From: Gonatopus flavifemur
Taxonomy: Eukaryota > Arthropoda > Insecta > Hymenoptera > Dryinidae
DNA length: 64,000 nt
NCBI GenBank assembly: GCA_018340375.1
Contig: JAFFJZ010000007.1
Span: 25,890,001-25,954,000 of the forward strand
Reading direction: 5' to 3'
Position 1 is the stretch's first letter. Every line of letters starts with the position of its first letter. This document shows, piece after piece, positions 1 through 64,000 of the stretch. Both the position numbers and the translations under genes were made by a program. A model generated the notes under the pieces. That model did no database searches, was not told the DNA's origin, and saw only the letters and a program-made list of their open reading frames with translations.

Positions 1-143
1 AATCAATTTCATGAAAGTCGAATTCTTCTACAGAATCTGTTATGATACATCAGAAACAACATGCTTTTCGAATTTCTTTTGTTCAATGCAAACTTTTTAT
101 TAAATTTTCTCATTACTTACATTTTTTTTCATATATATCAAAG

Positions 144-241
144 ACGTGCCGAACGTAAACGATCTGAAAACCGGCGTTGAGAATCAAGCTGTTGTTGGGG
201 ATATACGTCATCTGCTCTGGAACAGACAAATCATTTATATG
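144..241 (+). CDS. Probable internal exon of an unrecognised host gene
   Basis: A 98-nt open segment is bounded by a T-rich tract ending in CAAAG (AG at 142-143) and by the donor ATG|GTATGT (GT at 242-243). Read with two leading bases, it stays open for 32 codons, beginning VPNVNDLKTG and ending GDIRHLLWNRQIIYM. It has mixed, protein-like composition unlike the AT-rich surroundings. The upstream exon would donate one base of the first codon and the downstream junction falls between codons. I do not recognise the protein. No partner exon is convincing elsewhere in the window, so the gene would extend to the left and across a long repeat-filled intron, or out of the window. Open frame plus good splice sites are seen; function is unknown. 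Confidence 0.45.
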
Positions 242-724
242 GTATGTTAATCTCTGGTTCTCTTTCTTTTGGAATATCATGAACATTTGCGATAGCTTTC
301 AATTCCTTGATGGTTTCATGTTATGTTTAGTGAAAAATTTGGTGAACTATCGAACATTTCTGACGAAGGATATGAAATTGGAATCGAATATCTTTGATTT
401 GAAATTTCTAAGGCTTGAATAAACATTTGATTTATTTAATATTAACATAAGCTTGGAGTGGACTTCTAAAAACATACATTCTTGCACAGAGCGCATGAAG
501 TGCATAAGTGTTTTTGTGCATTTGCATCAAAATGCACGAAACTCTTCACTGCATGAGTGGATTTGATCTTTCTTTGGCAATGAATTCTTCAAAATTGCAT
601 TCGATCTCACGTTTGCTCATACATTTCGCCAGTTGAAAGCCAGTTGAATCGAATCATAAAATCGATATAGAACTTTTGATGCGGGAGGTTTTCATTAGAA
701 AATAAAGAACCTAATTCAATTGTG
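242..724. other. Intron-like AT-rich stretch with a small palindrome
   Basis: No coding signal is seen beyond the preceding donor site. Around 480-570 there is an imperfect inverted repeat built on GTGCAT/ATGCAC, with GCATGAAGTGCATAAGTG facing CACTGCATGAGTG. It is probably another decayed palindromic element. Confidence 0.4.
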
Positions 725-955
725 CACGGAGAAAAAATGGTTTGCTACTATAACGCCTACAAACAAAGTAATTTGTTGTCCTCGCAAAAATATTCACTCC
801 AGCAGCTAAGACGTTAGTTCTGTTAACAAATTTGTTTATGTCAGCAAAAAAATGTAGTTCTGCCAAACATTTTTCTTGCTCTTCCAGCTAATTTTTTTTG
901 TAGGCGCTATAGTAACAGACCTGCTTGTTATGCCAGTAATACTTTTTTCTCCGTG
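725..955. mobile_element. Palindromic MITE, CAC...GTG type (CACGGAGAAAA ends)
   Basis: The 231-bp element begins CACGGAGAAAAAATGG and ends TTTTTTCTCCGTG. The duplicated dinucleotide TG lies at 723-724 and 956-957. The arms share the subterminal words TACTATAACGCC and GGCGCTATAGTA, so the whole element can fold back. No coding capacity is seen. Confidence 0.75.
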
Positions 956-1081
956 TGATCATATACTGGAATAAATTGGGAAGGATCATTTTATAATCAA
1001 CTTATCAACAAATGATGTAGAAGTTTGAATCGTCTAGTGAAATGAGTTCATGGTCTAACATGGAAGTACTGAAGCATAGAT

Positions 1082-1954
1082 AGACGGTATAAAAGAATTC
1101 GCGCACCGTATTTTGCAAGTGTATTCTGCAGACAAAATGCAATTATTCCCCGTTTGGAAGATTTTTTTAGAAGCTCAGTTTTTGAGGTGTCGCAAATCAT
1201 TCAATGGCACAGTGTGCTACATACTTGAGCTGATGCTCTCTGGAAAAAATTCAACTATTCTATCGTTGTTCGTTTTGGAGCCATAACGATTTCCCTTGTA
1301 AAAATGAATCATATATGCGGCATCTATGACCACACATGGTACATATATGATTTCACAGATTCATATATCACCCCTATATAATTCATATATGGGCCATATA
1401 TGATTTCAGACATTCATATATGGGCCATATACATTTCATATATGGCGTTATGTTCCCTATATATGCGTCATGTTTGGTCCTTATATGGGTTGAACAATCG
1501 TATATGAATTTTATATGGTCATATATGCCACATATATGAATTACATATGATTTATATATGACCATATATGATTTGTACCAAGCCCATATATGAATCAAAT
1601 ACAGTTTATATATGGGTCATATATGAATCATTTTTACAAGGGTTGAAGATTTGCTAAACTCTGATTGGCCGGAAGCTCAAAAATTTTAAATCGCTTTAGC
1701 TCTAGAACGCACAATGATAGAGTAGTCCAATTTTTTTCCAGAGATCCGCCGTTTTCCAATGTAGCCAATGGTGTCAAGCTGAAATTTATAGCCCAAAATC
1801 CTTTTGAGTTATTTGGATTTGAAAAAAAAACTCTAAAAATGCACATATTCCAAAGACTACGCCTGGAAAGAATGTTTTTCAAACGAGAAATTATTGCATT
1901 TTGGCTGCAGAATACACCTGTAACATTCGTTCCACGAATTCTCGGACACCCTGT
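1082..1954. mobile_element. Palindromic element of the CAGGGTG-ended family, interrupted
   Basis: The right arm (1643-1954) ends GGACACCCTG followed by TA. It matches the element at 60437-61001, including CCAGAGATCCGCCGTTTTCC and GCATTTTGGCTGCAGAATA. The left arm (about 1082-1292) is its inverted partner and is more decayed at the tip. The CATATATG-type element at 1293-1642 has inserted between the arms. The 104-codon open frame across the right arm is incidental. Confidence 0.6.
1293..1642. mobile_element. CATATATG-core palindromic element (CCC...GGG type)
   Basis: The element begins CCCTTGTAAAAATGAATC and ends GATTCATTTTTACAAGGG, with TT on each side (1291-1292 and 1643-1644). The interior is filled with dispersed copies of CATATATG and close variants, a self-complementary octamer. 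Small hairpins therefore lie inside one large hairpin. It is a sister of 29113-29480 and sits inside the CAGGGTG-type element. Confidence 0.75.
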
Positions 1955-2477
1955 ATCTTTGATTCCTCATGAAACGTAAGTATTGAATTATTTTATTCCA
2001 TTTAAGAGGTTCTATTTTGGAACACTTTGATAAATTTTGAACTAGATCATTCAGTATGTGACTTCAAATTCGTTTCAATGAACGAGTCAAATTTCAGCAA
2101 CATAAATTGACCCGTCTTTCGAGTGGAAGCTTTTGTGCTTCGATATGTCGATATTATCGTTAACGCAATGAATGTTTGGTCAAGAAAATTACTCCGTGAA
2201 TCTTCTCACAAGTCTTGATGATTAATAGGAGTCATGAGAAATACATTCATCGTTATGAAACGAAGCTGGTGATGAGGGAATGAGTTATGATGAAAAATGG
2301 TGAAGGAAAGAGTGTATTCTAGCAATGATATATCTCTTGGCAAACACGATAAAGAAAATTTCCTCCTTAGACCACCTATTTGCTGTAATTATGAATTCTT
2401 ATCGAACATGTTTTCTTCCCAAAATAAGATTTCTATGATCACACGGTGATCCATCTTGCTATCCAAAATCAATCCTA
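1955..2477. other. No recognisable feature
   Basis: AT-rich sequence without a credible open frame, terminal repeats or known motif. Confidence 0.4.
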
Positions 2478-3412
2478 CTCCCCATATAGAAATTTACAAT
2501 TGGCGCTAGCATGGTGCAACGTAGATAAAGTATGGCCGAGGCTTGGCAACCAAGCATGGCGCAACACTGAAATCATAACATCATTTTATGATTTATCGAC
2601 GTGTTTTTCCAATGAAGTCCCATCATCGATGAAACAATGGCAATGAAATATACCATCATTGGCAAACAATTGGAAATTTTGTTTGTCAATGCTGCGCCAA
2701 TGATCAAAGTAAAAAATATTTAACCCAGAAATATATAAAAAGGATGCGCATTTCGCAATTTCTGACATATGTTGTTTGGAGTCTTATTATTTTCCCCTCA
2801 TTTGTTTGTGAACAACCCAGCGTCTTTTGTAGTAAATTTTGCCATAAGAAGTGGACACAATGTATGTTAGTTCAGCGGTAGGAGCCCTCTAGTGTGACTT
2901 ATAGTAAAGAGCGATTGACTGTTCTTCCAAAGACTTACTTAATATAGTAAGCCTAAATAAATAAGCCTTATATATTCTTCGTATACGCGTTTCACCACCC
3001 ACGAGAAATACTTGATTAGTAACGTAGCAAAAATATTATATAGGTCACCAATATTGAGCCATGTTATTACCAATGATCGGCGCTACATTGAAAGTTAATT
3101 TCTACCGAAAATAGGCCAAAGTTTGGGGCAATATTGAACCAGATTTTAAATGATCCTGGCATTGAATGCAATCTATCGTTTAGTCAATGTTGGGCCAAAG
3201 ATGAGCCAAGTAAGAGCCAAGCTTGGCGCAATTGTGCCACAATATTAGGCTGACAAACGAAATCCGTCGAACACCGACATCGGTGCAACATTGTATTTAT
3301 TGTTAATCAAAATTGAAGATCTATAGATTGCCAAGCCTTGTCTGTCAACATTGCGCCAAGCTATATTTTATTATCAGCATTGGCGAAGCCCAAAAATTTT
3401 TGTATATCAGTG
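2478..3412. repeat. TTGGC/GCCAA-core palindromic repeat region
   Basis: The words TTGGCGC, GCGCCAA, TTGGC and GCCAA recur in both orientations throughout, for example CAATTGGCGC near the left edge and GCATTGGCG near the right. The outer ends (CCCCATATAGAAATTT and AAAAATTTTTGTATAT) are imperfectly complementary. A 3'-like block around 2700-3050 may be a later insertion. No target duplication could be fixed. The architecture matches the other palindromic elements of this window. Confidence 0.45.
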
Positions 3413-3531
3413 ATGAAAATTGCAATGCTCAGTGATTGAAATTGATCATTCTTGCAATAATACAAAATGAATCATTGCATAATTGATTAGAAAAATTTGG
3501 TACATACTGGTAAAATGTTAATATTTCCTAT

Positions 3532-3813
3532 CCCATACAGCACAAAAGTCCCCGCGAAGAGCTCCCGTTATGACTGTAAACATGAATTCATTGTGAATAG
3601 TTTGAATTCAAAATGAACTCTTAATGAATAACTCAATCTTCAGAAAGAATTCATATCACGAATTCATAAAGAAATATCCAGGCATTCAACATGTATGCAT
3701 TTTGAATTCATTGAGTTCATATTGAATTCATTTTTACTGTCATAACGGGGACTGTTCAAGAAGTTCTTTCAGAAGTTTTTGTGAATTCAAGATGATCATT
3801 TGTGCTGTCTGGG
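3532..3813. mobile_element. GAATTC-core palindromic element, copy 1 (CCC...GGG type)
   Basis: The element starts CCCATACAGCACAAAAGTCC and ends ATTTGTGCTGTCTGGG, with AT on both sides. The interior holds about ten GAATTC or near-GAATTC palindromes. It also carries the paired words CCCGTTATGACTGT and ACTGTCATAACGGGG. Close copies lie at 3972-4253 and 57008-57290. Confidence 0.75.
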
Positions 3814-3971
3814 ATGCAGTACATGAATTGATAAGGTCCACATCTAATTTATGTATAAATTGTCTCATATTCTCATATATTGTGTATATTGAAATGCTTT
3901 TTCAGGACATTCAATAGAAATTTGAATTCTATAAACAGTAATAAAAATATTTGATGAGAAATTACAATACA

Positions 3972-4253
3972 CCCAGACAGCAAAAATAACCCGTTTGAAT
4001 TCTTGAAGACTCCTTAATGAGTTCTTGGAACAGACCCCGTTATGTCAGTGAAAATGAATTCAATATAAATTCAATGAATTCAAAACGAATACATGTTGAA
4101 TGCCTGGAGAATTCTTCATGAACTCACAACATGAATTGTTCCTGAACAATAAGTTGTTCATCAAGAATTCAATTCGAATTCAAAGTATTCATAATGAATT
4201 CATGTTCACTGTCATAACGGGAGCTCTTCGTGAGGACTCTTTTGCTGTATAGG
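3972..4253. mobile_element. GAATTC-core palindromic element, copy 2
   Basis: This copy lies 160 bp from copy 1 and in the opposite orientation. It starts CCCAGACAGCAAAAATAACC and ends CTCTTTTGCTGTATAGGC. It keeps the inner words CCCCGTTATGTCAGTG and CACTGTCATAACGGGAGCTC and many GAATTC palindromes. Its terminal GGG has decayed, so the duplication is unclear. Confidence 0.65.
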
Positions 4254-4546
4254 CAGCAAGAATCGGTCACAGTTTTTAGTGTTGTTATTAAGAAGAGGTA
4301 TGAAAGGGATTAGAAGAGCTGTCAATTTTAACGTCCCTTTAAAATTGCAGGACTAGTAATATAATGGAATTATACTGAATACCTTCATCTGGAGACTCAA
4401 ATGATCTCCAATTCATGAGAAAAATCCGTTTCTGAATTAGTTAACACGAAACAAAATTACAATGCAATTTTTTGAGGCGGAAAACTACTCATTCCGACAA
4501 GTTTTGTGATAGCGTTCGAATCGCGATTAGGAATCGAGTCAAACTA
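4254..4546. other. No recognisable feature
   Basis: AT-rich spacer. No open frame or paired repeat stands out. Confidence 0.4.
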
Positions 4547-4812
4547 CACTGAGAAAACAGATATCTTGAAAAATACCATAATTTATGGATTTTCAGCGCT
4601 GGTCTGACCCGAGTCGGAATATGCACTTGCATGAATCTCTAAAAGTACCATAATTTCTTGGACTTTTTGAAATAAGTATGGTACCTTCCGTATAAAAGTG
4701 CAAGACATGATGGTACTTTTAGAGGTTTTTTCAGGTGAATATTTAGACTCGGTCAGACCAGCGTAGAAAATCCATAAATTATGGTACTTTTTAAGATACC
4801 TTTTTCTCCGTG
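4547..4812. mobile_element. Palindromic MITE, CAC...GTG type
   Basis: The 266-bp element begins CACTGAGAAAACAGATATCT and ends AGATACCTTTTTCTCCGTG, with TA on both sides (4545-4546, 4813-4814). The arms pair over most of their length through CATAATTTATGGATTTTC and GAAAATCCATAAATTATG, and through CTGACC...GGTCAG. Confidence 0.8.
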
Positions 4813-4827
4813 TATGTATGAAATTAG

Positions 4828-5017
4828 GGTGGAAAGAATTCGTATTGAATGCCCGCAGAATTCATTATGAAATTTCGATATGAATTCTTTCTGAACATCA
4901 AGTTGTTCATTGAGAGTTCACTTTGAATTCAAAATATTCATAATAAATATATATTGATTAGCATAACGGGAGCTCTTTGCGGGAACTCTTGTGATGTATA
5001 GGCTTCGATGTATGTCA
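4828..5017. repeat. Truncated GAATTC-core element (one arm)
   Basis: This is the right part of a GAATTC-family element. It has several GAATTC-type words, then CATAACGGGAGCTCTTTGCG and a decayed end TTGTGATGTATAGGC. The left part is missing and the adjacent CACTGAG element lies next to the break. Confidence 0.55.
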
Positions 5018-5040
5018 ATATTTTCTTCTATCTGCTTAGC

Positions 5041-5333
5041 CCTAGTAGAAATTTCGCACGGAAAAATATGAGGGCCTGATGAGGCATGCCTGATTTCCTA
5101 TCAGGTCCTCATCAGATTCCGTTACGGTTTTCCCTTTTCCGCTCGATTTCATGGAAATCTTGTCCGAGCCATATTGTAACTTTGCATTACAACCCTATTT
5201 GAATCCTATTAGGGAAATCATGTAAGGCCCTTGTAAGAGCCTCTTAAGATTTTCCTTCATTACGGTTTCCGGATTCTAACCTGATCAGGGCCTTATTGAA
5301 AATAAGGAATGCCTGACCAAATTTTCACTAGGC
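5041..5333. mobile_element. CCTGAT-core palindromic element (CCCTAGT ends)
   Basis: The ends CCCTAGTAGAAATTT and AAATTTTCACTAGGC are inverted repeats resembling the CCCTAGTAAAAATGAATC ends of the element at 29113. The interior is built of short inverted words around CCTGAT/ATCAGG (GGGCCTGATGAGGCATGCC, CCTATCAGGTCC) and AAATCTTG/CAAGATTT-like stems. A target duplication is not preserved. Confidence 0.55.
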
Positions 5334-5394
5334 AGAATAGTATAACCATACCTGTATCAGAAACGTGAAGGAAAATCTATCAGGCTCGGATCAA

Positions 5395-6400
5395 ATGGCG
5401 GATTCGCATTTCTGCTCGGGTGTACGAATAGCTTCACCCCACATAGATTTAGCCATTTGAGATTGGAGTGAAAGCGCTCTCGTTTTTTCCATGAGAATTC
5501 GTTTGAGCCTTTTCGTTTTTCCACTTTGTTGTAGGGTGTATGGTACCGTAGTGTCTAGGATAATTTTTTCATTTTTGCACCAGTTGTTCCATGATTCATT
5601 AATACATTCTAGTCCGTTGGCACCTCTTATTTTTGTCCCATTCAAGTTCCATTTTGCTTCTACCATTTTGACATACTCTTTTACCGTATCTACCATTTCA
5701 TGTTCAGTTTTAATCAGGTACACCATGGCAAAATGAGATAATCATCCAAAAATGTTGAAACGTACTTATTGTCATTCCATGTGATTAGATCTATGGGGCC
5801 AAATACATCCGTATGAATCAATTTCAACGGTCTTTTGGCACGTGTCATCTCTTTGCTAAATGGTATGCGAGTCTGTTTTGCTTCAAGACAGATTTCGCAT
5901 TTGTCTTCCAGACGATTAATGTCTCTGCTGGTCATTTTCATACCTTCAGACTAATTTAATAATTCCTTCATGTTATTGGTTCCCACGTGAGCCAATCTGC
6001 AATGCCATTTTTTTATTATTTCTTTAGTTTGAGCTGTAAAAGCAGTATCACGAATATTATTGAAATTTATTAACACCCATAGTACCTTGTTCATTGCATT
6101 TTGCAATAGAACTTTTACCATCTTTTATCATTTCCGCCTTATTTTTGGAAAATATTACTCGTCCATGGTTCTCTGTTACAGATGATAAGTTTTTACTCAA
6201 TTTTAGAACGTATAATCCATTAATTGGTGTATATTCATTGGCTTATACGGTACCCACTCCCGTCGGATCCATGTTTTTTTGTTTTTTAGCAACGAGAATC
6301 TCCGTTTCTATCCATTTTATATTCTTCAGTAAATTCTCATCATTTACCACATGTGCAAACGAACCTGAGTCGAGTAAACATTGACTAGTATCATTTGAAT
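5395..6400 (-). pseudogene. Ty1/copia retrotransposon relic (protease to integrase)
   Basis: Read on the minus strand, the order is that of a copia polyprotein. A protease motif LLDSGSFAHVV lies near 6340-6375, a GAG-pre-integrase motif KKWHCRLAHVG near 6000, a zinc-finger CEICLEAK near 5900, and an integrase core from IHTDVFGPI through FLDDY to VPYTLQQSG. The reading frame is broken by a stop after GVGTV (about 6243), another before the zinc finger (near 5955) and at least two frameshifts (near 6085 and 5725). At the catalytic-glutamate position the family has AER; here the sequence is TKR, so the glutamate is lost. Reverse transcriptase, gag and LTRs are absent. It would have encoded polyprotein processing and cDNA integration; it is now dead. 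Confidence 0.85.
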
Positions 6401-6580
6401 TCTCAATATTATGTAATTATGTCATTCCTAATTTGTTGAGAAACTGATTCAAATAACACATTTTTCTCATAACTTATCCCTGAAAGACGGAAATCCACAA
6501 TTATCCCACCGTTCTTATGATTTTAATTTTTTCAGTGCTCATGTGAATATGAGTTTCAATCATACACTCTTTTGAAACTA

Positions 6581-6773
6581 CACGGAGAGAATTGAATAGT
6601 AATGATTCCGATGTGGAATGTTCAAAGGAGAATACATCGTAACGATTACGATGTTTCGTAGTGCTGACTACCTCGAAAACAAGTGATGCCTACATTTTAT
6701 GCGATTTTTCGTGATAATAATCCAATCAGTGGCATGTTCACATTGCAATGTTTATTATTTAATTCTCTCCGTG
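6581..6773. mobile_element. Palindromic MITE, CAC...GTG type (family of 22438)
   Basis: The 193-bp element runs from CACGGAGAGAATTGAATAGT to AATTCTCTCCGTG, flanked by TA (6579-6580, 6774-6775). The interior shares ATCGTAACGATTACGATG and TTTCGTAGTG with the copy at 22438-22620. Confidence 0.75.
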
Positions 6774-8810
6774 TAATGAACAATTTTTAAGGGCTGAAAA
6801 ATGCTACTTGACACCGTAGAGTTCGAGATGTGGAACGGTTCGTGGCAAGATGTGAGACGTACTCATCTTCGATTTGAATATGGAACATGCCAGTTTCCAG
6901 CAGAAAAGATGAAACACACGCTTTTTTCGTAAAAACATTGAAAAAAATTTGAATTTCATTTGCTAGGACTACACACATCCCTCCACACGGGACTAACATT
7001 GTCCCCCGAGTTCGGAGAAACATGTTGTTGTAAGAAATTTTTATTTTGGCAACAAACAAAATTTCCAGGACTTCGGAACGATCACAAAGTTTCTCTCTAA
7101 CAAGGATGCAAAATTAGAATTCAAAGCCATTCACGTTGAATGATGTCAATCGTCAGATATATGGAAATCGTATATTTCTCTTTGATACTCCAATATCGAA
7201 TACATACAATATACACACAAATAATATACCATGCACATTTCATACATAATACGAAATACTGTATACTGTGTGGGTTATTCTAATGGGCTTCTAATGGAAT
7301 CGAAGAACGAAGATGATGAATAGATATTTTGAAAATGGTTATAGAAAGGGATGTTGAAAAGGACAAAAAAATTAATGTTCGACGACCCACGTGAAAAATA
7401 AAGATCATATTACTGAATTTTCATGAAACTCTCCACAGCTGGAGTATAAAAATTTGGTGAATTAAATATTATCAGAATGATCAATATTCCACTGAAGAGA
7501 ATGAATTAATCCCATTTGTAAGTACAAACAGAAATGAGAAGAAAATTGAACAAACAGAAAGATTGAGGTAACACATAAATCAAAAAGATAATCAGTAGAA
7601 CGGAGAATAAAAAGAGAAGGATTAGTGTCCAGGAGTGGAAGAAACATTTCATAAGGATTGCTAGATGCTCCGGGAAGGACCCCGGAGAATCAGGAGGGAG
7701 GGTGAAGCATTGAACGAGGGAGGATGGAAAGTAAAAAGATGAAGAGATAAATAGATGAATGAGGAAGTTACAAAGACAAAAAGCAGTGCAAGATAAAGAA
7801 AACACGAAGCATGGATTTGTGGAGATGAGGAAAAGAAATGCAAATCAATGTATCTATCTTCAGAGAACGTAAAAAAGGACATCAGATAAGTTGTAAATGA
7901 GTGTGAATGAATTGCTAAAATCGAAGTACAGAATGTCGCACGAGTAATTTGATTTTATCTTCCTTTTCCAGCAGTGGTAATGATTTCAGAATAATCTTGT
8001 AGAAATGATATGAGATTAGGAATTCTGTAGAGTTTCAACAATTTGTAGATAGAAGAATAGATTCCAGTTTAGTCGAGGAATCGAATCAGAAATTGCAAAT
8101 TCTACGCTAATGGCAAAAAAAACTATCAAAGCTGTGTACTTCAGTTTAATTAAACGTCATGATTTACTGATACCCATTTCACTCTGTGATTCAACGAATT
8201 CCTCAACGTCTGTAAGGAAGAAATCAGAGTTTTGTGGAATTGTGTGTGAGCTGTTGTATCCGGGAAAGAGAAAGATCATTATATGAACCCTTTTGTCTTC
8301 AACTTACTCTCGCCACTCACGCATAAAGAATGACTGTTACGTCACGCAACCGCTCCATTATCGTTTGAAGTCTAAAGCACAATTTCATGAACAGCAGTTG
8401 TAAGTAGCCAGAATCCTTAAAATCTCGTTCATCCTTCAGTGCAAAATCCTGTGTGTTTGAAAATTAAACGTACATAAATTTACGCGGATTTAAAGTTGAG
8501 AAAAATTATGGACATGGAAATGTTTCAAAATACGTGCAAGTTCCTTTGAGGGGATACCAGTGCCATGACAATCGCCAAATCTATTTTATTCGAAAATAAA
8601 GAAATATATGTATATATTTGATCATCTGATCAAAACATTGTGCTATACAGATTTTCGTTAATCAATACTCAATGGTTTTTACAGAGCGATATTTTGATAA
8701 TATTCATTCCTTTTCGAATCATTTGGCGCGAGTTACATGTAATTCGATTGATCAACTTCAATTGCTAATGCTTTCCAAATCATCAATCGCAGGACATTTT
8801 TACGAAGTAT
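6774..8810. other. Two-kilobase stretch without a supported gene
   Basis: The sequence is AT-rich, with a purine-rich block around 7500-7900 that leaves open frames on the opposite strand by composition alone. Near 8300-8380 the minus strand has a clean GAGAGTAAGT donor-like site downstream of TGCGTGACGTAACAG, which contains a CRE-like TGACGTAA. No coding frame supports an exon there. Nothing else is recognised. Confidence 0.35.
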
Positions 8811-9057
8811 AATTGGGGAGGTAATTTTTAAAACATTTTTTGTCACATTGATATCATTTTTCAAGAAGGCCGAAAAACTGATATTATTTGAACTTGATTT
8901 GTTACTAGCCCTGGTTTTTTAAGTTAGATTTCGATGGGACCAAAATTTTTTTTGAAGTAAACAGTTTATCACATGGTGTAGGAATGACCAATGATACCAA
9001 TAACTCACTTTTTGATTTTTTGTGACAAAACACGTTTTGAAAGTTACCTCCTCAATT
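8811..9057. mobile_element. Palindromic MITE with AATTGGGGAGGTAA ends
   Basis: The ends AATTGGGGAGGTAA and TTACCTCCTCAATT are inverted repeats. They continue inward as TTTTAAAACATTTTTTGTCA versus TTTTTGTGACAAAACACGTT. No target duplication can be assigned because of ambiguity at the ends. Confidence 0.6.
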
Positions 9058-11390
9058 GTCTCGGGTGGGTGTTCAGATTCCTCTATTCACAGCATGCTTA
9101 TGAATTCTGGATTACCGTGGATATCTAGAAGAAGTCTCACACAATTATGTTCCGTCAAAACTTTTTAGAGTTCTTCCCCAGGTAGAAATATCCTATTACG
9201 AATGGTGAAATTTCTGACTGAATATCATTGAATTTCATTGAAACCTATTCATTTTCTCATTCGTCAATAAGAGTTTATAGATTATTTGTAACAGGGTCTA
9301 TAACCGACGGAGATTTCAAGAAATTGCTAAATCAGAGTCTGACAACCCCTTTGATACCTCGCTTGGGTTAGGAAAATCCTGAACAAGGACCGGGGAAAGG
9401 ATGTTGTGAATGAAATTGTTTCGTTACATAAAATTTAACAATATAATTTATTCGAAAAAAGAAGAATACGCCGAGCGTGATACAATTTTTATTCTGAATG
9501 CTTATTGAATTATTTTTCTTATTTCAATCATTTGTAGTTTATGTTGAATTAAAAAAGTATTATTCACAAGAATTGTTTGAAGATTAGTTTTTTATTTGTT
9601 CTGTTGCATTGAAGAACAGTGAAAAACATCTATATTGAAGTATTATTATTACCTTCTATGTGGCGAAAGTGAGAGTCAAGCTGAATATAGATTCTTTCCT
9701 TTAATCATGAACTTCAGAAATATATCATTTGATTCCAAGATTTAGTCGGTGTTCAAGAATTTTTGATTGACAACAATAGAAGGGTAAATAAATGTAGAGG
9801 AGAGAAGTTGAGGGGTTTTGAGAGCACGTGTGAGAATGTATTCATCTGCAAGAATATGAAATATTTCGAATTCTTGAACTGCTTATGATTCTTTTTCATT
9901 TTGATTTTGAAATTTTTTGTTGCAAATTGAAGGTAGCAAAAGCAGGAAAATTCAAATAAATCATTCTATATTCTCATCATTGAAGGAAAAATGGAACCGT
10001 GGATTTTTCATATCAGAAAACAAATTTTCACAAAAGAAAAATTTTGTTGATAAACCAAATACACGTTGAATAATATTTTAACACTCTCAGTCAACACTTT
10101 CAAAGGGAGACACTGAATTCAATTTGAATCCATCAATGGAATTAGATACTGTGAAGATGAAACACTGATTTGAAAGTAAAATTGAGAAAAAAAAATTGTC
10201 AGTGAGGAAACTGAGCTCCTTGTCCCATCAAAATTGTGTTAAAAACATTTATTTTCATCAATAGTTCTTCCTACGAGTGTCGTAACACTCGTCTCTCAAA
10301 CTCATGAATGTTTAAAATTGCTTAACGGTCCTGGATGTCGTAACGCAGGACCGCAGTTATCGCCCGTTGCAATCTCGGATAAGATTGTTGACTCCAAAGA
10401 AAAATGGGAATAAATTTCAAGGCATGTTTGCAAGAATAGATTGGGAATCCAATAAAGAATAGAATTTGTAGAATGAATTCTTGATGAATCCATGAGTCCA
10501 ATGGTGCAGAATCTTCTGTTGGAAATATCGCGAACTACTCTATTTCATGCTTGATTCTCGTTTTGAGATGACCGATTTTTCTTGGGTTCTCCGAGTCGTT
10601 TAATATTTTATATTTTTCACATTTTTTGATAGATTCAAATGATCTAATAATAGTGTAAATTGGTATTCAAAGGAATTCCGATTTTAGTAAGAGTCGTGAA
10701 TTAAAATATTTGTCTTTTGGTGATTATTCTTCGATTTATGTTTGTTTTTCGTGATAGTGAATTTTATCAATTCGTCTGTATAGTTCGAATTGCGCATAAA
10801 ACTTCCTTTTGTATCATCATGAAAATGGTAGTGATGACCACTTACTATTTGAAATCTTCCTCCCTGAGTATTCTTTTTATGCCTTTATTATTTTATTCAT
10901 TTTTCATGAAAATTTCATCTTTTGAAGTGTTTTAAAAGTTCTGTGTTTATTCTCCATGATTTTATATGAAGAAGAATTCTATATACAGGTCAATTCTCAC
11001 TCATTCATGGAATTCTCATATTGGATTACTCATGTGATAATTTCTCACACTTATTCTGAAACTATGCATTTTTTAATATTTATTTTGTAAGAGATGCAAA
11101 AAAGATTGATATGCCTTTAATATTTGCAATATCAGAACTTATTTATTGTAATTTCTTTGAACGTATTTGGAATTATGAGCGGAGATATTAGAATTTGCTC
11201 TGTTATTTGAATTTACCAGGGAAATGTTTGGAGACATAGTTTTTAAATGATTTTCGATAAGTTGAAGGAACTTGTATTTGCTTTCATTTGATTTTCATAG
11301 ATGATTTGAAAATATAGGTTGAAAATTCCTCAAAGCAGTTGTAATTATAAGAAGAAAAGAATTTGTAAATGTTTGCATTTCCCAGGCTCG
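9058..11390. other. Stretch without a supported gene
   Basis: AT-rich sequence with scattered short open frames of low-complexity composition. There is a short hairpin near 10272-10292 (CGAGTGTCGTAACACTCG). No element ends or coding motifs are visible. Confidence 0.35.
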
Positions 11391-12054
11391 TAATGCCAAG
11401 ACTGACAATTGCACCATGATCAAGCTTGGTATGCCAAGCCTGGTTAGCCTAGCCTTGGCCGATGAGTGGCCCACCATAGCTGACCAAACCTTGATAGCGT
11501 CTTGACCATCAATGCTAGGGACAAGCATATTTTGCCGTGTTGGATTTCCGATATATATGAAAGCTGAATGCTCAGCAGAGAACGTTATTATCATCCTAAA
11601 CATGGACCTAGCTTGATAATATTGTTGGTAATTAGGCTACGCCCGGTGATAACTAGCATCGATAACAGCTTGGCTTATTAGCTTGGTAACATTGTTGGCC
11701 ATCAAGCTACACCCGGTGATGACTAGCATTGGCTCGAACCTGTCACCAAGTTTGGCCAATTACTCAAATGTGGTTGTTCAATCAAACTTGGACGCCAATG
11801 AAAAATCTATCTTACTCATTCAGCTCAAATTAATATTGTATATCAATAATGGTAACAATATCGATTGCAAGCATAGAACCAATATTGAATTTTAATATTG
11901 AACCGAGCTTGGATGCCAATCATTGAACATTGTTATCATTCCAGACATTAATCTAGTTTGGTGCCAATGTTGGTAATCAAGCTAGGCCCAGTGTTGACTA
12001 GCATTGACTCAAGCTTGGCACTAAGCATGGTACATTTGTCAAAGCATACCTGGG
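11391..12054. mobile_element. CAAGCTTGG-core palindromic element (CCCAGG...CCTGGG)
   Basis: The element starts CCCAGGCTCGTAATGCCAAG and ends GTCAAAGCATACCTGGG, with TT duplicated (11389-11390, 12055-12056). The interior repeats CAAGCTTGG/CCAAGCTTGG-like words and the pair GGCTACGCCCGGTGATAACT / CAAGCTAGGCCCAGTG in inverted and direct arrangement. The 102- and 70-codon open frames inside are by-products of the repeats. Confidence 0.7.
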
Positions 12055-12391
12055 TTGTTTCAATTGAAATTTTATAGAACTTTCTCAGAATCTTATGGAA
12101 GTTTTATAGAAATTCTGTAAAGATTGTATAGAAAATTTTACAAAAGTTTTTACAGGAGTTTGATTGAAATTTTCTAAAGGTTTATAGAATTTATACAGAA
12201 TTTTTGTTTTATTCTCATGTGAGATTCTGTATATCTCTGTAAAATTTCAATAGATTTGAATCAAATCTGCATAGAATTGAATTCAAAGAAAGGTGTATTT
12301 ATTTAGAGTAGTAGTAGAGTTCTTTTCGATATAAATGTTGACCTTAATACAGAAAAGTTTTATTTTGTAATTTTCAAAGAGGATTTATGTA

Positions 12392-13319
12392 CACTGTTAG
12401 AAAAATCTGTTTGGAATTTAATGTAAAAAGTTTGGAAGCAATTAACACACACAACTGTGTATTAATTTTCAAACATTTTTGTATCCTCAAAATAATAGAC
12501 AGAATTTTGAAATTCGAGCCACAACATTATAAAAATCGATTTAAAAAAATGCGTGAATTTTCAACACTATATTACTTAATTTCCAAAATTCCTCCCGAAT
12601 GGTTCATCATGTTATGGTGTGAAATTAATGAAAAAAATTCTGAAAATCAAAATACATATATGAATGAATTATTAGAATCGCGTGATTTGATTTTACGATG
12701 AATTTTCAACACCACATAATTAAATTTTAAAAATCCCTCCTGAATACTTCATCATGTTTTGTTACAAAATTAATACAAAAAATTCTGGAAATTAAAATAC
12801 ATATATGAGCGAATTATTAGAATTCCGTGATTTGATTTCACAATTAGTGATGTTGATTTTACAACAAGTAATTTTCCTCACAAAAATTCACATCGAAAGG
12901 GTAGACCACGATTGTCCCGAAATTTCCTGATTTATTGAAAACTAGTACTTTCTATTCATTTCTCAAAATCTACTAGTTTTCAACAGATCGGGGAATTTCA
13001 GGTTCACCCACTTTCGGGATAATCGCATATATCGGGATATTAATTTTCATAAACTGTGGTGAATATCAGAAACTTTGTTTGAAATTTGAGAAATATGTGA
13101 TTGATTTTCCAATATTCAAATAAATACAGAAATTCAATATCTACAGTTATGAATTTTCACAAACTGTTATGAATTTCAAAACTCTTGTTCAAAGTTCATG
13201 AAATATGTGATTGATTTTTCAACATCCAAATGTGGAATACAATTCATAATAGCGCCCTTGAAAATTAATGTACTTTTTTCTATGAACGTATATTAAATTC
13301 ACCAACATTTTTAACAGTG
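12392..13319. mobile_element. Palindromic element, CAC...GTG type (CACTGTTAG ends)
   Basis: The 928-bp element begins CACTGTTAGAAAAATCTG and ends CATTTTTAACAGTG, flanked by TA on both sides. It belongs with 13783-14005, 38456-38724 and 42877-43496. Inside are a 146-bp tandem duplication and a further palindrome around 12890-13040 with AAAGGGTAGACC facing GGTTCACCCACTTT. Confidence 0.7.
12553..12843. repeat. 146-bp tandem duplication inside the CACTGTTAG element
   Basis: Two direct units start at GAATTTTCAACACTATATTA (about 12554) and GAATTTTCAACACCACATAA (about 12700). They share TTCATCATGTT, the AAATTAATAC/AAATTAATG region and TTATTAGAAT..CGTGATTTGATTT. A 104-codon open frame spans the first unit and is not considered a gene. 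Confidence 0.7.
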
Positions 13320-13782
13320 TATGTTATTTATCGATTGAGGATTTAATCAATGGTTTGAAGGGGTTTGATTGATAGAATGTTTTGTATGTTTTACGGAATG
13401 AAATTCGAGGAAGTATATTCTTATTTGGTTCGATTTTTATTGTAGTTTTGAATTTAAAATTCTTTCAATCGTCATTTCCTCACGGAAAATAATTGTTGAA
13501 GCCAAAAGAAACATACAGTTTTTAGATAAAAGGAAGTACTGAGAATATAGAGTTCATTCAAGAGTTGCTGAACAGGGAAAAACCGTTTATTTCATCAAAA
13601 CTGATTGTTCATCAATATTCTTTCGAGTTCATGAATCATTTAGTTTTGAACATCCGAAATAACAATCATATAAAAAGGGATTTTCATCTTTGAAATTGGT
13701 GACACAGTTCTTCGTTTTAATCCTCAGTGGTCCGCGCCTTGATGAGTGTTTTATGGCAGAGTTATTTGTGAATGCGCATCTA

Positions 13783-14005
13783 CACTGTCAGAAATATCTG
13801 GAAGTTTTTTTCAATTACGTACATGAAATCAGGTTCATATACATTCTGCATTAAATTTAATGCACAAAAACATGAAAAGACTATAGATTATGCTACAGTT
13901 TACATTAAATTTCATGTAAAATGTGCATGAAACTGAATTCATGTACATACTTGAAAAAAACTTCCAGTAAAAACATTAAAATTAATGCAGAAATTTTTAA
14001 CAGTG
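13783..14005. mobile_element. Palindromic MITE, CAC...GTG type (CACTGTCAG ends)
   Basis: The element begins CACTGTCAGAAATATCTGG and ends GCAGAAATTTTTAACAGTG. TA is on the left and TG on the right, so one duplication base has mutated. It has the same interior as 42877-43496: GAAGTTTTTTTCAATTACG, TGAAAAGACTATAGATTATG and TTAATGCA words. This copy is uninterrupted and serves as the empty-site reference for the insertion at 43021-43405. Confidence 0.75.
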
Positions 14006-14379
14006 TGCTCGATATGAAAATCAAATAGAAGGAAGCAGAAGGTCTGTGGTTCTCCAGATTTGGTTGGCATCGTACGATTCTTTTTTAAATATGGCGAAGT
14101 TTAATGGTAGCCTCAAGTCGTTCTCAACTAGAGTTCAAGAAGAAAGATTTCCCCTCCTCTCCTTCGCTGTAGCATGGGTGCACACACGAACAAAAAGGAA
14201 TAGCTGCAGGACCTACTTGAATAGTTGATTTTCGACCATCTACTTGAGTAGTTGCTGCAGCTACTTGATAGTCAGGATAAGTAACACGTTTGTTGCCTCA
14301 ACTAGCTGTGAAAATTCCCGTCAAAAGGCTTGGAGCGACGCGCCGTCATCCTATTCGGTTAATTATTCCATTTTCTTCT
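14006..14379. other. No supported gene; short repeated words
   Basis: A 60-codon open frame shows no recognisable motif. Around 14195-14270 the words GCAGGACCTACTTGAATAG and GCAGCTACTTGATAG recur, a small degenerate repeat. Confidence 0.35.
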
Positions 14380-14717
14380 TTCCATAAAGTTATAGCAATT
14401 TGAAATTTTTGGGATTCCAGCGGATTAGAATCTAACAACTTTAAATTGTTATAGGTCTAAAAGAAAATATGACATGGAAGTTTGATTGTTTTCAGAGCTT
14501 CGCCATTTTTTGAATTCCCGAATGATATCAAGCTTGAATATATAGCACATTGTGCTTCTGAGTGGTTTGGATTTGAAAAAAATTGAAAGATCCTCATATC
14601 TCAAAGACTAAGCTTCAAATAAATTCTTCCCAAACGGAAAATCGTTGCATTTTGACTCCAGAATACCGCCTGTGAAGTATTCCCACTGAATTCTGAGAGA
14701 TCCGGTATATGGGGAGT
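14380..14717. repeat. Degenerate copy of the CAGGGTG-ended palindromic family
   Basis: Shared words with 1643-1954 and 60437-61001 include GTTATAGCAATTTGAAATTT, GCACATTGTGCTTCTGAGTGG, GGATTTGAAAAAAATTGAAA and GTTGCATTTTGACTCCAGAATA. The right end GAGAGATCCGGTATA is a decayed form of GGACACCCTGTA. Confidence 0.55.
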
Positions 14718-15700
14718 TCCGCGTGGAACCAGCCACCCATGTCTCCAAAATTTAACTGGACCAAATCTGATCACAAAAGCCGCAAAATGTTCATTGAATA
14801 ATAACTTTCGAAAATTGCTTGTCCTTTTGGGAAACCAAATGTTTTGGAGGTTGAAACACCTCCAAGAAGTTCAAAAACCAAGGAACTATGTGAAACAAGA
14901 ACAATTTCAATCTCATCTCTTCTGAGATATCTACCTTCAAAATTGGTATGGAGCTCGTTTGAGACCACAAAGAACCTCCGATAAGATAACCACCCCCTCG
15001 GACCTCCACGGTCCACCTTATTAGCATCATACAGATTCAGAATCTGTTTGAAATGAAATCTTAACTGTACACTCAAAAAAAAAATTCGTCAAAAATCAAT
15101 CACATTTTGTTGTTAGGGGTTTCCTTTGAAACAAATGAATACCATAGTCAAGTTAACGAATATACTGTAAAACTGCCATAAATTGCAGTCGATTCAACTG
15201 CATGTAGTTGAGTCAACAGTGAGTTTCAGTTGGATATATCCAGCGTTATTCTACTTTTGAACCAACTGTATCACTTTTCCCTGTACACTCTTTTTCTTCA
15301 ATGTAGCTGTTTTCGAGAAACCTCATCAAGCTCACCTGATAACATTGCAACAAGGTTAAATTGCTAGATGGGCACCTACTCCTTCTTCGCCCTTCGCGTA
15401 CACACAAGATAACCAATTGATGAATTATATGTATTCATACATTAAATCATCCCTAAAACATGTTTACATGTGAATTTTGAGCAAAAATTCACTACTATAA
15501 CGTGAAAAGCATACATTTTTGATTTATCGCATTCGATGATATTAACGAAAATGTATCGATCGATTTCTTGAAAACGGTCACAGTTAGAATTTCATGTCGA
15601 ATCAATTCTGGATCAGTAAGTTACGCCAAATCGAACCTCGCATCCCGTTTGGGAACCCATTTTTTTCATACTTATCGCTGCTTCTAGAGGGCTGTGATCC
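14718..15700. other. No supported gene
   Basis: A region at 14770-15076 is open in two overlapping minus-strand frames but shows no motif. Around 15180-15230 GCAGTCGATTCAACTGCATG and GTTGAGTCAAC form a small palindrome cluster resembling the cores seen elsewhere. Confidence 0.35.
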
Positions 15701-15717
15701 CGAATTCCTAACGTGGA

Positions 15718-15790
15718 AATAGTATATTGTTCATCAAGGGGGGAAAGTGGAAATTTCCCACTTCTCCCCGAGGTGAACATACTATTTTTC
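15718..15790. repeat. Palindrome preceding the 31-bp array
   Basis: ATAGTATATTGTTCATC and GAGGTGAACATACTAT flank a GGGAAAGTGGAAATTTCCCA centre, giving a stem of about 35 bp with few mismatches. Confidence 0.6.
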
Positions 15791-15876
15791 CCCACAACTG
15801 CAAGGAAAGTGGAAATCATCTGTTGAATTGCATATAAAATATTCATATGCGTATTTCAGAACGAAAAGATAGTTTG

Positions 15877-16400
15877 TATTTTCCTCCCGCTGCAAGCGGG
15901 CAGAAAGTATTTTCCTCCCGTTGCGAGCGGGCAGAAAGTACTTTTCTCCCGTTGCGAGCGGGCAGAAAGTACACGGAGAAAAAGGAATTCGCTGTGGCAG
16001 CGAAATCTACTTTTGCTGGGTTCCTTTTGCCATAGCAGCAAATTTTTTGCTGTGACAGCAAACTATTTGCTGTTCCAGCAATCTTGTTAGCTGCAACAGC
16101 AATTTTTTAGCTGTGGCAGCAAAAAATGTTTGCTATTCCAGCAAAATTTGTTTGCTATTCTGTATATAATACTGAAAATTCGCTGGCGGAGCAAACATTT
16201 TTTACTGCCACAGCTAGAAAATTGCGGTCGTAGCTAACACGATTGCTGTTATAGCAAATTTTTAGCTAGGTCAGCAAAAAATTTTGCTATTCTATATATA
16301 ATACCTCGATTTGCTGCGTCAGCAAATTTTTTCTCTCCGTGCACTTTCCTCCCGCTGCGAGCGGGCGGAAAATATTTTCCTCCCGCTGTGACACATTCGC
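15877..16400. repeat. 31-bp hairpin tandem array split by a MITE
   Basis: The unit TATTTTCCTCCCG..GCGAGCGGGCAGAAAG repeats at 15877, 15908 and 15939. After the inserted element it resumes at 16342 and 16373. All starts are 31 bp apart once the insertion is removed. Each unit carries a CCCGC-TGCAA-GCGGG stem-loop. The units abut with no variable spacer, so this is not a CRISPR array. Confidence 0.8.
15972..16341. mobile_element. GCTG..CAGC-core palindromic element, CAC...GTG type
   Basis: The 370-bp element begins CACGGAGAAAAAGGAATTCG and ends AAATTTTTTCTCTCCGTG. TA precedes it and CA follows it, exactly at a unit boundary of the 31-bp array. The interior is a run of short hairpins GCTG-N3..6-CAGC (GCTGTGGCAGC, GCTGTGACAGC, GCTGTTCCAGC, GCTGCAACAGC), which together form one large inverted repeat. 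A truncated inverted copy lies at 26643-26928. Confidence 0.8.
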
Positions 16401-16969
16401 TTGGAATTTAGCACTTTCTCCCCTAAAAATAGGTCAGAAAACATCAACTTTCCGTGCAGGTGTGGGAAAAATAACGTTTTACTGATGACTGAAATCGAGT
16501 TAGCTCACTAGATACCGGATTATATGCAAAATCATTAATTTCTGCTTCGAATTTCAGTGTTTCTGCATTGAAATACGACCAATCAAATATTCGATAATAT
16601 TTATGAAATAGTTGATGTCAATTATTGAATATATTATATGTGTTCATAGTTCTTGAATATTTCATCAATATCATTGATATTTGATCAATGTTATCGAATA
16701 TGGATTTGGTCATATTTTAGAATATATTTGATAACTGTTATCAATCCTTTCTTTCAGTGTATTTGACCACATCAGTTTTATTGATGACTGAGGACAAGAT
16801 TACAGGAAAATAAATATGTACATTTGTTGAAAAGTAATTATTTGAATTTCCCGCGAGAAGCAATATTGCCAAGTTTAATAATAGCATATAGAAAACAAAC
16901 TAAGTTGCACGGACTGAATACACGTTCCGTTGTATCGTTTCTTCCCTCTTCTCGTCGAACGACTGACAT
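16401..16969. repeat. TTGATATCAA/GAATATTC-rich palindromic stretch
   Basis: From about 16575 to 16760 the words AATATTCGATAATATT, TTGAATATATT, TCAATATCATTGATATTTGA and TATCGAATATGG recur as inverted pairs. This is a decayed palindromic element without clear ends. The rest of the segment shows nothing. Confidence 0.4.
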
Positions 16970-17150
16970 CCCACACAGCAAGCAGTCCTTCAAGACGTCT
17001 AAAAGAGTACTGAATTCATGTATCTTCTTATGAAAGATCTCTTGCTGCGCGAGTTCTATAAGACAACTGTAATTGAGATATATTCAAGAACACTCATAAA
17101 CATTTCTTGAGGATATCTTCAAGAGCACTTCTAGAACAATCCCAATAGAC
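16970..17150. repeat. Left arm of a possible CCCACACAGC-bounded element
   Basis: The arm starts CCCACACAGCAAGCAGTCC and continues with CTTCAAGACGTCTAAAAGAG and further AAGAxxTCTT words. The inverted counterpart lies at 21170-21432 (ATCTTCAAGAACTGCGTGC then TGTGTGGG). The two arms enclose the DUF7869 gene, a partial 17160-17830 repeat and two small MITEs. The flanking dinucleotides (AT and CG) do not match. Confidence 0.45.
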
Positions 17151-17159
17151 CAATTGAAC

Positions 17160-18200
17160 CCACGGGAAGAAGAACTCGACGAGCGCTCGAACCGCGGTAA
17201 GAGTATTGTCCAAGCGGTCACGTGGGGGACCGAAAAAAAAGTCGGAATTTTGGAAAACTAAAAATACTGGGTGATAGGGCTTGAAAAATCAATAGGAGTG
17301 TTCGTTCACAATGTCCTTCGATGATCAATAGTTTTCGAGAAAAAAATTAAAAAGTACCTCTTTTTCTCGTACTAAAAATGAATGTTTTTTCATCTTAAAC
17401 TCGTTATAACTCTAGCAGTTTTCAACGTATCAAGATGAGTCTTGCAGATTCTGATTCGGAACATTCCCCCGAAGATGACGATCTCGGCAAAATCTTCAAA
17501 AATTGATGCAAAATTAATGAATTTTCAATTTGAAGTGAGGACTTGGTTTTCAACGAAGAGGAAAACTTTGCATTGAAAAAGTGTCGGGGGGAGTATGAGC
17601 TACGAAAAACTTCCAGCGACAAAGTTGTTCGCTAGTGTGCGGACAAACTTTATGGAAAGTTTCAGATCAATTGGACTATTGGTTCGAAAGATACAGCGAT
17701 TTATCCATCAGCTCGCAACGGAAATTTCTCATGACTCTACGTCGTTTACCTGCTGAATATGAGGATCCGAATGAAAGGTTGCATTCACTCGATTTCTCAA
17801 CGTAGATTCATGTTTTTTTGGTCGAAGCATCCAAATATCCAACTATTTTTGCAAAATTCGTTATACATTGTTTTTTTTATAAACAATTTTTATTCAACGC
17901 ATCATTGTTCAATCCTTATTCTGCAAGATGAAAATTGAAGATTGAACATTTGCGTGCTCTCTCGAACTCAATAGTTTCCGAAACTTATTTCACGATTACT
18001 TGGACAAATCTTATCGGAATGATATAAACATTGATATCCAGATTCGATGTGTATTGCCGAAGTTTGTAAAATGATTCGAATGATGAAAACATTTCGTTTT
18101 TCAATAATATTTGATAACGAATTAGTGGCTCTCAGGCTCGTGTTTTCCGAGTTTCAACGACACAAAGTGTCGAGCGAAATGTGAAATTAAGGAAACTTCG
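17160..18200. repeat. Partial copy of the large palindromic element of 31504-39328
   Basis: The segment begins with AACTCGACGAGCGCTCGAAC and runs through GAGTATTGTCCAAGCGG, AAATACTGGGTGATAGGGCT, AACTCGTTATAACTCTAGCA, ACTTCCAGCGACAAAGTTGT and GCAACGGAAATTTCTCATGA. These are in the same order as the left arm at 31504-38080, but here without the solo LTR or mariner. It diverges around 17850 and the right arm is not visible. The 66-codon frame on the minus strand is a by-product. Confidence 0.65.
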
Positions 18201-18554
18201 AACAATAAAGTTATGCTCTTATGTTTGAGGAAGTTTTTCTGGAGATGTGAAATTAATCGAACAAAAAATATGGGGTTTGTGATTTATGTAAAACGATCTC
18301 GTCTTATGAACGGGTCCTGTATAACATCATATTCATGTCTTGAAATATATTTCAGACAAGTTTAAAATGTCTCATGCAACGTGTTTGGATATCATTCACA
18401 TCATATATGACACATACAAACCTCGTGATAAAAGTTCATTATTTGTACTTTTTCTTCAGTCATAAATGATTTGGAAATGCTAGTGAACTTTGAATTGTTT
18501 ATAGACATGATTGTCGAATTGAATTCGGACAAATTTAATTCGAATTCAATGTTA
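18201..18554. other. No recognisable feature
   Basis: AT-rich spacer between repeat fragments. Confidence 0.35.
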
Positions 18555-18661
18555 CCCTAACAGCACAACTGCTTTCCGTTACCTTTCGATACCTTTCTGC
18601 AAAGTATTACACGTTCCAGAAAGTCATCGAAAGGTAACTGAAAGCAGTTGTGTTGTGAGGG
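18555..18661. mobile_element. Short CCC...GGG palindromic element
   Basis: The 107-bp element begins CCCTAACAGCACAACTGC, continues TTTCCGTTACCTTTCGAT and ends ACAACACAACTGCTTTCAG-like in inverse, closing with GTGTTGTGAGGG. TA lies on both sides (18553-18554, 18662-18663). The right-hand TA is also the left flank of the next element. Confidence 0.75.
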
Positions 18662-18663
18662 TA

Positions 18664-18952
18664 CACGGAGAAAAAAGATTCGCTGGAATAGCAAGAATTT
18701 CGCTGTTCCAGCGAAATTCGCTCGTTATTATATGGACAGCAAGCAAGTTTGCTGAAATAAACGCCAATGATATTTTCAACGAATCAAGCTTCGCAAGACC
18801 AGCGAAGGACTGATGATTATAACGAATCAATACGTAAAAACAGCGAATTAGTTCGTTAATCCAGCGCATTGGTTCGTTAATACAGCGAATTTCTATTCAA
18901 TCCACTTAGCGAAGACGGATTCATTCAGATAGCGAAATCTTTTTTCTCCGTG
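18664..18952. mobile_element. Palindromic MITE, CAC...GTG type, inserted at a neighbour's TA
   Basis: The element begins CACGGAGAAAAAAGATTCGC and ends GCGAAATCTTTTTTCTCCGTG-like, with TA on both sides. The interior repeats GCGAA/TTCGC words (ATTCGCTGTTCCAGCGAA, CAGCGAATTAGTTCGTTAAT). It abuts the 18555-18661 element through a shared TA, so one inserted at the target duplication of the other. Confidence 0.75.
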
Positions 18953-19076
18953 TAATGAACCAAAATTGCCCCCCTTGGACACAATACACTGTAAAAAATT
19001 CATGTAAATAAACGATTCAAACTGCATACAATATATTTTGAACCAAAAAAAGAAATTATATCATTAGAGTGAATAA

Positions 19077-20713
19077 TTATTCTTTATTTTTAGGTTTTCT
19101 AATTGATATTTTCGAAAATAAGCTTTCAAAAAATTTTACACCTTTTGGACTCAAATATTTTAATAAAGTTTGTAAATCTTTCATCTTCTCTGCACTTATG
19201 CCAGTTGGAGCAGCTGGTGGTGATTTGCATAATGCATGTAAACTCACTGAAGATTTGATGATATGAATTTTTGGTTCTCCATTGTAAGTTTGGAATATAT
19301 TGATTTGACCGTTAGGAAAATATTGAATCTGTACTGCTTTGCTGATTTGCAGATTCTTAATATCTTTGACATTTTCCTGTAACAGAACCTCATAATCTCG
19401 GACTGGGCAATCTACTTCTCTGACAATTTTAAATGGTGGATTTCTTGCACTCTCTATGAGATCAATGTAGTCTTCATCCGTTTCAATAGTTTCAAGTTGT
19501 TTCTTTTTTTCGCCATATACTCCAAAATTCCGATCGCAAGAGCAGTATGAATGTCCACGAACTGGATACACATGTTCAAATTCAAGTTGCAATTCTTGAG
19601 CCAACGATGATAAGAAAGAGACGAGGAAACGGTTTTTATTCTGACCACCGCAACCATCCGAAAATAAATAAATTTCATTGTAATAATTAAGCTCCAATTC
19701 TTTCTTCATTGCATGTAAGAGATAAAATTGCACACAGTATTACCACCTTTCTTAAAATTTCCTTCTAAAAAAAAGAACATGTAACTTCTGCCATGTTCAC
19801 CGAAGACATGCACGTTAAAAACGTGTAGCCAAAGCAATCTCTTGTAGAACTGATTTGATACAGGAATTTTCGGCAAAGGTAAACTTTGACCGAAATCAAA
19901 TTCAAGACATAACACATTTTCTTCTGCCGACATTTTCTTCTTCAATATTTTGTACTCTTCTATACTTTTTTTATGCTGTTTGAACTCATCACCAGGATTG
20001 TTTTGCCGCTCTTGTTCAAAACACATGTTACAAACATCAGTGCGTGGTATTGAGAAAGAAAAATTCAAATGACGATTAAAATATTGAGAGTAGGTTGATA
20101 AATCAATCGGAGGATTTTCACAACCTGTTTTCGCTGTATAATATTCTAAAAACAAAGCGTATATTTTTTTCAGTGTTGAATTAGGATGATCAAAATATTG
20201 TAAACTAGACGTTTGACCGGCTTGACGTTTATAATGCGACTCAGAGTGTGGGATTAACAAACAGTGTTGATGGATCATTTGTTTTACATCTTCGGTCAAT
20301 CGCACTACGTGATTTCCATGTTTTCCCCGACTATCTTCGATAGTTTCATTATGTAATATCTTTTTCTGTATAGTTGTAAATCGCCCTTGTCCTATGTTCA
20401 ATAAATTACATAAAAATTTTTGACAAGTCTTTATGTCACCGAATTCAGCATGCAAAAAATAATTCCACAAAACAACTTTATTCTGCGCATTTCCTGTAAC
20501 ATTTGGCGCTCTCTTTTTCATGAGTCCAGCGAGGAAAATATTTTGAGAATCATATTTGCCATAGTTCCAAAATGTGTCATGAAATTTTTGTTGTTGTTGA
20601 ACAGGAATATTTTGGAAACACTGTTTTACGCAGCACGAATTTACGGGTTTGAATTGCTTAGCTCCAATAGATTTCCCAGAAGTCGAAACATATTCTCGTC
20701 CCTGTAATACCAA
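19077..20713 (-). pseudogene. DUF7869-type protein gene, one frameshift
   Basis: Two overlapping minus-strand frames (20713-19706 and 19733-19077) together give about 550 codons of one protein. The first part has GREYVSTSG near its start, a basic segment with HCLLIPHSESHYKR, a Cys pair in DVCNMCFEQE, and LEFDFGQSLPLPKIP. The second has FSDGCGGQNKNR and GHSYCSCDRNFG, the signature blocks of the DUF7869 family, which is widespread in insect genomes. Conserved acidic residues in those blocks suggest an RNase H-like nuclease or transposase fold; that is inference. The frames join at a T-run near 19724-19728 where one T appears to be missing. The 5' end looks like a splice acceptor (TTTGGTATTACAG then GGACGAG), so an upstream exon may exist. 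The reading frame is otherwise intact over 1.6 kb, so the copy is young. Confidence 0.7.
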
Positions 20714-21169
20714 ATGATCGCGTTATACAATTCGATATTCCAAACACTATCCAAGTTCTCAACATTGAATAATTATTTTTAAGTAATAATTTTGTATCGA
20801 CTGTAACACACTATTTAAAGATTATTTCAGTAATGTATCAATTGTATTTCATTCTTTCATCTTCATTACATTTCAATATTGTTCCACAAGAATATATCAA
20901 AAATCTGTCAACTGAAATGTTCCCTATTTGCAATGTCTCAGATATATTACAAAAGAAACATTACAATGAAATATTTCATAAATGTTCTTGAAATATTTAA
21001 AAAATAATTCAGAAATCTTGTATTGCAATGTAAGATTAGCGGACATTGCAATATTTGTGAAAGGACTTTGAAATCTCAGTACGACATGCAGCAATATTAC
21101 AAGAATATTCCAATATTTCAAACGTTAGATTTCTGCGGTCGTATTAGATTAGGTATTTATAACCTAAAC
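20714..21169. repeat. TGCAATATT-rich palindromic stretch
   Basis: Between about 20860 and 21125, ATATTGTTCCACAAGAATAT, CATTACAATG, ATTGCAATGT, CATTGCAATATT and ACAAGAATATTCC recur as inverted pairs. The ends are not clear. Open frames here are incidental. Confidence 0.4.
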
Positions 21170-21432
21170 CTGCTGACAATCTATCTTCTTAAATATATTT
21201 TGTTGAAGTCTTCCAGGAAAATATCTTTCAAACGCTTCTCAAAGATATCTATAAGATATCTCGCATGGTCGTCTTGGAGATGTCTTGAATCGAGACATCT
21301 TTTAGAAATCTTTCACAAGATGTCTTTCCAACACTTCTGAAAGATATCTTTAAGAACTCTTCAAGAACGTTCTTGAAGATCTCTCAATTGAGTATTCTTT
21401 TAGATATCTTCAAGAACTGCGTGCTGTGTGGG
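21170..21432. repeat. Right arm of the possible CCCACACAGC-bounded element
   Basis: Repeated AGATATCT, AGACATCT and AAGAACGTTCTT palindromes lead to AAGAACTGCGTGC and the terminal TGTGTGGG. This mirrors the arm at 16970. Confidence 0.5.
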
Positions 21433-21645
21433 CGGTACCGGATCAGAGTTATTTGGCGTTATCATCCCGTAGTCCGACCGACACCGGCCGTTAACGGTTG
21501 CACACTGGCAGCCTGTATCGAACCGGTACTGGACCATCCGTCAATTTCTATGTCGGTGCGTACAATCCAGTCTCTATAGATCACATACTACACGGTTACC
21601 TGTCCACTTTCTCAAGTTCAGGGGAACGTTGAATGAAACCGGGTG
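21433..21645. other. GC-richer segment, nature unknown
   Basis: A locally GC-rich block holds CGGTACCGG, CACCGGCCGTTAACGG and GAACCGGTACTGGACC, short palindromes around a GGTACC/CCGGTACC theme. No coding motif is recognised. Confidence 0.3.
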
Positions 21646-21843
21646 CCCATAAAACAGAAAACACTTTTCAAATACATTCGAACAGAAGTATTTAAAATGT
21701 ATACAAAATTCATATTTGATGTATTACAAATACATTTGAAATGTACCAAATGCATTCAAAAAACATTTCTGTTTGTCGGAAAAGGATTCAAAATACTTTT
21801 CTGATTGGAAAATGCATTTCAGAAGGTTTTTCTGTTATATGGG
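21646..21843. mobile_element. AAATACATTTG-core palindromic element (CCC...GGG type)
   Basis: The element starts CCCATAAAACAGAAAACAC and ends TTTTTCTGTTATATGGG, with TG duplicated (21644-21645, 21844-21845). The interior repeats CAAATACATT, TTAAAATGTATAC and AATGTACCAAATGCATT words. Confidence 0.75.
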
Positions 21844-21845
21844 TG

Positions 21846-22437
21846 AAGGGACGTGAATAACTTTTGCTCCCATCACGTGTGATTGAAAGTTCAATTGGAA
21901 ATTTCATAACAGTCTAGTGTCGTATAATTGAGAAGTAATAAACGCACAACGAGGACTGTACATCACGACTTTATCATGTCTGTAATACATCCCCAATCGC
22001 AGGGTCGTATGGCTAAGTTGTAGCCAATGTACAGTAATGGTCGTTAAAGTCTCACGACTTCGTTGTTTTTTATTACGACCAATCCCCTCTCTTCGGCCTG
22101 CAGATGAAAGTTTTGTCGCCCAGGAACCTGAGAATGGGAAAGTCTCTGTAAGCGTTTAAAAATCTAGGTGATTGCGAAACTGAATAAATCACGTTAATCA
22201 AATGAGAGAAGAAAGGAAGATATTAGGAAATCATCGGCGAGCTTTTCCAAGAAGATAAGATCCCGGAAGGAGAAGCATCAGAGAATAGGAAAGGTAATCA
22301 TTCAGAACTCTGTGTAGGCTACAAACGTTGATTGTGAGGTACAGTAGAAGGGGAAATTGTTGCCACGTGTTACTACAACATAACGAGATAAGTTTCTCTT
22401 TCCATATATATTTCTATAGAATGGCTACACAGGGAGA
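21846..22437. other. No recognisable feature
   Basis: A mixed-composition spacer with no open frame of note and no paired repeats. Confidence 0.35.
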
Positions 22438-22620
22438 ATCGAATAGTAATGATCCCGATGGGAAATTTTTAAAGGAGAATACATCATAACGATTACGATG
22501 TTTCGTAGTGTTGACGACCTCGAAAACATGTGATGCCTACGTTTTGTGCGATTTTCCGTGATAGCAACTCAATCAGCGGCATGTTCACATCACAATGTTT
22601 ATTATTTAATTTTCTCCGTG
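22438..22620. mobile_element. Palindromic MITE, CAC...GTG type (family of 6581)
   Basis: The element begins CACAGGGAGAATCGAATAGT and ends TAATTTTCTCCGTG, flanked by TA. It is closely similar to 6581-6773, with the shared interior ATCATAACGATTACGATG and CAATCAGCGGCATGTTCACA. Confidence 0.75.
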
Positions 22621-22622
22621 TA

Positions 22623-22976
22623 ACAATAATAAATAAGACGTCAAGTTGATTTCAATGATTGGTGGCTCCATGGCTAATTCTGCCGTCTTGAGCAAAAGGC
22701 CGTATGTCAATGTTTTCGATCAAAACAATCTGAATAAAGCGACGGTATGTACGGTTGATTGGTAAAATACAACAGGATCTTATCAAAATGAACTTAATAT
22801 TAATATCCCGGTTATCACTTTTTAGTCAGCTCATTATAATATCTTGAGTTGATTGTTCTTATTAAAATAATTCCATTCATGAAATATATGCAAGTATCAG
22901 TCTTGTCGGTGGATGTAGGGGATATGGGCACGGATTCTATATGCTTTTGTCTTTCCTTGGTTTATGTGAGCTCCCG
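22623..22976. other. No recognisable feature
   Basis: Spacer without supported coding or repeat structure. Confidence 0.35.
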
Positions 22977-23392
22977 GGAAAAAATGGTTAGGTCTGATTA
23001 GATCTAATTTTTGGTGAGATCTGAACAGATCTTTTAAGATCTAAAGACACTGCAATTTGAGCTTATATTCGTCAACACACATGTTTGAATTTGAATTTAT
23101 ACATGGGAAAATATCACAAAATTTTTGATAATTGAACAGTCAAGTGCTCATCAAGATCAAACGTGATCTTCAATCCAGATCTAACGAGATCTAAACGGAT
23201 CTAACCAGATATTTCAAGATCTAGTCAGATCTACTGAGATCTGGAGCACTGAAAAAACAAAACAGTAATGATTACTGTGAATCGCACGAATCATTCAAAA
23301 ATTCTGACAAAAACAAACGGATAGCAGAGGTGACTGTAATAAACGTAATGATTATTGAATTCACAATACTGATGTACGTGCTGAACTGTAAT

Positions 23393-23608
23393 CCCAGATA
23401 GCAATTTAACCTTGCTGCAATCTTGGCAGGCAAGCTTGTGACAAGGTTGACATAAGCCTCCTAGTTGACACACGACAATGGTACAAGCTTACAAAACCCT
23501 TGCAGCAGAGTTGTAGCAGCCTTGCACTGACAAGGTTGTTAATAGCAAGTCAAAAACAATCGAATGACAAGTCTGGCAAGCTTATGACAAGCTTACATGT
23601 TATCTGGG
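23393..23608. mobile_element. AAGCTT-core palindromic element, copy 1 (CCCAGATAG ends)
   Basis: The element starts CCCAGATAGCAATTTAACC and ends AAGCTTACATGTTATCTGGG, with AT on both sides. The interior repeats CAAGCTTGTGACAAGG, GTACAAGCTTAC and CTTGCTGCAA-type words. Further copies lie at 41854-42068 and 61721-61936. Confidence 0.8.
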
Positions 23609-23862
23609 ATAATCAATGTGACGCGCGTTACATGAAATGCAGCAATAATTAATGTATCAAAAGTTACTAGAGACTTTCAAAAGAGTAATCGTTACTCAAT
23701 GCACCCGATTCATTTATGGCACGGTATATTTGTAACAGATGTTGTGTCACCAGAATCATCATTGGCTGGAACAGTAACCAGCACTGCGCTAGGATAAAAT
23801 CGCGACTGTGATTCACGTGAATCGAAAAACAAAAAAAAACGAAAATTGAAAAGCAGAAGCAG

Positions 23863-24033
23863 AATATAAAAAATCTTTCCGTTGGAACTGATACGGACTT
23901 GTTTAACCACCGAGTTCACGTTCAAAATATGTAAATTCTTACACGATGTTAATGTAATACGGATTTGATATTATATGAACGGTGGGTAAACAAGTCCGTG
24001 TCAGTTCCAACGGGAAGATTTTTTATATTCTGT
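23863..24033. mobile_element. Palindromic MITE with CAGAATATAAAAAATC arms
   Basis: CAGAATATAAAAAATCTTTC and GAAGATTTTTTATATTCTG are the ends. They continue inward as CGTTGGAACTGATACGGACT and AGTCCGTGTCAGTTCCAACG, so each arm is about 55 bp and nearly perfect. Related GGAACTGACATGGACT words recur near 24160 and GTCCGGTGACAGTTCCAATG near 35383. Confidence 0.65.
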
Positions 24034-24998
24034 CATTATTTATGAAATTCTGAGATCTGGCTTCCATTGATTGAGTATATAAGCAGTTTTAACGCTTCGG
24101 TTATGCATCGGAGGGTCAAAATATTACAACCCCAACAAAATGCAGAAAGCTTTCTTTTGGAACTGACATGGACTTTTTTCACTTACTGAACGTGCAATTC
24201 GAGTGAACTTTATATGTTAAACATATTCCCAACTATATGAACTGGCTATTTTTGCACTTTTTTTCTATTCGAATTCACGTGAAGGTGACAAACTCGATCG
24301 TTGTCATGTTGTATGGAAAAACATTAGCAATCGAAAAGGTTATGAATATACTGACATGCACGTATATGTATTTTCAGTGAAAAGTTCAATGACTTTGGTG
24401 TTCTGAATTATTTAGATTATTGTTGAATGCTCAACCATCCATAATTTTAATATTCAAATGCGTTCCATTCCAGCCTTATCAAAATCCGCACCAACAAAGA
24501 TATTCCGCTTAATGCTTAACCGCTGTTCGATTTACCACATAAATCACAGTTACGATTTTATCATAGCGCAGCACTGGCTACTGTTCCAGCTAATGATGAT
24601 TCTGGTGACACATAATATCTCTTACGAATGAGACGTGCCACCAATGAATCGAGTGAATTGGATAATGATTACTGTTTTGGAAGTCACCAGTGACTGTCGA
24701 TACATTCATTATTACTGTACTTCATGTGCTTCACATTAATCATCGCTGTCCATCCCATGCATCAGTATTCTAAGTTCCATAATCATTATTTTTATTATAG
24801 TCACCTCTGCTATCCGTTTGATCTTTGTCAGAATTCTTGATTGATTCGTGCGATTCACAGTAATCATTACTGTTTTTTTTCTCAGTGAGGGATCTAATCT
24901 GATCTTGTAACCCAAAAATGAAATTGAACCAATGGAAAGAGTCCAGGTAGGAATCCATATAGGAATCCGGATGGATTTGCGTGATTTCTTGTACAAGG

Positions 24999-25505
24999 AG
25001 AGACCGGGTCTATTAATATTGAGAAAGAGTTTATCAACGTTTGGGAAAGTGACGGCCAATGTAGGGAAAATAAGGATCGCTGAAAAATATTCGTAGTGAG
25101 TCTTTTAAAAATTCGTAGTCGAAATATTAACAGTTGATAGTTTCATTGGTATTTTTCACAGTGAAACTATCAATTGTTAATACATCGACTACGAATTTTT
25201 AGTACACTGAAAAAAAGGTATGGCTCTTACAGCTCTACTATTTATGTGTTCTTGCTATCAGGAGGTATAAGAATGCCAGTTTAGCTCCCACAGCCGACAG
25301 ATTGCTATGATAGCGACGCGTCCGGCTGTGGGAGCTATACTGGCATCCTTATACCTTCTGACAGCGAGAACACACAAATAGTAGAGCTGTGAGAGCCATA
25401 CCTTTTTTTCCAGTATAGACTCACTACGAATATCCTTCAGCTATCCTCGTTTTCCCTATATTGACAGTCATTTTTCTAAATATTAATAGACCCGGTCTTT
25501 CCACA
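24999..25505. repeat. Concentric palindromes around a CACTGAAAA MITE
   Basis: GAGACCGGGTCTATTAATAT with GTAGGGAAAATAAGGAT and ATATTCGTAGTGAGTC is mirrored by GACTCACTACGAATAT, ATCCTCGTTTTCCCTATA and ATATTAATAGACCCGGTCT. Inside are a second palindrome (25107-25203, AATTCGTAGTCGA ... TCGACTACGAATTTT) and the MITE at 25205-25413. Confidence 0.6.
25205..25413. mobile_element. Palindromic MITE, CACTGAAAA...CCAG
   Basis: The element begins CACTGAAAAAAAGGTATGGC and ends GCCATACCTTTTTTTCCAG, flanked by TA. The arms pair through CTACTATTTATGTGTTC / GAACACACAAATAGTAG and GCTCCCACAGCCG / CGGCTGTGGGAGC. Confidence 0.75.
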
Positions 25506-25737
25506 CCGAGAGAAAAAGCATGCTTTAGAAGCATGACACACTTCAATGCTTCTAACGCATTTGTTACAACGTACTTTTAACGCTCGGGACTCATGCAGTT
25601 AACGCACGAGACCATACTTTTTGGGTATGTGTCACATGCTTTCTAAGTATGGGTACCGAGCGTTGGAAGCACGTTATGACAAATGCATTAGAAACTTTAG
25701 TGCGGCGTACTTCTGCAGTATGCTTTTTCTCTCGGTG
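25504..25737. mobile_element. Palindromic MITE, CAC...GTG type (CACCGAGAGAAAAAGC)
   Basis: The element ends CACCGAGAGAAAAAGCATGC and GCATACTGCAG-like in inverse, closing GCTTTTTCTCTCGGTG. CA is duplicated (25502-25503, 25738-25739). The arms pair through GCTTCTAACGCATTTGT / ACAAATGCATTAGAA. The CA duplication shows that TA is not required by this family. Confidence 0.75.
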
Positions 25738-25739
25738 CA

Positions 25740-26189
25740 TGTAAAAAGTTCGGATAGTTTCTTATGGATTTCCTTGAATCTCTTGGTTTTTCATGTAATT
25801 TTCCACCTGGTTTCTCACATGAGGAATTTTTGTCATGGATTTCTCGAAATTCCAATTGGATTTTCAAGTTTTCTATGGGGATTTTGGATGGGTACCTGCC
25901 GTGTGTTCCATATTCAAGAATTCTTGTAATAATATTTAGTAACAGCCAAGCAAAAAAATCGGTGCCTAGTTGCTTCTACACTGCGAAAAAGTATTAGTTG
26001 TCGTATCTGAAAGAATTTGTAAAATAATGTCTCGACTATTTTTTTTTAGTATCAGTTACTAATTTTCATTGTACGACGTAATCGCAATTACTTGATTTCA
26101 TGAAACACAACTATTTTTCACAACTACTTTGTGAAAGTAGGCTACACTATATTAGGATAATGTATAAATTCTGGGGGAAATTACTTGTA
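25740..26189. other. No supported gene
   Basis: An AT-rich stretch, open in two overlapping plus-strand frames of F/S/L-rich composition. No motif supports a gene. Confidence 0.3.
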
Positions 26190-26628
26190 CCCGTGGGAAA
26201 AAAACCACGTTGAAAACAATGTTGGAAATAACGTTGAAAACAACGTTGGAAACAACGTTGAAAACAACGTTAAAAACAACATGGGGAAGTACGTTGAAGA
26301 CAACGTTGTTTACTATGGGAAAATGATTTCTCTTCGGAAAAGAAAAGAACAACGTAGTTTCCTACATTGTTTCCTACGTTGTTTACCACGTGTACCACGT
26401 TTTCCCACAATTCCTCAAGCACGGTTATGGAAGTAGGGTCTATTGAGAGGATCCTATTAGAAAATGCATTGCGTGATACGTCGCAACAACGTAGAAAACC
26501 ACGTTGTTTTCTATGTGGTTTTTTTTTTTTCGAAGAGCAACCATTTCCCCATGGTAAACAGCATTGTTTGCAACGTTGTTTTGAATCAAGTTTTCGACGT
26601 TGTTTTCAACGTGTTTTTTTTCCCCGGG
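26190..26628. mobile_element. AACGTT-dodecamer palindromic element (CCC...GGG type)
   Basis: The ends are CCCGTGGGAAAAAAACCACG and CGTGTTTTTTTTCCCCGGG, with TA on the left and CA on the right. The left arm is a near-tandem 12-bp repeat AACGTTGAAAAC / AACGTTGGAAAC. The right arm is its reverse complement. AACGTT is self-complementary, so the arms can fold locally or with each other. Asparagine/valine-rich open frames here are repeat artefacts. Confidence 0.75.
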
Positions 26629-26642
26629 CAAACGTTAAAATT

Positions 26643-26928
26643 TTGTTATAACAGCAATCGTGTTAGCTACGACGGCAATTTTTTAGCTGTGGCAGCAAAA
26701 AATGTTTGCTCCGCCAGCAAATTTTCAGTATTATATATAGAATAACAAACAAATTTTGCTGAGATAGCAAACATTTTTTGCTGCCACAGCTAAAAATTCG
26801 CTGTCGCAGCTAACAAGATTACTGGAACAGCAAATAGTTTGCTGTCACAGCAAAACATTTGCTGCTCTGGCAAAAGGAACCCAGCAAAAGTAGATTTCGC
26901 TGCCACAGCGAATTCCTTTTTCTCCGTG
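26643..26928. mobile_element. Truncated GCTG..CAGC-core element (inverted copy of 15972)
   Basis: The right end AATTCCTTTTTCTCCGTG is intact at 26928. The left end is lost near TTTTGTTATAACAGC, next to the AACGTT element. The interior matches 15972-16341 in the opposite orientation (TTAGCTGTGGCAGCAAAAAA, AACCCAGCAAAAGTAGATTT). Confidence 0.75.
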
Positions 26929-27220
26929 CACAAATCGAGGAATTGTATTGAAAATGTGATGGTAACTTTCAACTATTTATCAAAAAAAGGATGGTAGTAC
27001 CCTGTGAGGGTCCCGGCTTAGGGTTATAGGAGAAAAACAGGCAATAGCTCTGGTAGCGAAAGAAAGCAAAAGCTTTACGGGGTTGGAAGCAAAAGAGCCC
27101 TCTACTTTGATACTGAAGGATAATTTTACCTCTTCTAACAATCAATCTCGCATTTATCATCATGATCACACACCAAATGTCAAACACATTGTTCTTTTTC
27201 AAACCAAAATACGAACTAGT
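26929..27220. other. No supported gene
   Basis: A 116-codon minus-strand frame overlaps this area and the palindrome to its right. It shows no domain and is not accepted. Confidence 0.3.
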
Positions 27221-27462
27221 GTCTACTAAACATCGATGGCATATCATCCGATTGATTGAAAGAGTATTCAACATCGTGAACATCCAGCGCCATTTCAGAT
27301 ACAACATCAGCTCATTCAATTGTTACTATTCGGTATCTTAATGTTTGAATGCTTTTCAAGAAAAAATTGGAACATCAATCAGGTCGATGTTACGTAGTTC
27401 AACGATGTCAAAACATCGCTGTTGATGAGTTTTATACTGATCGATGTTTAGTGAACACTGAG
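27221..27462. mobile_element. Palindromic element with AGTGTCTACTAAACATCG arm
   Basis: AGTGTCTACTAAACATCGAT and ATCGATGTTTAGTGAACACT are inverted ends. ACATCGAT-like words recur between them (TCAACATCG, GGTCGATGTTAC, AAACATCGCTG). The target duplication is not resolved. Confidence 0.5.
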
Positions 27463-28134
27463 ACAAACAGATGAAATCGGCCAGTCAATCGAATTACCAA
27501 TCACAGCATGAATAAAACTACCACAATGGTTCATCGAAATGGGGGATTTTTACCATAGTATGATCAACTTTTGGTTAACTTTTTAAAATTGAAAGAGAAC
27601 TGTGCATTTCAATGAACTATGAATTCAGTTCTAATAATGAACTATCTCACAGTGATAATTATTCGATTTCCACTCACTAGTCTAGTTCCCGAAACCATAA
27701 ACCCTTAACTCCAATTCCATAATTCAATATTCTAATATCAGTCAATCCTGAATAGCTCTAGGTGAAGTTATCATTCTCTCTGCATACTTACGACTTAATA
27801 ATTCAATAATATATATGTCTACATAATTCTCTTGGAAGCGAATGTCAACTTGAATAACTATGTAAATTGTTAATTTGAATTCGAAGAATGGAATATATTG
27901 CGGGATCTTGAACCAAGAGGAATAAAGCTCGATCACAGTTGGTTTTTGAAATGAAGGGACACAAAATTAGAATCAGCAATGAGTTGACAAAGTTGGAATT
28001 GAACAAGAGTTTTCAAAAAACAGAGACCTCTTCCCTTTATACTATACCCTGCATAATGTTATCATCGGAATGAAATTAACTTAAAGTCTTCATCATTAAA
28101 CCATCTTATTTGTCACGCTCATACTTTACTTATA
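27463..28134. other. No recognisable feature
   Basis: AT-rich sequence upstream of a possible first exon. A TATA-like TTTATACTATA lies at about 28036. No promoter call is justified. Confidence 0.3.
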
Positions 28135-28216
28135 ATGGACGATAGGGAGGAAGTAGTCGAGAGAAGTGCTGAACTTATAATTGAGTCAGATCCGTCGATC
28201 TCAGCATCAGAGAGAG
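28135..28216 (+). CDS. Possible first coding exon of an unknown host gene
   Basis: ATG at 28135 opens a frame of 27 codons and one extra base (begins MDDREEVVERSAEL, ends SDPSISASER). It runs into a donor-like GAGAG|GTAAAC (GT at 28217). The segment is acidic, well-mixed and less AT-rich than its flanks, as real exons in this genome would be. If not spliced, the frame ends at a TGA 18 nt later. No downstream exon is identified and the protein is not recognised. A chance open frame remains quite possible. Confidence 0.25.
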
Positions 28217-28669
28217 GTAAACTATACGGTAACTGATAAAAAAACCCTGATGACGAGAAGAATATTTTTTAATATCAAGCCAACGCTTCTTGTTAGGAAA
28301 TTAAACGAATGAATGAATGGAGTCAATCCAATATTGAGGGAATCTCTTTGAGTTGAGAGGATATCGAGAAAAGATACAATTGATCCGTTCTCTTGAAGTA
28401 TCTTTCATAAAGAAATTTTTATGTGAACGTTGAATTAAATAGTTTCGTATAATATATTTCATCTTTGAAAACTTGAATTTTTCAACCATCCGAAGAAAAA
28501 AGATTTGGTTGGATATTTTTTAATAAAATTTTCATGGCACTAAATAAATTTTATGTGTCACATCTCAATTTTTTATTCCTATCTGAAAAAATTATTTATA
28601 TTTCAGATAACTAGATTTTTATCCACGCCACCAAGAATTTAGCTGCTTCGGTTGTACTCACGACCCACA
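28217..28669. other. No recognisable feature
   Basis: AT-rich; a 62-codon minus-strand frame has no motif. Confidence 0.3.
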
Positions 28670-28775
28670 TAGCGCAAATGTCTCAGTGATATCCCCAGGA
28701 TATTCTGGATATATTACAATTACTCCAGAATATTGTACAATATTCTGAAGATGTTACTGAAACATTTGTTCTATG
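28670..28775. repeat. GAATATTC-core small palindrome
   Basis: CATAGCGCAAATGTCTCAGTG and its counterpart TACTGAAACATTTGTTCTATG flank CCAGGATATTCTGG, CCAGAATATTG and CAATATTCTG. It resembles 37245-37345, which has CCTGGCGA..TCGCCAG ends and CAGGATATCCT cores. Confidence 0.5.
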
Positions 28776-29112
28776 AGTTTGTGAAAAAACATTTGCCTCA
28801 AGCTTCATCAGAAGATTGTGAAGTTCTTCTACATAAAAAGTTTATTGAATTTCATGATAAAATATTGAATTCAATAATGTAATTGTTAACATTAGGAATA
28901 TCCTTCTTAAATGTTGAGCATTTGCAGTAATAAGAAAAGTTGTATCGATTTGAAGGATTAACCTGCTCCGACAATAACTGAATTAAATTCCAAAGAAGTC
29001 TGATTTATGAGAATGAAGTAGCGAAAAAAATCAAAGATTCGGGAGCGTGGTGTAACGCTATCGCAGAATCTGAAAACTTTTCAGATAAACGGAAGAGAAT
29101 ATTGATAAAATA
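28776..29112. other. No recognisable feature
   Basis: AT-rich spacer. Confidence 0.3.
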
Positions 29113-29480
29113 CCCTAGTAAAAATGAATCATATAAGAACATACATAAAGCATATAGAAACCATACATGGTCATATATGACCATATATAATTCATACGCA
29201 ATCCATATTGAATCCGTATATGATCATATATGGCCCATACAGAATCCATATATGACCCTTCGATGCAAGACTTTCCCATACATGTGAAAAAATTCTGTCA
29301 CATATGAAATATTTTTCGTATATGGATTTTATATGGATTATATATGAGTCATATATGATCATATATAGATCACATATGGATTAAATATGGATTGTATATG
29401 ATTCTATGCATTTTCATATATGAATTTTATATGTATGTATGGATTATGTATGGGTCATATATGTTCGTTTTTTACTAGGG
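29113..29480. mobile_element. CATATATG-core palindromic element, copy 2
   Basis: The element starts CCCTAGTAAAAATGAATC and ends GTTCGTTTTTTACTAGGG, with TA duplicated (29111-29112, 29481-29482). The interior is filled with CATATATG, ATATATGG and TATATGACCATATATGA words. It is a sister of 1293-1642. Confidence 0.8.
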
Positions 29481-29482
29481 TA

Positions 29483-31032
29483 CTTGTTAGTGTGGTGGAA
29501 AGGTACGAGGATTGAGATACAATGAAAACGAATGACAAAATGCAAGTTCATAGTGGATAGCATGACACTTTACACTTTGAAAATCAACTATGGAATTTTC
29601 CTTCAAAAAATATTGGCAGTAAAAGTCCTCCATGGATGAAGAACTCTTCACCACAATTTGGTGAACTTATATGTTGCTTTTAAAGGGATCCAACATCCAA
29701 AAGGCAAAATAGTTCTCCAAAATCGAGGAAAAATTCTGCATGTACAATGAAGAAACAATTCCTTCACAATCGGAAGATGAAATCCACCATTGGAGGAAGT
29801 AAAGGAAGTAAAGTAAGATTCTTCATCGCTTCAAAGTTTGATTCGTCAGAACAAATGATCGAACATAAAAAGTCAAGAATAATGTATTTGTGATTGAATG
29901 TAATTCTAACATCAATTTCTGACATCATATAATCTCTCGATAGAACACCTTCTTTTTATAAAAATGATTTTACTGCGTGGGAGAGAGAACAAACATCTGC
30001 TTCAGTTTTTCGCTTAGAAAGTGGTTCTGAGCAGAATATCTTGTATCAGTTCTCCTCGGTAACACGATCAACTGGGACACTATTTTTAGGACTGCAAATC
30101 GATGGTGACTCCTTTTTTCATCTAATTTCCTTCCAATTTCATTCGTTCCCTTGATAACATAAACTTTCCATTATGAGCACACAGTTCAACGATTTCCGGG
30201 ACAATTGAATAATTTCGTTGCCTCGCGAAGAACTACGTACAGTTGGAGTTTGTTGATTCGATTGATATTATTGTATTGATATAAGAAAAAAATCAATGAG
30301 AACCAGTAAAATTGTAGTCTAACAAAATTAATAGAATGAAACGCTTGGATGAAAATAAATTACAAGCAGATAAAGAGCGCTCATAAATACTTCTTTTATT
30401 GTGGGTTTATATGCTACAAAGCACTTGCGAGGGTTTTGATAGAAAACATTTGTCGTTCGAGAATACTTCATTGATTACAGTGAGATACATTTTATCATAC
30501 AAATCTTTTTTTTCTTTGTGGACTACAGTGAGAAGAATGGAATTTGTTAGGGGGGACCTCATATAAACATTACTTTTTGGAGATCTGTCTTAAAGATTTT
30601 ACAACAAGAAAGTGAGAGAGTATTTATTGAATTCTATAATAACATAATACATTATGATATTTTTCAAGTTTGAATTTACAAAAACGAATTGTTGTAAAAA
30701 AACAAAATGGTGACACTACAGCTGCTTGAACTTGGTTCCTCGAGTTTTTCCACCGGACAATATAAATTGAAAAGTTAATGGCCGGTCAACTCGGAACTTT
30801 GTGAAAATATTTGTGTAAGTGTCATATACTGTATAAACCGAGGAATATATTGAATTTTCCCATTTTGTACAATAGTTCTGAACAATTTGTTTGAAAGTCA
30901 AAAATTGTGCTTGCTTCAAAAATTGCTCCCAATTTCTCATTCTTTATTTTTTTGCTGAATTTAAGTTCATGCAGTACAAAATTGTTTATTTTAATGAAAA
31001 AAAATTGGTTTGGTGATTTCAGACGATTACAA
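29483..31032. other. Quiet 1.5-kb stretch
   Basis: AT-rich sequence without a supported gene, element end or repeat. The longest frames (61-79 codons near 30716-31061, on opposite strands) have no motif. Confidence 0.35.
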
Positions 31033-31251
31033 CACGAAGAGAATCTTACACTACTGATCACTTTTTCATATACGATTCAGTCGTGTGGTTGAAGGAAAAG
31101 AAGAATAACACTACTGAGTCACGTATTCGTTTTTTGGCAGTAACCGCATTCATGCCAATTCACGACTCAGTAGTGTCATTCTTCTTTTGTTCCAGGCACA
31201 CCATTGAGTCGTGTATGAAAAAGTAATGAGTAGTGTAGGATTTTCTCCGTG
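31033..31251. mobile_element. Palindromic MITE, CAC...GTG type, AA duplication
   Basis: The element begins CACGAAGAGAATCTTACACT and ends AGTGTAGGATTTTCTCCGTG, with AA duplicated (31031-31032, 31252-31253). The arms carry ACGATTCAGTCGTGTG / CACCATTGAGTCGTGT and AAGAATAACACTACTGAGTC / GACTCAGTAGTGTCATTCTT. Confidence 0.75.
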
Positions 31252-31741
31252 AAAGACCTATACTTTATCTGGCACGAATTCCAGAAGCCAAGTTCGAGCA
31301 GCTGTGACACCGCTATGTTGTTTTTCTTACAACAACAAGAATATTTTTTCTGGTAAATTTCAACTTGAATATTATGATGAATTATATTTCAATCGACTAA
31401 CTACTTCCGATGTCTTAGAATAAAATTTTGGAAAAAGTGCTGTGCACGCGAGATTTTTCACTAAAATCGATAACAAGGCCGAAAAAAAAGGATCAGATCA
31501 AACGAGTGGCTAGATTGAAAAACTCGCCGAGCGCTCGAACATGGGGAAAAGTATTGTCCAAGCCGTGACGTTGTGACCGTACCACTTGTATGTCGGATGC
31601 GATTGGAATGAAACTAATAAATTTTATGTTTTTCTTATGATCAATCTCCTCGGAAAAATGTACCGGGGAAATTGATAATGATTATTTTGTTAAAAATGAA
31701 AATTAGAACAAATTGAGTATGAGCGCCTAGTGACAGGCGGG

Positions 31742-31750
31742 TATAAATAG
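31742..31750 (+). promoter_or_regulatory. LTR TATA box
   Basis: TATAAATAG lies 170 bp into the solo LTR and is followed by a GC-richer block. It is placed as the Pol II promoter of the former retrotransposon. The second LTR has lost this segment. Confidence 0.65.
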
Positions 31751-31827
31751 AGGCCGTAAGCCGACGAGAGGAGACTGTCGTTTCAGCGTTTGAAGTAGAC
31801 GGATGTAACGCGCAAGCCCGAAGCTTG

Positions 31828-31833
31828 AATAAA
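31828..31833 (+). promoter_or_regulatory. LTR polyadenylation signal
   Basis: AATAAA lies 78 bp downstream of the TATA box, immediately before the (TA)n tract. In the second LTR the equivalent is AATACA. Confidence 0.6.
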
Positions 31834-31837
31834 GGCA

Positions 31838-31859
31838 TATATATATATATATATATATA
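31838..31859. repeat. (TA)n tract, left of mariner
   Basis: An AT/TA microsatellite inside the solo LTR; its other half is 33145-33183. Mariner inserted within it. Confidence 0.9.
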
Positions 31860-33140
31860 TTAGGTGTACAAATAAGTTTCCGCGGTTTGTCAAAAGATGG
31901 CCCCACCAGAAGGTTATGGAGAAATTGTCAGATGTAAAACGTAATATCCCAAGTTTAGTCATCTGGCAACACCATAACCTTAAAGTACTAGTGATTCCGT
32001 ATCAGCATCACGTAATTTTTTTCGTGCAAAAAGGTCCAGTTTTATTCCGAATAAGCATCATTTGCGGGAACTTTTGATTTACTTCTTTAATGTGAAAAAA
32101 TCTGCAGCTGAGGCGCATCGATTGCTTCTAGAAGCATATGGTGAAGCTGCTTTAAGTGAGAGAAGTTGTCAGGAATGATTTCAAAAGTTTAAGAACGGTG
32201 AGTTTGACGTTAAAGACAAAGAACGCAGTGGAAGGCCGAAAGTGTACGAAGACATGGAATTAGAAGTACTATTGGAGGAAGATTCGTCCCAAACGCAAAA
32301 AGAACTTGCACTTACTCTACAAGTGACTCAACAAGCAATTTCACATCGTTTAAAATCGTTAGGAATGATTCAAAAACAAGGAAATTGGGTTCCATATGAA
32401 CTAAAGCCGAGAGACGTTGAACGCCGATTATGCATGAGTGAAATGCTGCTTGCCAGGAATAAAAAAAAGAGTTTCTTGCATCGTATAGTCACTGGTGACG
32501 AAAAATGGATTCACTACGATAATCCAAAGAAGAGAAAGTCATGGGTTAAGCCCGGCGAACCATCAACATCGACAGCTAAGCCGAATATTCATGGAAAAAA
32601 ACTCATGCTGTGTATTTGGTGGGATCAGCTTGGTGTCGTGTATTATGAATTGCTGAAACCAAGCGAAACCATTACTGGAGCTCTCTACCGAACACAATTG
32701 ATGAGATTGAGTCGGGCACTTAAGGAAAAACGCGCCCATTACTACTCCAGACACGACAAAATTATTCTTTTACACGATAATGCTCGTCCACATGTTGCGG
32801 CGCCGGTAAAACATACTTGGAAACACTCAACTGGGAAGTTTTACCCCACCCGCCGTATTCACCAGACTTAGCCCCTTCTGATTATCACCTGTTCCGGTCG
32901 ATGGCACATGGTCTGTCTGAGCAGCGCTTCACATCATATGAAGACACCAAAAATTGGGTAGATTTGTGGATAGCGTCAAAAGATGAAGAGTTTTTTCGAC
33001 GGGGTATCCGAATGTTGCCAGAAAGATGGGGAAAAGTAGTGGCAAATGATGGAAAATACTTTGAATAAAACGTAATGTACTTTTCCTTTACAATAAATTC
33101 CTAATTTTTTATAAAAAACCGCGGAAACTTATTTGTACAC

Positions 33141-33144
<4 letters not shown>
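31860..33144 (+). mobile_element. Mariner element 1 (D,D34D), full length, inactive
   Basis: The 1285-bp element is bounded by TTAGGTGTACAAATAAGTTT and its inverse AAACTTATTTGTACACCTAA, with TA on both sides inside a (TA)n tract. The terminal repeat continues as CCGCGGTTT. Length and layout are those of a complete mariner. The transposase is broken. Confidence 0.92.
32032..33068 (+). pseudogene. Mariner transposase, three inactivating changes
   Basis: About 345 codons align in order with a mariner DNA transposase, which cuts and joins element ends at TA targets. The N-terminal helix-turn-helix part includes HLRELLIYFFNVKKSAAEAH and TQQAISHRLKSLGM. The catalytic part has HRIVTGDEKWIHYDN (first Asp), LLHDNARPH (second) and YSPDLAPSDYHLF (third, 34 residues later), and the C-terminus is MLPERWGKVV. 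All three Asp remain. Breaks are AGG at the expected start (32032-32034), TGA replacing a Trp codon (32176-32178) and a missing A near 32806-32811 that shifts frame just before LNWEVLPHPP. The sequence is closest in style to the mellifera-type lineage (WWDQLGVVYYELLKP); the subfamily is from memory of the group. Confidence 0.9.

Positions 33145-33183
<39 letters not shown>
33145..33183. repeat. (TA)n tract, right of mariner
   Basis: About 20 TA units continue the LTR microsatellite after the mariner. Confidence 0.9.
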
Positions 33184-33187
<4 letters not shown>

Positions 33188-33420
33188 GAGTTTTCACTAA
33201 TTCCTGATTGTCAGTCGAGAATCTGACCGTGAAAATCTCAAACTATTTTACTGTCGAGTAGAATAGAGTCAGTCGAGAATCTGACCGTAAAAATCTCAAA
33301 TCATTACTTTCGAGTAAAAATTTTGTCAGTCGAGAATCTGACCGTAGGTATCTCAAACCATTTTACTTCCGAGTAAAATTTCGTCAGTAGAAGATCTGAT
33401 AGTTAAAGTCTCAGATATTT
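33184..33420. repeat. GTCAGTCGAGAATCTGACC repeats in the LTR
   Basis: Four tandem-like units of roughly 60 bp contain CAGTCGAGAATCTGACCG, then AATCTCAAAC..TTTTACT and TCGAGTA. GTCAG..CTGAC makes each a small stem. The second LTR has the same units in inverse (60280-60415). Confidence 0.65.
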
Positions 33421-35569
33421 CATGGTTCAAGTGAAAGATTACCAAATTATGAATTTTACAATTGAAGTTAATTTCGGTTTCCATTTTTCAAATGAAAGGT
33501 GGTCATCGATAAATGTGGTTGTGGGTATTATTATTAAATTTTACATCTCGCATGAGGTAGTGGCATACGTGAAGCTGACCGTTAAACTCATATAATCTGA
33601 AAGAAATTCATCTGTTGAAAATTCAATACACTTCAGTTAAGATATTGTTTGAGATAATAACTGGAAGTAGAACAATTATAAAAACATAATACTTCCTCGA
33701 TTTCAAGCGAATTGAGTGGCGACCGGTTAAACACTAAATAACGAATTTGAAAAATGATGGACTGTTTAAAATCCGTTGTTCGGTCACAACGTCACACGCC
33801 GAAATCAAAAGTCGGAATTTCGAAAATTGAAAAATACTGGGCGATAGGTCTTAAAAAATCAATGTGATTATCCCCTTACGATTTTTTTCATTGATCAATG
33901 GTTTTCGAGATAAAGAAATAAAAACTATACATTTTTTGTATCAAAAATCAATGTTTTTTAATGGTAAACTCGTTCTAATTCAGTCAATTTTCAAGATATC
34001 AAGGGAAACTTGATCAATTCTTGTTCGTAAGATCTGTCCGAAGACGACGATGTTCATAAAATTTGTAAAAGTTGATAATGAATTGATAAATTCTCAATCC
34101 AAAGTGAGAACCGTGTTCTTGATGCTTTGGATTGAAAAAGAGGCGGAAAAAGTATGAGCAACGAAAAACTTCCAGCGACAAAGTTGTTCGTTAATGGATT
34201 AGGTGTATAACTTTGCTTCCGCCGTTTTTTTCCGAAATTCAAGGCTTTATTGTAAAAAATTGGTCATACATTCATGATTCAAAGTATTGTCCATCGCTGG
34301 CCACTACTTCCTCCCATCTTTCGGGCAGCATATGAATCCCGCGTTGAAAAAACTGGTCATCTTTTGAAGCGATCCACGAATCGGTCCAGTTTTTCACTTC
34401 TTCATAAGACCGGAAGTGCTGGTCAGCTAGGCCGTGTGCTATTGATCGAAACAAGTGCTGGTCCGAGGGAGCAAGGTCTGGAGAATACGGCGGGTGGGGT
34501 AGGACTTCCCATTTCAAAGTTTCCAAGTATGTCTTGACCACTTTCGCAACATGGGGTCGAGCATTGTCATGCTGTAAACCACTTTATCATGTCTCTCGTT
34601 GTATTGCGACCGTTTGTCTTTCAATGCTTGGCTCGAACGCATTAATTGCTTCCGATAACGATCGCCTGTGATTGTTTCAGTCGGTTTTAACAACTCATAA
34701 TACACTACGCCGAGCTGGTCCCACCAAATACCGAGCATAACCTTGGAACCGTGAAGATTTGGTTTGGCCGTCGACGTGGAGGCATGGCCGGGATATCCCC
34801 ATGATTTTCTGCGCTTGGGATTATCATAATGAACCCATTTTTCCTCCCTAGTCACAATGCGATGCAGAAATCCCTTCCGTCTTCGCCTTGCAAGCAGCTG
34901 TTCACAAACACACAAACGCCGTTCAACATCTCTCGGCTTCAACTCGTACGGCAGCCAATTTCCTTATTTCTGAATCATTCCCATGACTTTCAGGCGTTTT
35001 GGAATGGCTGGTTGCGTCACTCCCAATGATCCTGCCAATTCTTGTTGCGTTTGACACGAGTGTTGATCAAGTAATGCCTCCAATTCTGCATCTTCGAAAA
35101 CCTCCTCTCTTCCACCGCCATGCTGCAGGGTTCCCACAGACCTGGAAAGTCAGTGAAAGTCAGGGAAATTGACTTTTGGTCATGGAAAGTCAGGGAACTT
35201 CATTTTTGGTCAGGGAAAGTCAGGGAAATCGTCCTTTGGTCAGAAAAAATTTCCAAAATCATCAAATAGATGTGCGGAAAAAAAAGTATTCCTTTGAATT
35301 TAAGAAATGATGATTTGGATCGGTTCGAATGAATATTTCTTTGACAAAAATATCGTTTCCATGTACAGTTATTGTCACAAGTCCGGTGACAGTTCCAATG
35401 GAAACATCTTTATATACATGTTATTGCTGTTCTTTGAGAATTTGTCATTTATCGGGTGATGGAAGAAACATATATGATGGTATACAGTTGAAGAAAAATT
35501 TTTCGAATTCATCAATAATAACGTATTCAAAAATATTTCCGTTAGAACTGCTACCGGACTCGTTAAAAC

Positions 35570-35690
35570 AACTATATGTACAATCCGCTCTCTAAATAGT
35601 ACCGTGGACCTTTCTCTCACTCGAATGTATTTTCTTGATAAAGTGAAAAAACACTGTTCATTACTATTCAGAGAGCGGATTGTAAATCAA
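35570..35690. repeat. Palindrome ACAATCCGCTCTC
   Basis: GTACAATCCGCTCTCTAAAT and CAGAGAGCGGATTGTAAAT flank a 75-bp centre. The repeated upstream block 35345-35565 has GGTGACAGTTCCAATGGAAA facing TTTCCGTTAGAACTGCTACC. Confidence 0.55.
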
Positions 35691-35957
35691 TGTATTATTC
35701 AAAAATAACAGCGAATAATGAATTTTTTTACGCAACGAAGAAATATTCACTGTTCGCAAAGAAACCAGGTCCAAACGTCTATTTGAACTTATTCAAAGTA
35801 CAAGTTTTTAGATTCGAAGGGATACGTTTTTATGGAGGATGAAGTTCGGAAAATCTCAAGATCATGAAGTTTCCTCGGAGAAAAAAACACACGTGAGAAA
35901 GGAAGATATATGAATAAATAGATGTGATTCGATACGGGTTGTTGGATATAAAAAAAG

Positions 35958-36211
35958 GTACCCTATTTCAAATACCAGACAGAACCGGGAAAAAAAATTG
36001 TCAGTCGGATTTTGATCGGTTTTTGTCCCATGCTAAGTGATTCCAAATGTAAGCTGGCAAGGTTTTTAACGGAATTCGACAGGTTTCATGTACTTTTGTC
36101 TGGTTTGTACATCAAATGAGCACTGTTGTACAAACTAGACAAAAGCACATGAATCCGAACAAATGCAGGTCAAAAGTGTATAAGGATATGGTCTGGCATT
36201 TTTAGCAGGGT
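35958..36211. mobile_element. Palindromic element TACCCTATTTC...GCAGGGT
   Basis: The ends TACCCTATTTCAAATACCAG and CTGGCATTTTTAGCAGGGT pair. The centre holds CATGTACTTTTGTCTGGTTT facing ACTAGACAAAAGCACATG. Confidence 0.55.
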
Positions 36212-36428
36212 GATGAGTTTGGAGAATAAGAAGGATCATTTTATTTCCATAAGAGAAATCCCAACTGCTTGGGGTTCTCACAGTGAATGTTGAAATTCTC
36301 CAGATATTAAGGGTGTTTCATGGTTGATTTTCCCCTAGGAAACAAATAGATCGTTCCAACCATTTTACGTCACCAATATTCACTTAATTGAATTGATCTT
36401 TAGATAAAAAAAATTCAGGATCAATCAC

Positions 36429-36535
36429 CCCACACATTCCAGAAGTTCAAAAAGAATTCTTGAGAGTTCATAATGAATTCTTTGAATCCCATTTGAACTC
36501 CTAATGAACTCTTTTTGAACTGGTATGCTGTATAG
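36429..36535. mobile_element. Short GAATTC-core element
   Basis: CCCCACACATTCCAGAAGTTC and GAACTGGTATGCTGTATAGG are the ends. GTTCAAAAAGAATTCTTGAG and CTAATGAACTCTTTTTGAAC pair inside. It is a small relative of the 3532 family. Confidence 0.5.
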
Positions 36536-37244
36536 GAGAGAATCCTGCTCTGGTCTCAAAGTACTTGAAGACGGGTTACGTTCGTTGGATGTTTTTACCT
36601 GTTCACTGTTTTTATATTAATTTTATTTGATGAAACGATTATCTTTGTTGTATATGTACTGTAATTCTATGGCTCTCTTTTAAAAGGAGAATTTGTATTG
36701 AATTTGGTGCATTTTACTTTAGCACATGGAACATATGTTCATAATTATACATTATGCTCTACTGAAACAGTTTTATTCATACTTCCACTCATTTAACATC
36801 AGATTGATAATTTATTTTTGTTCCAACTAAACGTATTGTACAATAATTATTCTTGCTAAAATATGTGATATTAATTTTTGAGTTAAGTTCTGAAATGAAA
36901 AGTGAAGTTTGTTTCATTATTCACATTTCATATGTGAATCAATTTTTGAATGTATTCTTTTATGTTTCTCTACAATAAAAAAATTCTGTTCTCTTGATTT
37001 TCTATAAGAGAAAGTTCTAAAGTTCCAAGTTGAAGTTTTTGTTAAATCATTTATTCGTGACTGCAAATATACCAAATCCTTATGAAAACAGTTTGTGTAC
37101 ATGTCTTTCATTTTTTTTTCTTTTCGATCTGATACTATATTCGATGGTTATATGTGCAGTTTTAATTTCGTAATTAATTTCGTAATTTCGTAGTTTCGTT
37201 CATTATAGGCAATCGACTATGTTCATATATTATTTACCCCTTCC
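36536..37244. other. No recognisable feature
   Basis: AT-rich interior of the inserted transposon. Nothing coding is supported. Confidence 0.35.
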
Positions 37245-37345
37245 TATACAACAAAAATCTCCTGGCGAAATCTTCAGGATATCCTAGGCATACTGCAACA
37301 TCCCCAGGATTTCCTGAGGATGTCGCCAGAAGATTTGTGCCTTGT
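37245..37345. repeat. CAGGATATCCT-core small palindrome
   Basis: ACAAAAATCTCCTGGCGA and TCGCCAGAAGATTTGTGCC are the ends. CAGGATATCCTAGG and CCCAGGATTTCCTGAGG lie between. Confidence 0.55.
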
Positions 37346-38455
37346 GAGATTCATGCCCTGTCCATGATTTGCATGTTGCCTATTTTCACAAATCAAATGG
37401 TCATGGAAATTATTCAAAATAGGTCATGGAAAGTCAGGAAAACTCAGTTTGAAAATTTTGTGGGAACCCTGTGCTGGTCTTCGACGTTAAAATCACCGTT
37501 CTTGAAGCGTTGAAACCACTCTTGGCACGTTCTTTCACTAATAGCGGCCCCACCATAGGTATTTGAGAGCATTTGATGAGCCTCAGCCGCAGATTTCTTC
37601 ATATTGAAGCAGAAAATTAAAACCTCCCGCAAATGACGAGAATTTGGCTCGTAAGCTGACATGTTTAATCGAGAATAACTTTATGATGCAGACACAAATT
37701 GACTAATATTTCGATGGCGTGATGTTTACAAATCCTTAAGCTTATTGTATGACATCTATGATCTATTTATTTCAACTACCACTTACCGCTACAGCCATCT
37801 ATTGCAAAACGGTGGAAGCAAAGTTATACACCTAATATGAACCAACTTCGTGGGAGATTTCAGATCGATTGGACCATTAGTGGTAGAAATATAGCAATTC
37901 ATTTATTAGCGCGTAACGGAAATTTGTCATGAGTTCGCGTCTTTTATCGAATGAATGTCAACGTCCGCAGCAAAGAATGTATTCGCTCGATTTCTCGGCA
38001 TACATTCATTTTTTTTGAGTCGGAGAATCCGCATATCAAAGGATTTTTGCAAAAATCATAATCGATTCTTCATTATAAACAATTCAATTGCTTGAAACGT
38101 CTTTATATACAAACCAACTGTTGATGTTGGGAGAAAATCATTCGGGCAAAGAAAGTTTCTCATTTATTCCTCAGAAAACGAATTTCTCGAGCGAATACAT
38201 TCTTTGCTGCGGATGCTGACATTCATTCGATAAACGACGCGAACTCATGACAAGTTTCCGTTACGCGCTAATAAATAAATTGCTATATCTCAACAACTAA
38301 TAGTCCAATCAATCTGAAATTTTCCACAAAGTTAGTTCATACATCAACAAAAAACTTTGTCGCTGGAAGTTTTTCGTTGCTCATACTTTTTCCGCCTCTT
38401 TTTTAATCCAAAGCATCAAGAACACGGTTTTCACTCTGGATTGAAAATTCATCAA

Positions 38456-38724
38456 CGCTGTTAGAAAAATCTGTCTTAAACTTAACAATAATATTATGAA
38501 GTTTTTTACATGAACATTTTATTAAATTTCATACGAAATTTTTTATGAAATTTCATATTTCCATATTAAATTTGAGAAAGATTGTTAAATTTAATATGAA
38601 AACATGAAATTTAATATGAAAATATAAAATTTAAAACAAAATTTCGTATAAAATTTAATAAAATGTTCATGTAAAAAACTTCATAATAGTATTGTTAAGT
38701 TTAAGACAAATTTTTCTCACAGTG
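38456..38724. mobile_element. Palindromic MITE, CAC...GTG type (CACTGTTA family), AA duplication
   Basis: The element begins CGCTGTTAGAAAAATCTGTC and ends GACAAATTTTTCTCACAGTG, flanked by AA on both sides. The arms pair almost throughout via AAACTTAACAATAATATTAT / ATAGTATTGTTAAGTTTAAG and ACATGAACATTTTATTAAAT / TTTAATAAAATGTTCATGTA. Confidence 0.75.
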
Positions 38725-38892
38725 AACTTATTTGTTAACTTTTACAAATTTTATGGACATTATCGTCTTCGGACAGATCTTACGAATAAGAATTGATCAA
38801 GTTTCCCTTGATATCTTGAAAATTGACTGAATTAGAACGAGTTTATTATTGAAAAACATTGATTTTTGATACGAAAAAATGTATAGTTTTTA

Positions 38893-39134
38893 CACGGAGG
38901 GAGAAAAGTCATTGAGGCAAAAAAATATTTCATCCAATGGTATCTATAAAATATTTCTTCGGACCAAATCAACACTCATCCAATGAATGAAATGGTTCTT
39001 TACTGCGTGAATTGTTTCATCAAGTCGAACACCAATTCATCCATTGAATTAAAATTCCATTGGTGTACAGAAATACTTTATAGATACTATTGGATGCAAT
39101 TTTTTCTTGTCTCAATGACTTTTTTCCCTCAGTG
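38893..39134. mobile_element. Palindromic MITE, CAC...GTG type (CACGGAGGGAGAAAAG)
   Basis: The element begins CACGGAGGGAGAAAAGTCAT and ends AATGACTTTTTTCCCTCAGTG-like, flanked by TA. The arms pair through ATTTCATCCAATGGTATCTA / TAGATACTATTGGATGCAAT. It is absent from the equivalent left-arm position near 33925. Confidence 0.75.
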
Positions 39135-39332
39135 TATTTTCATCTCGAAAACCATTGACAAAGGAAAAAAATCGTAAGGGGATAGTCACATTGATCTTTC
39201 AAGACCTATCACCCAGTATTTTTTAATTTTCGAAATTCCAACTTTTGATTTTGGCGTGTGACGTCACGGCTTGGACAATACTTTTCCCCACGTTCGAGTG
39301 CTCAGCGAGTTTTTCGATCCAGCCGCTCAAAT

Positions 39333-39816
39333 GAGATCTAAGTAGATCTCATCAGATCTAAATTTTGGCAAAAATCTCTACAAATCTGTATGAACAGATT
39401 TATCTACAGATATCTACAGTACATTAGGGTAAGATGACGCACTTTGCCGCTCAACCGTAGCACGGAATAATACATCAAACCTCATTAACTCAAGGAAAAT
39501 TTCAAGATTGTAATTGAATCTTCATATTGTTCTTGCTTGAACGAGGTTTGATGTATTATTTGATGCTGTAGAGGAGCGGAAAAGTGCTTCATCCCACCGG
39601 CATTTACCCTACTTACATCTGATATCTGCACTTACTCTCAAAGATTCCAATTTTGCAAGGGATCCAAAAAAATATAGGAAAATCCACAAAAATTTCTGGA
39701 GATCTCTGTAAATCTCCGGAGATTCCTTGTTGCCAAAATTCTAGATCTGAAGAGATCTGTATGTATCTCGAGAGATCTATCCGGATCTCAGTAAATCTAA
39801 TCTTTTTTTCTCGCGA
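39333..39816. mobile_element. AGATCT-core palindromic element, copy 2
   Basis: AGATCT-type words recur on both sides (GAGATCTAAGTAGATCTCAT, CAGATCTAAAT ... GAAGAGATCTGTATG, GAGAGATCTATCC). The right end AGATTAGATTTACTGAG-inverse then TTTTTTTCTCGCGAGG resembles the left end of 22977. The left end abuts the large palindrome. It is interrupted by 39427-39609. Confidence 0.55.
39427..39609. mobile_element. Palindromic MITE GGGTAAGATGACGC...ACCC
   Basis: The element begins GGGTAAGATGACGCACTTTG and ends TGCTTCATCCCACCGGCATTTACCC in degraded inverse, with TA on both sides. The arms share ATAATACATCAAACCTC / GAGGTTTGATGTATTATT. Confidence 0.65.
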
Positions 39817-41286
39817 GGTTTCATTTTTATAATTATAGTTAGTGTAAAATAGCCATGGTTGTTGAAGAGATTGCATCCGCTGAAAACATGTTCAGGACAT
39901 TTGTTAATATTTTTTCAGTAGCAGTGAAAAAGTGGAGAATTTCGTTTTGTGTGAATTAAATTGAGAAAGGAGTATAGAAATATTTCAATCAATTTATTGA
40001 GATTAATGGACTAGTATACGACTCTAGCATAGAAATATCAGATGAAAAAAGGTTACGAATGTTCCTGAAAAGCTGCAAATTCCTCGAATTGAGTTCAATA
40101 ATAGATGATACAAAACGAGAGATAATATTGTGTGAGATTGAGAATAGTTGAAGATAGAAGAAATATGGAACTCGTTAGTAAATTATAACTTCCCAAATCT
40201 CTAAAGACAAGACATGGAATAATTGTCGAGAAAGTTGAACAATCTAATCAACATTGTCCATATCTATACATGATTCCTCAATCAAGATAAATTCCACTAC
40301 CCTCCGCATACCTTGCGAAATTACGAAAGTATATGCTCAATGTCTGTGTGATTTTATCTGATCGAATTTATTCAGAAGAATGAAAATTCCAACGTGAAAG
40401 AAGTTGTAATGGTCGTTTCTTTTCTTCCTAACCTTCCAGCTCTCATCATATTCTCCAAAAACCACGTACCGCGTGACCAATTAACAAACTTTCACAAGAT
40501 AATACATTCCCATGGTTCCCCCTTGGAATCCTTGATTATTCTATGAATGAAAAGGTTAAATACATGGGTGTTATGTTTATGCTTAGTTCAATTTAACTCG
40601 TTTCTCATTTGATGTATTGAAAATGTTACCCGTATTCATCATTTCTTGATGAAAATTTGCAGAGGTTTTATTATTATATTTTATCGCGAAGCTTCAATTT
40701 GATATAGCGATAGGGCATGGCAGATATCAAGATTATTCAAATTTCGATGTGTGTGTATGGTATTCTGTTTTCGCTTCTCCGGCGAACAATGCAGTTAAAC
40801 GAGATTAAATCGCTTTCTAATTTTCAAAGTCAAACAACGAAAGGCTTGTGGTGCCTATTATACGTTGAAGGTAGAAGGATTTGGCGTTTGTCGTTTGAGT
40901 CATATCCACGGCGTAAGAAACTAAAACCACTAATCCTGCTGTACAGCTTTGTATATTAAAGAGAGAATTGATTATAGGGAATACACAATTAATTACATTT
41001 GAGCTGAAAATCATATCGTTCATGTAGAAAGCTGGGTATGAAGAGGGAGATCGTTAAATAGAATGGTTTTAGTATAAATTTTGATTTGAATTCAAAGATC
41101 CATTATTCAATATGTTATGAATTGAAGAACTCTGAAAATTCTATCATCTGAAATTATGGTTTGCTCTCCTTTTTTGTGGTTGAGATATTTATCTTTCCGC
41201 TTCCAAATTAAAATTATTTCAGAGTTTCAAAATTAAAGAAACTGCTCAGTTGGAAAACATTGTTGATAATCCAAATCAGGTCCGTA
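39817..41286. other. Stretch without a supported gene
   Basis: AT-rich; the 80-codon plus-strand frame at 40717 and its antisense frame show no motif. No repeat ends are recognised. Confidence 0.35.
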
Positions 41287-41290
41287 TTAA

Positions 41291-41378
41291 GGGGATACGA
41301 GCGACGTGGCAGCAGCCAAATCGTTTGTCCATAGTTTGTTACAAACGATTTGGCTGCTGCCACGCCGCTCGTATCCCC
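41291..41378. mobile_element. 88-bp near-perfect hairpin MITE with TTAA duplication
   Basis: Two 38-bp arms begin and end GGGGATACGAGCG / CGCTCGTATCCCC, run through GGCAGCAGCCAAATCGTTTG and are separated by about 12 bp. TTAA lies on both sides (41287-41290, 41379-41382). A longer relative is at 56100-56292. TTAA targets are typical of piggyBac- and Kolobok-type transposases; the assignment is open. Confidence 0.75.
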
Positions 41379-41382
41379 TTAA

Positions 41383-41853
41383 TGGAGTACAAAATCTGTA
41401 TAATGTCACACGAATACGGAAATATGACAGCGTGAATTTCTATTAGGAATCATAGTAAAATATTCTCGTACAGCACAACCATCGATCGCCGGACTTTTCT
41501 TCATCGCCTCTACGTCGCTTCTCCGTTCTTCCACCTTGTATCCACGGCTCTCTTAAATCCACCTCGCCTCCACGGAGATGCGACGTGCACAGTAAAAATT
41601 TTATATTAAATATTAGCATATTTATATTGTACTTTTGGGATATATTCGATTATGTCGCTATGAACCACAAGTATACGAGCATTCACCATACTCTCTCGTG
41701 AGGATGGAGACAAATATGTTATAATTTAAAATAAATATAATTCTGAGCCTCATAATAAAGTATATCCCACGGGTACTATAAAAATATAGTAATCTTTGAT
41801 ATAAACTTCTCTCTGTTTGGAGATTGATGGGTGTGCTGTTAGAGCTGCCGTAA
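41383..41853. other. No supported gene; GC-richer block
   Basis: Around 41470-41595 a CTCC/CCTC-rich, GC-richer block (TCGCCTCTACGTCGCTTCTCC, CGCCTCCACGG) stands out. Its nature is unknown. Confidence 0.3.
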
Positions 41854-42068
41854 CCCAGATAACATGTAAGCTTGTCATCAACTTGTCAGACTTGTCATTA
41901 GATTGTTTTTGACTTGTTATTAACAACCTTGTCAGTGCAAGGCTGCTACAAATCTGCTGCAAGGGTTTTGTAAGCTTGTACCATTGTCGTGTGTCAGCTA
42001 GGAGGCTTATGTCAACCTTGTCACAAGCTTGCCTGCCAAGATTGCAGCAAGGTTAAATTGCTATCTCG
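41854..42068. mobile_element. AAGCTT-core palindromic element, copy 2 (inverted)
   Basis: The element begins CCCAGATAACATGTAAGC and ends GGTTAAATTGCTATCTCG, flanked by AA. It is the reverse orientation of copies 1 and 3 with the same interior (GGTTTTGTAAGCTTGTACC, CTTGCCTGCCAAGATTGCAG). Confidence 0.75.
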
Positions 42069-42305
42069 AAATGATGAGATGATCACAATTCCCGTAAAAT
42101 TCCTAGATGAAACATAGCAAAGTTACAAAACAATTATAAAATTTCACTAAGGATCATTAGATATATTTAACGATTTTCGTAATTTCACTGTTTCATGGTG
42201 GGCCTACACGAAAATTGTCCTGCTCATTTCATGCGTACTTGATTCGGATTATTACAATTATATTTGTTGAAGAATTCTGGATCATATTATGAATACGGGT
42301 GATTC

Positions 42306-42536
42306 TCAGTTGAGATGTATAAAATCCACTGTTTCGAGGCAAACAAAGAAATATATTTGAACCACGATATTTCATATCGAGTAGCTAATTTAGTGGTCAC
42401 GTATTCATGTCCTGAAGATGGCCAACCAATTCATCCATTTTTTATGATTTCAAAAGAGACCAGGGAAGATACAAGATACAAACTTCCTGATCTACTTAAT
42501 TTGTTCGATAGAGACATGATCTACAATCAAGTTTAG
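42306..42536 (+). CDS. Possible terminal exon of an unknown gene
   Basis: After an acceptor-like GTGATTCTCAG (AG at about 42308-42309), a frame reads EMYKIHCFEANKEIYLNHD onward for about 74 codons to a TAG at 42534-42536. It passes VVTYSCPEDGQPIHPFF and ends NLFDRDMIYNQV. The composition is balanced and hydrophilic and the segment is not part of any repeat recognised here. An ATG lies at 42315. I do not recognise the protein and see no partner exon. A chance frame is a real alternative. Confidence 0.28.
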   Translation, partial: SVEMYKIHCFEANKEIYLNHDISYRVANLVVTYSCPEDGQPIHPFFMISKETREDTRYKLPDLLNLFDRDMIYNQV

Positions 42537-42876
42537 CTGCTGAAATCATTAGTTCAACCCTTCACAGGTGGATAGGAACTTTCGTGAAACATCGGATGAT
42601 TATTTGTGAGTGTAAAAATATACCAGGGGAGGATACGTCACAATTGAAGGGCCGAATCGAATAATCGGTTGTGCGCGTGATCTTTCGTCTAGTACACTTG
42701 AAAATAGGCAACCGCGCGCACCCAGCTAACCAAAGCTGATAAATAACTGGTCAATTATTACCCAATGAAATTGGGTGGGATTGATCAATACTTGTCCATT
42801 TTTGTGTCCGCATTGGCGACCAATAATTGATCAATTTCAGTAGATCATTGGATTCCCCAATTGCAGGGCAATCTTA

Positions 42877-43496
42877 CACTGTTAAAAATTTCTGCATTAA
42901 TTTTAATGTTTTTACTGGAAGTTTTTTTCAAGTACGTACATGAATTCAGTTTCATGCGCATTTTACATGAAATTTAATGTGAACTATAGCATAATCTATA
43001 GTCTTTTCATGTTTTTGTTAGGGGTGCACACGATATTCTCGTCGAGACTGAAAAAGAATACATCATCTTAATTTAAACGTGTTCCAATGAGGTATCCACC
43101 GCACAGAATTCCGACTTCGTATCTAATGAAACGGAATAATCGATCATTCCGATTTCATAAACAAGATCAACCAAGATATGCTTCCGGTATCGTTTGTCAG
43201 TCTCGTCTCGTCTCGGTGCAACGCTCAATGCAGATCTCGATATAGATCTTGATCATTTTCATTTGCAAAATCAAAACCTGTCACGAATTTGTTCCGTCTG
43301 ATGCGAAGCCTCAATTGAGTTTAGTAAACCATGTCTTATTAACAGTAGAATGATGAATACATACATCATTTTCCAAGTTCTTGACGCGAGTCTCGTGTGC
43401 ACCCCTAGTTTTTGTACATTAAATTTAATGCAGAATGTATATGAACCTGATTTCATGTACGTAATTGAAAAAAACTTCCAGATATTTCTGACAGTG
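42877..43496. mobile_element. Palindromic MITE, CAC...GTG type, interrupted
   Basis: The element begins CACTGTTAAAAATTTCTGC and ends CCAGATATTTCTGACAGTG, flanked by TA. It is the inverted equivalent of 13783-14005, with the 385-bp GGGG-ended element inserted at a TA near its centre. Confidence 0.8.
43021..43405. mobile_element. GTCTCG-core palindromic element GGGGTGCACACGA...CCCC
   Basis: The element begins GGGGTGCACACGATATTCTC and ends GAGTCTCGTGTGCACCCC, with TA duplicated (43019-43020, 43406-43407). The empty site is readable in 13783-14005. Inner words include TCGTCGAGACTG and CAGTCTCGTCTCGTCTCGG. Confidence 0.8.
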
Positions 43497-44984
43497 TAGC
43501 CCAATGGCATGGGCATAGTTGCTACCATCAGCTGTGAAATAACGTGATCCATAATTTGGCAATTATTGGACAATTATTTTAGTTTGAGAATGATCGAAAA
43601 TTGACCAATAACTCGTCATTGATTGATATATACTGTGAAACTTTGAATCACTTTAAAATACTAATATAATAACTTCAGTGTAAAAAAATTTTGTTCAAAT
43701 TTGTCAAACATTTGCTTTGAATTTTTTCATTTCAAAACTGTGATGAAGACACTATGAAACTGAATCCGTTCATTTAACATTATAAGATATAATTATCTGC
43801 AATTCGCGTATTGCTAATTCAAATAGAAATTATAACCCGAAACCACACTTTTTGATTGGAATGGAGTTCAATCGGTTCACTCGGTTATAATAATGATAAT
43901 AGGAATTTGCATTCATGCTCCGAAATTGAGGCTATGAATAACCTCAATTCATCGCGACAATTTTACCGTGCCACGAATAATATAAAATCCGAATGAGTTG
44001 CGATCACTGATACGACGGAGATGAATGAATCCGATAAACCACAACAATTTTTTGTAATGAACAATATATGATAAATAATTCTATTCTATTAACATGACAT
44101 GACCCATGCAAAATTCCATATCACCGATAGAAAATAAGTGATGTTTTACATTTCCAGATTTTCGATTATGGACGTATGTTGAATGAACAATTTTTGGTCA
44201 ATTTTATGAACCACGAGATTGATCAATAATTGTCCTGTTCTATGTCCGCATTAGCGACCAACAATTGGTCCTTCAAACATGATCAATTTTCGATCAATCG
44301 TTATCCAATGAATGGATATGCGCATAAAGATCCTACATAATCCCCAAATAATTGATCAATTATTAGCAAATCTCATTGGAATCAATCAAATTGACCAATG
44401 ATTGGAACCAATCCGAGGTTGGCTGGTCAATGCCGTCGGAGGACTTTTATCATAAAATAAGGTGAGATATTCGCGATACTAAAAAAAATGCCAGTGGGAA
44501 AGTTGTTGCAAATATATTCAACAACACTTTGACAAGTTCTGAGACAATTCCATACTGTAGGTTATAAATTATCACAGATTCCCCAATAAAAATATTTCTC
44601 TTCAAAATTCTTCAACACTCTTCCGATTTTTCTACATAACTGTCAGATTTCGAACGCTTTGAGAGATTTGCAGAATTTTCAACCATAAATATTACTCTAC
44701 AAATTTCTGCATTACTCTGCAGAATTGTACATAATTCTTCCAATCTTCTTAATATTTTATGAATTTCTCCACAAAATTCGTACAAAACTTACTCAAATCT
44801 TCATATTACATTAAATACTTTTCTGCATATTTCTGCATTACTCTACAAATCTCTGTTTTATCTATTTATCTATTCACTTTTGCTTGAGAAAAAAAATTTT
44901 TGTTCAGAGTTTATCTCTACAAATCTCCTCCCAGTTCGACTTGAATGACATTACGGAAGAGACACCACATTGAAAGTCCATTTT

Positions 44985-45066
44985 TAGGGACTTTCCTCGG
45001 TGAGGATTGAACCCGGGTCCTGCGAGTGAGAAGCAAAGCCTCTATCACATCAGCGGATCTCCGAGA
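44985..45066 (-). tRNA. tRNA-like fragment (SINE head or tRNA pseudogene)
   Basis: On the minus strand a B-box GGTTCAATCC (45013-45004) lies about 35 bp downstream of a weak A-box in CTGATGTGATAGAGGC. The intervening CTTTGCTTCTCACTCGCAGG is where an anticodon arm would be. The T-stem does not pair well, so this is not a working tRNA. It is probably a fragment derived from a tRNA gene. Confidence 0.3.
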
Positions 45067-45111
45067 TGACTACAGTAATCTTACAGTACCACTTATGGGA
45101 ATCATCGCAAC

Positions 45112-45540
45112 GGAAAATTTTGAAAAATTCGTTTTCGTGAGGCATAGACCAATCAATTCAGAATCTTCTGAAACGAAAAATGAATAGGTCGTGAGAGAGG
45201 GGATTTTTTTGACCTCAACTTATAAATTTTTCCAAGTGCTGAGTCAAATCGATAGAAAATTTTGGAAGTTCGTCCCTGTAAGATATAGACCAATCGATTC
45301 AGAATCTTATGAAACGAAAAATGAGTAGATCGTGGGAGAAAGGTTTTTTTCGACCTTAACTTGTAAATTTTTCCAAGTGCTGGGTCAAATCGATAGAAAA
45401 TTTAAAAAAATTCGTTCCCATCAGATATAGACTAATCGATTCAGAATCCTCCGGGAAGAAAAATCAGTGGGTCGTGGGAGAGAGGTTTTTTCGAGGCCTA
45501 CTAGTGAATTTCACTTAAGTTGTTTTGAGTCGATTGAAAA
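45112..45540. repeat. Three tandem units of about 141 bp
   Basis: Units are marked by ATAGACCAATC(A/G)ATTCAGAATC at about 45144, 45285 and 45427 (third copy ATAGACTAATCG). Each continues AAACGAAAAATGA..AG..CGTG.GAGA, TTTTTTCGACCT and AATTTTTCCAAGTGCTG.GTC. Divergence between units is modest. Confidence 0.8.
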
Positions 45541-46130
45541 ATTTGGAAAAATTCACTTCATCTCCGCAAATGCGATTTGAGAAAAATGTATGAATTTGTA
45601 TAGAAAATTCAACTCTCCGCCACAAGCCGTAATATTCTTGGAATAGACAAATAAAGAGAAAATTCAAATTTTTTTCTGCGAATGTAGTTTGCAGAGAAAT
45701 GTATGAATTCGTGGAGAAAATTCCTTTCCTCATCAAATGTTTCCACCATTTATCGAGTAGAAAAATGTTGAGAAAATTCAAAATTTCTCAACAAAACAAC
45801 TTTGACCAATAAGTTGGACATGTACAGAGAAACCTTTACTGGCAATAGAAATTTTCAGAAATATGCAGAATTTCACAGAGTTTTGGAAGATGAATCTGTT
45901 GAAAAAATTCTTTCTTTCTCTAAGAATTGCGATAATGAAGTTTTGCAGAGAAATTGTTGAAGTTTTCAAGAGAAATATTTTTATTGGGGCTCAATGAAAA
46001 AAGGCCATATGCTTCGATTGAATCGATTCGTATTTCATTGAATCTGTGATAATTTCTAACTTACAGGACGGAGTTGTCACCAAATTTTCCAAAGTGTTGT
46101 TGAATATATTGTTGCTGGCAGTTTTTTCAG

Positions 46131-47043
46131 TATCATGAATTTCTCATTTCATTTTATCATAGAAGTCCTCCAACGGGATTAGCGGCGGGCGCCTGCTTTC
46201 AGGTCCACTAACCTGGTTAAAAAAATCCATAGAATCTGATGAAATGAAATTTAATGGGATTTGGTCAGAACATTGTACAAGATTCAATCAGAATCACATT
46301 GAAAAAATATATTGATCTGATTAAATTTCATTGACAAATGCTTGAATAGGATTTGGTCAGAACATTGTTTAAGATCGAATGAGATTCGACGAGAATCAAT
46401 TGTTCCGTTCAACCAGGATAGACGAAAAATATGTCTACCCTTTAGAAAAATATGTTGGTACTGAAAATGGGAGCGAGAAGAAAGAGTAAACGAAGCGTAT
46501 GCTGAAGGGTAACAGAAACATTAATGGAAAGTATACGAAGCTTGAATGGAAAGGATACAAAGAGTATGTGAAACGGGAATTGAAACAAAGAAAGCTGGAA
46601 AAATTCAAAAAATCTAGACAAAAAAATTGAACCCTGTGGTGAGAATCGAACCGGTGACTTTCACTATGGTAGGGTCTTATCCACTGAGGAATGGACTGTC
46701 ATTGACATCGACTGCTGAAAGATGTTATTTCAAGTCAGAATAGGTATGACTCGCATACACTCCATATAACCTACTATTACGTTACATGAAGCATATGCGA
46801 AACGGGATCGGAAGTTTATGAAACGTATACAGAACGTATGATTTTTTGACTTTCCAGCAAGCGGTTATCATACGCTCCAGAGAGAGGGAGTTGAAACGTT
46901 TTTCGCTTCGTATACGTTTCCTTCTCGCTTTGTGTATACGCTTCATTTTCACCAGGGTTTCCACCCTACAACACGACCCTGTATTGATCAAAGGACATAT
47001 ACACCAATTATTGTAACAATATAATCAGAATAGGATCTTGCTT
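46131..47043. other. No gene; decayed palindromic words
   Basis: 46230-46400 has paired TGATGAAATGAAATTTAATG / TTAAATTTCATTGAC words and GGATTTGGTCAGAACATTG twice. 46480-46950 has repeated GAAGCGTATGC and GTATACGAAGC words that pair with CGCTTCGTATACGTTTCC. These are further palindromic repeats without clear ends. Confidence 0.4.
46628..46690 (-). tRNA. tRNA-like fragment 2
   Basis: The minus strand reads TCAGTGGATAAGACCC (A-box-like), then 20 bp on GGTTCGATTCT (B-box, 46652-46642) and CACC. It resembles the fragment at 44985 (both end GGTTCRATYCTCACC). The T-stem is not complementary, so it is a pseudogene or SINE piece. Confidence 0.32.
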
Positions 47044-47350
47044 CCCAGATAGCACGATAGTCCCTTCCGACTCAGGTTAAAGAATACTCATGTTATTTAT
47101 GTTTACGACTTCCTAAAGATTTCTATTAGGACACATCGTATCCCAAAAGAGTTCTCAAAGAATGCATATCGTAGTTCTTCAACTTTTCGTCACAGAATCA
47201 TTACGTATTCTATAAGAGTGCCCGTTAGGACAGTAAATATGAATTCTAAAACGAATTCGTAAAGAATTTTGTTTCTATCCAAAGTTATTCATAGGAAATT
47301 CTATAATTTGCATTCATCATCAATTCCAGTGAATTCTTTTATGGAAAGTA
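47044..47350. repeat. Left half of a split CCCAGATAGCAC element
   Basis: The segment begins CCCAGATAGCACGATAGTCC and holds CATATCG, GAATTC and TAAAACGAATTCG words plus GTGCCCGTTAGGACAGTAAA. The inverted counterpart is at 54290-54541, whose inner word is TTTACTGTCCTAACGGGCAC. TT lies outside each end. Confidence 0.55.
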
Positions 47351-47950
47351 AATAATATATATTTTTAAAAGTTTCATATCCACAAAACATGAATATAGAT
47401 AATTAGTACTTGTGTTTTTATGAATAATTTAGAGTAATCATTAAACAGAAATTGATGAAGAGTTGAAAGAAGTTTGTTTGGCAGGGCAATTTTATAGGTT
47501 AAATAAGGATGCTCAAGCATGGGAATAAATCAGTGAAATTTTACTACGTACTTTTCGAACAATCAGGTAATGATTGGGAATTGTTAATATTCAATAGCTG
47601 AGAATGTTGCCAGAATTGCACTTTATAAATAAATTGAGATCCCTAAGTGGTGTTTAAGCATAGTGGAAAATATTGAATTATTGACATTTATAGGTTATCA
47701 GCTTTATAATTGGTTCATCGTTTAGGAATCATTTTCAATTCTTAATTCATATTGAAAAAGGAATCATGACAATGCATATTATTACTACATATAAAAAACT
47801 TGATTTACTTGGCTGTTGAAAAAGTATGCAAGCACAGTTTCATTTATTCCATCTGGCACTTGACAGATCTTGATCATTGATGATTGAAAAATCGAGGTAT
47901 TCAGTACGTGAATAATTGATATTTATGGGATATTAGTAGTTTCCATTGCG
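47351..47950. other. No recognisable feature
   Basis: AT-rich spacer. Confidence 0.3.
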
Positions 47951-47952
47951 TA

Positions 47953-49112
47953 GGGGAGAGTGGGGCATGTTTTCCCACTTTTCCTTTGTCGATTTTTGTA
48001 TTTTTCCCCGTTGCATATTTCAAGGCGTTTGGGGTACTATTTTACTCGTTGAACCTTCCACTTCAACCTAGTATAAATAAATGTGATGATTTCATAAGCA
48101 TGTTGTTGCAAAATAGTGTTATTTGCAGTCATGTCACTTGCGACAACTTGCCCCACATACGGGGCGAGTTTTCCAACACCTTCGAACCTTATGGGGGGAA
48201 ATTTTCTCACTCATTCAAAATCGCCAAAAATAGATAAGAAATTGAAGTTCGAATCCAAATTGAGTATTTTATCCGATTTTTTATTTGGAAATCAATTACA
48301 ATAGGGGGTACATGTGATGTAGGGAAACGAAATAACGAATGTAGTACATAGAAAGTAAGCAAAAGTATGAAGAACAAAAAGACAGCTGCTTCCATTAAAT
48401 CATGGCTGTAGGAGCCACGATTCGTTTTCCTTCTATAATTTCAAACCATCTGTGATCTGTGTAAACTTGATGATAAATCATATCAAATAATATTTGCTTA
48501 TCTTTTTCGATAAATTTGCTTGTAATACGTTACAACAATTTGATTGAGACTGAGATAATTTTCCGCAGTGGAAAACATTGCTTTACCATTGTTTTCCAAC
48601 TCTAAACTAACCTCAAATCGCGAAGACTTATCATATAATATAAGAAATGCATTTGCAACACTCTGAAATCACTTGGTTGAGACCGGGACAAATTCTCTTT
48701 GTGAGAAAATTTGCCCCGTGTCATGTTGGAAAATTTGCCCCATCATCGTTTTTTAACTTGGAACTAGGTTGAAATCGTAAAGACGCGAGTAATTTACAAA
48801 AATTATCACATCATTCGATTCAGGGGATTTTCGCTTATAAACACATATTCAACTAAAACAATCAGAATAACGTAAGTATGTTTTTTTTTTCGATTTGAAT
48901 GAACACATGTAAAGTTTACTCACTAACGACAAAATCGTCAAAACAGTTTTCTTATTATGATGAAAGCAGCTATTAACCTGATATTGCCGTGAATGGTACC
49001 TTAGATGATACTCCTCACGACCATTCATCCAGCAGTGCGCTCTTCCAGCATGCTAAGAAATTATAACGCATTGGAAACCATTCCCCTATAGAAAACTTGC
49101 CCCACTCTCCTC
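47953..49112. mobile_element. TTGCCCC-core inverted-repeat element (GGGGAGAGTGGGGC ends)
   Basis: The 1160-bp element begins GGGGAGAGTGGGGCATGTTT and ends AAACTTGCCCCACTCTCCTC, flanked by TA. Interior motifs recur in both orientations: TTGCCCCACATACGGGGCGA, AATTTGCCCCGTGTCATG, AATTTGCCCCATCATCG and ATTTTCTCACTC/GTGAGAAAATTT. The open frames inside are not supported. Confidence 0.7.
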
Positions 49113-49213
49113 TATACTTATTCTTATCTCAATGAATTTCAGCATGGTCAGTAATTTCCAGAAATTGCAAATCAATGTGTATTCAATGTAATTTAACCGA
49201 GGGTATTTTAAAC

Positions 49214-49376
49214 CAGTGATGCCAGGAAAAACGGTGCGGACCGAAAAATCAGCCCCTCCATTGTTCACACAATAACACGTTCGTATACGTGTGACTCACA
49301 TGCATACGAAAGTTTCATCGTGTGCGCGGTAGAGGGGCTGATTTTTCGGTCCACACCGTCTTTCCTGGCATCACTG
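49214..49376. mobile_element. hAT-type MITE with intact 8-bp duplication
   Basis: The 163-bp element begins CAGTGATGCCAGGAAAAACG and ends CGTCTTTCCTGGCATCACTG. TTTTAAAC is duplicated perfectly (49206-49213, 49377-49384). The arms are about 45 bp and nearly identical, continuing through GACCGAAAAATCAGCCCCTC. CAGTG ends plus an 8-bp duplication are the hAT hallmark. Confidence 0.88.
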
Positions 49377-49451
49377 TTTTAAACACTTTGATATGAGTGC
49401 AATTATAAGTTTTAAATTCTTATATAAAAATAATATGAGAAAATTTAAGTA

Positions 49452-50060
49452 GAAACTCATTTCTTCCAAATTTAGGAAACGATTCTTTCTATCGTGCAAG
49501 GAATTGTATATATTTCCTGCCTATTTATTTCATAACAGTTCGAATAAAGTATACTTATATTTTTATATGACTATTTTCCTTTTTTCCTGTGAACAGATGC
49601 TTAGAACTTACCACTACATATCATATTTCCAACTAGGCAAGAGACCATCTAAGACGCTGCACTGGGAAGTTGGGTTGGAAAGCATGTCTATGGTACATCA
49701 AAGTTTCTCACATTTGAACATATGGATCATTTTGCACCTCCTCTCCATCATTACATCAACAATATCAAAAAGTTTGAGAAGAGACTCATTTTTGACAAAC
49801 TGAGGAGACGATTCCTTTTGCGATACATGGAATTTGATAAATTCATCAGCTCATTGATTTCATAACACTTAGGAAAATGTACTTCTTTCTGACTGAAACG
49901 CTTCATTTTTCCTCCAATTTTTTTGAGAGAAAAATGAAGCGTTTTGATCGAAATGACATAAATTTTCACAAGGGAAGAGTTTGAATAAAGAACATATTTT
50001 TCCTTTTTTGTTTGCTCGAATGCTATTATACATGATATTTCTAACCAAACAAGTAACTTT
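49452..50060. repeat. Direct duplication of about 190 bp, second copy interrupted
   Basis: Copy 1 (about 49452-49645) and copy 2 (about 49781-50060) share AACTCATTT, GGAAACGATTC/GGAGACGATTC, ATTTCATAACA, TTTTTCCTTTTTT and ATATCATATTTCCAACTAGGCAAG / ATGATATTTCTAACCAAACAAG. Copy 2 contains a palindromic insert (49866-49975, AAACGCTTCATTTTTC facing GAAAAATGAAGCGTTTT). Confidence 0.55.
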
Positions 50061-50146
50061 ATTATACCCTACAATATTTCCTGAATATTGCTGAATTCTC
50101 CTAAATAATAAGATGGATCATTGATACCCCTCGAAATTACACACTT

Positions 50147-50235
50147 CCCGATAAACATACAAATCTTAAAGACATCTAAAAGATGTCTAAGAAAAGACAT
50201 CTTTTCGACATTTCTAAAAGACAACTTATAGACTT
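50147..50235. repeat. AGACATCT-core arm fragment
   Basis: CCCGATAAACATACAAATC leads into GACATCTAAAAGATGTC, AGACATCTTTTCGACATT. The likely counterpart is 54030-54181, which ends GATATATTTTTGTCTATGTGGG. Confidence 0.4.
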
Positions 50236-51891
50236 ATATATAGGTAATTTCTCTTAATTGCATCTATATTCTAAGTGAAGAGTTGTAGTTCTTACTACAG
50301 TATACCCGCTAAATTTCTAAAAGTGAAATTTCCACTCTCAATGTAAAATTTTACATTGCATTATTTTAAAATGCATTAGCACTTTCACCCTCCAAGAGTG
50401 AGAAGATGACTTTAGTAGAATGAATCTCTCCACTTTTCAAACTAGAATGAAAAGTATCACTCGTAAGTAGAGAGTGAATTATACTTCACCTATTTGTGAA
50501 TTAAAATATCACCTGTCTTAGAGTCAAATATCCCAGCTTATTCATATTAAATCGATGCTCAGATTTTCTATTTCTTGCAATGCTTGGTTTTGAATATTCA
50601 TCTATACTTTTGTTTACTTTCAGGATAGTTATTTCATTCTCTTGGAAATTTATGGAACTTTCTTATTAGAAGTGATGGTACTGATCTGGAATACCTTTAG
50701 TTCTATATGATACCAATAATTGATAATCCTAGGCGTCATTAGCCAATACCTCATGTCTCATACCTCATCAGTCACTGTGTCTGATACCATGTATTTATAG
50801 ACAATAGTGAGTATACCCTGTAACAATAAACAATATTGGATATAGTTGATAAATACCATGTATCGATGAACAATATTGGATACAGTTGGTCTATCCCATG
50901 GATCGATGAATAAAATTGGATATAGTTGATCAATACCACATATCCTTGTAGAAGATCATATTCAGGTTGTTTGAACTGTATATATGAACCTTAATGTAGA
51001 TTTTATTGATGGAAATTGCAATTGTAGATCTCTTTCAATTTCATAAAACTATTTCTAATTAAATCTTACGAAAGCTTTTCAAATTGATATTTCAATACTG
51101 GATGTACTATACTGAAAATCATTCCAGTTCTTTTGGTTGATTTTTCATAAAAGAGTTTGTTTTCTGTGATTAATTAAGTTATACAAACAATTTTTACAAA
51201 ACCTCAGTAATTTTACACTTTTGAATCATGAAACATTTATTCTGATACATAGTTTGAAGTTTTTTGTCTTTTCTGATACCCATGAACGTTTGAAACAAAA
51301 CATTTTATTCTAAGTATCTACATTTCATTGAAAACATGTCATTCAATGGAATATTTTGATCGCAGTCTTCTTGTATTGTAAGAGTTCCTTTCAGATTCAT
51401 ATACTCTTACTAAAATACATTGAAAATCCGAATTATTCTTTGACTTATTCTCTTTTCATGGGCTTTTTTAATGGCTTATGTATATGTTTATTAATCGTAT
51501 AACACTAATATACAACTATCCAATTACATTGTAAAATATAACATCTTTTCATGTATACATCTCATACATTTGTACCGTTTACTGTGAAACATTCATTATA
51601 TTTCGAACATTTATTACAATTAATAAAATTATTATACATAATTCAACCTAACATAAACAAGATATACTGAATGTTTCATAATGAAGGCCACAGGCCACAG
51701 ATATATGAGATGGATATATGAGGAGGTATTACATTTTACAATAAAATTGGATAGTTGTATATTAGTGTTATACGATTGATGAACATATACATAAGCCATT
51801 AAAAAAGCCCATGAAAAATAAGTCAAAGAATAATTCAGATTTTCAATGTATTTTAGTAAGAGTATATGAATCTGAAAGGAACTCTTACAAT

Positions 51892-51999
51892 CAGTGTTGC
51901 CGGAAGACCCCAATTTCCAACGGAACCAACCAACCACGGCCTTGCATTAATAAGAACGACCAATAAGGAAACAATGAATTCCCCGCATCGGCAACTCTG
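51892..51999. mobile_element. 108-bp hAT-type MITE in the giant inverted repeat
   Basis: The element begins CAGTGTTGCCGGAAGACCC and ends GCATCGGCAACTCTG. CTTACAAT is duplicated perfectly (51884-51891, 52000-52007). The left arm at about 51375 gives the empty site GTATTGTAAGAG. CAGTG-like ends and 8 bp indicate hAT. Confidence 0.82.
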
Positions 52000-52480
52000 C
52001 TTACAATACAAGAAGACTGTGATTAAAATATGCCATTGAATGACATATGTTTTCAATTAAACCTAGATACTTAGAATAAAATGTTTTGTGTGAAATGTTC
52101 TTGGGTATCTGAAAAGACAAAAAACTTTAAACTATGTATCAGCATAAATGTTTCATGATTCAAAAGTGTAAAATTACTGGGGTTTTGTGAAAATTGTTTG
52201 TATAACTTAATTAATCACAGAAAACAAACTCTTTTATGAAAAATCAACTCAAAGAACTAAAATGATTTTCAGTACATCCAGTACTGAAATATCAATTTGA
52301 AAAGCTTTCGTAAGATTTAATTAAAAATAGTTTTATGAAATTGAAAGAGATCTACAATTGCAATTTTCATAAATAAAATCAACATTAAGGTTCATATATA
52401 CAGTTCAAACAACCGAAATATGATCTTCTACAAGGATATGTAGTATCGATCAACTATATCCAATTTTGTTCATCGATCCA

Positions 52481-52983
52481 CCCGAAGAGAACATGAAGCT
52501 TCAGCGAACGTTCAGATCAGATGTGTATAGATCGGGTTGAAGGTTCATTAGAGCTAACTTTTAGATTCACAAACGTTTGACAAAGGTTCTACGGACGTTG
52601 ACATGTCCGCTTCGAAGTACATTCAAGAAACATAGATGGAACGTTCGCTGAAGGTTCATCGAAGGTTTGACGAAGCTTCACAAAAATATCTATACTTATA
52701 TTAATTTTGATCAATTTATATGAAAAATAAATGAATTAATAAACATAAATTATTATAAATTAATCTAAGTATAGATATTTTTGTGAAGCTTCTTCAAACC
52801 TTCGATGAACCTTCAGCAAACGTTCCATTTATGTTTCCTGGACGTATTTCAAGGCGGACATTTCAACGTCCGCAGAACCTTTGTCAAACGTTTGTGAATC
52901 TAAAAGTTAGCTTTCATGAACCTTCGATTCGATCTATACAGATCTAATCTGAACGTTCGCTGAAGCTTCATGTTCTCTTCGGG
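52481..52983. mobile_element. GAACGTTC/AAGCTT-core palindromic element (CCC...GGG type)
   Basis: The 503-bp element begins CCCGAAGAGAACATGAAGCT and ends AGCTTCATGTTCTCTTCGGG, with CA on the left and TA on the right. The left arm at about 50895 gives the empty site. Interior words include GAACGTTCGCTGAAGG, GCTTCAGCGAACGTTC, GACGTTGACATGTCCGC, and at the centre a pair TATCTATACTTATATTAATT / AATTAATCTAAGTATAGATA. Confidence 0.82.
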
Positions 52984-53751
52984 TATGGCATCGATCAAGT
53001 GTATCCAATGTTGTTTTCAATACATGGTATCGATCAACTACATCCAATTTTGTTCATCGATACATGGTATTTATCAACTATATCCACTATTGTTTATTGT
53101 TACAGGGTATACTCACTATTGTCCATAAATACATGGTATCACACACAGTGACTAATGAGGTATGAGTCATGAGGTATTGGCTAATAACACCTAGGATTAT
53201 CAATTATTGGTATCATATAGAACTAAAGGTATTCCAGATCAGTACCATCACTTTTAATACGAAAATTCCATAAGTTTCCAAGAGAACGAAATAATTATCC
53301 TGAAAGTAAACAAAAGTTTAGATGAATATTCAAAATCAAGCATTGCAAGGAATAGAAACTTTGAGCGTCGATTCAATATACATTGAATTAAATTCACTTC
53401 CAAATTCACAATCCACTTCAAATGAAATTATACATCAATAATTGTAAGTTCAATTCATTTTATTGAGAAAATTATATAACCTCTCACAGTACATATATCA
53501 TATATGTGATTTAAAAATTTTGAGGTTAGAAAATTACATGGATTGGAAATTTGTCAACGTCGGAATCAAATTCTATTCACTAGCACATCATTACAGAATT
53601 TTCAATACTTCGCTATATTTATCCCTAATATTATAATGATTCAAAAATTCACCGAGTCTGATTGGATTATTATTGTAACACATGGTTCTATAGGAAATCA
53701 ACCGAGGTATTCCAGAAGCACTTGTTGCAACTTTTTCTGCCCCTGACACAA

Positions 53752-53860
53752 GTGTTGGTTTAGCTCAGGGCGATTAGGCGTAGGTTATATAGGTTTACGT
53801 TCAGGTAGGTTGGTTTACAGCGGTTCGATTCCTCGAAGGTGCATAACAATTTCTCATCAG
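53752..53860 (+). tRNA. tRNA-like segment 3 (possible SINE head)
   Basis: A-box-like TTAGCTCAGGGCG (53760-53772) is followed about 55 bp later by a perfect B-box GGTTCGATTCC (53822-53832). The spacing is too wide for an intronless tRNA and the acceptor and T stems do not pair clearly. No SINE tail is identified. Confidence 0.3.
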
Positions 53861-54029
53861 TACAACGAGCAGTTACAAAATGGTGCGGAGTTGGGGATGT
53901 TGGTGAAAAGACAAAAATGAAATATTTTTTTTTATTTTCTTCTACAAAAACAACTAAAATCTGTGACAGATTTTTTTCCCCCTGAAATACACATTTTTCA
54001 AGAGTGCTCTTCAAAATTTGCATCATATC

Positions 54030-54181
54030 TGAAACTCGTCTAGAAGAAGTCTAAAAGATATCTTCTAGATATCTAGTAAGAGTCCTAAAAGATGTCTTAC
54101 TCAAGACATGTTTTGGATGTCTAAAACTGGCGCATAAGACATCTTCTAGATTTCGAAAAGATATATTTTTGTCTATGTGGG
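54030..54181. repeat. AGATATCT/AGACATCT-core arm fragment
   Basis: TCTAGAAGAAGTC, AAAGATATCTTCTAGATATC, AAAAGATGTCTTACTC and AGACATCTTCTAG are clustered and end TTTTTGTCTATGTGGG. It is similar to 21170-21432 and 50147-50235. Confidence 0.45.
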
Positions 54182-54289
54182 AAGGGGGTTTGCATATTAA
54201 TAATTTGAAAATAATGATATTCAATTATGTATAACATAACCTGTACCGATTTATCCTCCTTTTTCAATAATTTGGAACTGGAGAAGAAT

Positions 54290-54541
54290 TCATATATGAT
54301 TTACACGTGTATTCACTTTAGATTGGTATAGGAATTCATAATTCAGTTCTTCAAGAACTCCTGTGAATAAGTTACGTATTCATTTTGTGTCTCTAAAAGT
54401 TGTCATTTTTACTGTCCTAACGGGCACAACAACTGAATTCTATTTGATCTCAGTATGATGATTCCAGGTATTCTCAAAGACCTCTACAGAAATTGGTGGT
54501 ATTCGAAACGCATTAATTCAGAATTCTGTGTGCTATCTGGG
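54290..54541. repeat. Right half of the split CCCAGATAGCAC element
   Basis: GAATTC-like words precede TTTACTGTCCTAACGGGCAC and the end AATTCTGTGTGCTATCTGGG, followed by TT. It mirrors 47044-47350. Confidence 0.55.
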
Positions 54542-54802
54542 TTGTTAGTAACTTCGTATGCCAAATGAAGAAAGGACAGGCCAAGGGAGGTACATTTCTG
54601 ACATTTTATTCTAAAATTCCGGAACAACACCGAAAAAAATAATTAGTTACCCTCACTCCAAATTAGTTGTAGCAACTAGATACAGTTATTGATATTTGGA
54701 TACCTAAAACGGGCGTTGGCTCGACTGAATTCAAATGTAATTTCTCTGACTTCAGTTGCTGTTACTAATTTGAAGTTGCCTTTACTACAGCTTTGATTAC
54801 CG

Positions 54803-55843
54803 CACGGAAAAAAATGACCACCTAAGAATTACATGAAAAGTGAGGTCATAATTACGGCGTGGATTTCATGTAGAATTTACTCCAGAGTCCTGTTGGATTT
54901 ACATTGTTATCATGGTTACCATGGCAACACGCCTGCCGTTTACTTCAGTAGCAATGTACACATAACATTAGTCTCAATGTGAATTTTACTCCATTTTACT
55001 CCAATTGCATCTTAGAGCATATATATATGGAGTGCTGATCCAGCCCGTTTGCCTGATGCCAACATGTTTCGGATATATTCCTCGATTGCGCAGGTGCGAA
55101 GTTGCCCATCTTTTACGGAATCTTCCGATACCTACCGAAGTATAAAAATATATATATGTATGTAAGTTTTGAAATTAATCGTGAGTCATGAGGTTATAAA
55201 AAACTAAATAACGATACAGAATTTATACGATAATGCAAAAGAGACGCAATGTTTATTGTACATATCGCAAGATTATATTTGGAAATAAGATTACATCACG
55301 AAGCACGACGTGTTAATGGCAAAACAACGAAGGAATTTATTCGACATCAATTTACCAAACTAGTATTATTTAAAAACCAATAAATTAAAATATGATTGGA
55401 GAATTGATTTTACTCTTCGAAATAACTTGCATGAAATCCTGGAATCCTTTATCAATCGATTCTATGAGAGAATTACTTTATTTAAAATTCTTATGCTTTT
55501 TTCATGAATTAATATTTTTAATTTACTAAAAACCAACTTTGTCAACCAAAAACCAAATCTGTCAAAGAAATAAATATAACCTTAAAATATTTTGACGTGT
55601 TTACTTTCCCCCTAGGCATATATATATCACCGAAGGTACCCGAAAAATTACGAGATTTGCCGATGAAGAACGCACATGCGCAATTGCAACTTTGATCTGA
55701 AACATCTTGGCTTCAACGAAACTATAGAGAACGGGCTGGATTAGCACTCCATATATATATGCTCTAAGAATTGCATGCACTTCAGCAGTTATGTCACAAT
55801 AAGAACAACCAATGCAAAATCCACACGTCATTTTTTTTTCGTG
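54803..55843. mobile_element. Middle element of the nest (CACGGAAAAAAATGAC), CG duplication
   Basis: The element begins CACGGAAAAAAATGACC and ends GTCATTTTTTTTTCGTG, with CG duplicated (54801-54802, 55844-55845). It is interrupted by 55011-55768. Net size is about 275 bp. Confidence 0.82.
55011..55768. mobile_element. Inner element of the nest, 8-bp duplication AATTGCAT
   Basis: The 758-bp element begins CTTAGAGCATATATATATGG and ends CCATATATATATGCTCTAAG. AATTGCAT is duplicated perfectly (55003-55010, 55769-55776). The arms continue as AGTGCTGATCCAGCCCG / CGGGCTGGATTAGCACT and, imperfectly, ATTGCGCAGGTGCGAAG / CGCACATGCGCAATTG for about 130 bp. The middle is AT-rich and non-coding. The ends are not hAT-like; the superfamily is open (P, Merlin or MULE-like are possible from the 8-bp duplication). 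Confidence 0.85.
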
Positions 55844-55928
55844 CGGATTCTATTGTTTTATTACTCGGAACTAATTTTCACAACTAACTTCAGTTCATTC
55901 GGTCAAATAAATTATTTTTTTCGGTGAA

Positions 55929-56095
55929 TAGACGCAAAAAAATATATATTAAGAAGTCCCATAATTGATTGAGGATCAGCGCCAGTCTGTGTCATAGAAA
56001 TTGCCTCTTAATTGAGAAACACTCATACACTTCTGATATTGAATGTAGGTGATTTATGGTGGATAATTTAATTATCAGAAACATCTTCATAGTTC
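55929..56095. other. Spacer
   Basis: Nothing recognised. Confidence 0.4.
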
Positions 56096-56099
56096 TTAA

Positions 56100-56292
56100 G
56101 GGGATACGAGCGACTGGGCTTTCAGAAATTTTTTCGGGTCAAACTACGTAAAAGGACGTACATCGATTCAAAATATCTCTTCGTACAGCATTTCTCGAGA
56201 CGCTAAAGAAGTGCTGTACAGAGAGATATTTTGAATTGAGACACGCATTTTTTTGTAGTTTGTCTCGTAAGAATTATACCGCTCGTATCACG
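56100..56292. mobile_element. TTAA-flanked palindromic MITE, relative of 41291
   Basis: The element begins GGGGATACGAGCGACTGG and ends ACCGCTCGTATCACG. TTAA is on the left and a mutated TTGA on the right. The arms share CAAAATATCTCTTCGTACAGCA / TGCTGTACAGAGAGATATTTTG. Confidence 0.75.
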
Positions 56293-56296
56293 TTGA

Positions 56297-57007
56297 GGAT
56301 AATTTCTCAAATTCGATATAATATCTTGATTATTCAGCAGATTGTTTATTGCAGAAAATAGATGGAACATTCGATACTGAATTTGAATTCTGATATCGAT
56401 TTTAAGCAAAAAGATGCATACTTTATTTGAATAAGAAGTTGGTTTGCTGTAGGAAAAGATGTGCGCAAATGGTACTCTCTTGTAGTGGACTTATCGAATC
56501 TTTTTTCGAGAAGAAGAACGCGTGTTCTTACTATCTCGTTATAGTTTAACTTCTTTTTCTGGTCTATATTCGTCCCTATTCCATCTCATTCCCTTTGACT
56601 AGCTGCGGAGATGAGGGGACAAAACATTCTTCCTTTTTCTCACAAAGAATGGATTGGGGACCTCCTTGAAAACTCCTGTTTTCAATACTTTCCGAAATTC
56701 TTTGAGGTACCAGAGCAAAGGGAGAGGAGTTCCATTTTATTGATTCACGAATTGTCGATAAACCGATCGCAGTCCACAGATGAACGTCTAAGTGATTTGT
56801 TTGTAACATAATCAACCCAATGAAAATCTCAGTTATATTTCTCTACCTTCACCAGTCTCGGGCTGATTGGGAATCTTCCCTCAGAATTAGAGTTTAACGA
56901 TATTATCCAAGGTATCGATATCAAAGTATCGATACCGTGGGTCATATAACAATCGATGCTACAAGATACTGCACAAAGAAGTATTGACCTATGTAAAAAT
57001 GACTATA
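56297..57007. other. No supported gene
   Basis: 56576-56815 is open on both strands for 66-79 codons without a motif. At 56895-56950 CGATATTATCCAAGGTATCGATATC and AAAGTATCGATACCG form a short TATCGATA cluster. Confidence 0.3.
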
Positions 57008-57290
57008 CCCATACAGCACAAGAGTCCCTTCAAAGACCTCCCGTTATGACAGTGAACATGAATTCATTATGAATATTTTGATCTCAATTCGAATTCTTGA
57101 TGAACAGCTCGGTTGTTCAGAAAGCATTCATATCGTGAATTCATCGAGAACTATTAAGGCATACAACATGTTTTCTTTTTGGATTCATTGAATTCATATT
57201 GAATTCATGTTCCCTGTCATAAGGGGAACTTGTTTAAGAATTTTTTGAGAAATTTCTGTGAATTCAAAATGATCATTTGTGCTGTCTGGG
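57008..57290. mobile_element. GAATTC-core palindromic element, copy 3
   Basis: The 283-bp element begins CCCATACAGCACAAGAGTCC and ends ATTTGTGCTGTCTGGG, with TA duplicated (57006-57007, 57291-57292). It is collinear with 3532-3813, so length and word order are conserved 53 kb apart. Confidence 0.82.
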
Positions 57291-57292
57291 TA

Positions 57293-57679
57293 TTCTCCCA
57301 ACTTTGACGGTAAAATTTAGTCTGGGCGAAGACGCCCATTTTTGTGGACATATATAAATCCAATGAATTTACTCACACGATTGTCCTTGATGAGAATGAT
57401 TCGCGCAATTTCATGAAATTTTTTATGATCCCTTGCATCACGTACTAATTCTCACAGTTCTCTGTGATTTCTTGAGAAAACTGTGTTCATAGAAACATTT
57501 TGGAATTTTCCTCATATTTTCTGTATAAATTTGGACTCTCGAAGAGATGTGGCAGATTTATAAGACCCATTGCCGCCAAGGGGAGTCCAAATCATTTGCA
57601 ATTCTCATCAGCCATCTTATTCTCAGTAACATTTCACGGAATGTGTCACATGCTATAAGGAATATCAAATTCTTTTGTA
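57293..57679. other. No recognisable feature
   Basis: An AT-rich spacer; the plus-strand frames that start here run into the next palindrome. Confidence 0.3.
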
Positions 57680-57969
57680 CACTGAGAACCCAATTTCTTA
57701 AACTTGAAGAAAATTTCTTTGCCCTTATTCTGATAAATCTTGATTCCGATGAGAGAAAAATTCATTTCAATGGAAAAATTTTTCATTGAATTGAAATCAC
57801 ATTTTTTGAATTCAAGAAGGATTATATGTCTGTTCCGATTTGAGAATTTTCCGTTTCAATCTGATGAAAACTTTTTCCATTCAACTGAATTGTTTCCCAT
57901 TGAAAGGGAGGTTTGTTAGAATGAGGGCAAAGAAAAGCTCCTTCAGTTCAAGAAATTGGGTTCTCAATG
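57680..57969. mobile_element. Palindromic MITE, CAC...GTG-like (CACTGAGAACCC)
   Basis: The element begins CACTGAGAACCCAATTTCTT and ends AAGAAATTGGGTTCTCAATG, with TA on the left and TG on the right. The arms pair through CTTTGCCCTTATTCTGATAA / TTAGAATGAGGGCAAAG and AATTCATTTCAATGGAAAAA / TTTTTCCATTCAACTGAATT. Confidence 0.7.
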
Positions 57970-58020
57970 TGCAGAATCATAACACGATGCAGGTGAAGAA
58001 TGAGAATTCCTTAGTAGGGA

Positions 58021-58505
58021 TGCATCGGATATCCAGTTGGATCAGAACCGGATATGCGTCGGATGTTGTATCAGGTGATCTGACTGGATCGGAAAAATCA
58101 TTCTGGATGGGTCGATCCAGCGTTGGGAATTGTCCGTACTTCACCGAAAATTTACTGGAAAATGATGATCAAAATCCCATGAAATTTGGAATTTCCAGTT
58201 AAATTTACGGGAAATTTGATATACATGTACCGGAAATTAGTTTCCTATCCCATGATCAGAATTTTCCGGTTTCTGCGTGCAGGAAAATTTCGATTATTGT
58301 TTACAGTGCATACACAATTTCCGCCTAGCCCAATCCTGGTTAATCTAATTTTCTTACATCGCGCTCCGCAATGTCATACGAACGGATGCAGCCGAATACT
58401 TGGCCGGATCGACCTGTCCAGAATGATGTGTCAGATCCGGCTGGATCATCCAATACCAGATTGGACGCATATCCGGTATCCGGCCGCCCGATCAGAATCG
58501 AATAT
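58021..58505. repeat. GGATC/CCGGAT-core palindromic element
   Basis: CGGATATCCAGTTGGATCAG and GGATCGGAAAAATCATTCTGG on the left face CCAGAATGATGTGTCAGATCC and GGACGCATATCCGGTATCCGG on the right. Between them (58140-58330) is a further palindrome of TTTACTGGAAAAT / AAATTTACGGGAAATTT words. The overlapping frames of 91-131 codons on both strands follow from the repeat. Confidence 0.55.
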
Positions 58506-58779
58506 TCAGTGTATTCCAACTTCTTAGTAAAAAAATGTTTGATCTTTGGCCTTCTAATTGTATATCCTCCCTTGAAGGAAGTATTCATCACTTTCAGGAA
58601 CAGGTGGAGTTCCGACTGTGATATAATATCCAGAGTAAGCTTGTGAGGATCATCTGTGGAGACGGGTGCATCTATGCAATTTATATATTTTTTCAGCTGA
58701 TTTTTTCTACCTTCGTGGATGATCATGCCACTCACGATAATTGACCCTTCGTTACTCGCGCTATGAGCGCGGCACTGGT

Positions 58780-58970
58780 TTTTTAATTTTCATATCATAA
58801 TAAATAATCAACTCCCCTCAATATTCATAATATTATTGAGAATAATGCCGAAATGAAAGTCATTCTCAATATTATTGAGAACAGTGAATTATTATTCTCA
58901 ATATTTTTTAAAATAATATTGGAAATAAAATTGGTCTCATTATGACGCGAGTAATGGAGGGTTAAGTGAA
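58780..58970. repeat. AATATTATT-core palindrome cluster
   Basis: CATAATATTATTGAGAATAA, CTCAATATTATTGAGAACAG, TTATTCTCAATATT and AAATAATATTGGAAAT recur as inverted pairs. CATATCATAATAAATAATC and CTCATTATGACGCGAG lie at the edges. Confidence 0.45.
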
Positions 58971-59024
58971 ATATTACCGATTCATTCACATTCGGCAAAC
59001 TCACTCAAATTAACACCTTTCTCA

Positions 59025-59180
59025 ACACGGTATCCGTAGGAAAGTTTTCCCTATTCATTTCCATAAACTTACCAAATTTCCATGTTGTTCTTTTCCATGT
59101 TTCGAGAAAAAAACAGGGAAAAGAACAAGGAAATTTGGCATGAACGAGGAAAACTTCCCTAAGGGTAAGATATGGAAATG
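59025..59180. repeat. GGAAAGTTTTCC palindrome
   Basis: CCGTAGGAAAGTTTTCCCTA and GAGGAAAACTTCCCTAAGGG are the ends. CCAAATTTCCATGTTGTTCT faces AGAACAAGGAAATTTGGC. Confidence 0.6.
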
Positions 59181-59339
59181 TACTGTTGTGATATATGATA
59201 CCAGTTATAATATTCAGAACCTTTAAATCGGTAGTAAAGGTACTTTCAAACTCATGATGGACGATAATGATTGGGATACGTTTTCATAATTTTCTTGACA
59301 ATCCTGCACTAAGCAAAAAATCAAAGTCCTTCGTCCTAG

Positions 59340-59480
59340 GGCTTCGCATGAGACCGGGACTGTTCTCGGTCTAGTTTAGTCTCGATCAATCCCGGCGAGA
59401 CGATACCGATCAATCGAAACGTCTGCTCGTCGAAACTCTCAGCGAGTCTCGATTCTTCCACTATCTCACAAAACATTCGG
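59340..59480. repeat. GAGAC/GTCTC-rich block, left of the second LTR
   Basis: GCATGAGACCGGGACTG, CTCGGTCTAGTTTAGTCTCG, GGCGAGACGATACCG and AGCGAGTCTCGATTC are clustered. The matching block is 61235-61505 beyond the solo LTR. The two may be arms of one element, but no paired ends could be fixed. Confidence 0.45.
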
Positions 59481-59878
59481 AGTTTTTTTTCGAAGACGAT
59501 CCGGTTCTAATTCTCAAGGAGGGGATTTTTTTCAATTAAAGCTGATGGATTGTTTCTTTTAGTCTTATGTCGTACCATTAATCGGAGGAAAATCGTGTTT
59601 TCGAAGATCGTATTTCAAGAAACGACAAACGTAGCTTGATTTGTTAATAGTTAACAAACCTTATTTGATTGAAATGAATTTTGAATACTTTGTTCTCGTA
59701 CACAGAATGAAGTATAATATTTTTTAGCTAAAATGAATATGTTATTTCAATATGGCGGAATAAGAATTTTATTTCACTTAAATCATTCTTTATATTTACA
59801 ATGGAAAAATAATATAGTTGGTGGAACGATCTGGTATCCGCCCTACAACAATACATATCTTTTCTCTATCGAATTTTT
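59481..59878. other. No recognisable feature
   Basis: AT-rich spacer. Confidence 0.3.
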
Positions 59879-59882
59879 AGAG

Positions 59883-61184
59883 TGTGACCGAACAATGGGT
59901 TTTAAGTAGTCCATCATTGTGCAGATTCGTTATTTAGTGTTAAACCGGTCGTCACTCAATTTGCTTGGAATTGAGAAAGTATTATATTTTTATAATTGTT
60001 CTACTTCCAGTTATTATCTCACACAATATCTTGACTGAAGTTTATAGAATTTTCAACAGATGAATTTTTTTCAGATTATATGAGTTTAACGGTCAGCTTT
60101 ACGTATGCCACTACCTCATGCGAGATGTAAAATTTAATAATAATACCCACAATCACATTTATCGATGACCACCTTTCATTTGAAAAATGGAAATCGAAAC
60201 TAACTTTCATTGTGAAATTCATAATTTGGCAATCTTTCACTTGAACCATGAAATATCTGAGACTTCAACGATCAGATCCTCTACTGACGAAATTCACTCC
60301 AAAGTGAAATGGTTTGAGAATTTTGCGGTCAGATTCTCGACTGACAAAATTTTACTCGAAAGTAAAATGATTTGAGATTTTCACAGTCAGATTCTCGACT
60401 GACAATCAGGAATTAATGAAAACTCCCTTATATATACAGGGTGACCCAAGTCAGATAGATTATATTTGGGGAGGATATTGTGCAGCCAAAATGCAACAAC
60501 TTTTGTACTTGGAAAACTTTTTTTTGAGGCCTTGTTTTCGAGATATAAGTATTTTTAGATTTTTTTTCAAATCCAAATCACTCAAAAGCACGATATGCTA
60601 CGTACTTGAGCTTGGGACTATTCGCTAAGTTGGAAAACGACGGATCCCTGGAAAAAAAATTTCAACTATCTCATCATTGTTCGTTTCGGAGCTATAGCGA
60701 TTTGAAATTTTTGCCAATCACCGTTTAGCAACTTTAAATCGTGATAGCTCCGGAACAAACAATGATGGGATAGTTAAATTTTTTTTCCAGAGATCCGCCG
60801 TTTTCCAACTTAGCCAATGGCCGCAACCTCAAGTACGTAGCATATCGTGTTTTTGAGTGATTTGGATTTGCAAAAAAATCTGAAAATGCTTATATCTTGA
60901 AAACTAAGCCTCAAAAAAAATTTTGCCAAACACAAAAGTTGTTGCATTTTGGCTGCAGAATATGCTCCCCAAATATAATCTATCCGACTTGGGTCACCCT
61001 GTATATATATGTATGCCTGTATTCAAGCTTCGGGCCTGCGCGTTACATCCGTCTACTTCGAGCGCTGGAAAATATTCATTATCAATTTCCTCGGTACATT
61101 TTTCCGAGGAGATTGATCATAAGAAACCATGAAATTTATTATCTTCATTCCAATTGCATCCGACATACAAGTGGTACGGTCACA
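59883..61184 (-). mobile_element. Solo LTR, copy 2, promoter segment deleted
   Basis: Read on the minus strand it begins TGTGACCGTACCACTTGTAT and ends CATTGTTCGGTCACA. AGAG is duplicated perfectly on both sides (59879-59882, 61185-61188). It is collinear with the LTR at 31572-33788 (GAAGCTTGAATACAGG, GAATCTGACCG repeats, CTCGCATGAGGTAGTGGC, GAGTGGCGACCGGTTTAAC-like). The block that holds the TATA box in copy 1 is missing here and the polyadenylation signal reads AATACA. The MITE at 60437-61001 sits in its (TA)n tract. Confidence 0.85.
60437..61001. mobile_element. CAGGGTGACCC palindromic MITE inside the solo LTR
   Basis: The 565-bp element begins CAGGGTGACCCAAGTCAGAT and ends ATCCGACTTGGGTCACCCTG, flanked by TA within a (TA)n tract. 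The arms are nearly complete inverted copies: AGCCAAAATGCAACAACTTT / AAAGTTGTTGCATTTTGGCT and AAATCACTCAAAAGCACGAT / ATCGTGTTTTTGAGTGATTT. The centre is near 60720. TA targeting and CAGGGTG ends suggest a Tc1/mariner-type helper. Confidence 0.85.
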
Positions 61185-61234
61185 AGAGAACCCCCATCAT
61201 TTTCTCCAACGTACATTCCAGCACATTGTAAGAG

Positions 61235-61505
61235 TGCTAATGTTTCGGACGAGACCGAGACTGATCTCGGGATCGACCCCGAGATCAAGACGAGACCGAT
61301 GTAAGACGAGACGAACAATTATTTTCGGAGATCGAGACGATACCTGCCAAGCCGAGAATCTCGACGATACCGAAACGTATAGAATGCATTGTCGACACCG
61401 AGAATGGCGAGAATCTCGACTCAAGGCTGAGACGATACTGATTTTGTCGAGACCAAATCGAGACCGAGATCGAGACCCGGTCAGTCTCGGCGAGGAAGAA
61501 ACACC
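61235..61505. repeat. CGAGACCGAGA-rich block
   Basis: GACGAGACCGAGACTGATCTCG, CCCCGAGATCAAGACGAGACC, GCCGAGAATCTCGACGATACC, GGCGAGAATCTCGACTC and GTCGAGACCAAATCGAGACCG alternate in both orientations around CGAGATCTCG-like centres. Overlapping frames of 94-136 codons on both strands (rich in Arg, Asp, Ser) are artefacts of this simple pattern. Confidence 0.65.
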
Positions 61506-61720
61506 AAAGAGTGCTGATTTCTGTAGCTTGTTCATTTAATAAGAATCCAAGTATTTGATCATTTTTCAAACTGTTTGTTGCATTATCGATTTCAGATTTT
61601 TAAAGTGACTAATATCATCACGTTTATGAGATTTCTTTGATTTAATTGGTTCAAAACAACGATTGTACAGGTCTTCAACCTTGAATTCTTTGCAACATCT
61701 TTTATTCACATGACTACATG
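61506..61720. other. Spacer
   Basis: Nothing recognised. Confidence 0.35.
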
Positions 61721-61936
61721 CCCAGATAGCAATTTAACCTTGCTGCAATGTTGTCAGGCAAGCTTGTGACAAGGTTGATATAAGCCTCCTAGTTGACACA
61801 CGACAAGGGTACAAGCTTACAAAACCCTTGCAGCAGGGCTGTAGCAACCTTACACTGACAAGGTTGTCAAAAACAAGCCAAAAACAATCGAATGACAAGT
61901 GTGACAGGGTTATGACAAGCCTACATGTTATCTGGG
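61721..61936. mobile_element. AAGCTT-core palindromic element, copy 3
   Basis: The element begins CCCAGATAGCAATTTAACC and ends GCCTACATGTTATCTGGG, with TG duplicated (61719-61720, 61937-61938). It is the same length (216 bp) and orientation as 23393-23608. Confidence 0.8.
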
Positions 61937-61938
61937 TG

Positions 61939-62290
61939 CAAGGTCCATACAGATAAGGGAAGGTCGCATAAAACTGGGTACCAAAACTTCAATCGGTCAT
62001 AGAGAAGTTCCTATTAGCAATAGATTAACCAACCAAAGCTTTTCAGTTTTCTTATTCATTCAATAACAACATACTATTCGTATATTGCTGTAAAATGAAT
62101 ACAATTTTTGCTTCCTCGTTAGAGGGAAACTGTGTGATCGTTTCGAGGGACCAAAAATTTTTTTGTCTCCAAACTCACAATCTTTTAGACCAAAATGTTC
62201 CTCAGAGCTCAGAGAGTGATTCTGGTTCCGTGTCTGTCTGTCTGTGTGTTTGTGGGGATGTAAACTATTCTGCGACCGCGCATATCTTTC
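61939..62290. other. Repeat leader with CTGTCTGT tract, no gene
   Basis: GTTCCGTGTCTGTCTGTCTG precedes the roughly 160-bp tandem repeat. A 143-codon plus-strand frame crosses the area and contains two repeat-derived YHP.AMK blocks. It is not accepted as a gene. Confidence 0.4.
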
Positions 62291-62484
62291 GTTCTTATCA
62301 TCCGATCGCCATGAAATTTTTATCACAGTTGGAACCCGTGCTGATAGTGGGCCCATATGAGTTTTATCCTCATCGATTGAAAACTGTGGAAAATTTTCTT
62401 CTCGCGATTCACATCATTTTACAATATTTTGAAAGCATTCCTTCCCCATGTCGGTATCATCCAAATGCCATGAAACTTAGAGTA

Positions 62485-63742
62485 CTACTGTGGGCAAAAA
62501 ATAGTAAGACTTTGTTCATCATTTAAAAATTCTCAATTTATTCTACTCAATCTATTTCGTGCCCCTCAAAGTGACCCCCCCTGGCTCCAATACACTTGTG
62601 CCAACGTTTTTTCCAATCCTCGAAACAGTTGTTGAAGTCAATTTCCAGAATAGCCTTCAACGCGCGTAGCGATTCACGTTTAATGTCTTCAATTGACTTG
62701 AAACGATTTCCCCGGAGCGGTCGTTTGAGTTTTCTGAATAGCCAGAAGTCACACGTAGCTAAATCAGGCGAGTACGGTGGTTGCGGCACGATATTGGTTG
62801 ACAATTCGGCGAAAAACTCACGAAGAATCAATGCAGCATGCGAAGGGGCATTATCGTGGTGCAAAACCCAAGAGTTGTCGGCCCATAATTCCGGCCTTTT
62901 TTCATAGCTTCGCGCAAACGACGCATAACCCTCAAATAGTATTCCTTGTTCACAATTTGGCCGGTCGGAAGGAATTCGGAGTGCACCACACTTTGATAAT
63001 CGAAGAAAACTATCAACAAAACCTTGATTTTTGATCTGCTTTGACGTGGTTTTTTCGGCTTCGGGTCATGTTTCGCACGGTATCCGGCCGATTGATTGTC
63101 TGTTTCCGGGTCGTAAGCATAGATCCAAGACTCATCGTCAGTAATGATACGTTTCATGACATCCTGGTAGTTGGAAAGCATTGTTTCACAGACGTCAACG
63201 CGACGCTGTTTTTCGAAAAAATTGAGTGATTTTGGGACCAATCGTGCTTTTACTTTCGTTAGGCCCAAATGATCTTCCAAAAGGGTTTTGACTGATCCTT
63301 CCGATATTCCAACGATGCCAGTAAGGTCTCTGACTGTTAATCGTCGATTCTCAAGCACCAATTCCTTGATTTTATTGGCGCGTTGAACATCAGTTGATGT
63401 TGATGGCCGTGCTGGACGTGGTTCGTCGTCAACGCGTTCTCGACCCTCTTTGGATAATTTGTACCAATCAAAAACACTTGCTCGCGACAAACAATTATCA
63501 CCGAAGGCCTTTTGCAAATTTAATGGAACTTCTTTGTTGAATAATTTCACTCATTGTAAAAATCGCCTTCACTTTTTGTACTCCAGAAAGACAAGCTATA
63601 CTAAATACTAATGATTATTTTGATTTGACATTTGGCACAGATGTCACTGACAGTCATACCAACTTAGAAAAAAAATATTTCGACGAATGGGTTTTCGCGC
63701 GAAATTTAAATTAAAAAGTCTTACTTTTTTTGCCCACAGTAG
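62485..63742 (-). mobile_element. Mariner element 3 (D,D34D), different lineage
   Basis: The 1258-bp element is bounded by CTACTGTGGGCAAAAAATAG and its inverse CTTTTTTTGCCCACAGTAG, with TA on both sides (62483-62484, 63743-63744). Terminal repeats extend through AGTAAGACTTT / AAAGTCTTACT. Neither ends nor protein are close to mariners 1 and 2. Confidence 0.92.
62547..63554 (-). pseudogene. Mariner transposase of element 3, frameshifted
   Basis: The protein reads from ATG at 63554 (MSEIIQQR), then shifts frame after a short N-terminal deletion. It continues LQKAFGDNCLSRASVFDWYK, RLTVRDLTGIVGISEGSV (helix-turn-helix) and RRVDVCETML. The catalytic part has MKRIITDDESWIYAYDPET (first Asp), HHDNAPSH (second) and YSPDLATCDFWLF (third, 34 residues later), and the C-terminus is HKCIGARGGHFEG. 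A missing A in the poly-A run near 62905 shifts frame before the second Asp. In the third motif the usual APCD reads ATCD. It is a cut-and-paste transposase relic; two indels make it inactive, though the rest is well preserved. Confidence 0.9.
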
Positions 63743-64000
63743 TATAATCAGTTTACGGGGAAATAGTTGTATGGTGTGAATTTCAAACAAATCGGAATTG
63801 AAGGAAGAAAGTGGTAAGCACTGAGCTTACAAAATTTGACAATTTCATGAACATCCGTCTCATGCGGATAACTTCCATTCCTATGATCCAATTTTCATGA
63901 AATTTCCACCACAGCTTCATGCAGTGTGGACCGCAGCCCCATATAAGTTCCAACCTGATTCTCTAAGGAAAACGGGAGAGGGAAAGAAAACATGTTTTCG

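Follow-up and report, generated by a model that had tools for sequence, protein, structure and literature searches.

What do the elements of this locus share, if their arms are built of short palindromes with a different word in each family? The window (the whole stretch analysed, 64,000 nucleotides of the Gonatopus flavifemur genome) holds many such elements, and a preliminary description had read them as hairpins made of hairpins; its coordinates proved accurate to a few bases for A, B, F, I, K and D. The elements below include those with CCC...GGG ends (CCC-type), with the strand where one was assigned and z for self-repetition at the lag given in bp.

A1, 1293..1642: CCC-type, TSD TT, word CATATATG at 18 sites (at most one mismatch), lag 11 z 5.9.
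A2, 29113..29480: CCC-type, TSD TA, word CATATATG at 16 sites, lag 11 z 7.7.
B1, 3532..3813, plus strand: CCC-type, TSD AT, word TGAATTCA, lag 11 z 4.9.
B2, 3972..4253, minus strand: inverted, next to B1, flanks CA/CA with the right end shifted by eye to 4253, lag 11 z 5.3.
B3, 57008..57290, plus strand: CCC-type, TSD TA, word TGAATTCA, lag 11 z 3.7.
B4, 4833..5013, minus strand: partial B copy.
E, 22973..23246: starts CCCGGG, AGATCT in a 10-bp unit, lag 10 z 7.0 (right side); right end provisional, the next element starting at 23247.
E2, 39325..39420: second AGATCT array, ends not found, lag 10 z 5.7.
F1, 23393..23608, plus strand: CCC-type, TSD AT, word CAAGCTTG at 7 sites, lag 11 z 5.1.
F2, 61721..61936, plus strand: TSD TG, word CAAGCTTG at 4 sites, lag 11 z 4.9.
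F3, 41854..42068, minus strand: flanks AA/AA, word CAAGCTTG at 6 sites, lag 11 z 4.6.
G, 2470-3400 and 11382-12050 (ends provisional): lag 11 z 4.3 in the first, lag 24 in the second.
I, 26190..26628: CCC-type, TSD not found, word CAACGTTG, unit 12 bp, lag 12 z 9.2.
J, 42721..44427: CCCAGCTAACC element bearing a TTGATCAA array at each end, CA/CA flanks judged by eye, CAC-type insert at 42877-43496, word spacing p 0.061.
K, 52481..52983: CCC-type, TSD not found, word GAACGTTC/GAAGCTTC, unit 11 bp, lag 11 z 6.2.
L, 18555..18661: short CCC-type, TSD TA, repeated palindrome not found.
M, 21646..21843: CCC-type, TSD TG, word about AAATACATTT, lag 11 z 2.4.
Z, left piece, 16970..17146: CCC-type, word AAGATATCTT, TSD not found, lag 11 z 4.4.
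Z, right piece, 21144..21432: lag 11 z 5.3, top local-palindrome tile among 426.
Nested DUF7869 long-TIR transposon, 17147..21143, minus strand: splits Z, right TIR missing here.
Z-word patch AAGANNTCTT, 53980..54190: ends not identified, lag 11 z 3.9.
Second Z-word patch, 50140..50260: ends not identified, lag 11 z 3.4.

A second set of elements has ends that read CACGG or CACTG, not CACTA (CAC-type).

D1, 15972..16342: CACGGAGAAAAA ends, interrupted word TTGCTGNNNCAGCAA, unit 20-22 bp, lag 20 z 4.9.
D2, 26642..26928: truncated relative of D1, adjoining I.
D3, 18664..18952: relative of D1, TSD TA.

A 2-bp target duplication flanks 9 of the 14 CCC-type elements and 16 of the 28 B copies, where chance gives 0.076. 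A CCC core stands at both ends of 16 of the 28 B copies; in the element searches CCC ends are present by construction. Across 636 Mb, a genome search for B-type elements gave 2928 candidates at first look, of which 40 were scored, and the 28-copy alignment omits the window's own B3 (L001) and includes B1. hAT elements make 8-bp TSDs, and the TSD of Tc1/mariner MITEs is, as far as is known, always TA. Here the match extends over 2 bp only, with 0 of 25 elements matching at 3 bp, and TT, TG, AT, AA and TC occur as targets besides TA.

The preliminary description had given each family one self-complementary word. Palindromes were counted in each element half separately against 1000 dinucleotide shuffles (49 halves or ends), so the large inverted repeat could not raise the counts. 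The commonest palindromic 6-mer of A1, ATATAT, occurs 8 and 7 times in its two halves (p 0.001 each) and that of A2 4 and 5 times (p 0.033 and 0.15). GAATTC is found 3-4 times per half of B1, B2 and B3 (p 0.001-0.009 in 6/6 halves), AGATCT 4 and 5 times (p 0.001 in both), and the AACGTT element has 5 copies in its left half (p 0.003; right half p 0.97); the halves of K, the GAACGTTC element, give p 0.011 and 0.029. The one-word reading thus stands for CATATATG, GAATTC, AGATCT, AACGTT and GAACGTTC and is weaker for AAGCTT, which reaches 2 per half in four of six halves (p 0.026-0.033) with nothing notable in the remaining two. In the GCTG..CAGC elements AAATTT alone stands out among the strict palindromes (p 0.012 for a half of 15972, 0.049 for a half of 26643), and the word is an interrupted one, TTGCTGNNNCAGCAA, with 13 sites (at most three mismatches) in 15972-16342 vs 0.1 expected from base shuffles. 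Palindromic 6-mers are unremarkable in the TTGATCAA array at 42721-42890 (p 0.16, dinucleotide shuffles) and give p 0.998 and 0.058 by the same shuffles in 11382-12050 (CAAGCTTGG). The reading fails for TTGCCCC (47953), which on inspection has no self-complementarity.

When one mismatch was allowed, the best palindromic 8-mer exceeded 200 shuffles of the whole element, which do not keep the large repeat, in 14 of 19 CCC-type rows (p<=0.04): A1, A2, B1, B3, F1, F2, I, E, the left half of K, both pieces of Z, L003:2100, L006:2094 and L006:605. The rows that did not pass were M (0.075), L002:480 (0.085), L007:1786 (0.14), and L002:878 and L007:2530, whose limits are badly placed. Outside the CCC type, one of seven CAC-type elements passed. 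In a blind ranking of 8-mers the best palindrome came within the top 15 for A, B1, B3, F, K and Z and far lower for the others, and a perfect palindrome came out as the best 8-mer in 0 of the 20 segments with lag 11 and in 0 of the 255 background tiles. As a measure, total content of palindromes or local hairpins proved much weaker than the repeated word: it was raised at p <0.05 in 10 of the 49 halves or ends, and dyads were raised in 7 of 16 stretches. By local palindromes the tiles at 3151 and 28651 come 3rd and 5th, with no settled element at either.

A register of about 11 bp, which the preliminary description had missed, is a stronger fact than the words themselves. The top self-repeat lag is 11 in A1, A2, B1, B3, F1, K and both ends of Z, although their words are unrelated, and a lag test with dinucleotide shuffles agrees; the exceptions are 12 in the AACGTT family and 10 in AGATCT. 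Among elements chosen solely by CCC...GGG ends and a 2-bp TSD, lag 11 came out on top in 14 of 16 (7 families, four of the 16 being B copies retrieved because they resemble B) vs 0 of 13 CAC...GTG elements; each of the sets B1-B3, F1-F3 and A1-A2 consists of copies of a single family. Of 14 tests for regular word spacing, from which the right half of K, a mirror image, was omitted, seven gave p<=0.012 (in A, I, K, Z and E), and the distance from the terminus to the first word has a similar phase over eight families (R 0.72, p 0.011).

Such a signal might come from base composition, or from a general 10-bp periodicity of DNA singled out post hoc. In a blind scan of the 64-kb window (z >3.3), lag 11 appears in 4.1% of windows and lags 7-9, 13 and 14 in 0.2-0.5%, and lag 10 is elevated too, at 2.1%. 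The flanks of seven other genomic copies behave likewise: among 936 windows, lag 11 appears in 7.05%, lag 10 in 5.8%, and lags 6-9 and 12-15 in 0-0.9%. The modest rise in total palindrome content also suits an effect of composition. Against it, background tiles give lag 11 a mean z of 0.1, with 11 as the top lag at z >3 in 5 of 393, CAC-type elements do not have it on top, and the signal recurs in flanks that had no part in forming the idea of a register and were scanned with the B copies themselves excluded. We consider this explanation improbable.

A more substantial alternative, still doubtful in our view, is hairpin-prone slippage, whereby self-complementary units of 10-12 bp fold on single strands and expand in tandem as triplet repeats do; the arrays would then be old, decayed minisatellites in MITEs, with no function. 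Unit arrays of 10, 11 and 12 bp do occur, I and E are almost perfect tandems, and certain arms fold well as single strands. Slippage left free, however, would not be expected to give 11 in so many families, and the phase from the terminus is alike over families. Furthermore, between dispersed copies the words of A and B are better conserved than the spacers (for the 28 B copies, 0.947 vs 0.917, p 0.032; the partial B4 was left out of these tests); those of F are not.

Folding of single arms, scored as z against dinucleotide shuffles, bears on a cause proposed earlier, namely that the elements are retained because their transcripts form structured RNA, and on the related idea that processing of the hairpin transcripts into small RNAs shaped them. 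Arms of A1 (-3.2), A2 (-3.5), I (-5.8), the right piece of Z (-4.3), D1 (-3.8) and E (-2.6) fold better than shuffles. Those of B1 (-1.5), B3 (-1.3), F1 (-1.0), K (-1.7) and the left piece of Z (-0.4) do not clearly do so. An Rfam scan of the window at gathering scores returned zero families, and a fixed register, which RNA structure does not predict, belongs together with the end phase to double-stranded DNA. An RNA cause is thus highly unlikely. Two ordinary fold-backs gave z of -0.3 and +1.6, and in the 8-mer test 0 of 2 fold-backs outside the CCC and CAC types passed, in agreement with the earlier statement that ordinary MITEs show no second level of symmetry.

The two scales of symmetry do not coexist everywhere as the preliminary description had it: the second level, one word per family, is present where TIR elements have fixed ends, and only some of these elements form a faithful large hairpin. 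Complementarity of the arms over the outer 60 bp is 0.92 in K, 0.57 in A1, 0.50 in A2, 0.42 in B1 and 0.40 in B3. An in-register track of palindromes is its own reverse complement, so the large hairpin is partly a result of the small one. The other cause put forward, foldback replication or gene conversion that moves words back and forth between arms, agrees with the likeness of the K arms; in A and B the arms show little likeness yet contain most words. Conversion sets no register, and predicts neither a spacing common to unrelated words nor the first-word phase nor the better conservation of words over spacers in A and B. We regard it as very unlikely.

Z offers a candidate partner, the DUF7869 gene that sits between CCCACACAGCA ends at 16970 and 21432. 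Four genomic copies (97-98% match) all end at 21143, and genomic DUF7869 elements carry long TIRs with different ends; the limits of the inserted transposon come from one locus on the left and four on the right. The gene is nested within a CCC element, so the partner idea was refuted at this locus and dropped, and for DUF7869 transposons as autonomous partners of CCC elements in general we see almost no chance. Among 25 of the 31 families recorded for 47 DUF7869 proteins PF02992 did not occur, no DUF7869 was confirmed in viral and GTDB contigs, the open-licence literature searched contained no papers on it, and exact family words occurred at 0 loci in three scans of viral contigs.

Several known systems resemble the CCC families in part. 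The TRC elements (SmTRC1, Tribolium, Aedes) have a CCC core at the TIR ends, with 2-bp direct repeats at 7 of 14 SmTRC1 copies, and the window elements share both traits; the Tribolium TIR starts CCCTAGTAGCACC and A2 starts CCCTAGTAAAAATG (PMC1636069). SmTRC1 carries a Transposase_21 gene and a 54-bp TIR with an internal AAAGGGGAAATAAAG repeat, and the accessible parts of that paper describe neither family-specific palindromes nor an 11-bp register (PMC1636069). Plant CACTA elements (En/Spm, Tgmt*, Jozin) have family-specific subterminal units of 10-20 bp, direct and inverted as here, and the Tgmt* repeats make stem-loops (PMC8978399, PMC2613891). They differ in their CACTA ends and, for Tgmt*, a 3-bp TSD, and as far as these sources go their units are limited to the ends of large elements, with no cross-family register described (PMC2613891, PMC8978399). 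Hermes carries a quasi-palindromic repeat pair, placed exactly relative to the TIR and bound cooperatively by the transposase BED domain, and Tol2 a perfect palindrome, AAGTACTT, with a further repeat 10 bp on (PMC10368747); one pair there compares with up to 18 words per element here. The long TIRs of Galileo/Foldback are internally repetitive and family-specific, with several binding sites for a THAP transposase of the P superfamily, yet they have three sites per 1.2-kb TIR and, in the portions available, no 11-bp palindromic arrays (PMC3688188). ATon of Aedes aegypti comprises many orphan TIR families with a dinucleotide target, one of them with subterminal stem-loops, but its target is always AT and its ends start with T, unlike the CCC ends and varied targets here (PMC3422177). 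A register of about 11 bp across families is not described in the portions of the open-licence literature searched.

On balance we lean towards reading the CCC families as non-autonomous DNA transposons, probably of the animal CACTA-like (TRC) group, whose body is an array of palindromic sites that a protein would bind. Nearly the whole element may be an enlarged subterminal array of putative binding sites: each family has its own self-complementary word of 8-10 bp, which recurs roughly every 11 bp (every 10 or 12 in some families) and has a similar phase relative to the terminus. Each palindrome could be bound, in either orientation, by a helper like TNPA of En/Spm or by the cognate transposase through a dimeric DNA-binding domain, and neighbouring dimers could therefore tile the element end, about one per helical turn, and aid the pairing of the two ends. 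The word would be specific to each family's protein and the packing distance constant.

A further and more tentative proposal is that of a fixed ruler with interchangeable address words, in which the word was replaced many times under a constant spacing of about 11 bp and a constant end phase. The ends would be read by dimers standing in a row, one to each helical turn, and new families would be born when word and DNA-binding domain change together. Subterminal repeats are usually described family by family; here many families lie side by side in one genome. Ends, a 2-bp TSD and lag 11 together offer an inexpensive way to detect an abundant class of MITEs with little sequence in common, and the 2928 first-look B candidates provide ample material for a full test. 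With a near-common register and unrelated words, it may be possible to read from sequence how transposase specificity and binding site coevolve and what geometry the end complex has.

Lag, the distance in bp at which element DNA repeats itself, was examined in elements picked solely by CCC ends (10/13 matching) and a 2-bp TSD in the window and at seven loci of B, the GAATTC family. The top lag was 11 in 14 of these 16 (z 2.4 to 7.8), which come from seven families (six copies of B, two of A with the word CATATATG, two of F with the word AAGCTT, and four singletons); one exception had top lag 10, and a short one had neither. Elements picked the same way by CAC ends had no top lag of 11 (0/13). 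Pairs built on the remaining 62 terminal triplets, taken as a control, gave 88/748, a figure that is not clean because many of these pairs sit inside word arrays. Outside the window, 936 windows were sampled from the flanks of seven other genomic B copies, excluding the fetched copy. Lag 11 passed in 7.05% of them, lag 10 in 5.77%, and lags 6-9 and 12-15 in 0-0.85%. Merging gave ten lag-11 segments, eight of which were printed; at least one CCC-type end is visible by eye in seven of the eight, and the remaining one is a simple repeat. Some segments with such ends are further B copies, and others have new ends and words, e.g., TTGTACAA or AGATATCT.

The preliminary description held that each family is built on its own repeated palindrome. 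That observation is real in part, but too many families were named as alike and the ~11-bp register was missed. Tallying palindromic 6-mers per element half against 1000 dinucleotide shuffles, the kind of control that description had asked for, bore out CATATATG (both halves of A1, one of A2), GAATTC (6/6 halves), AGATCT, GAACGTTC, and, in the left half, AACGTT. AAGCTT was marginal (4/6 halves, p about 0.03) and passed too at one mismatch (CAAGCTTG, 7 and 4 sites, p 0.005); the same tally did not show CAAGCTTGG or TTGATCAA as repeated palindromes, and the GCTG..CAGC word is present but interrupted. A local-palindrome scan of 426 tiles was topped (z 6.1) by the right piece of Z, a CCC-type element (16970-17146, 21144-21432) split by a nested DUF7869 transposon, followed by the TTGATCAA element, tile 3151, an AGATCT tile, tile 28651, and the other AGATCT tile. 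The elements had also been described as hairpins made of hairpins. Single arms folded better than shuffles in A, I (AACGTT), D1 (GCTG..CAGC, 15972-16342), E (AGATCT), and the right piece of Z, and not clearly better in B, F, element K, and the left piece of Z. Single arms of two ordinary fold-backs folded no better than shuffles.

Between A1 and A2, CATATATG columns agree at 0.83 (circular-shift p below 0.001) and 0.76 (p 0.11), compared with 0.63 and 0.65, respectively, in base-matched spacers. For B, the six ordered pairs gave 0.88-0.95 for words versus 0.77-0.80 for spacers (p 0.018-0.16; leave-one-out p 0.13-0.19), and 28 aligned B copies, 16 of which keep a 2-bp TSD, gave mean conservation of 0.947 for words versus 0.917 (p 0.032). 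The consensus of these copies contains eight GAATTC words and has a lag-11 z of 5.2. The same column comparison found no word-over-spacer conservation among F copies. In 17 of 21 ends, the distance between the terminus and the first word is 16.5-20.5 or 26.5-29.5 bp, and the phase of that word modulo 11 clusters over eight families (R 0.72, p 0.011), a test that is exploratory because we picked the words ourselves. B elements also contain an inner inverted pair (CCCGTTATGACAGT...ACTGTCATAACGGG) that is better matched than the outer arms are, which gives the look of one element set inside another; its flanks carry no 2-bp TSD.

Inner inverted pair of B
3564-3749, first copy
4036-4221, second copy
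57040-57226, third copy

For ends, we listed CCC...GGG and CAC...GTG pairs with matching ends, ignoring flanks. Identical 2-bp flanks occur in 9 of 14 CCC-type elements (TT, TA, AT, TA, AT, TG, AA, TA, TG; chance 0.076); those of B2 and J match once an end is shifted by eye, and I, K, and Z have none. A 3-bp flank match occurs in 0 of 25 elements. In the CAC class (CACGGAG, CACTG), to which the GCTG..CAGC elements belong, 8 of 11 elements have identical 2-bp flanks. Several members of the CAC class have a top lag of 20-22, not 11.

CAC-class TIR elements with CACGGAG/CACTG-like ends and 2-bp TSDs
725-955
4547-4812
6581-6773
18664-18952
25504-25737
38893-39134
42877-43496

The genome comprises 636 Mb in 402 contigs, with the window at C370:25890001-25954000, and the longest frames in the window are a DUF7869 gene and mariner-type transposase fragments. 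In the window element 17147-21143 and at genomic loci L029-L058, proteins with DUF7869 (PF25273) resemble transposases of the RNase H fold. They are carried by long-TIR elements and have D, D, D invariant in 47/47; a genome-wide first look gave 1774 candidates, of which 79 were scored, many with an open frame of ~550 aa. Named hosts among the 120 relatives listed are all insects, several of them wasps, and the domain name was not found in the open-licence literature searched. Upstream of the gene within the nested element, 20723-21143 has top lag 11 (z 4.3) and AATATT-like words, unlike the long TIR, which lacks that top lag. K (52481-52983) sits in the right arm of a long inverted repeat.

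Other features of the window
32179-32871, broken mariner-type transposase frame (PF01359/DDE_3)
34514-34963, the same
62547-63550, the same
33210-33413, tandem repeat, 58-bp unit (GTCAGTCGAGAATCTGAC...)
60272-60405, tandem repeat of the same unit, opposite strand to the preceding
50713-53210, long inverted repeat, outer 60 bp 0.93-0.97, 40-bp tandem units at both ends

The spacing is about one helical turn and has a phase relative to the terminus, the words can be used in either orientation, and in two families they are kept over spacers; these features point to proteins on double-stranded DNA. The presence of 10-, 11-, and 12-bp units favours dimer packing over strict helical phasing. We infer that each word is most likely bound by a dimeric domain, belonging either to the transposase or to a TNPA-like helper, and that the dimers lined up in this way would help to pair the element ends.

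Descriptions of known systems offer parallels. CCC ends with 2-bp repeats, as reported for TRC elements (PMC1636069), are common to TRC and the CCC-type elements here, and these ends and TSDs are the basis on which the window elements may be TRC members. Passages on Hermes and Tol2 describe a palindromic pair acting cooperatively and a palindrome, respectively (PMC10368747), those on Galileo describe sites repeated within long TIRs (PMC3688188), and those on CACTA describe subterminal units specific to each family (PMC8978399, PMC2613891). We found no report in the open-licence literature searched of an 11-bp register common to several families. We read the arrays here as subterminal arrays of CACTA-like elements that have expanded over the whole element.
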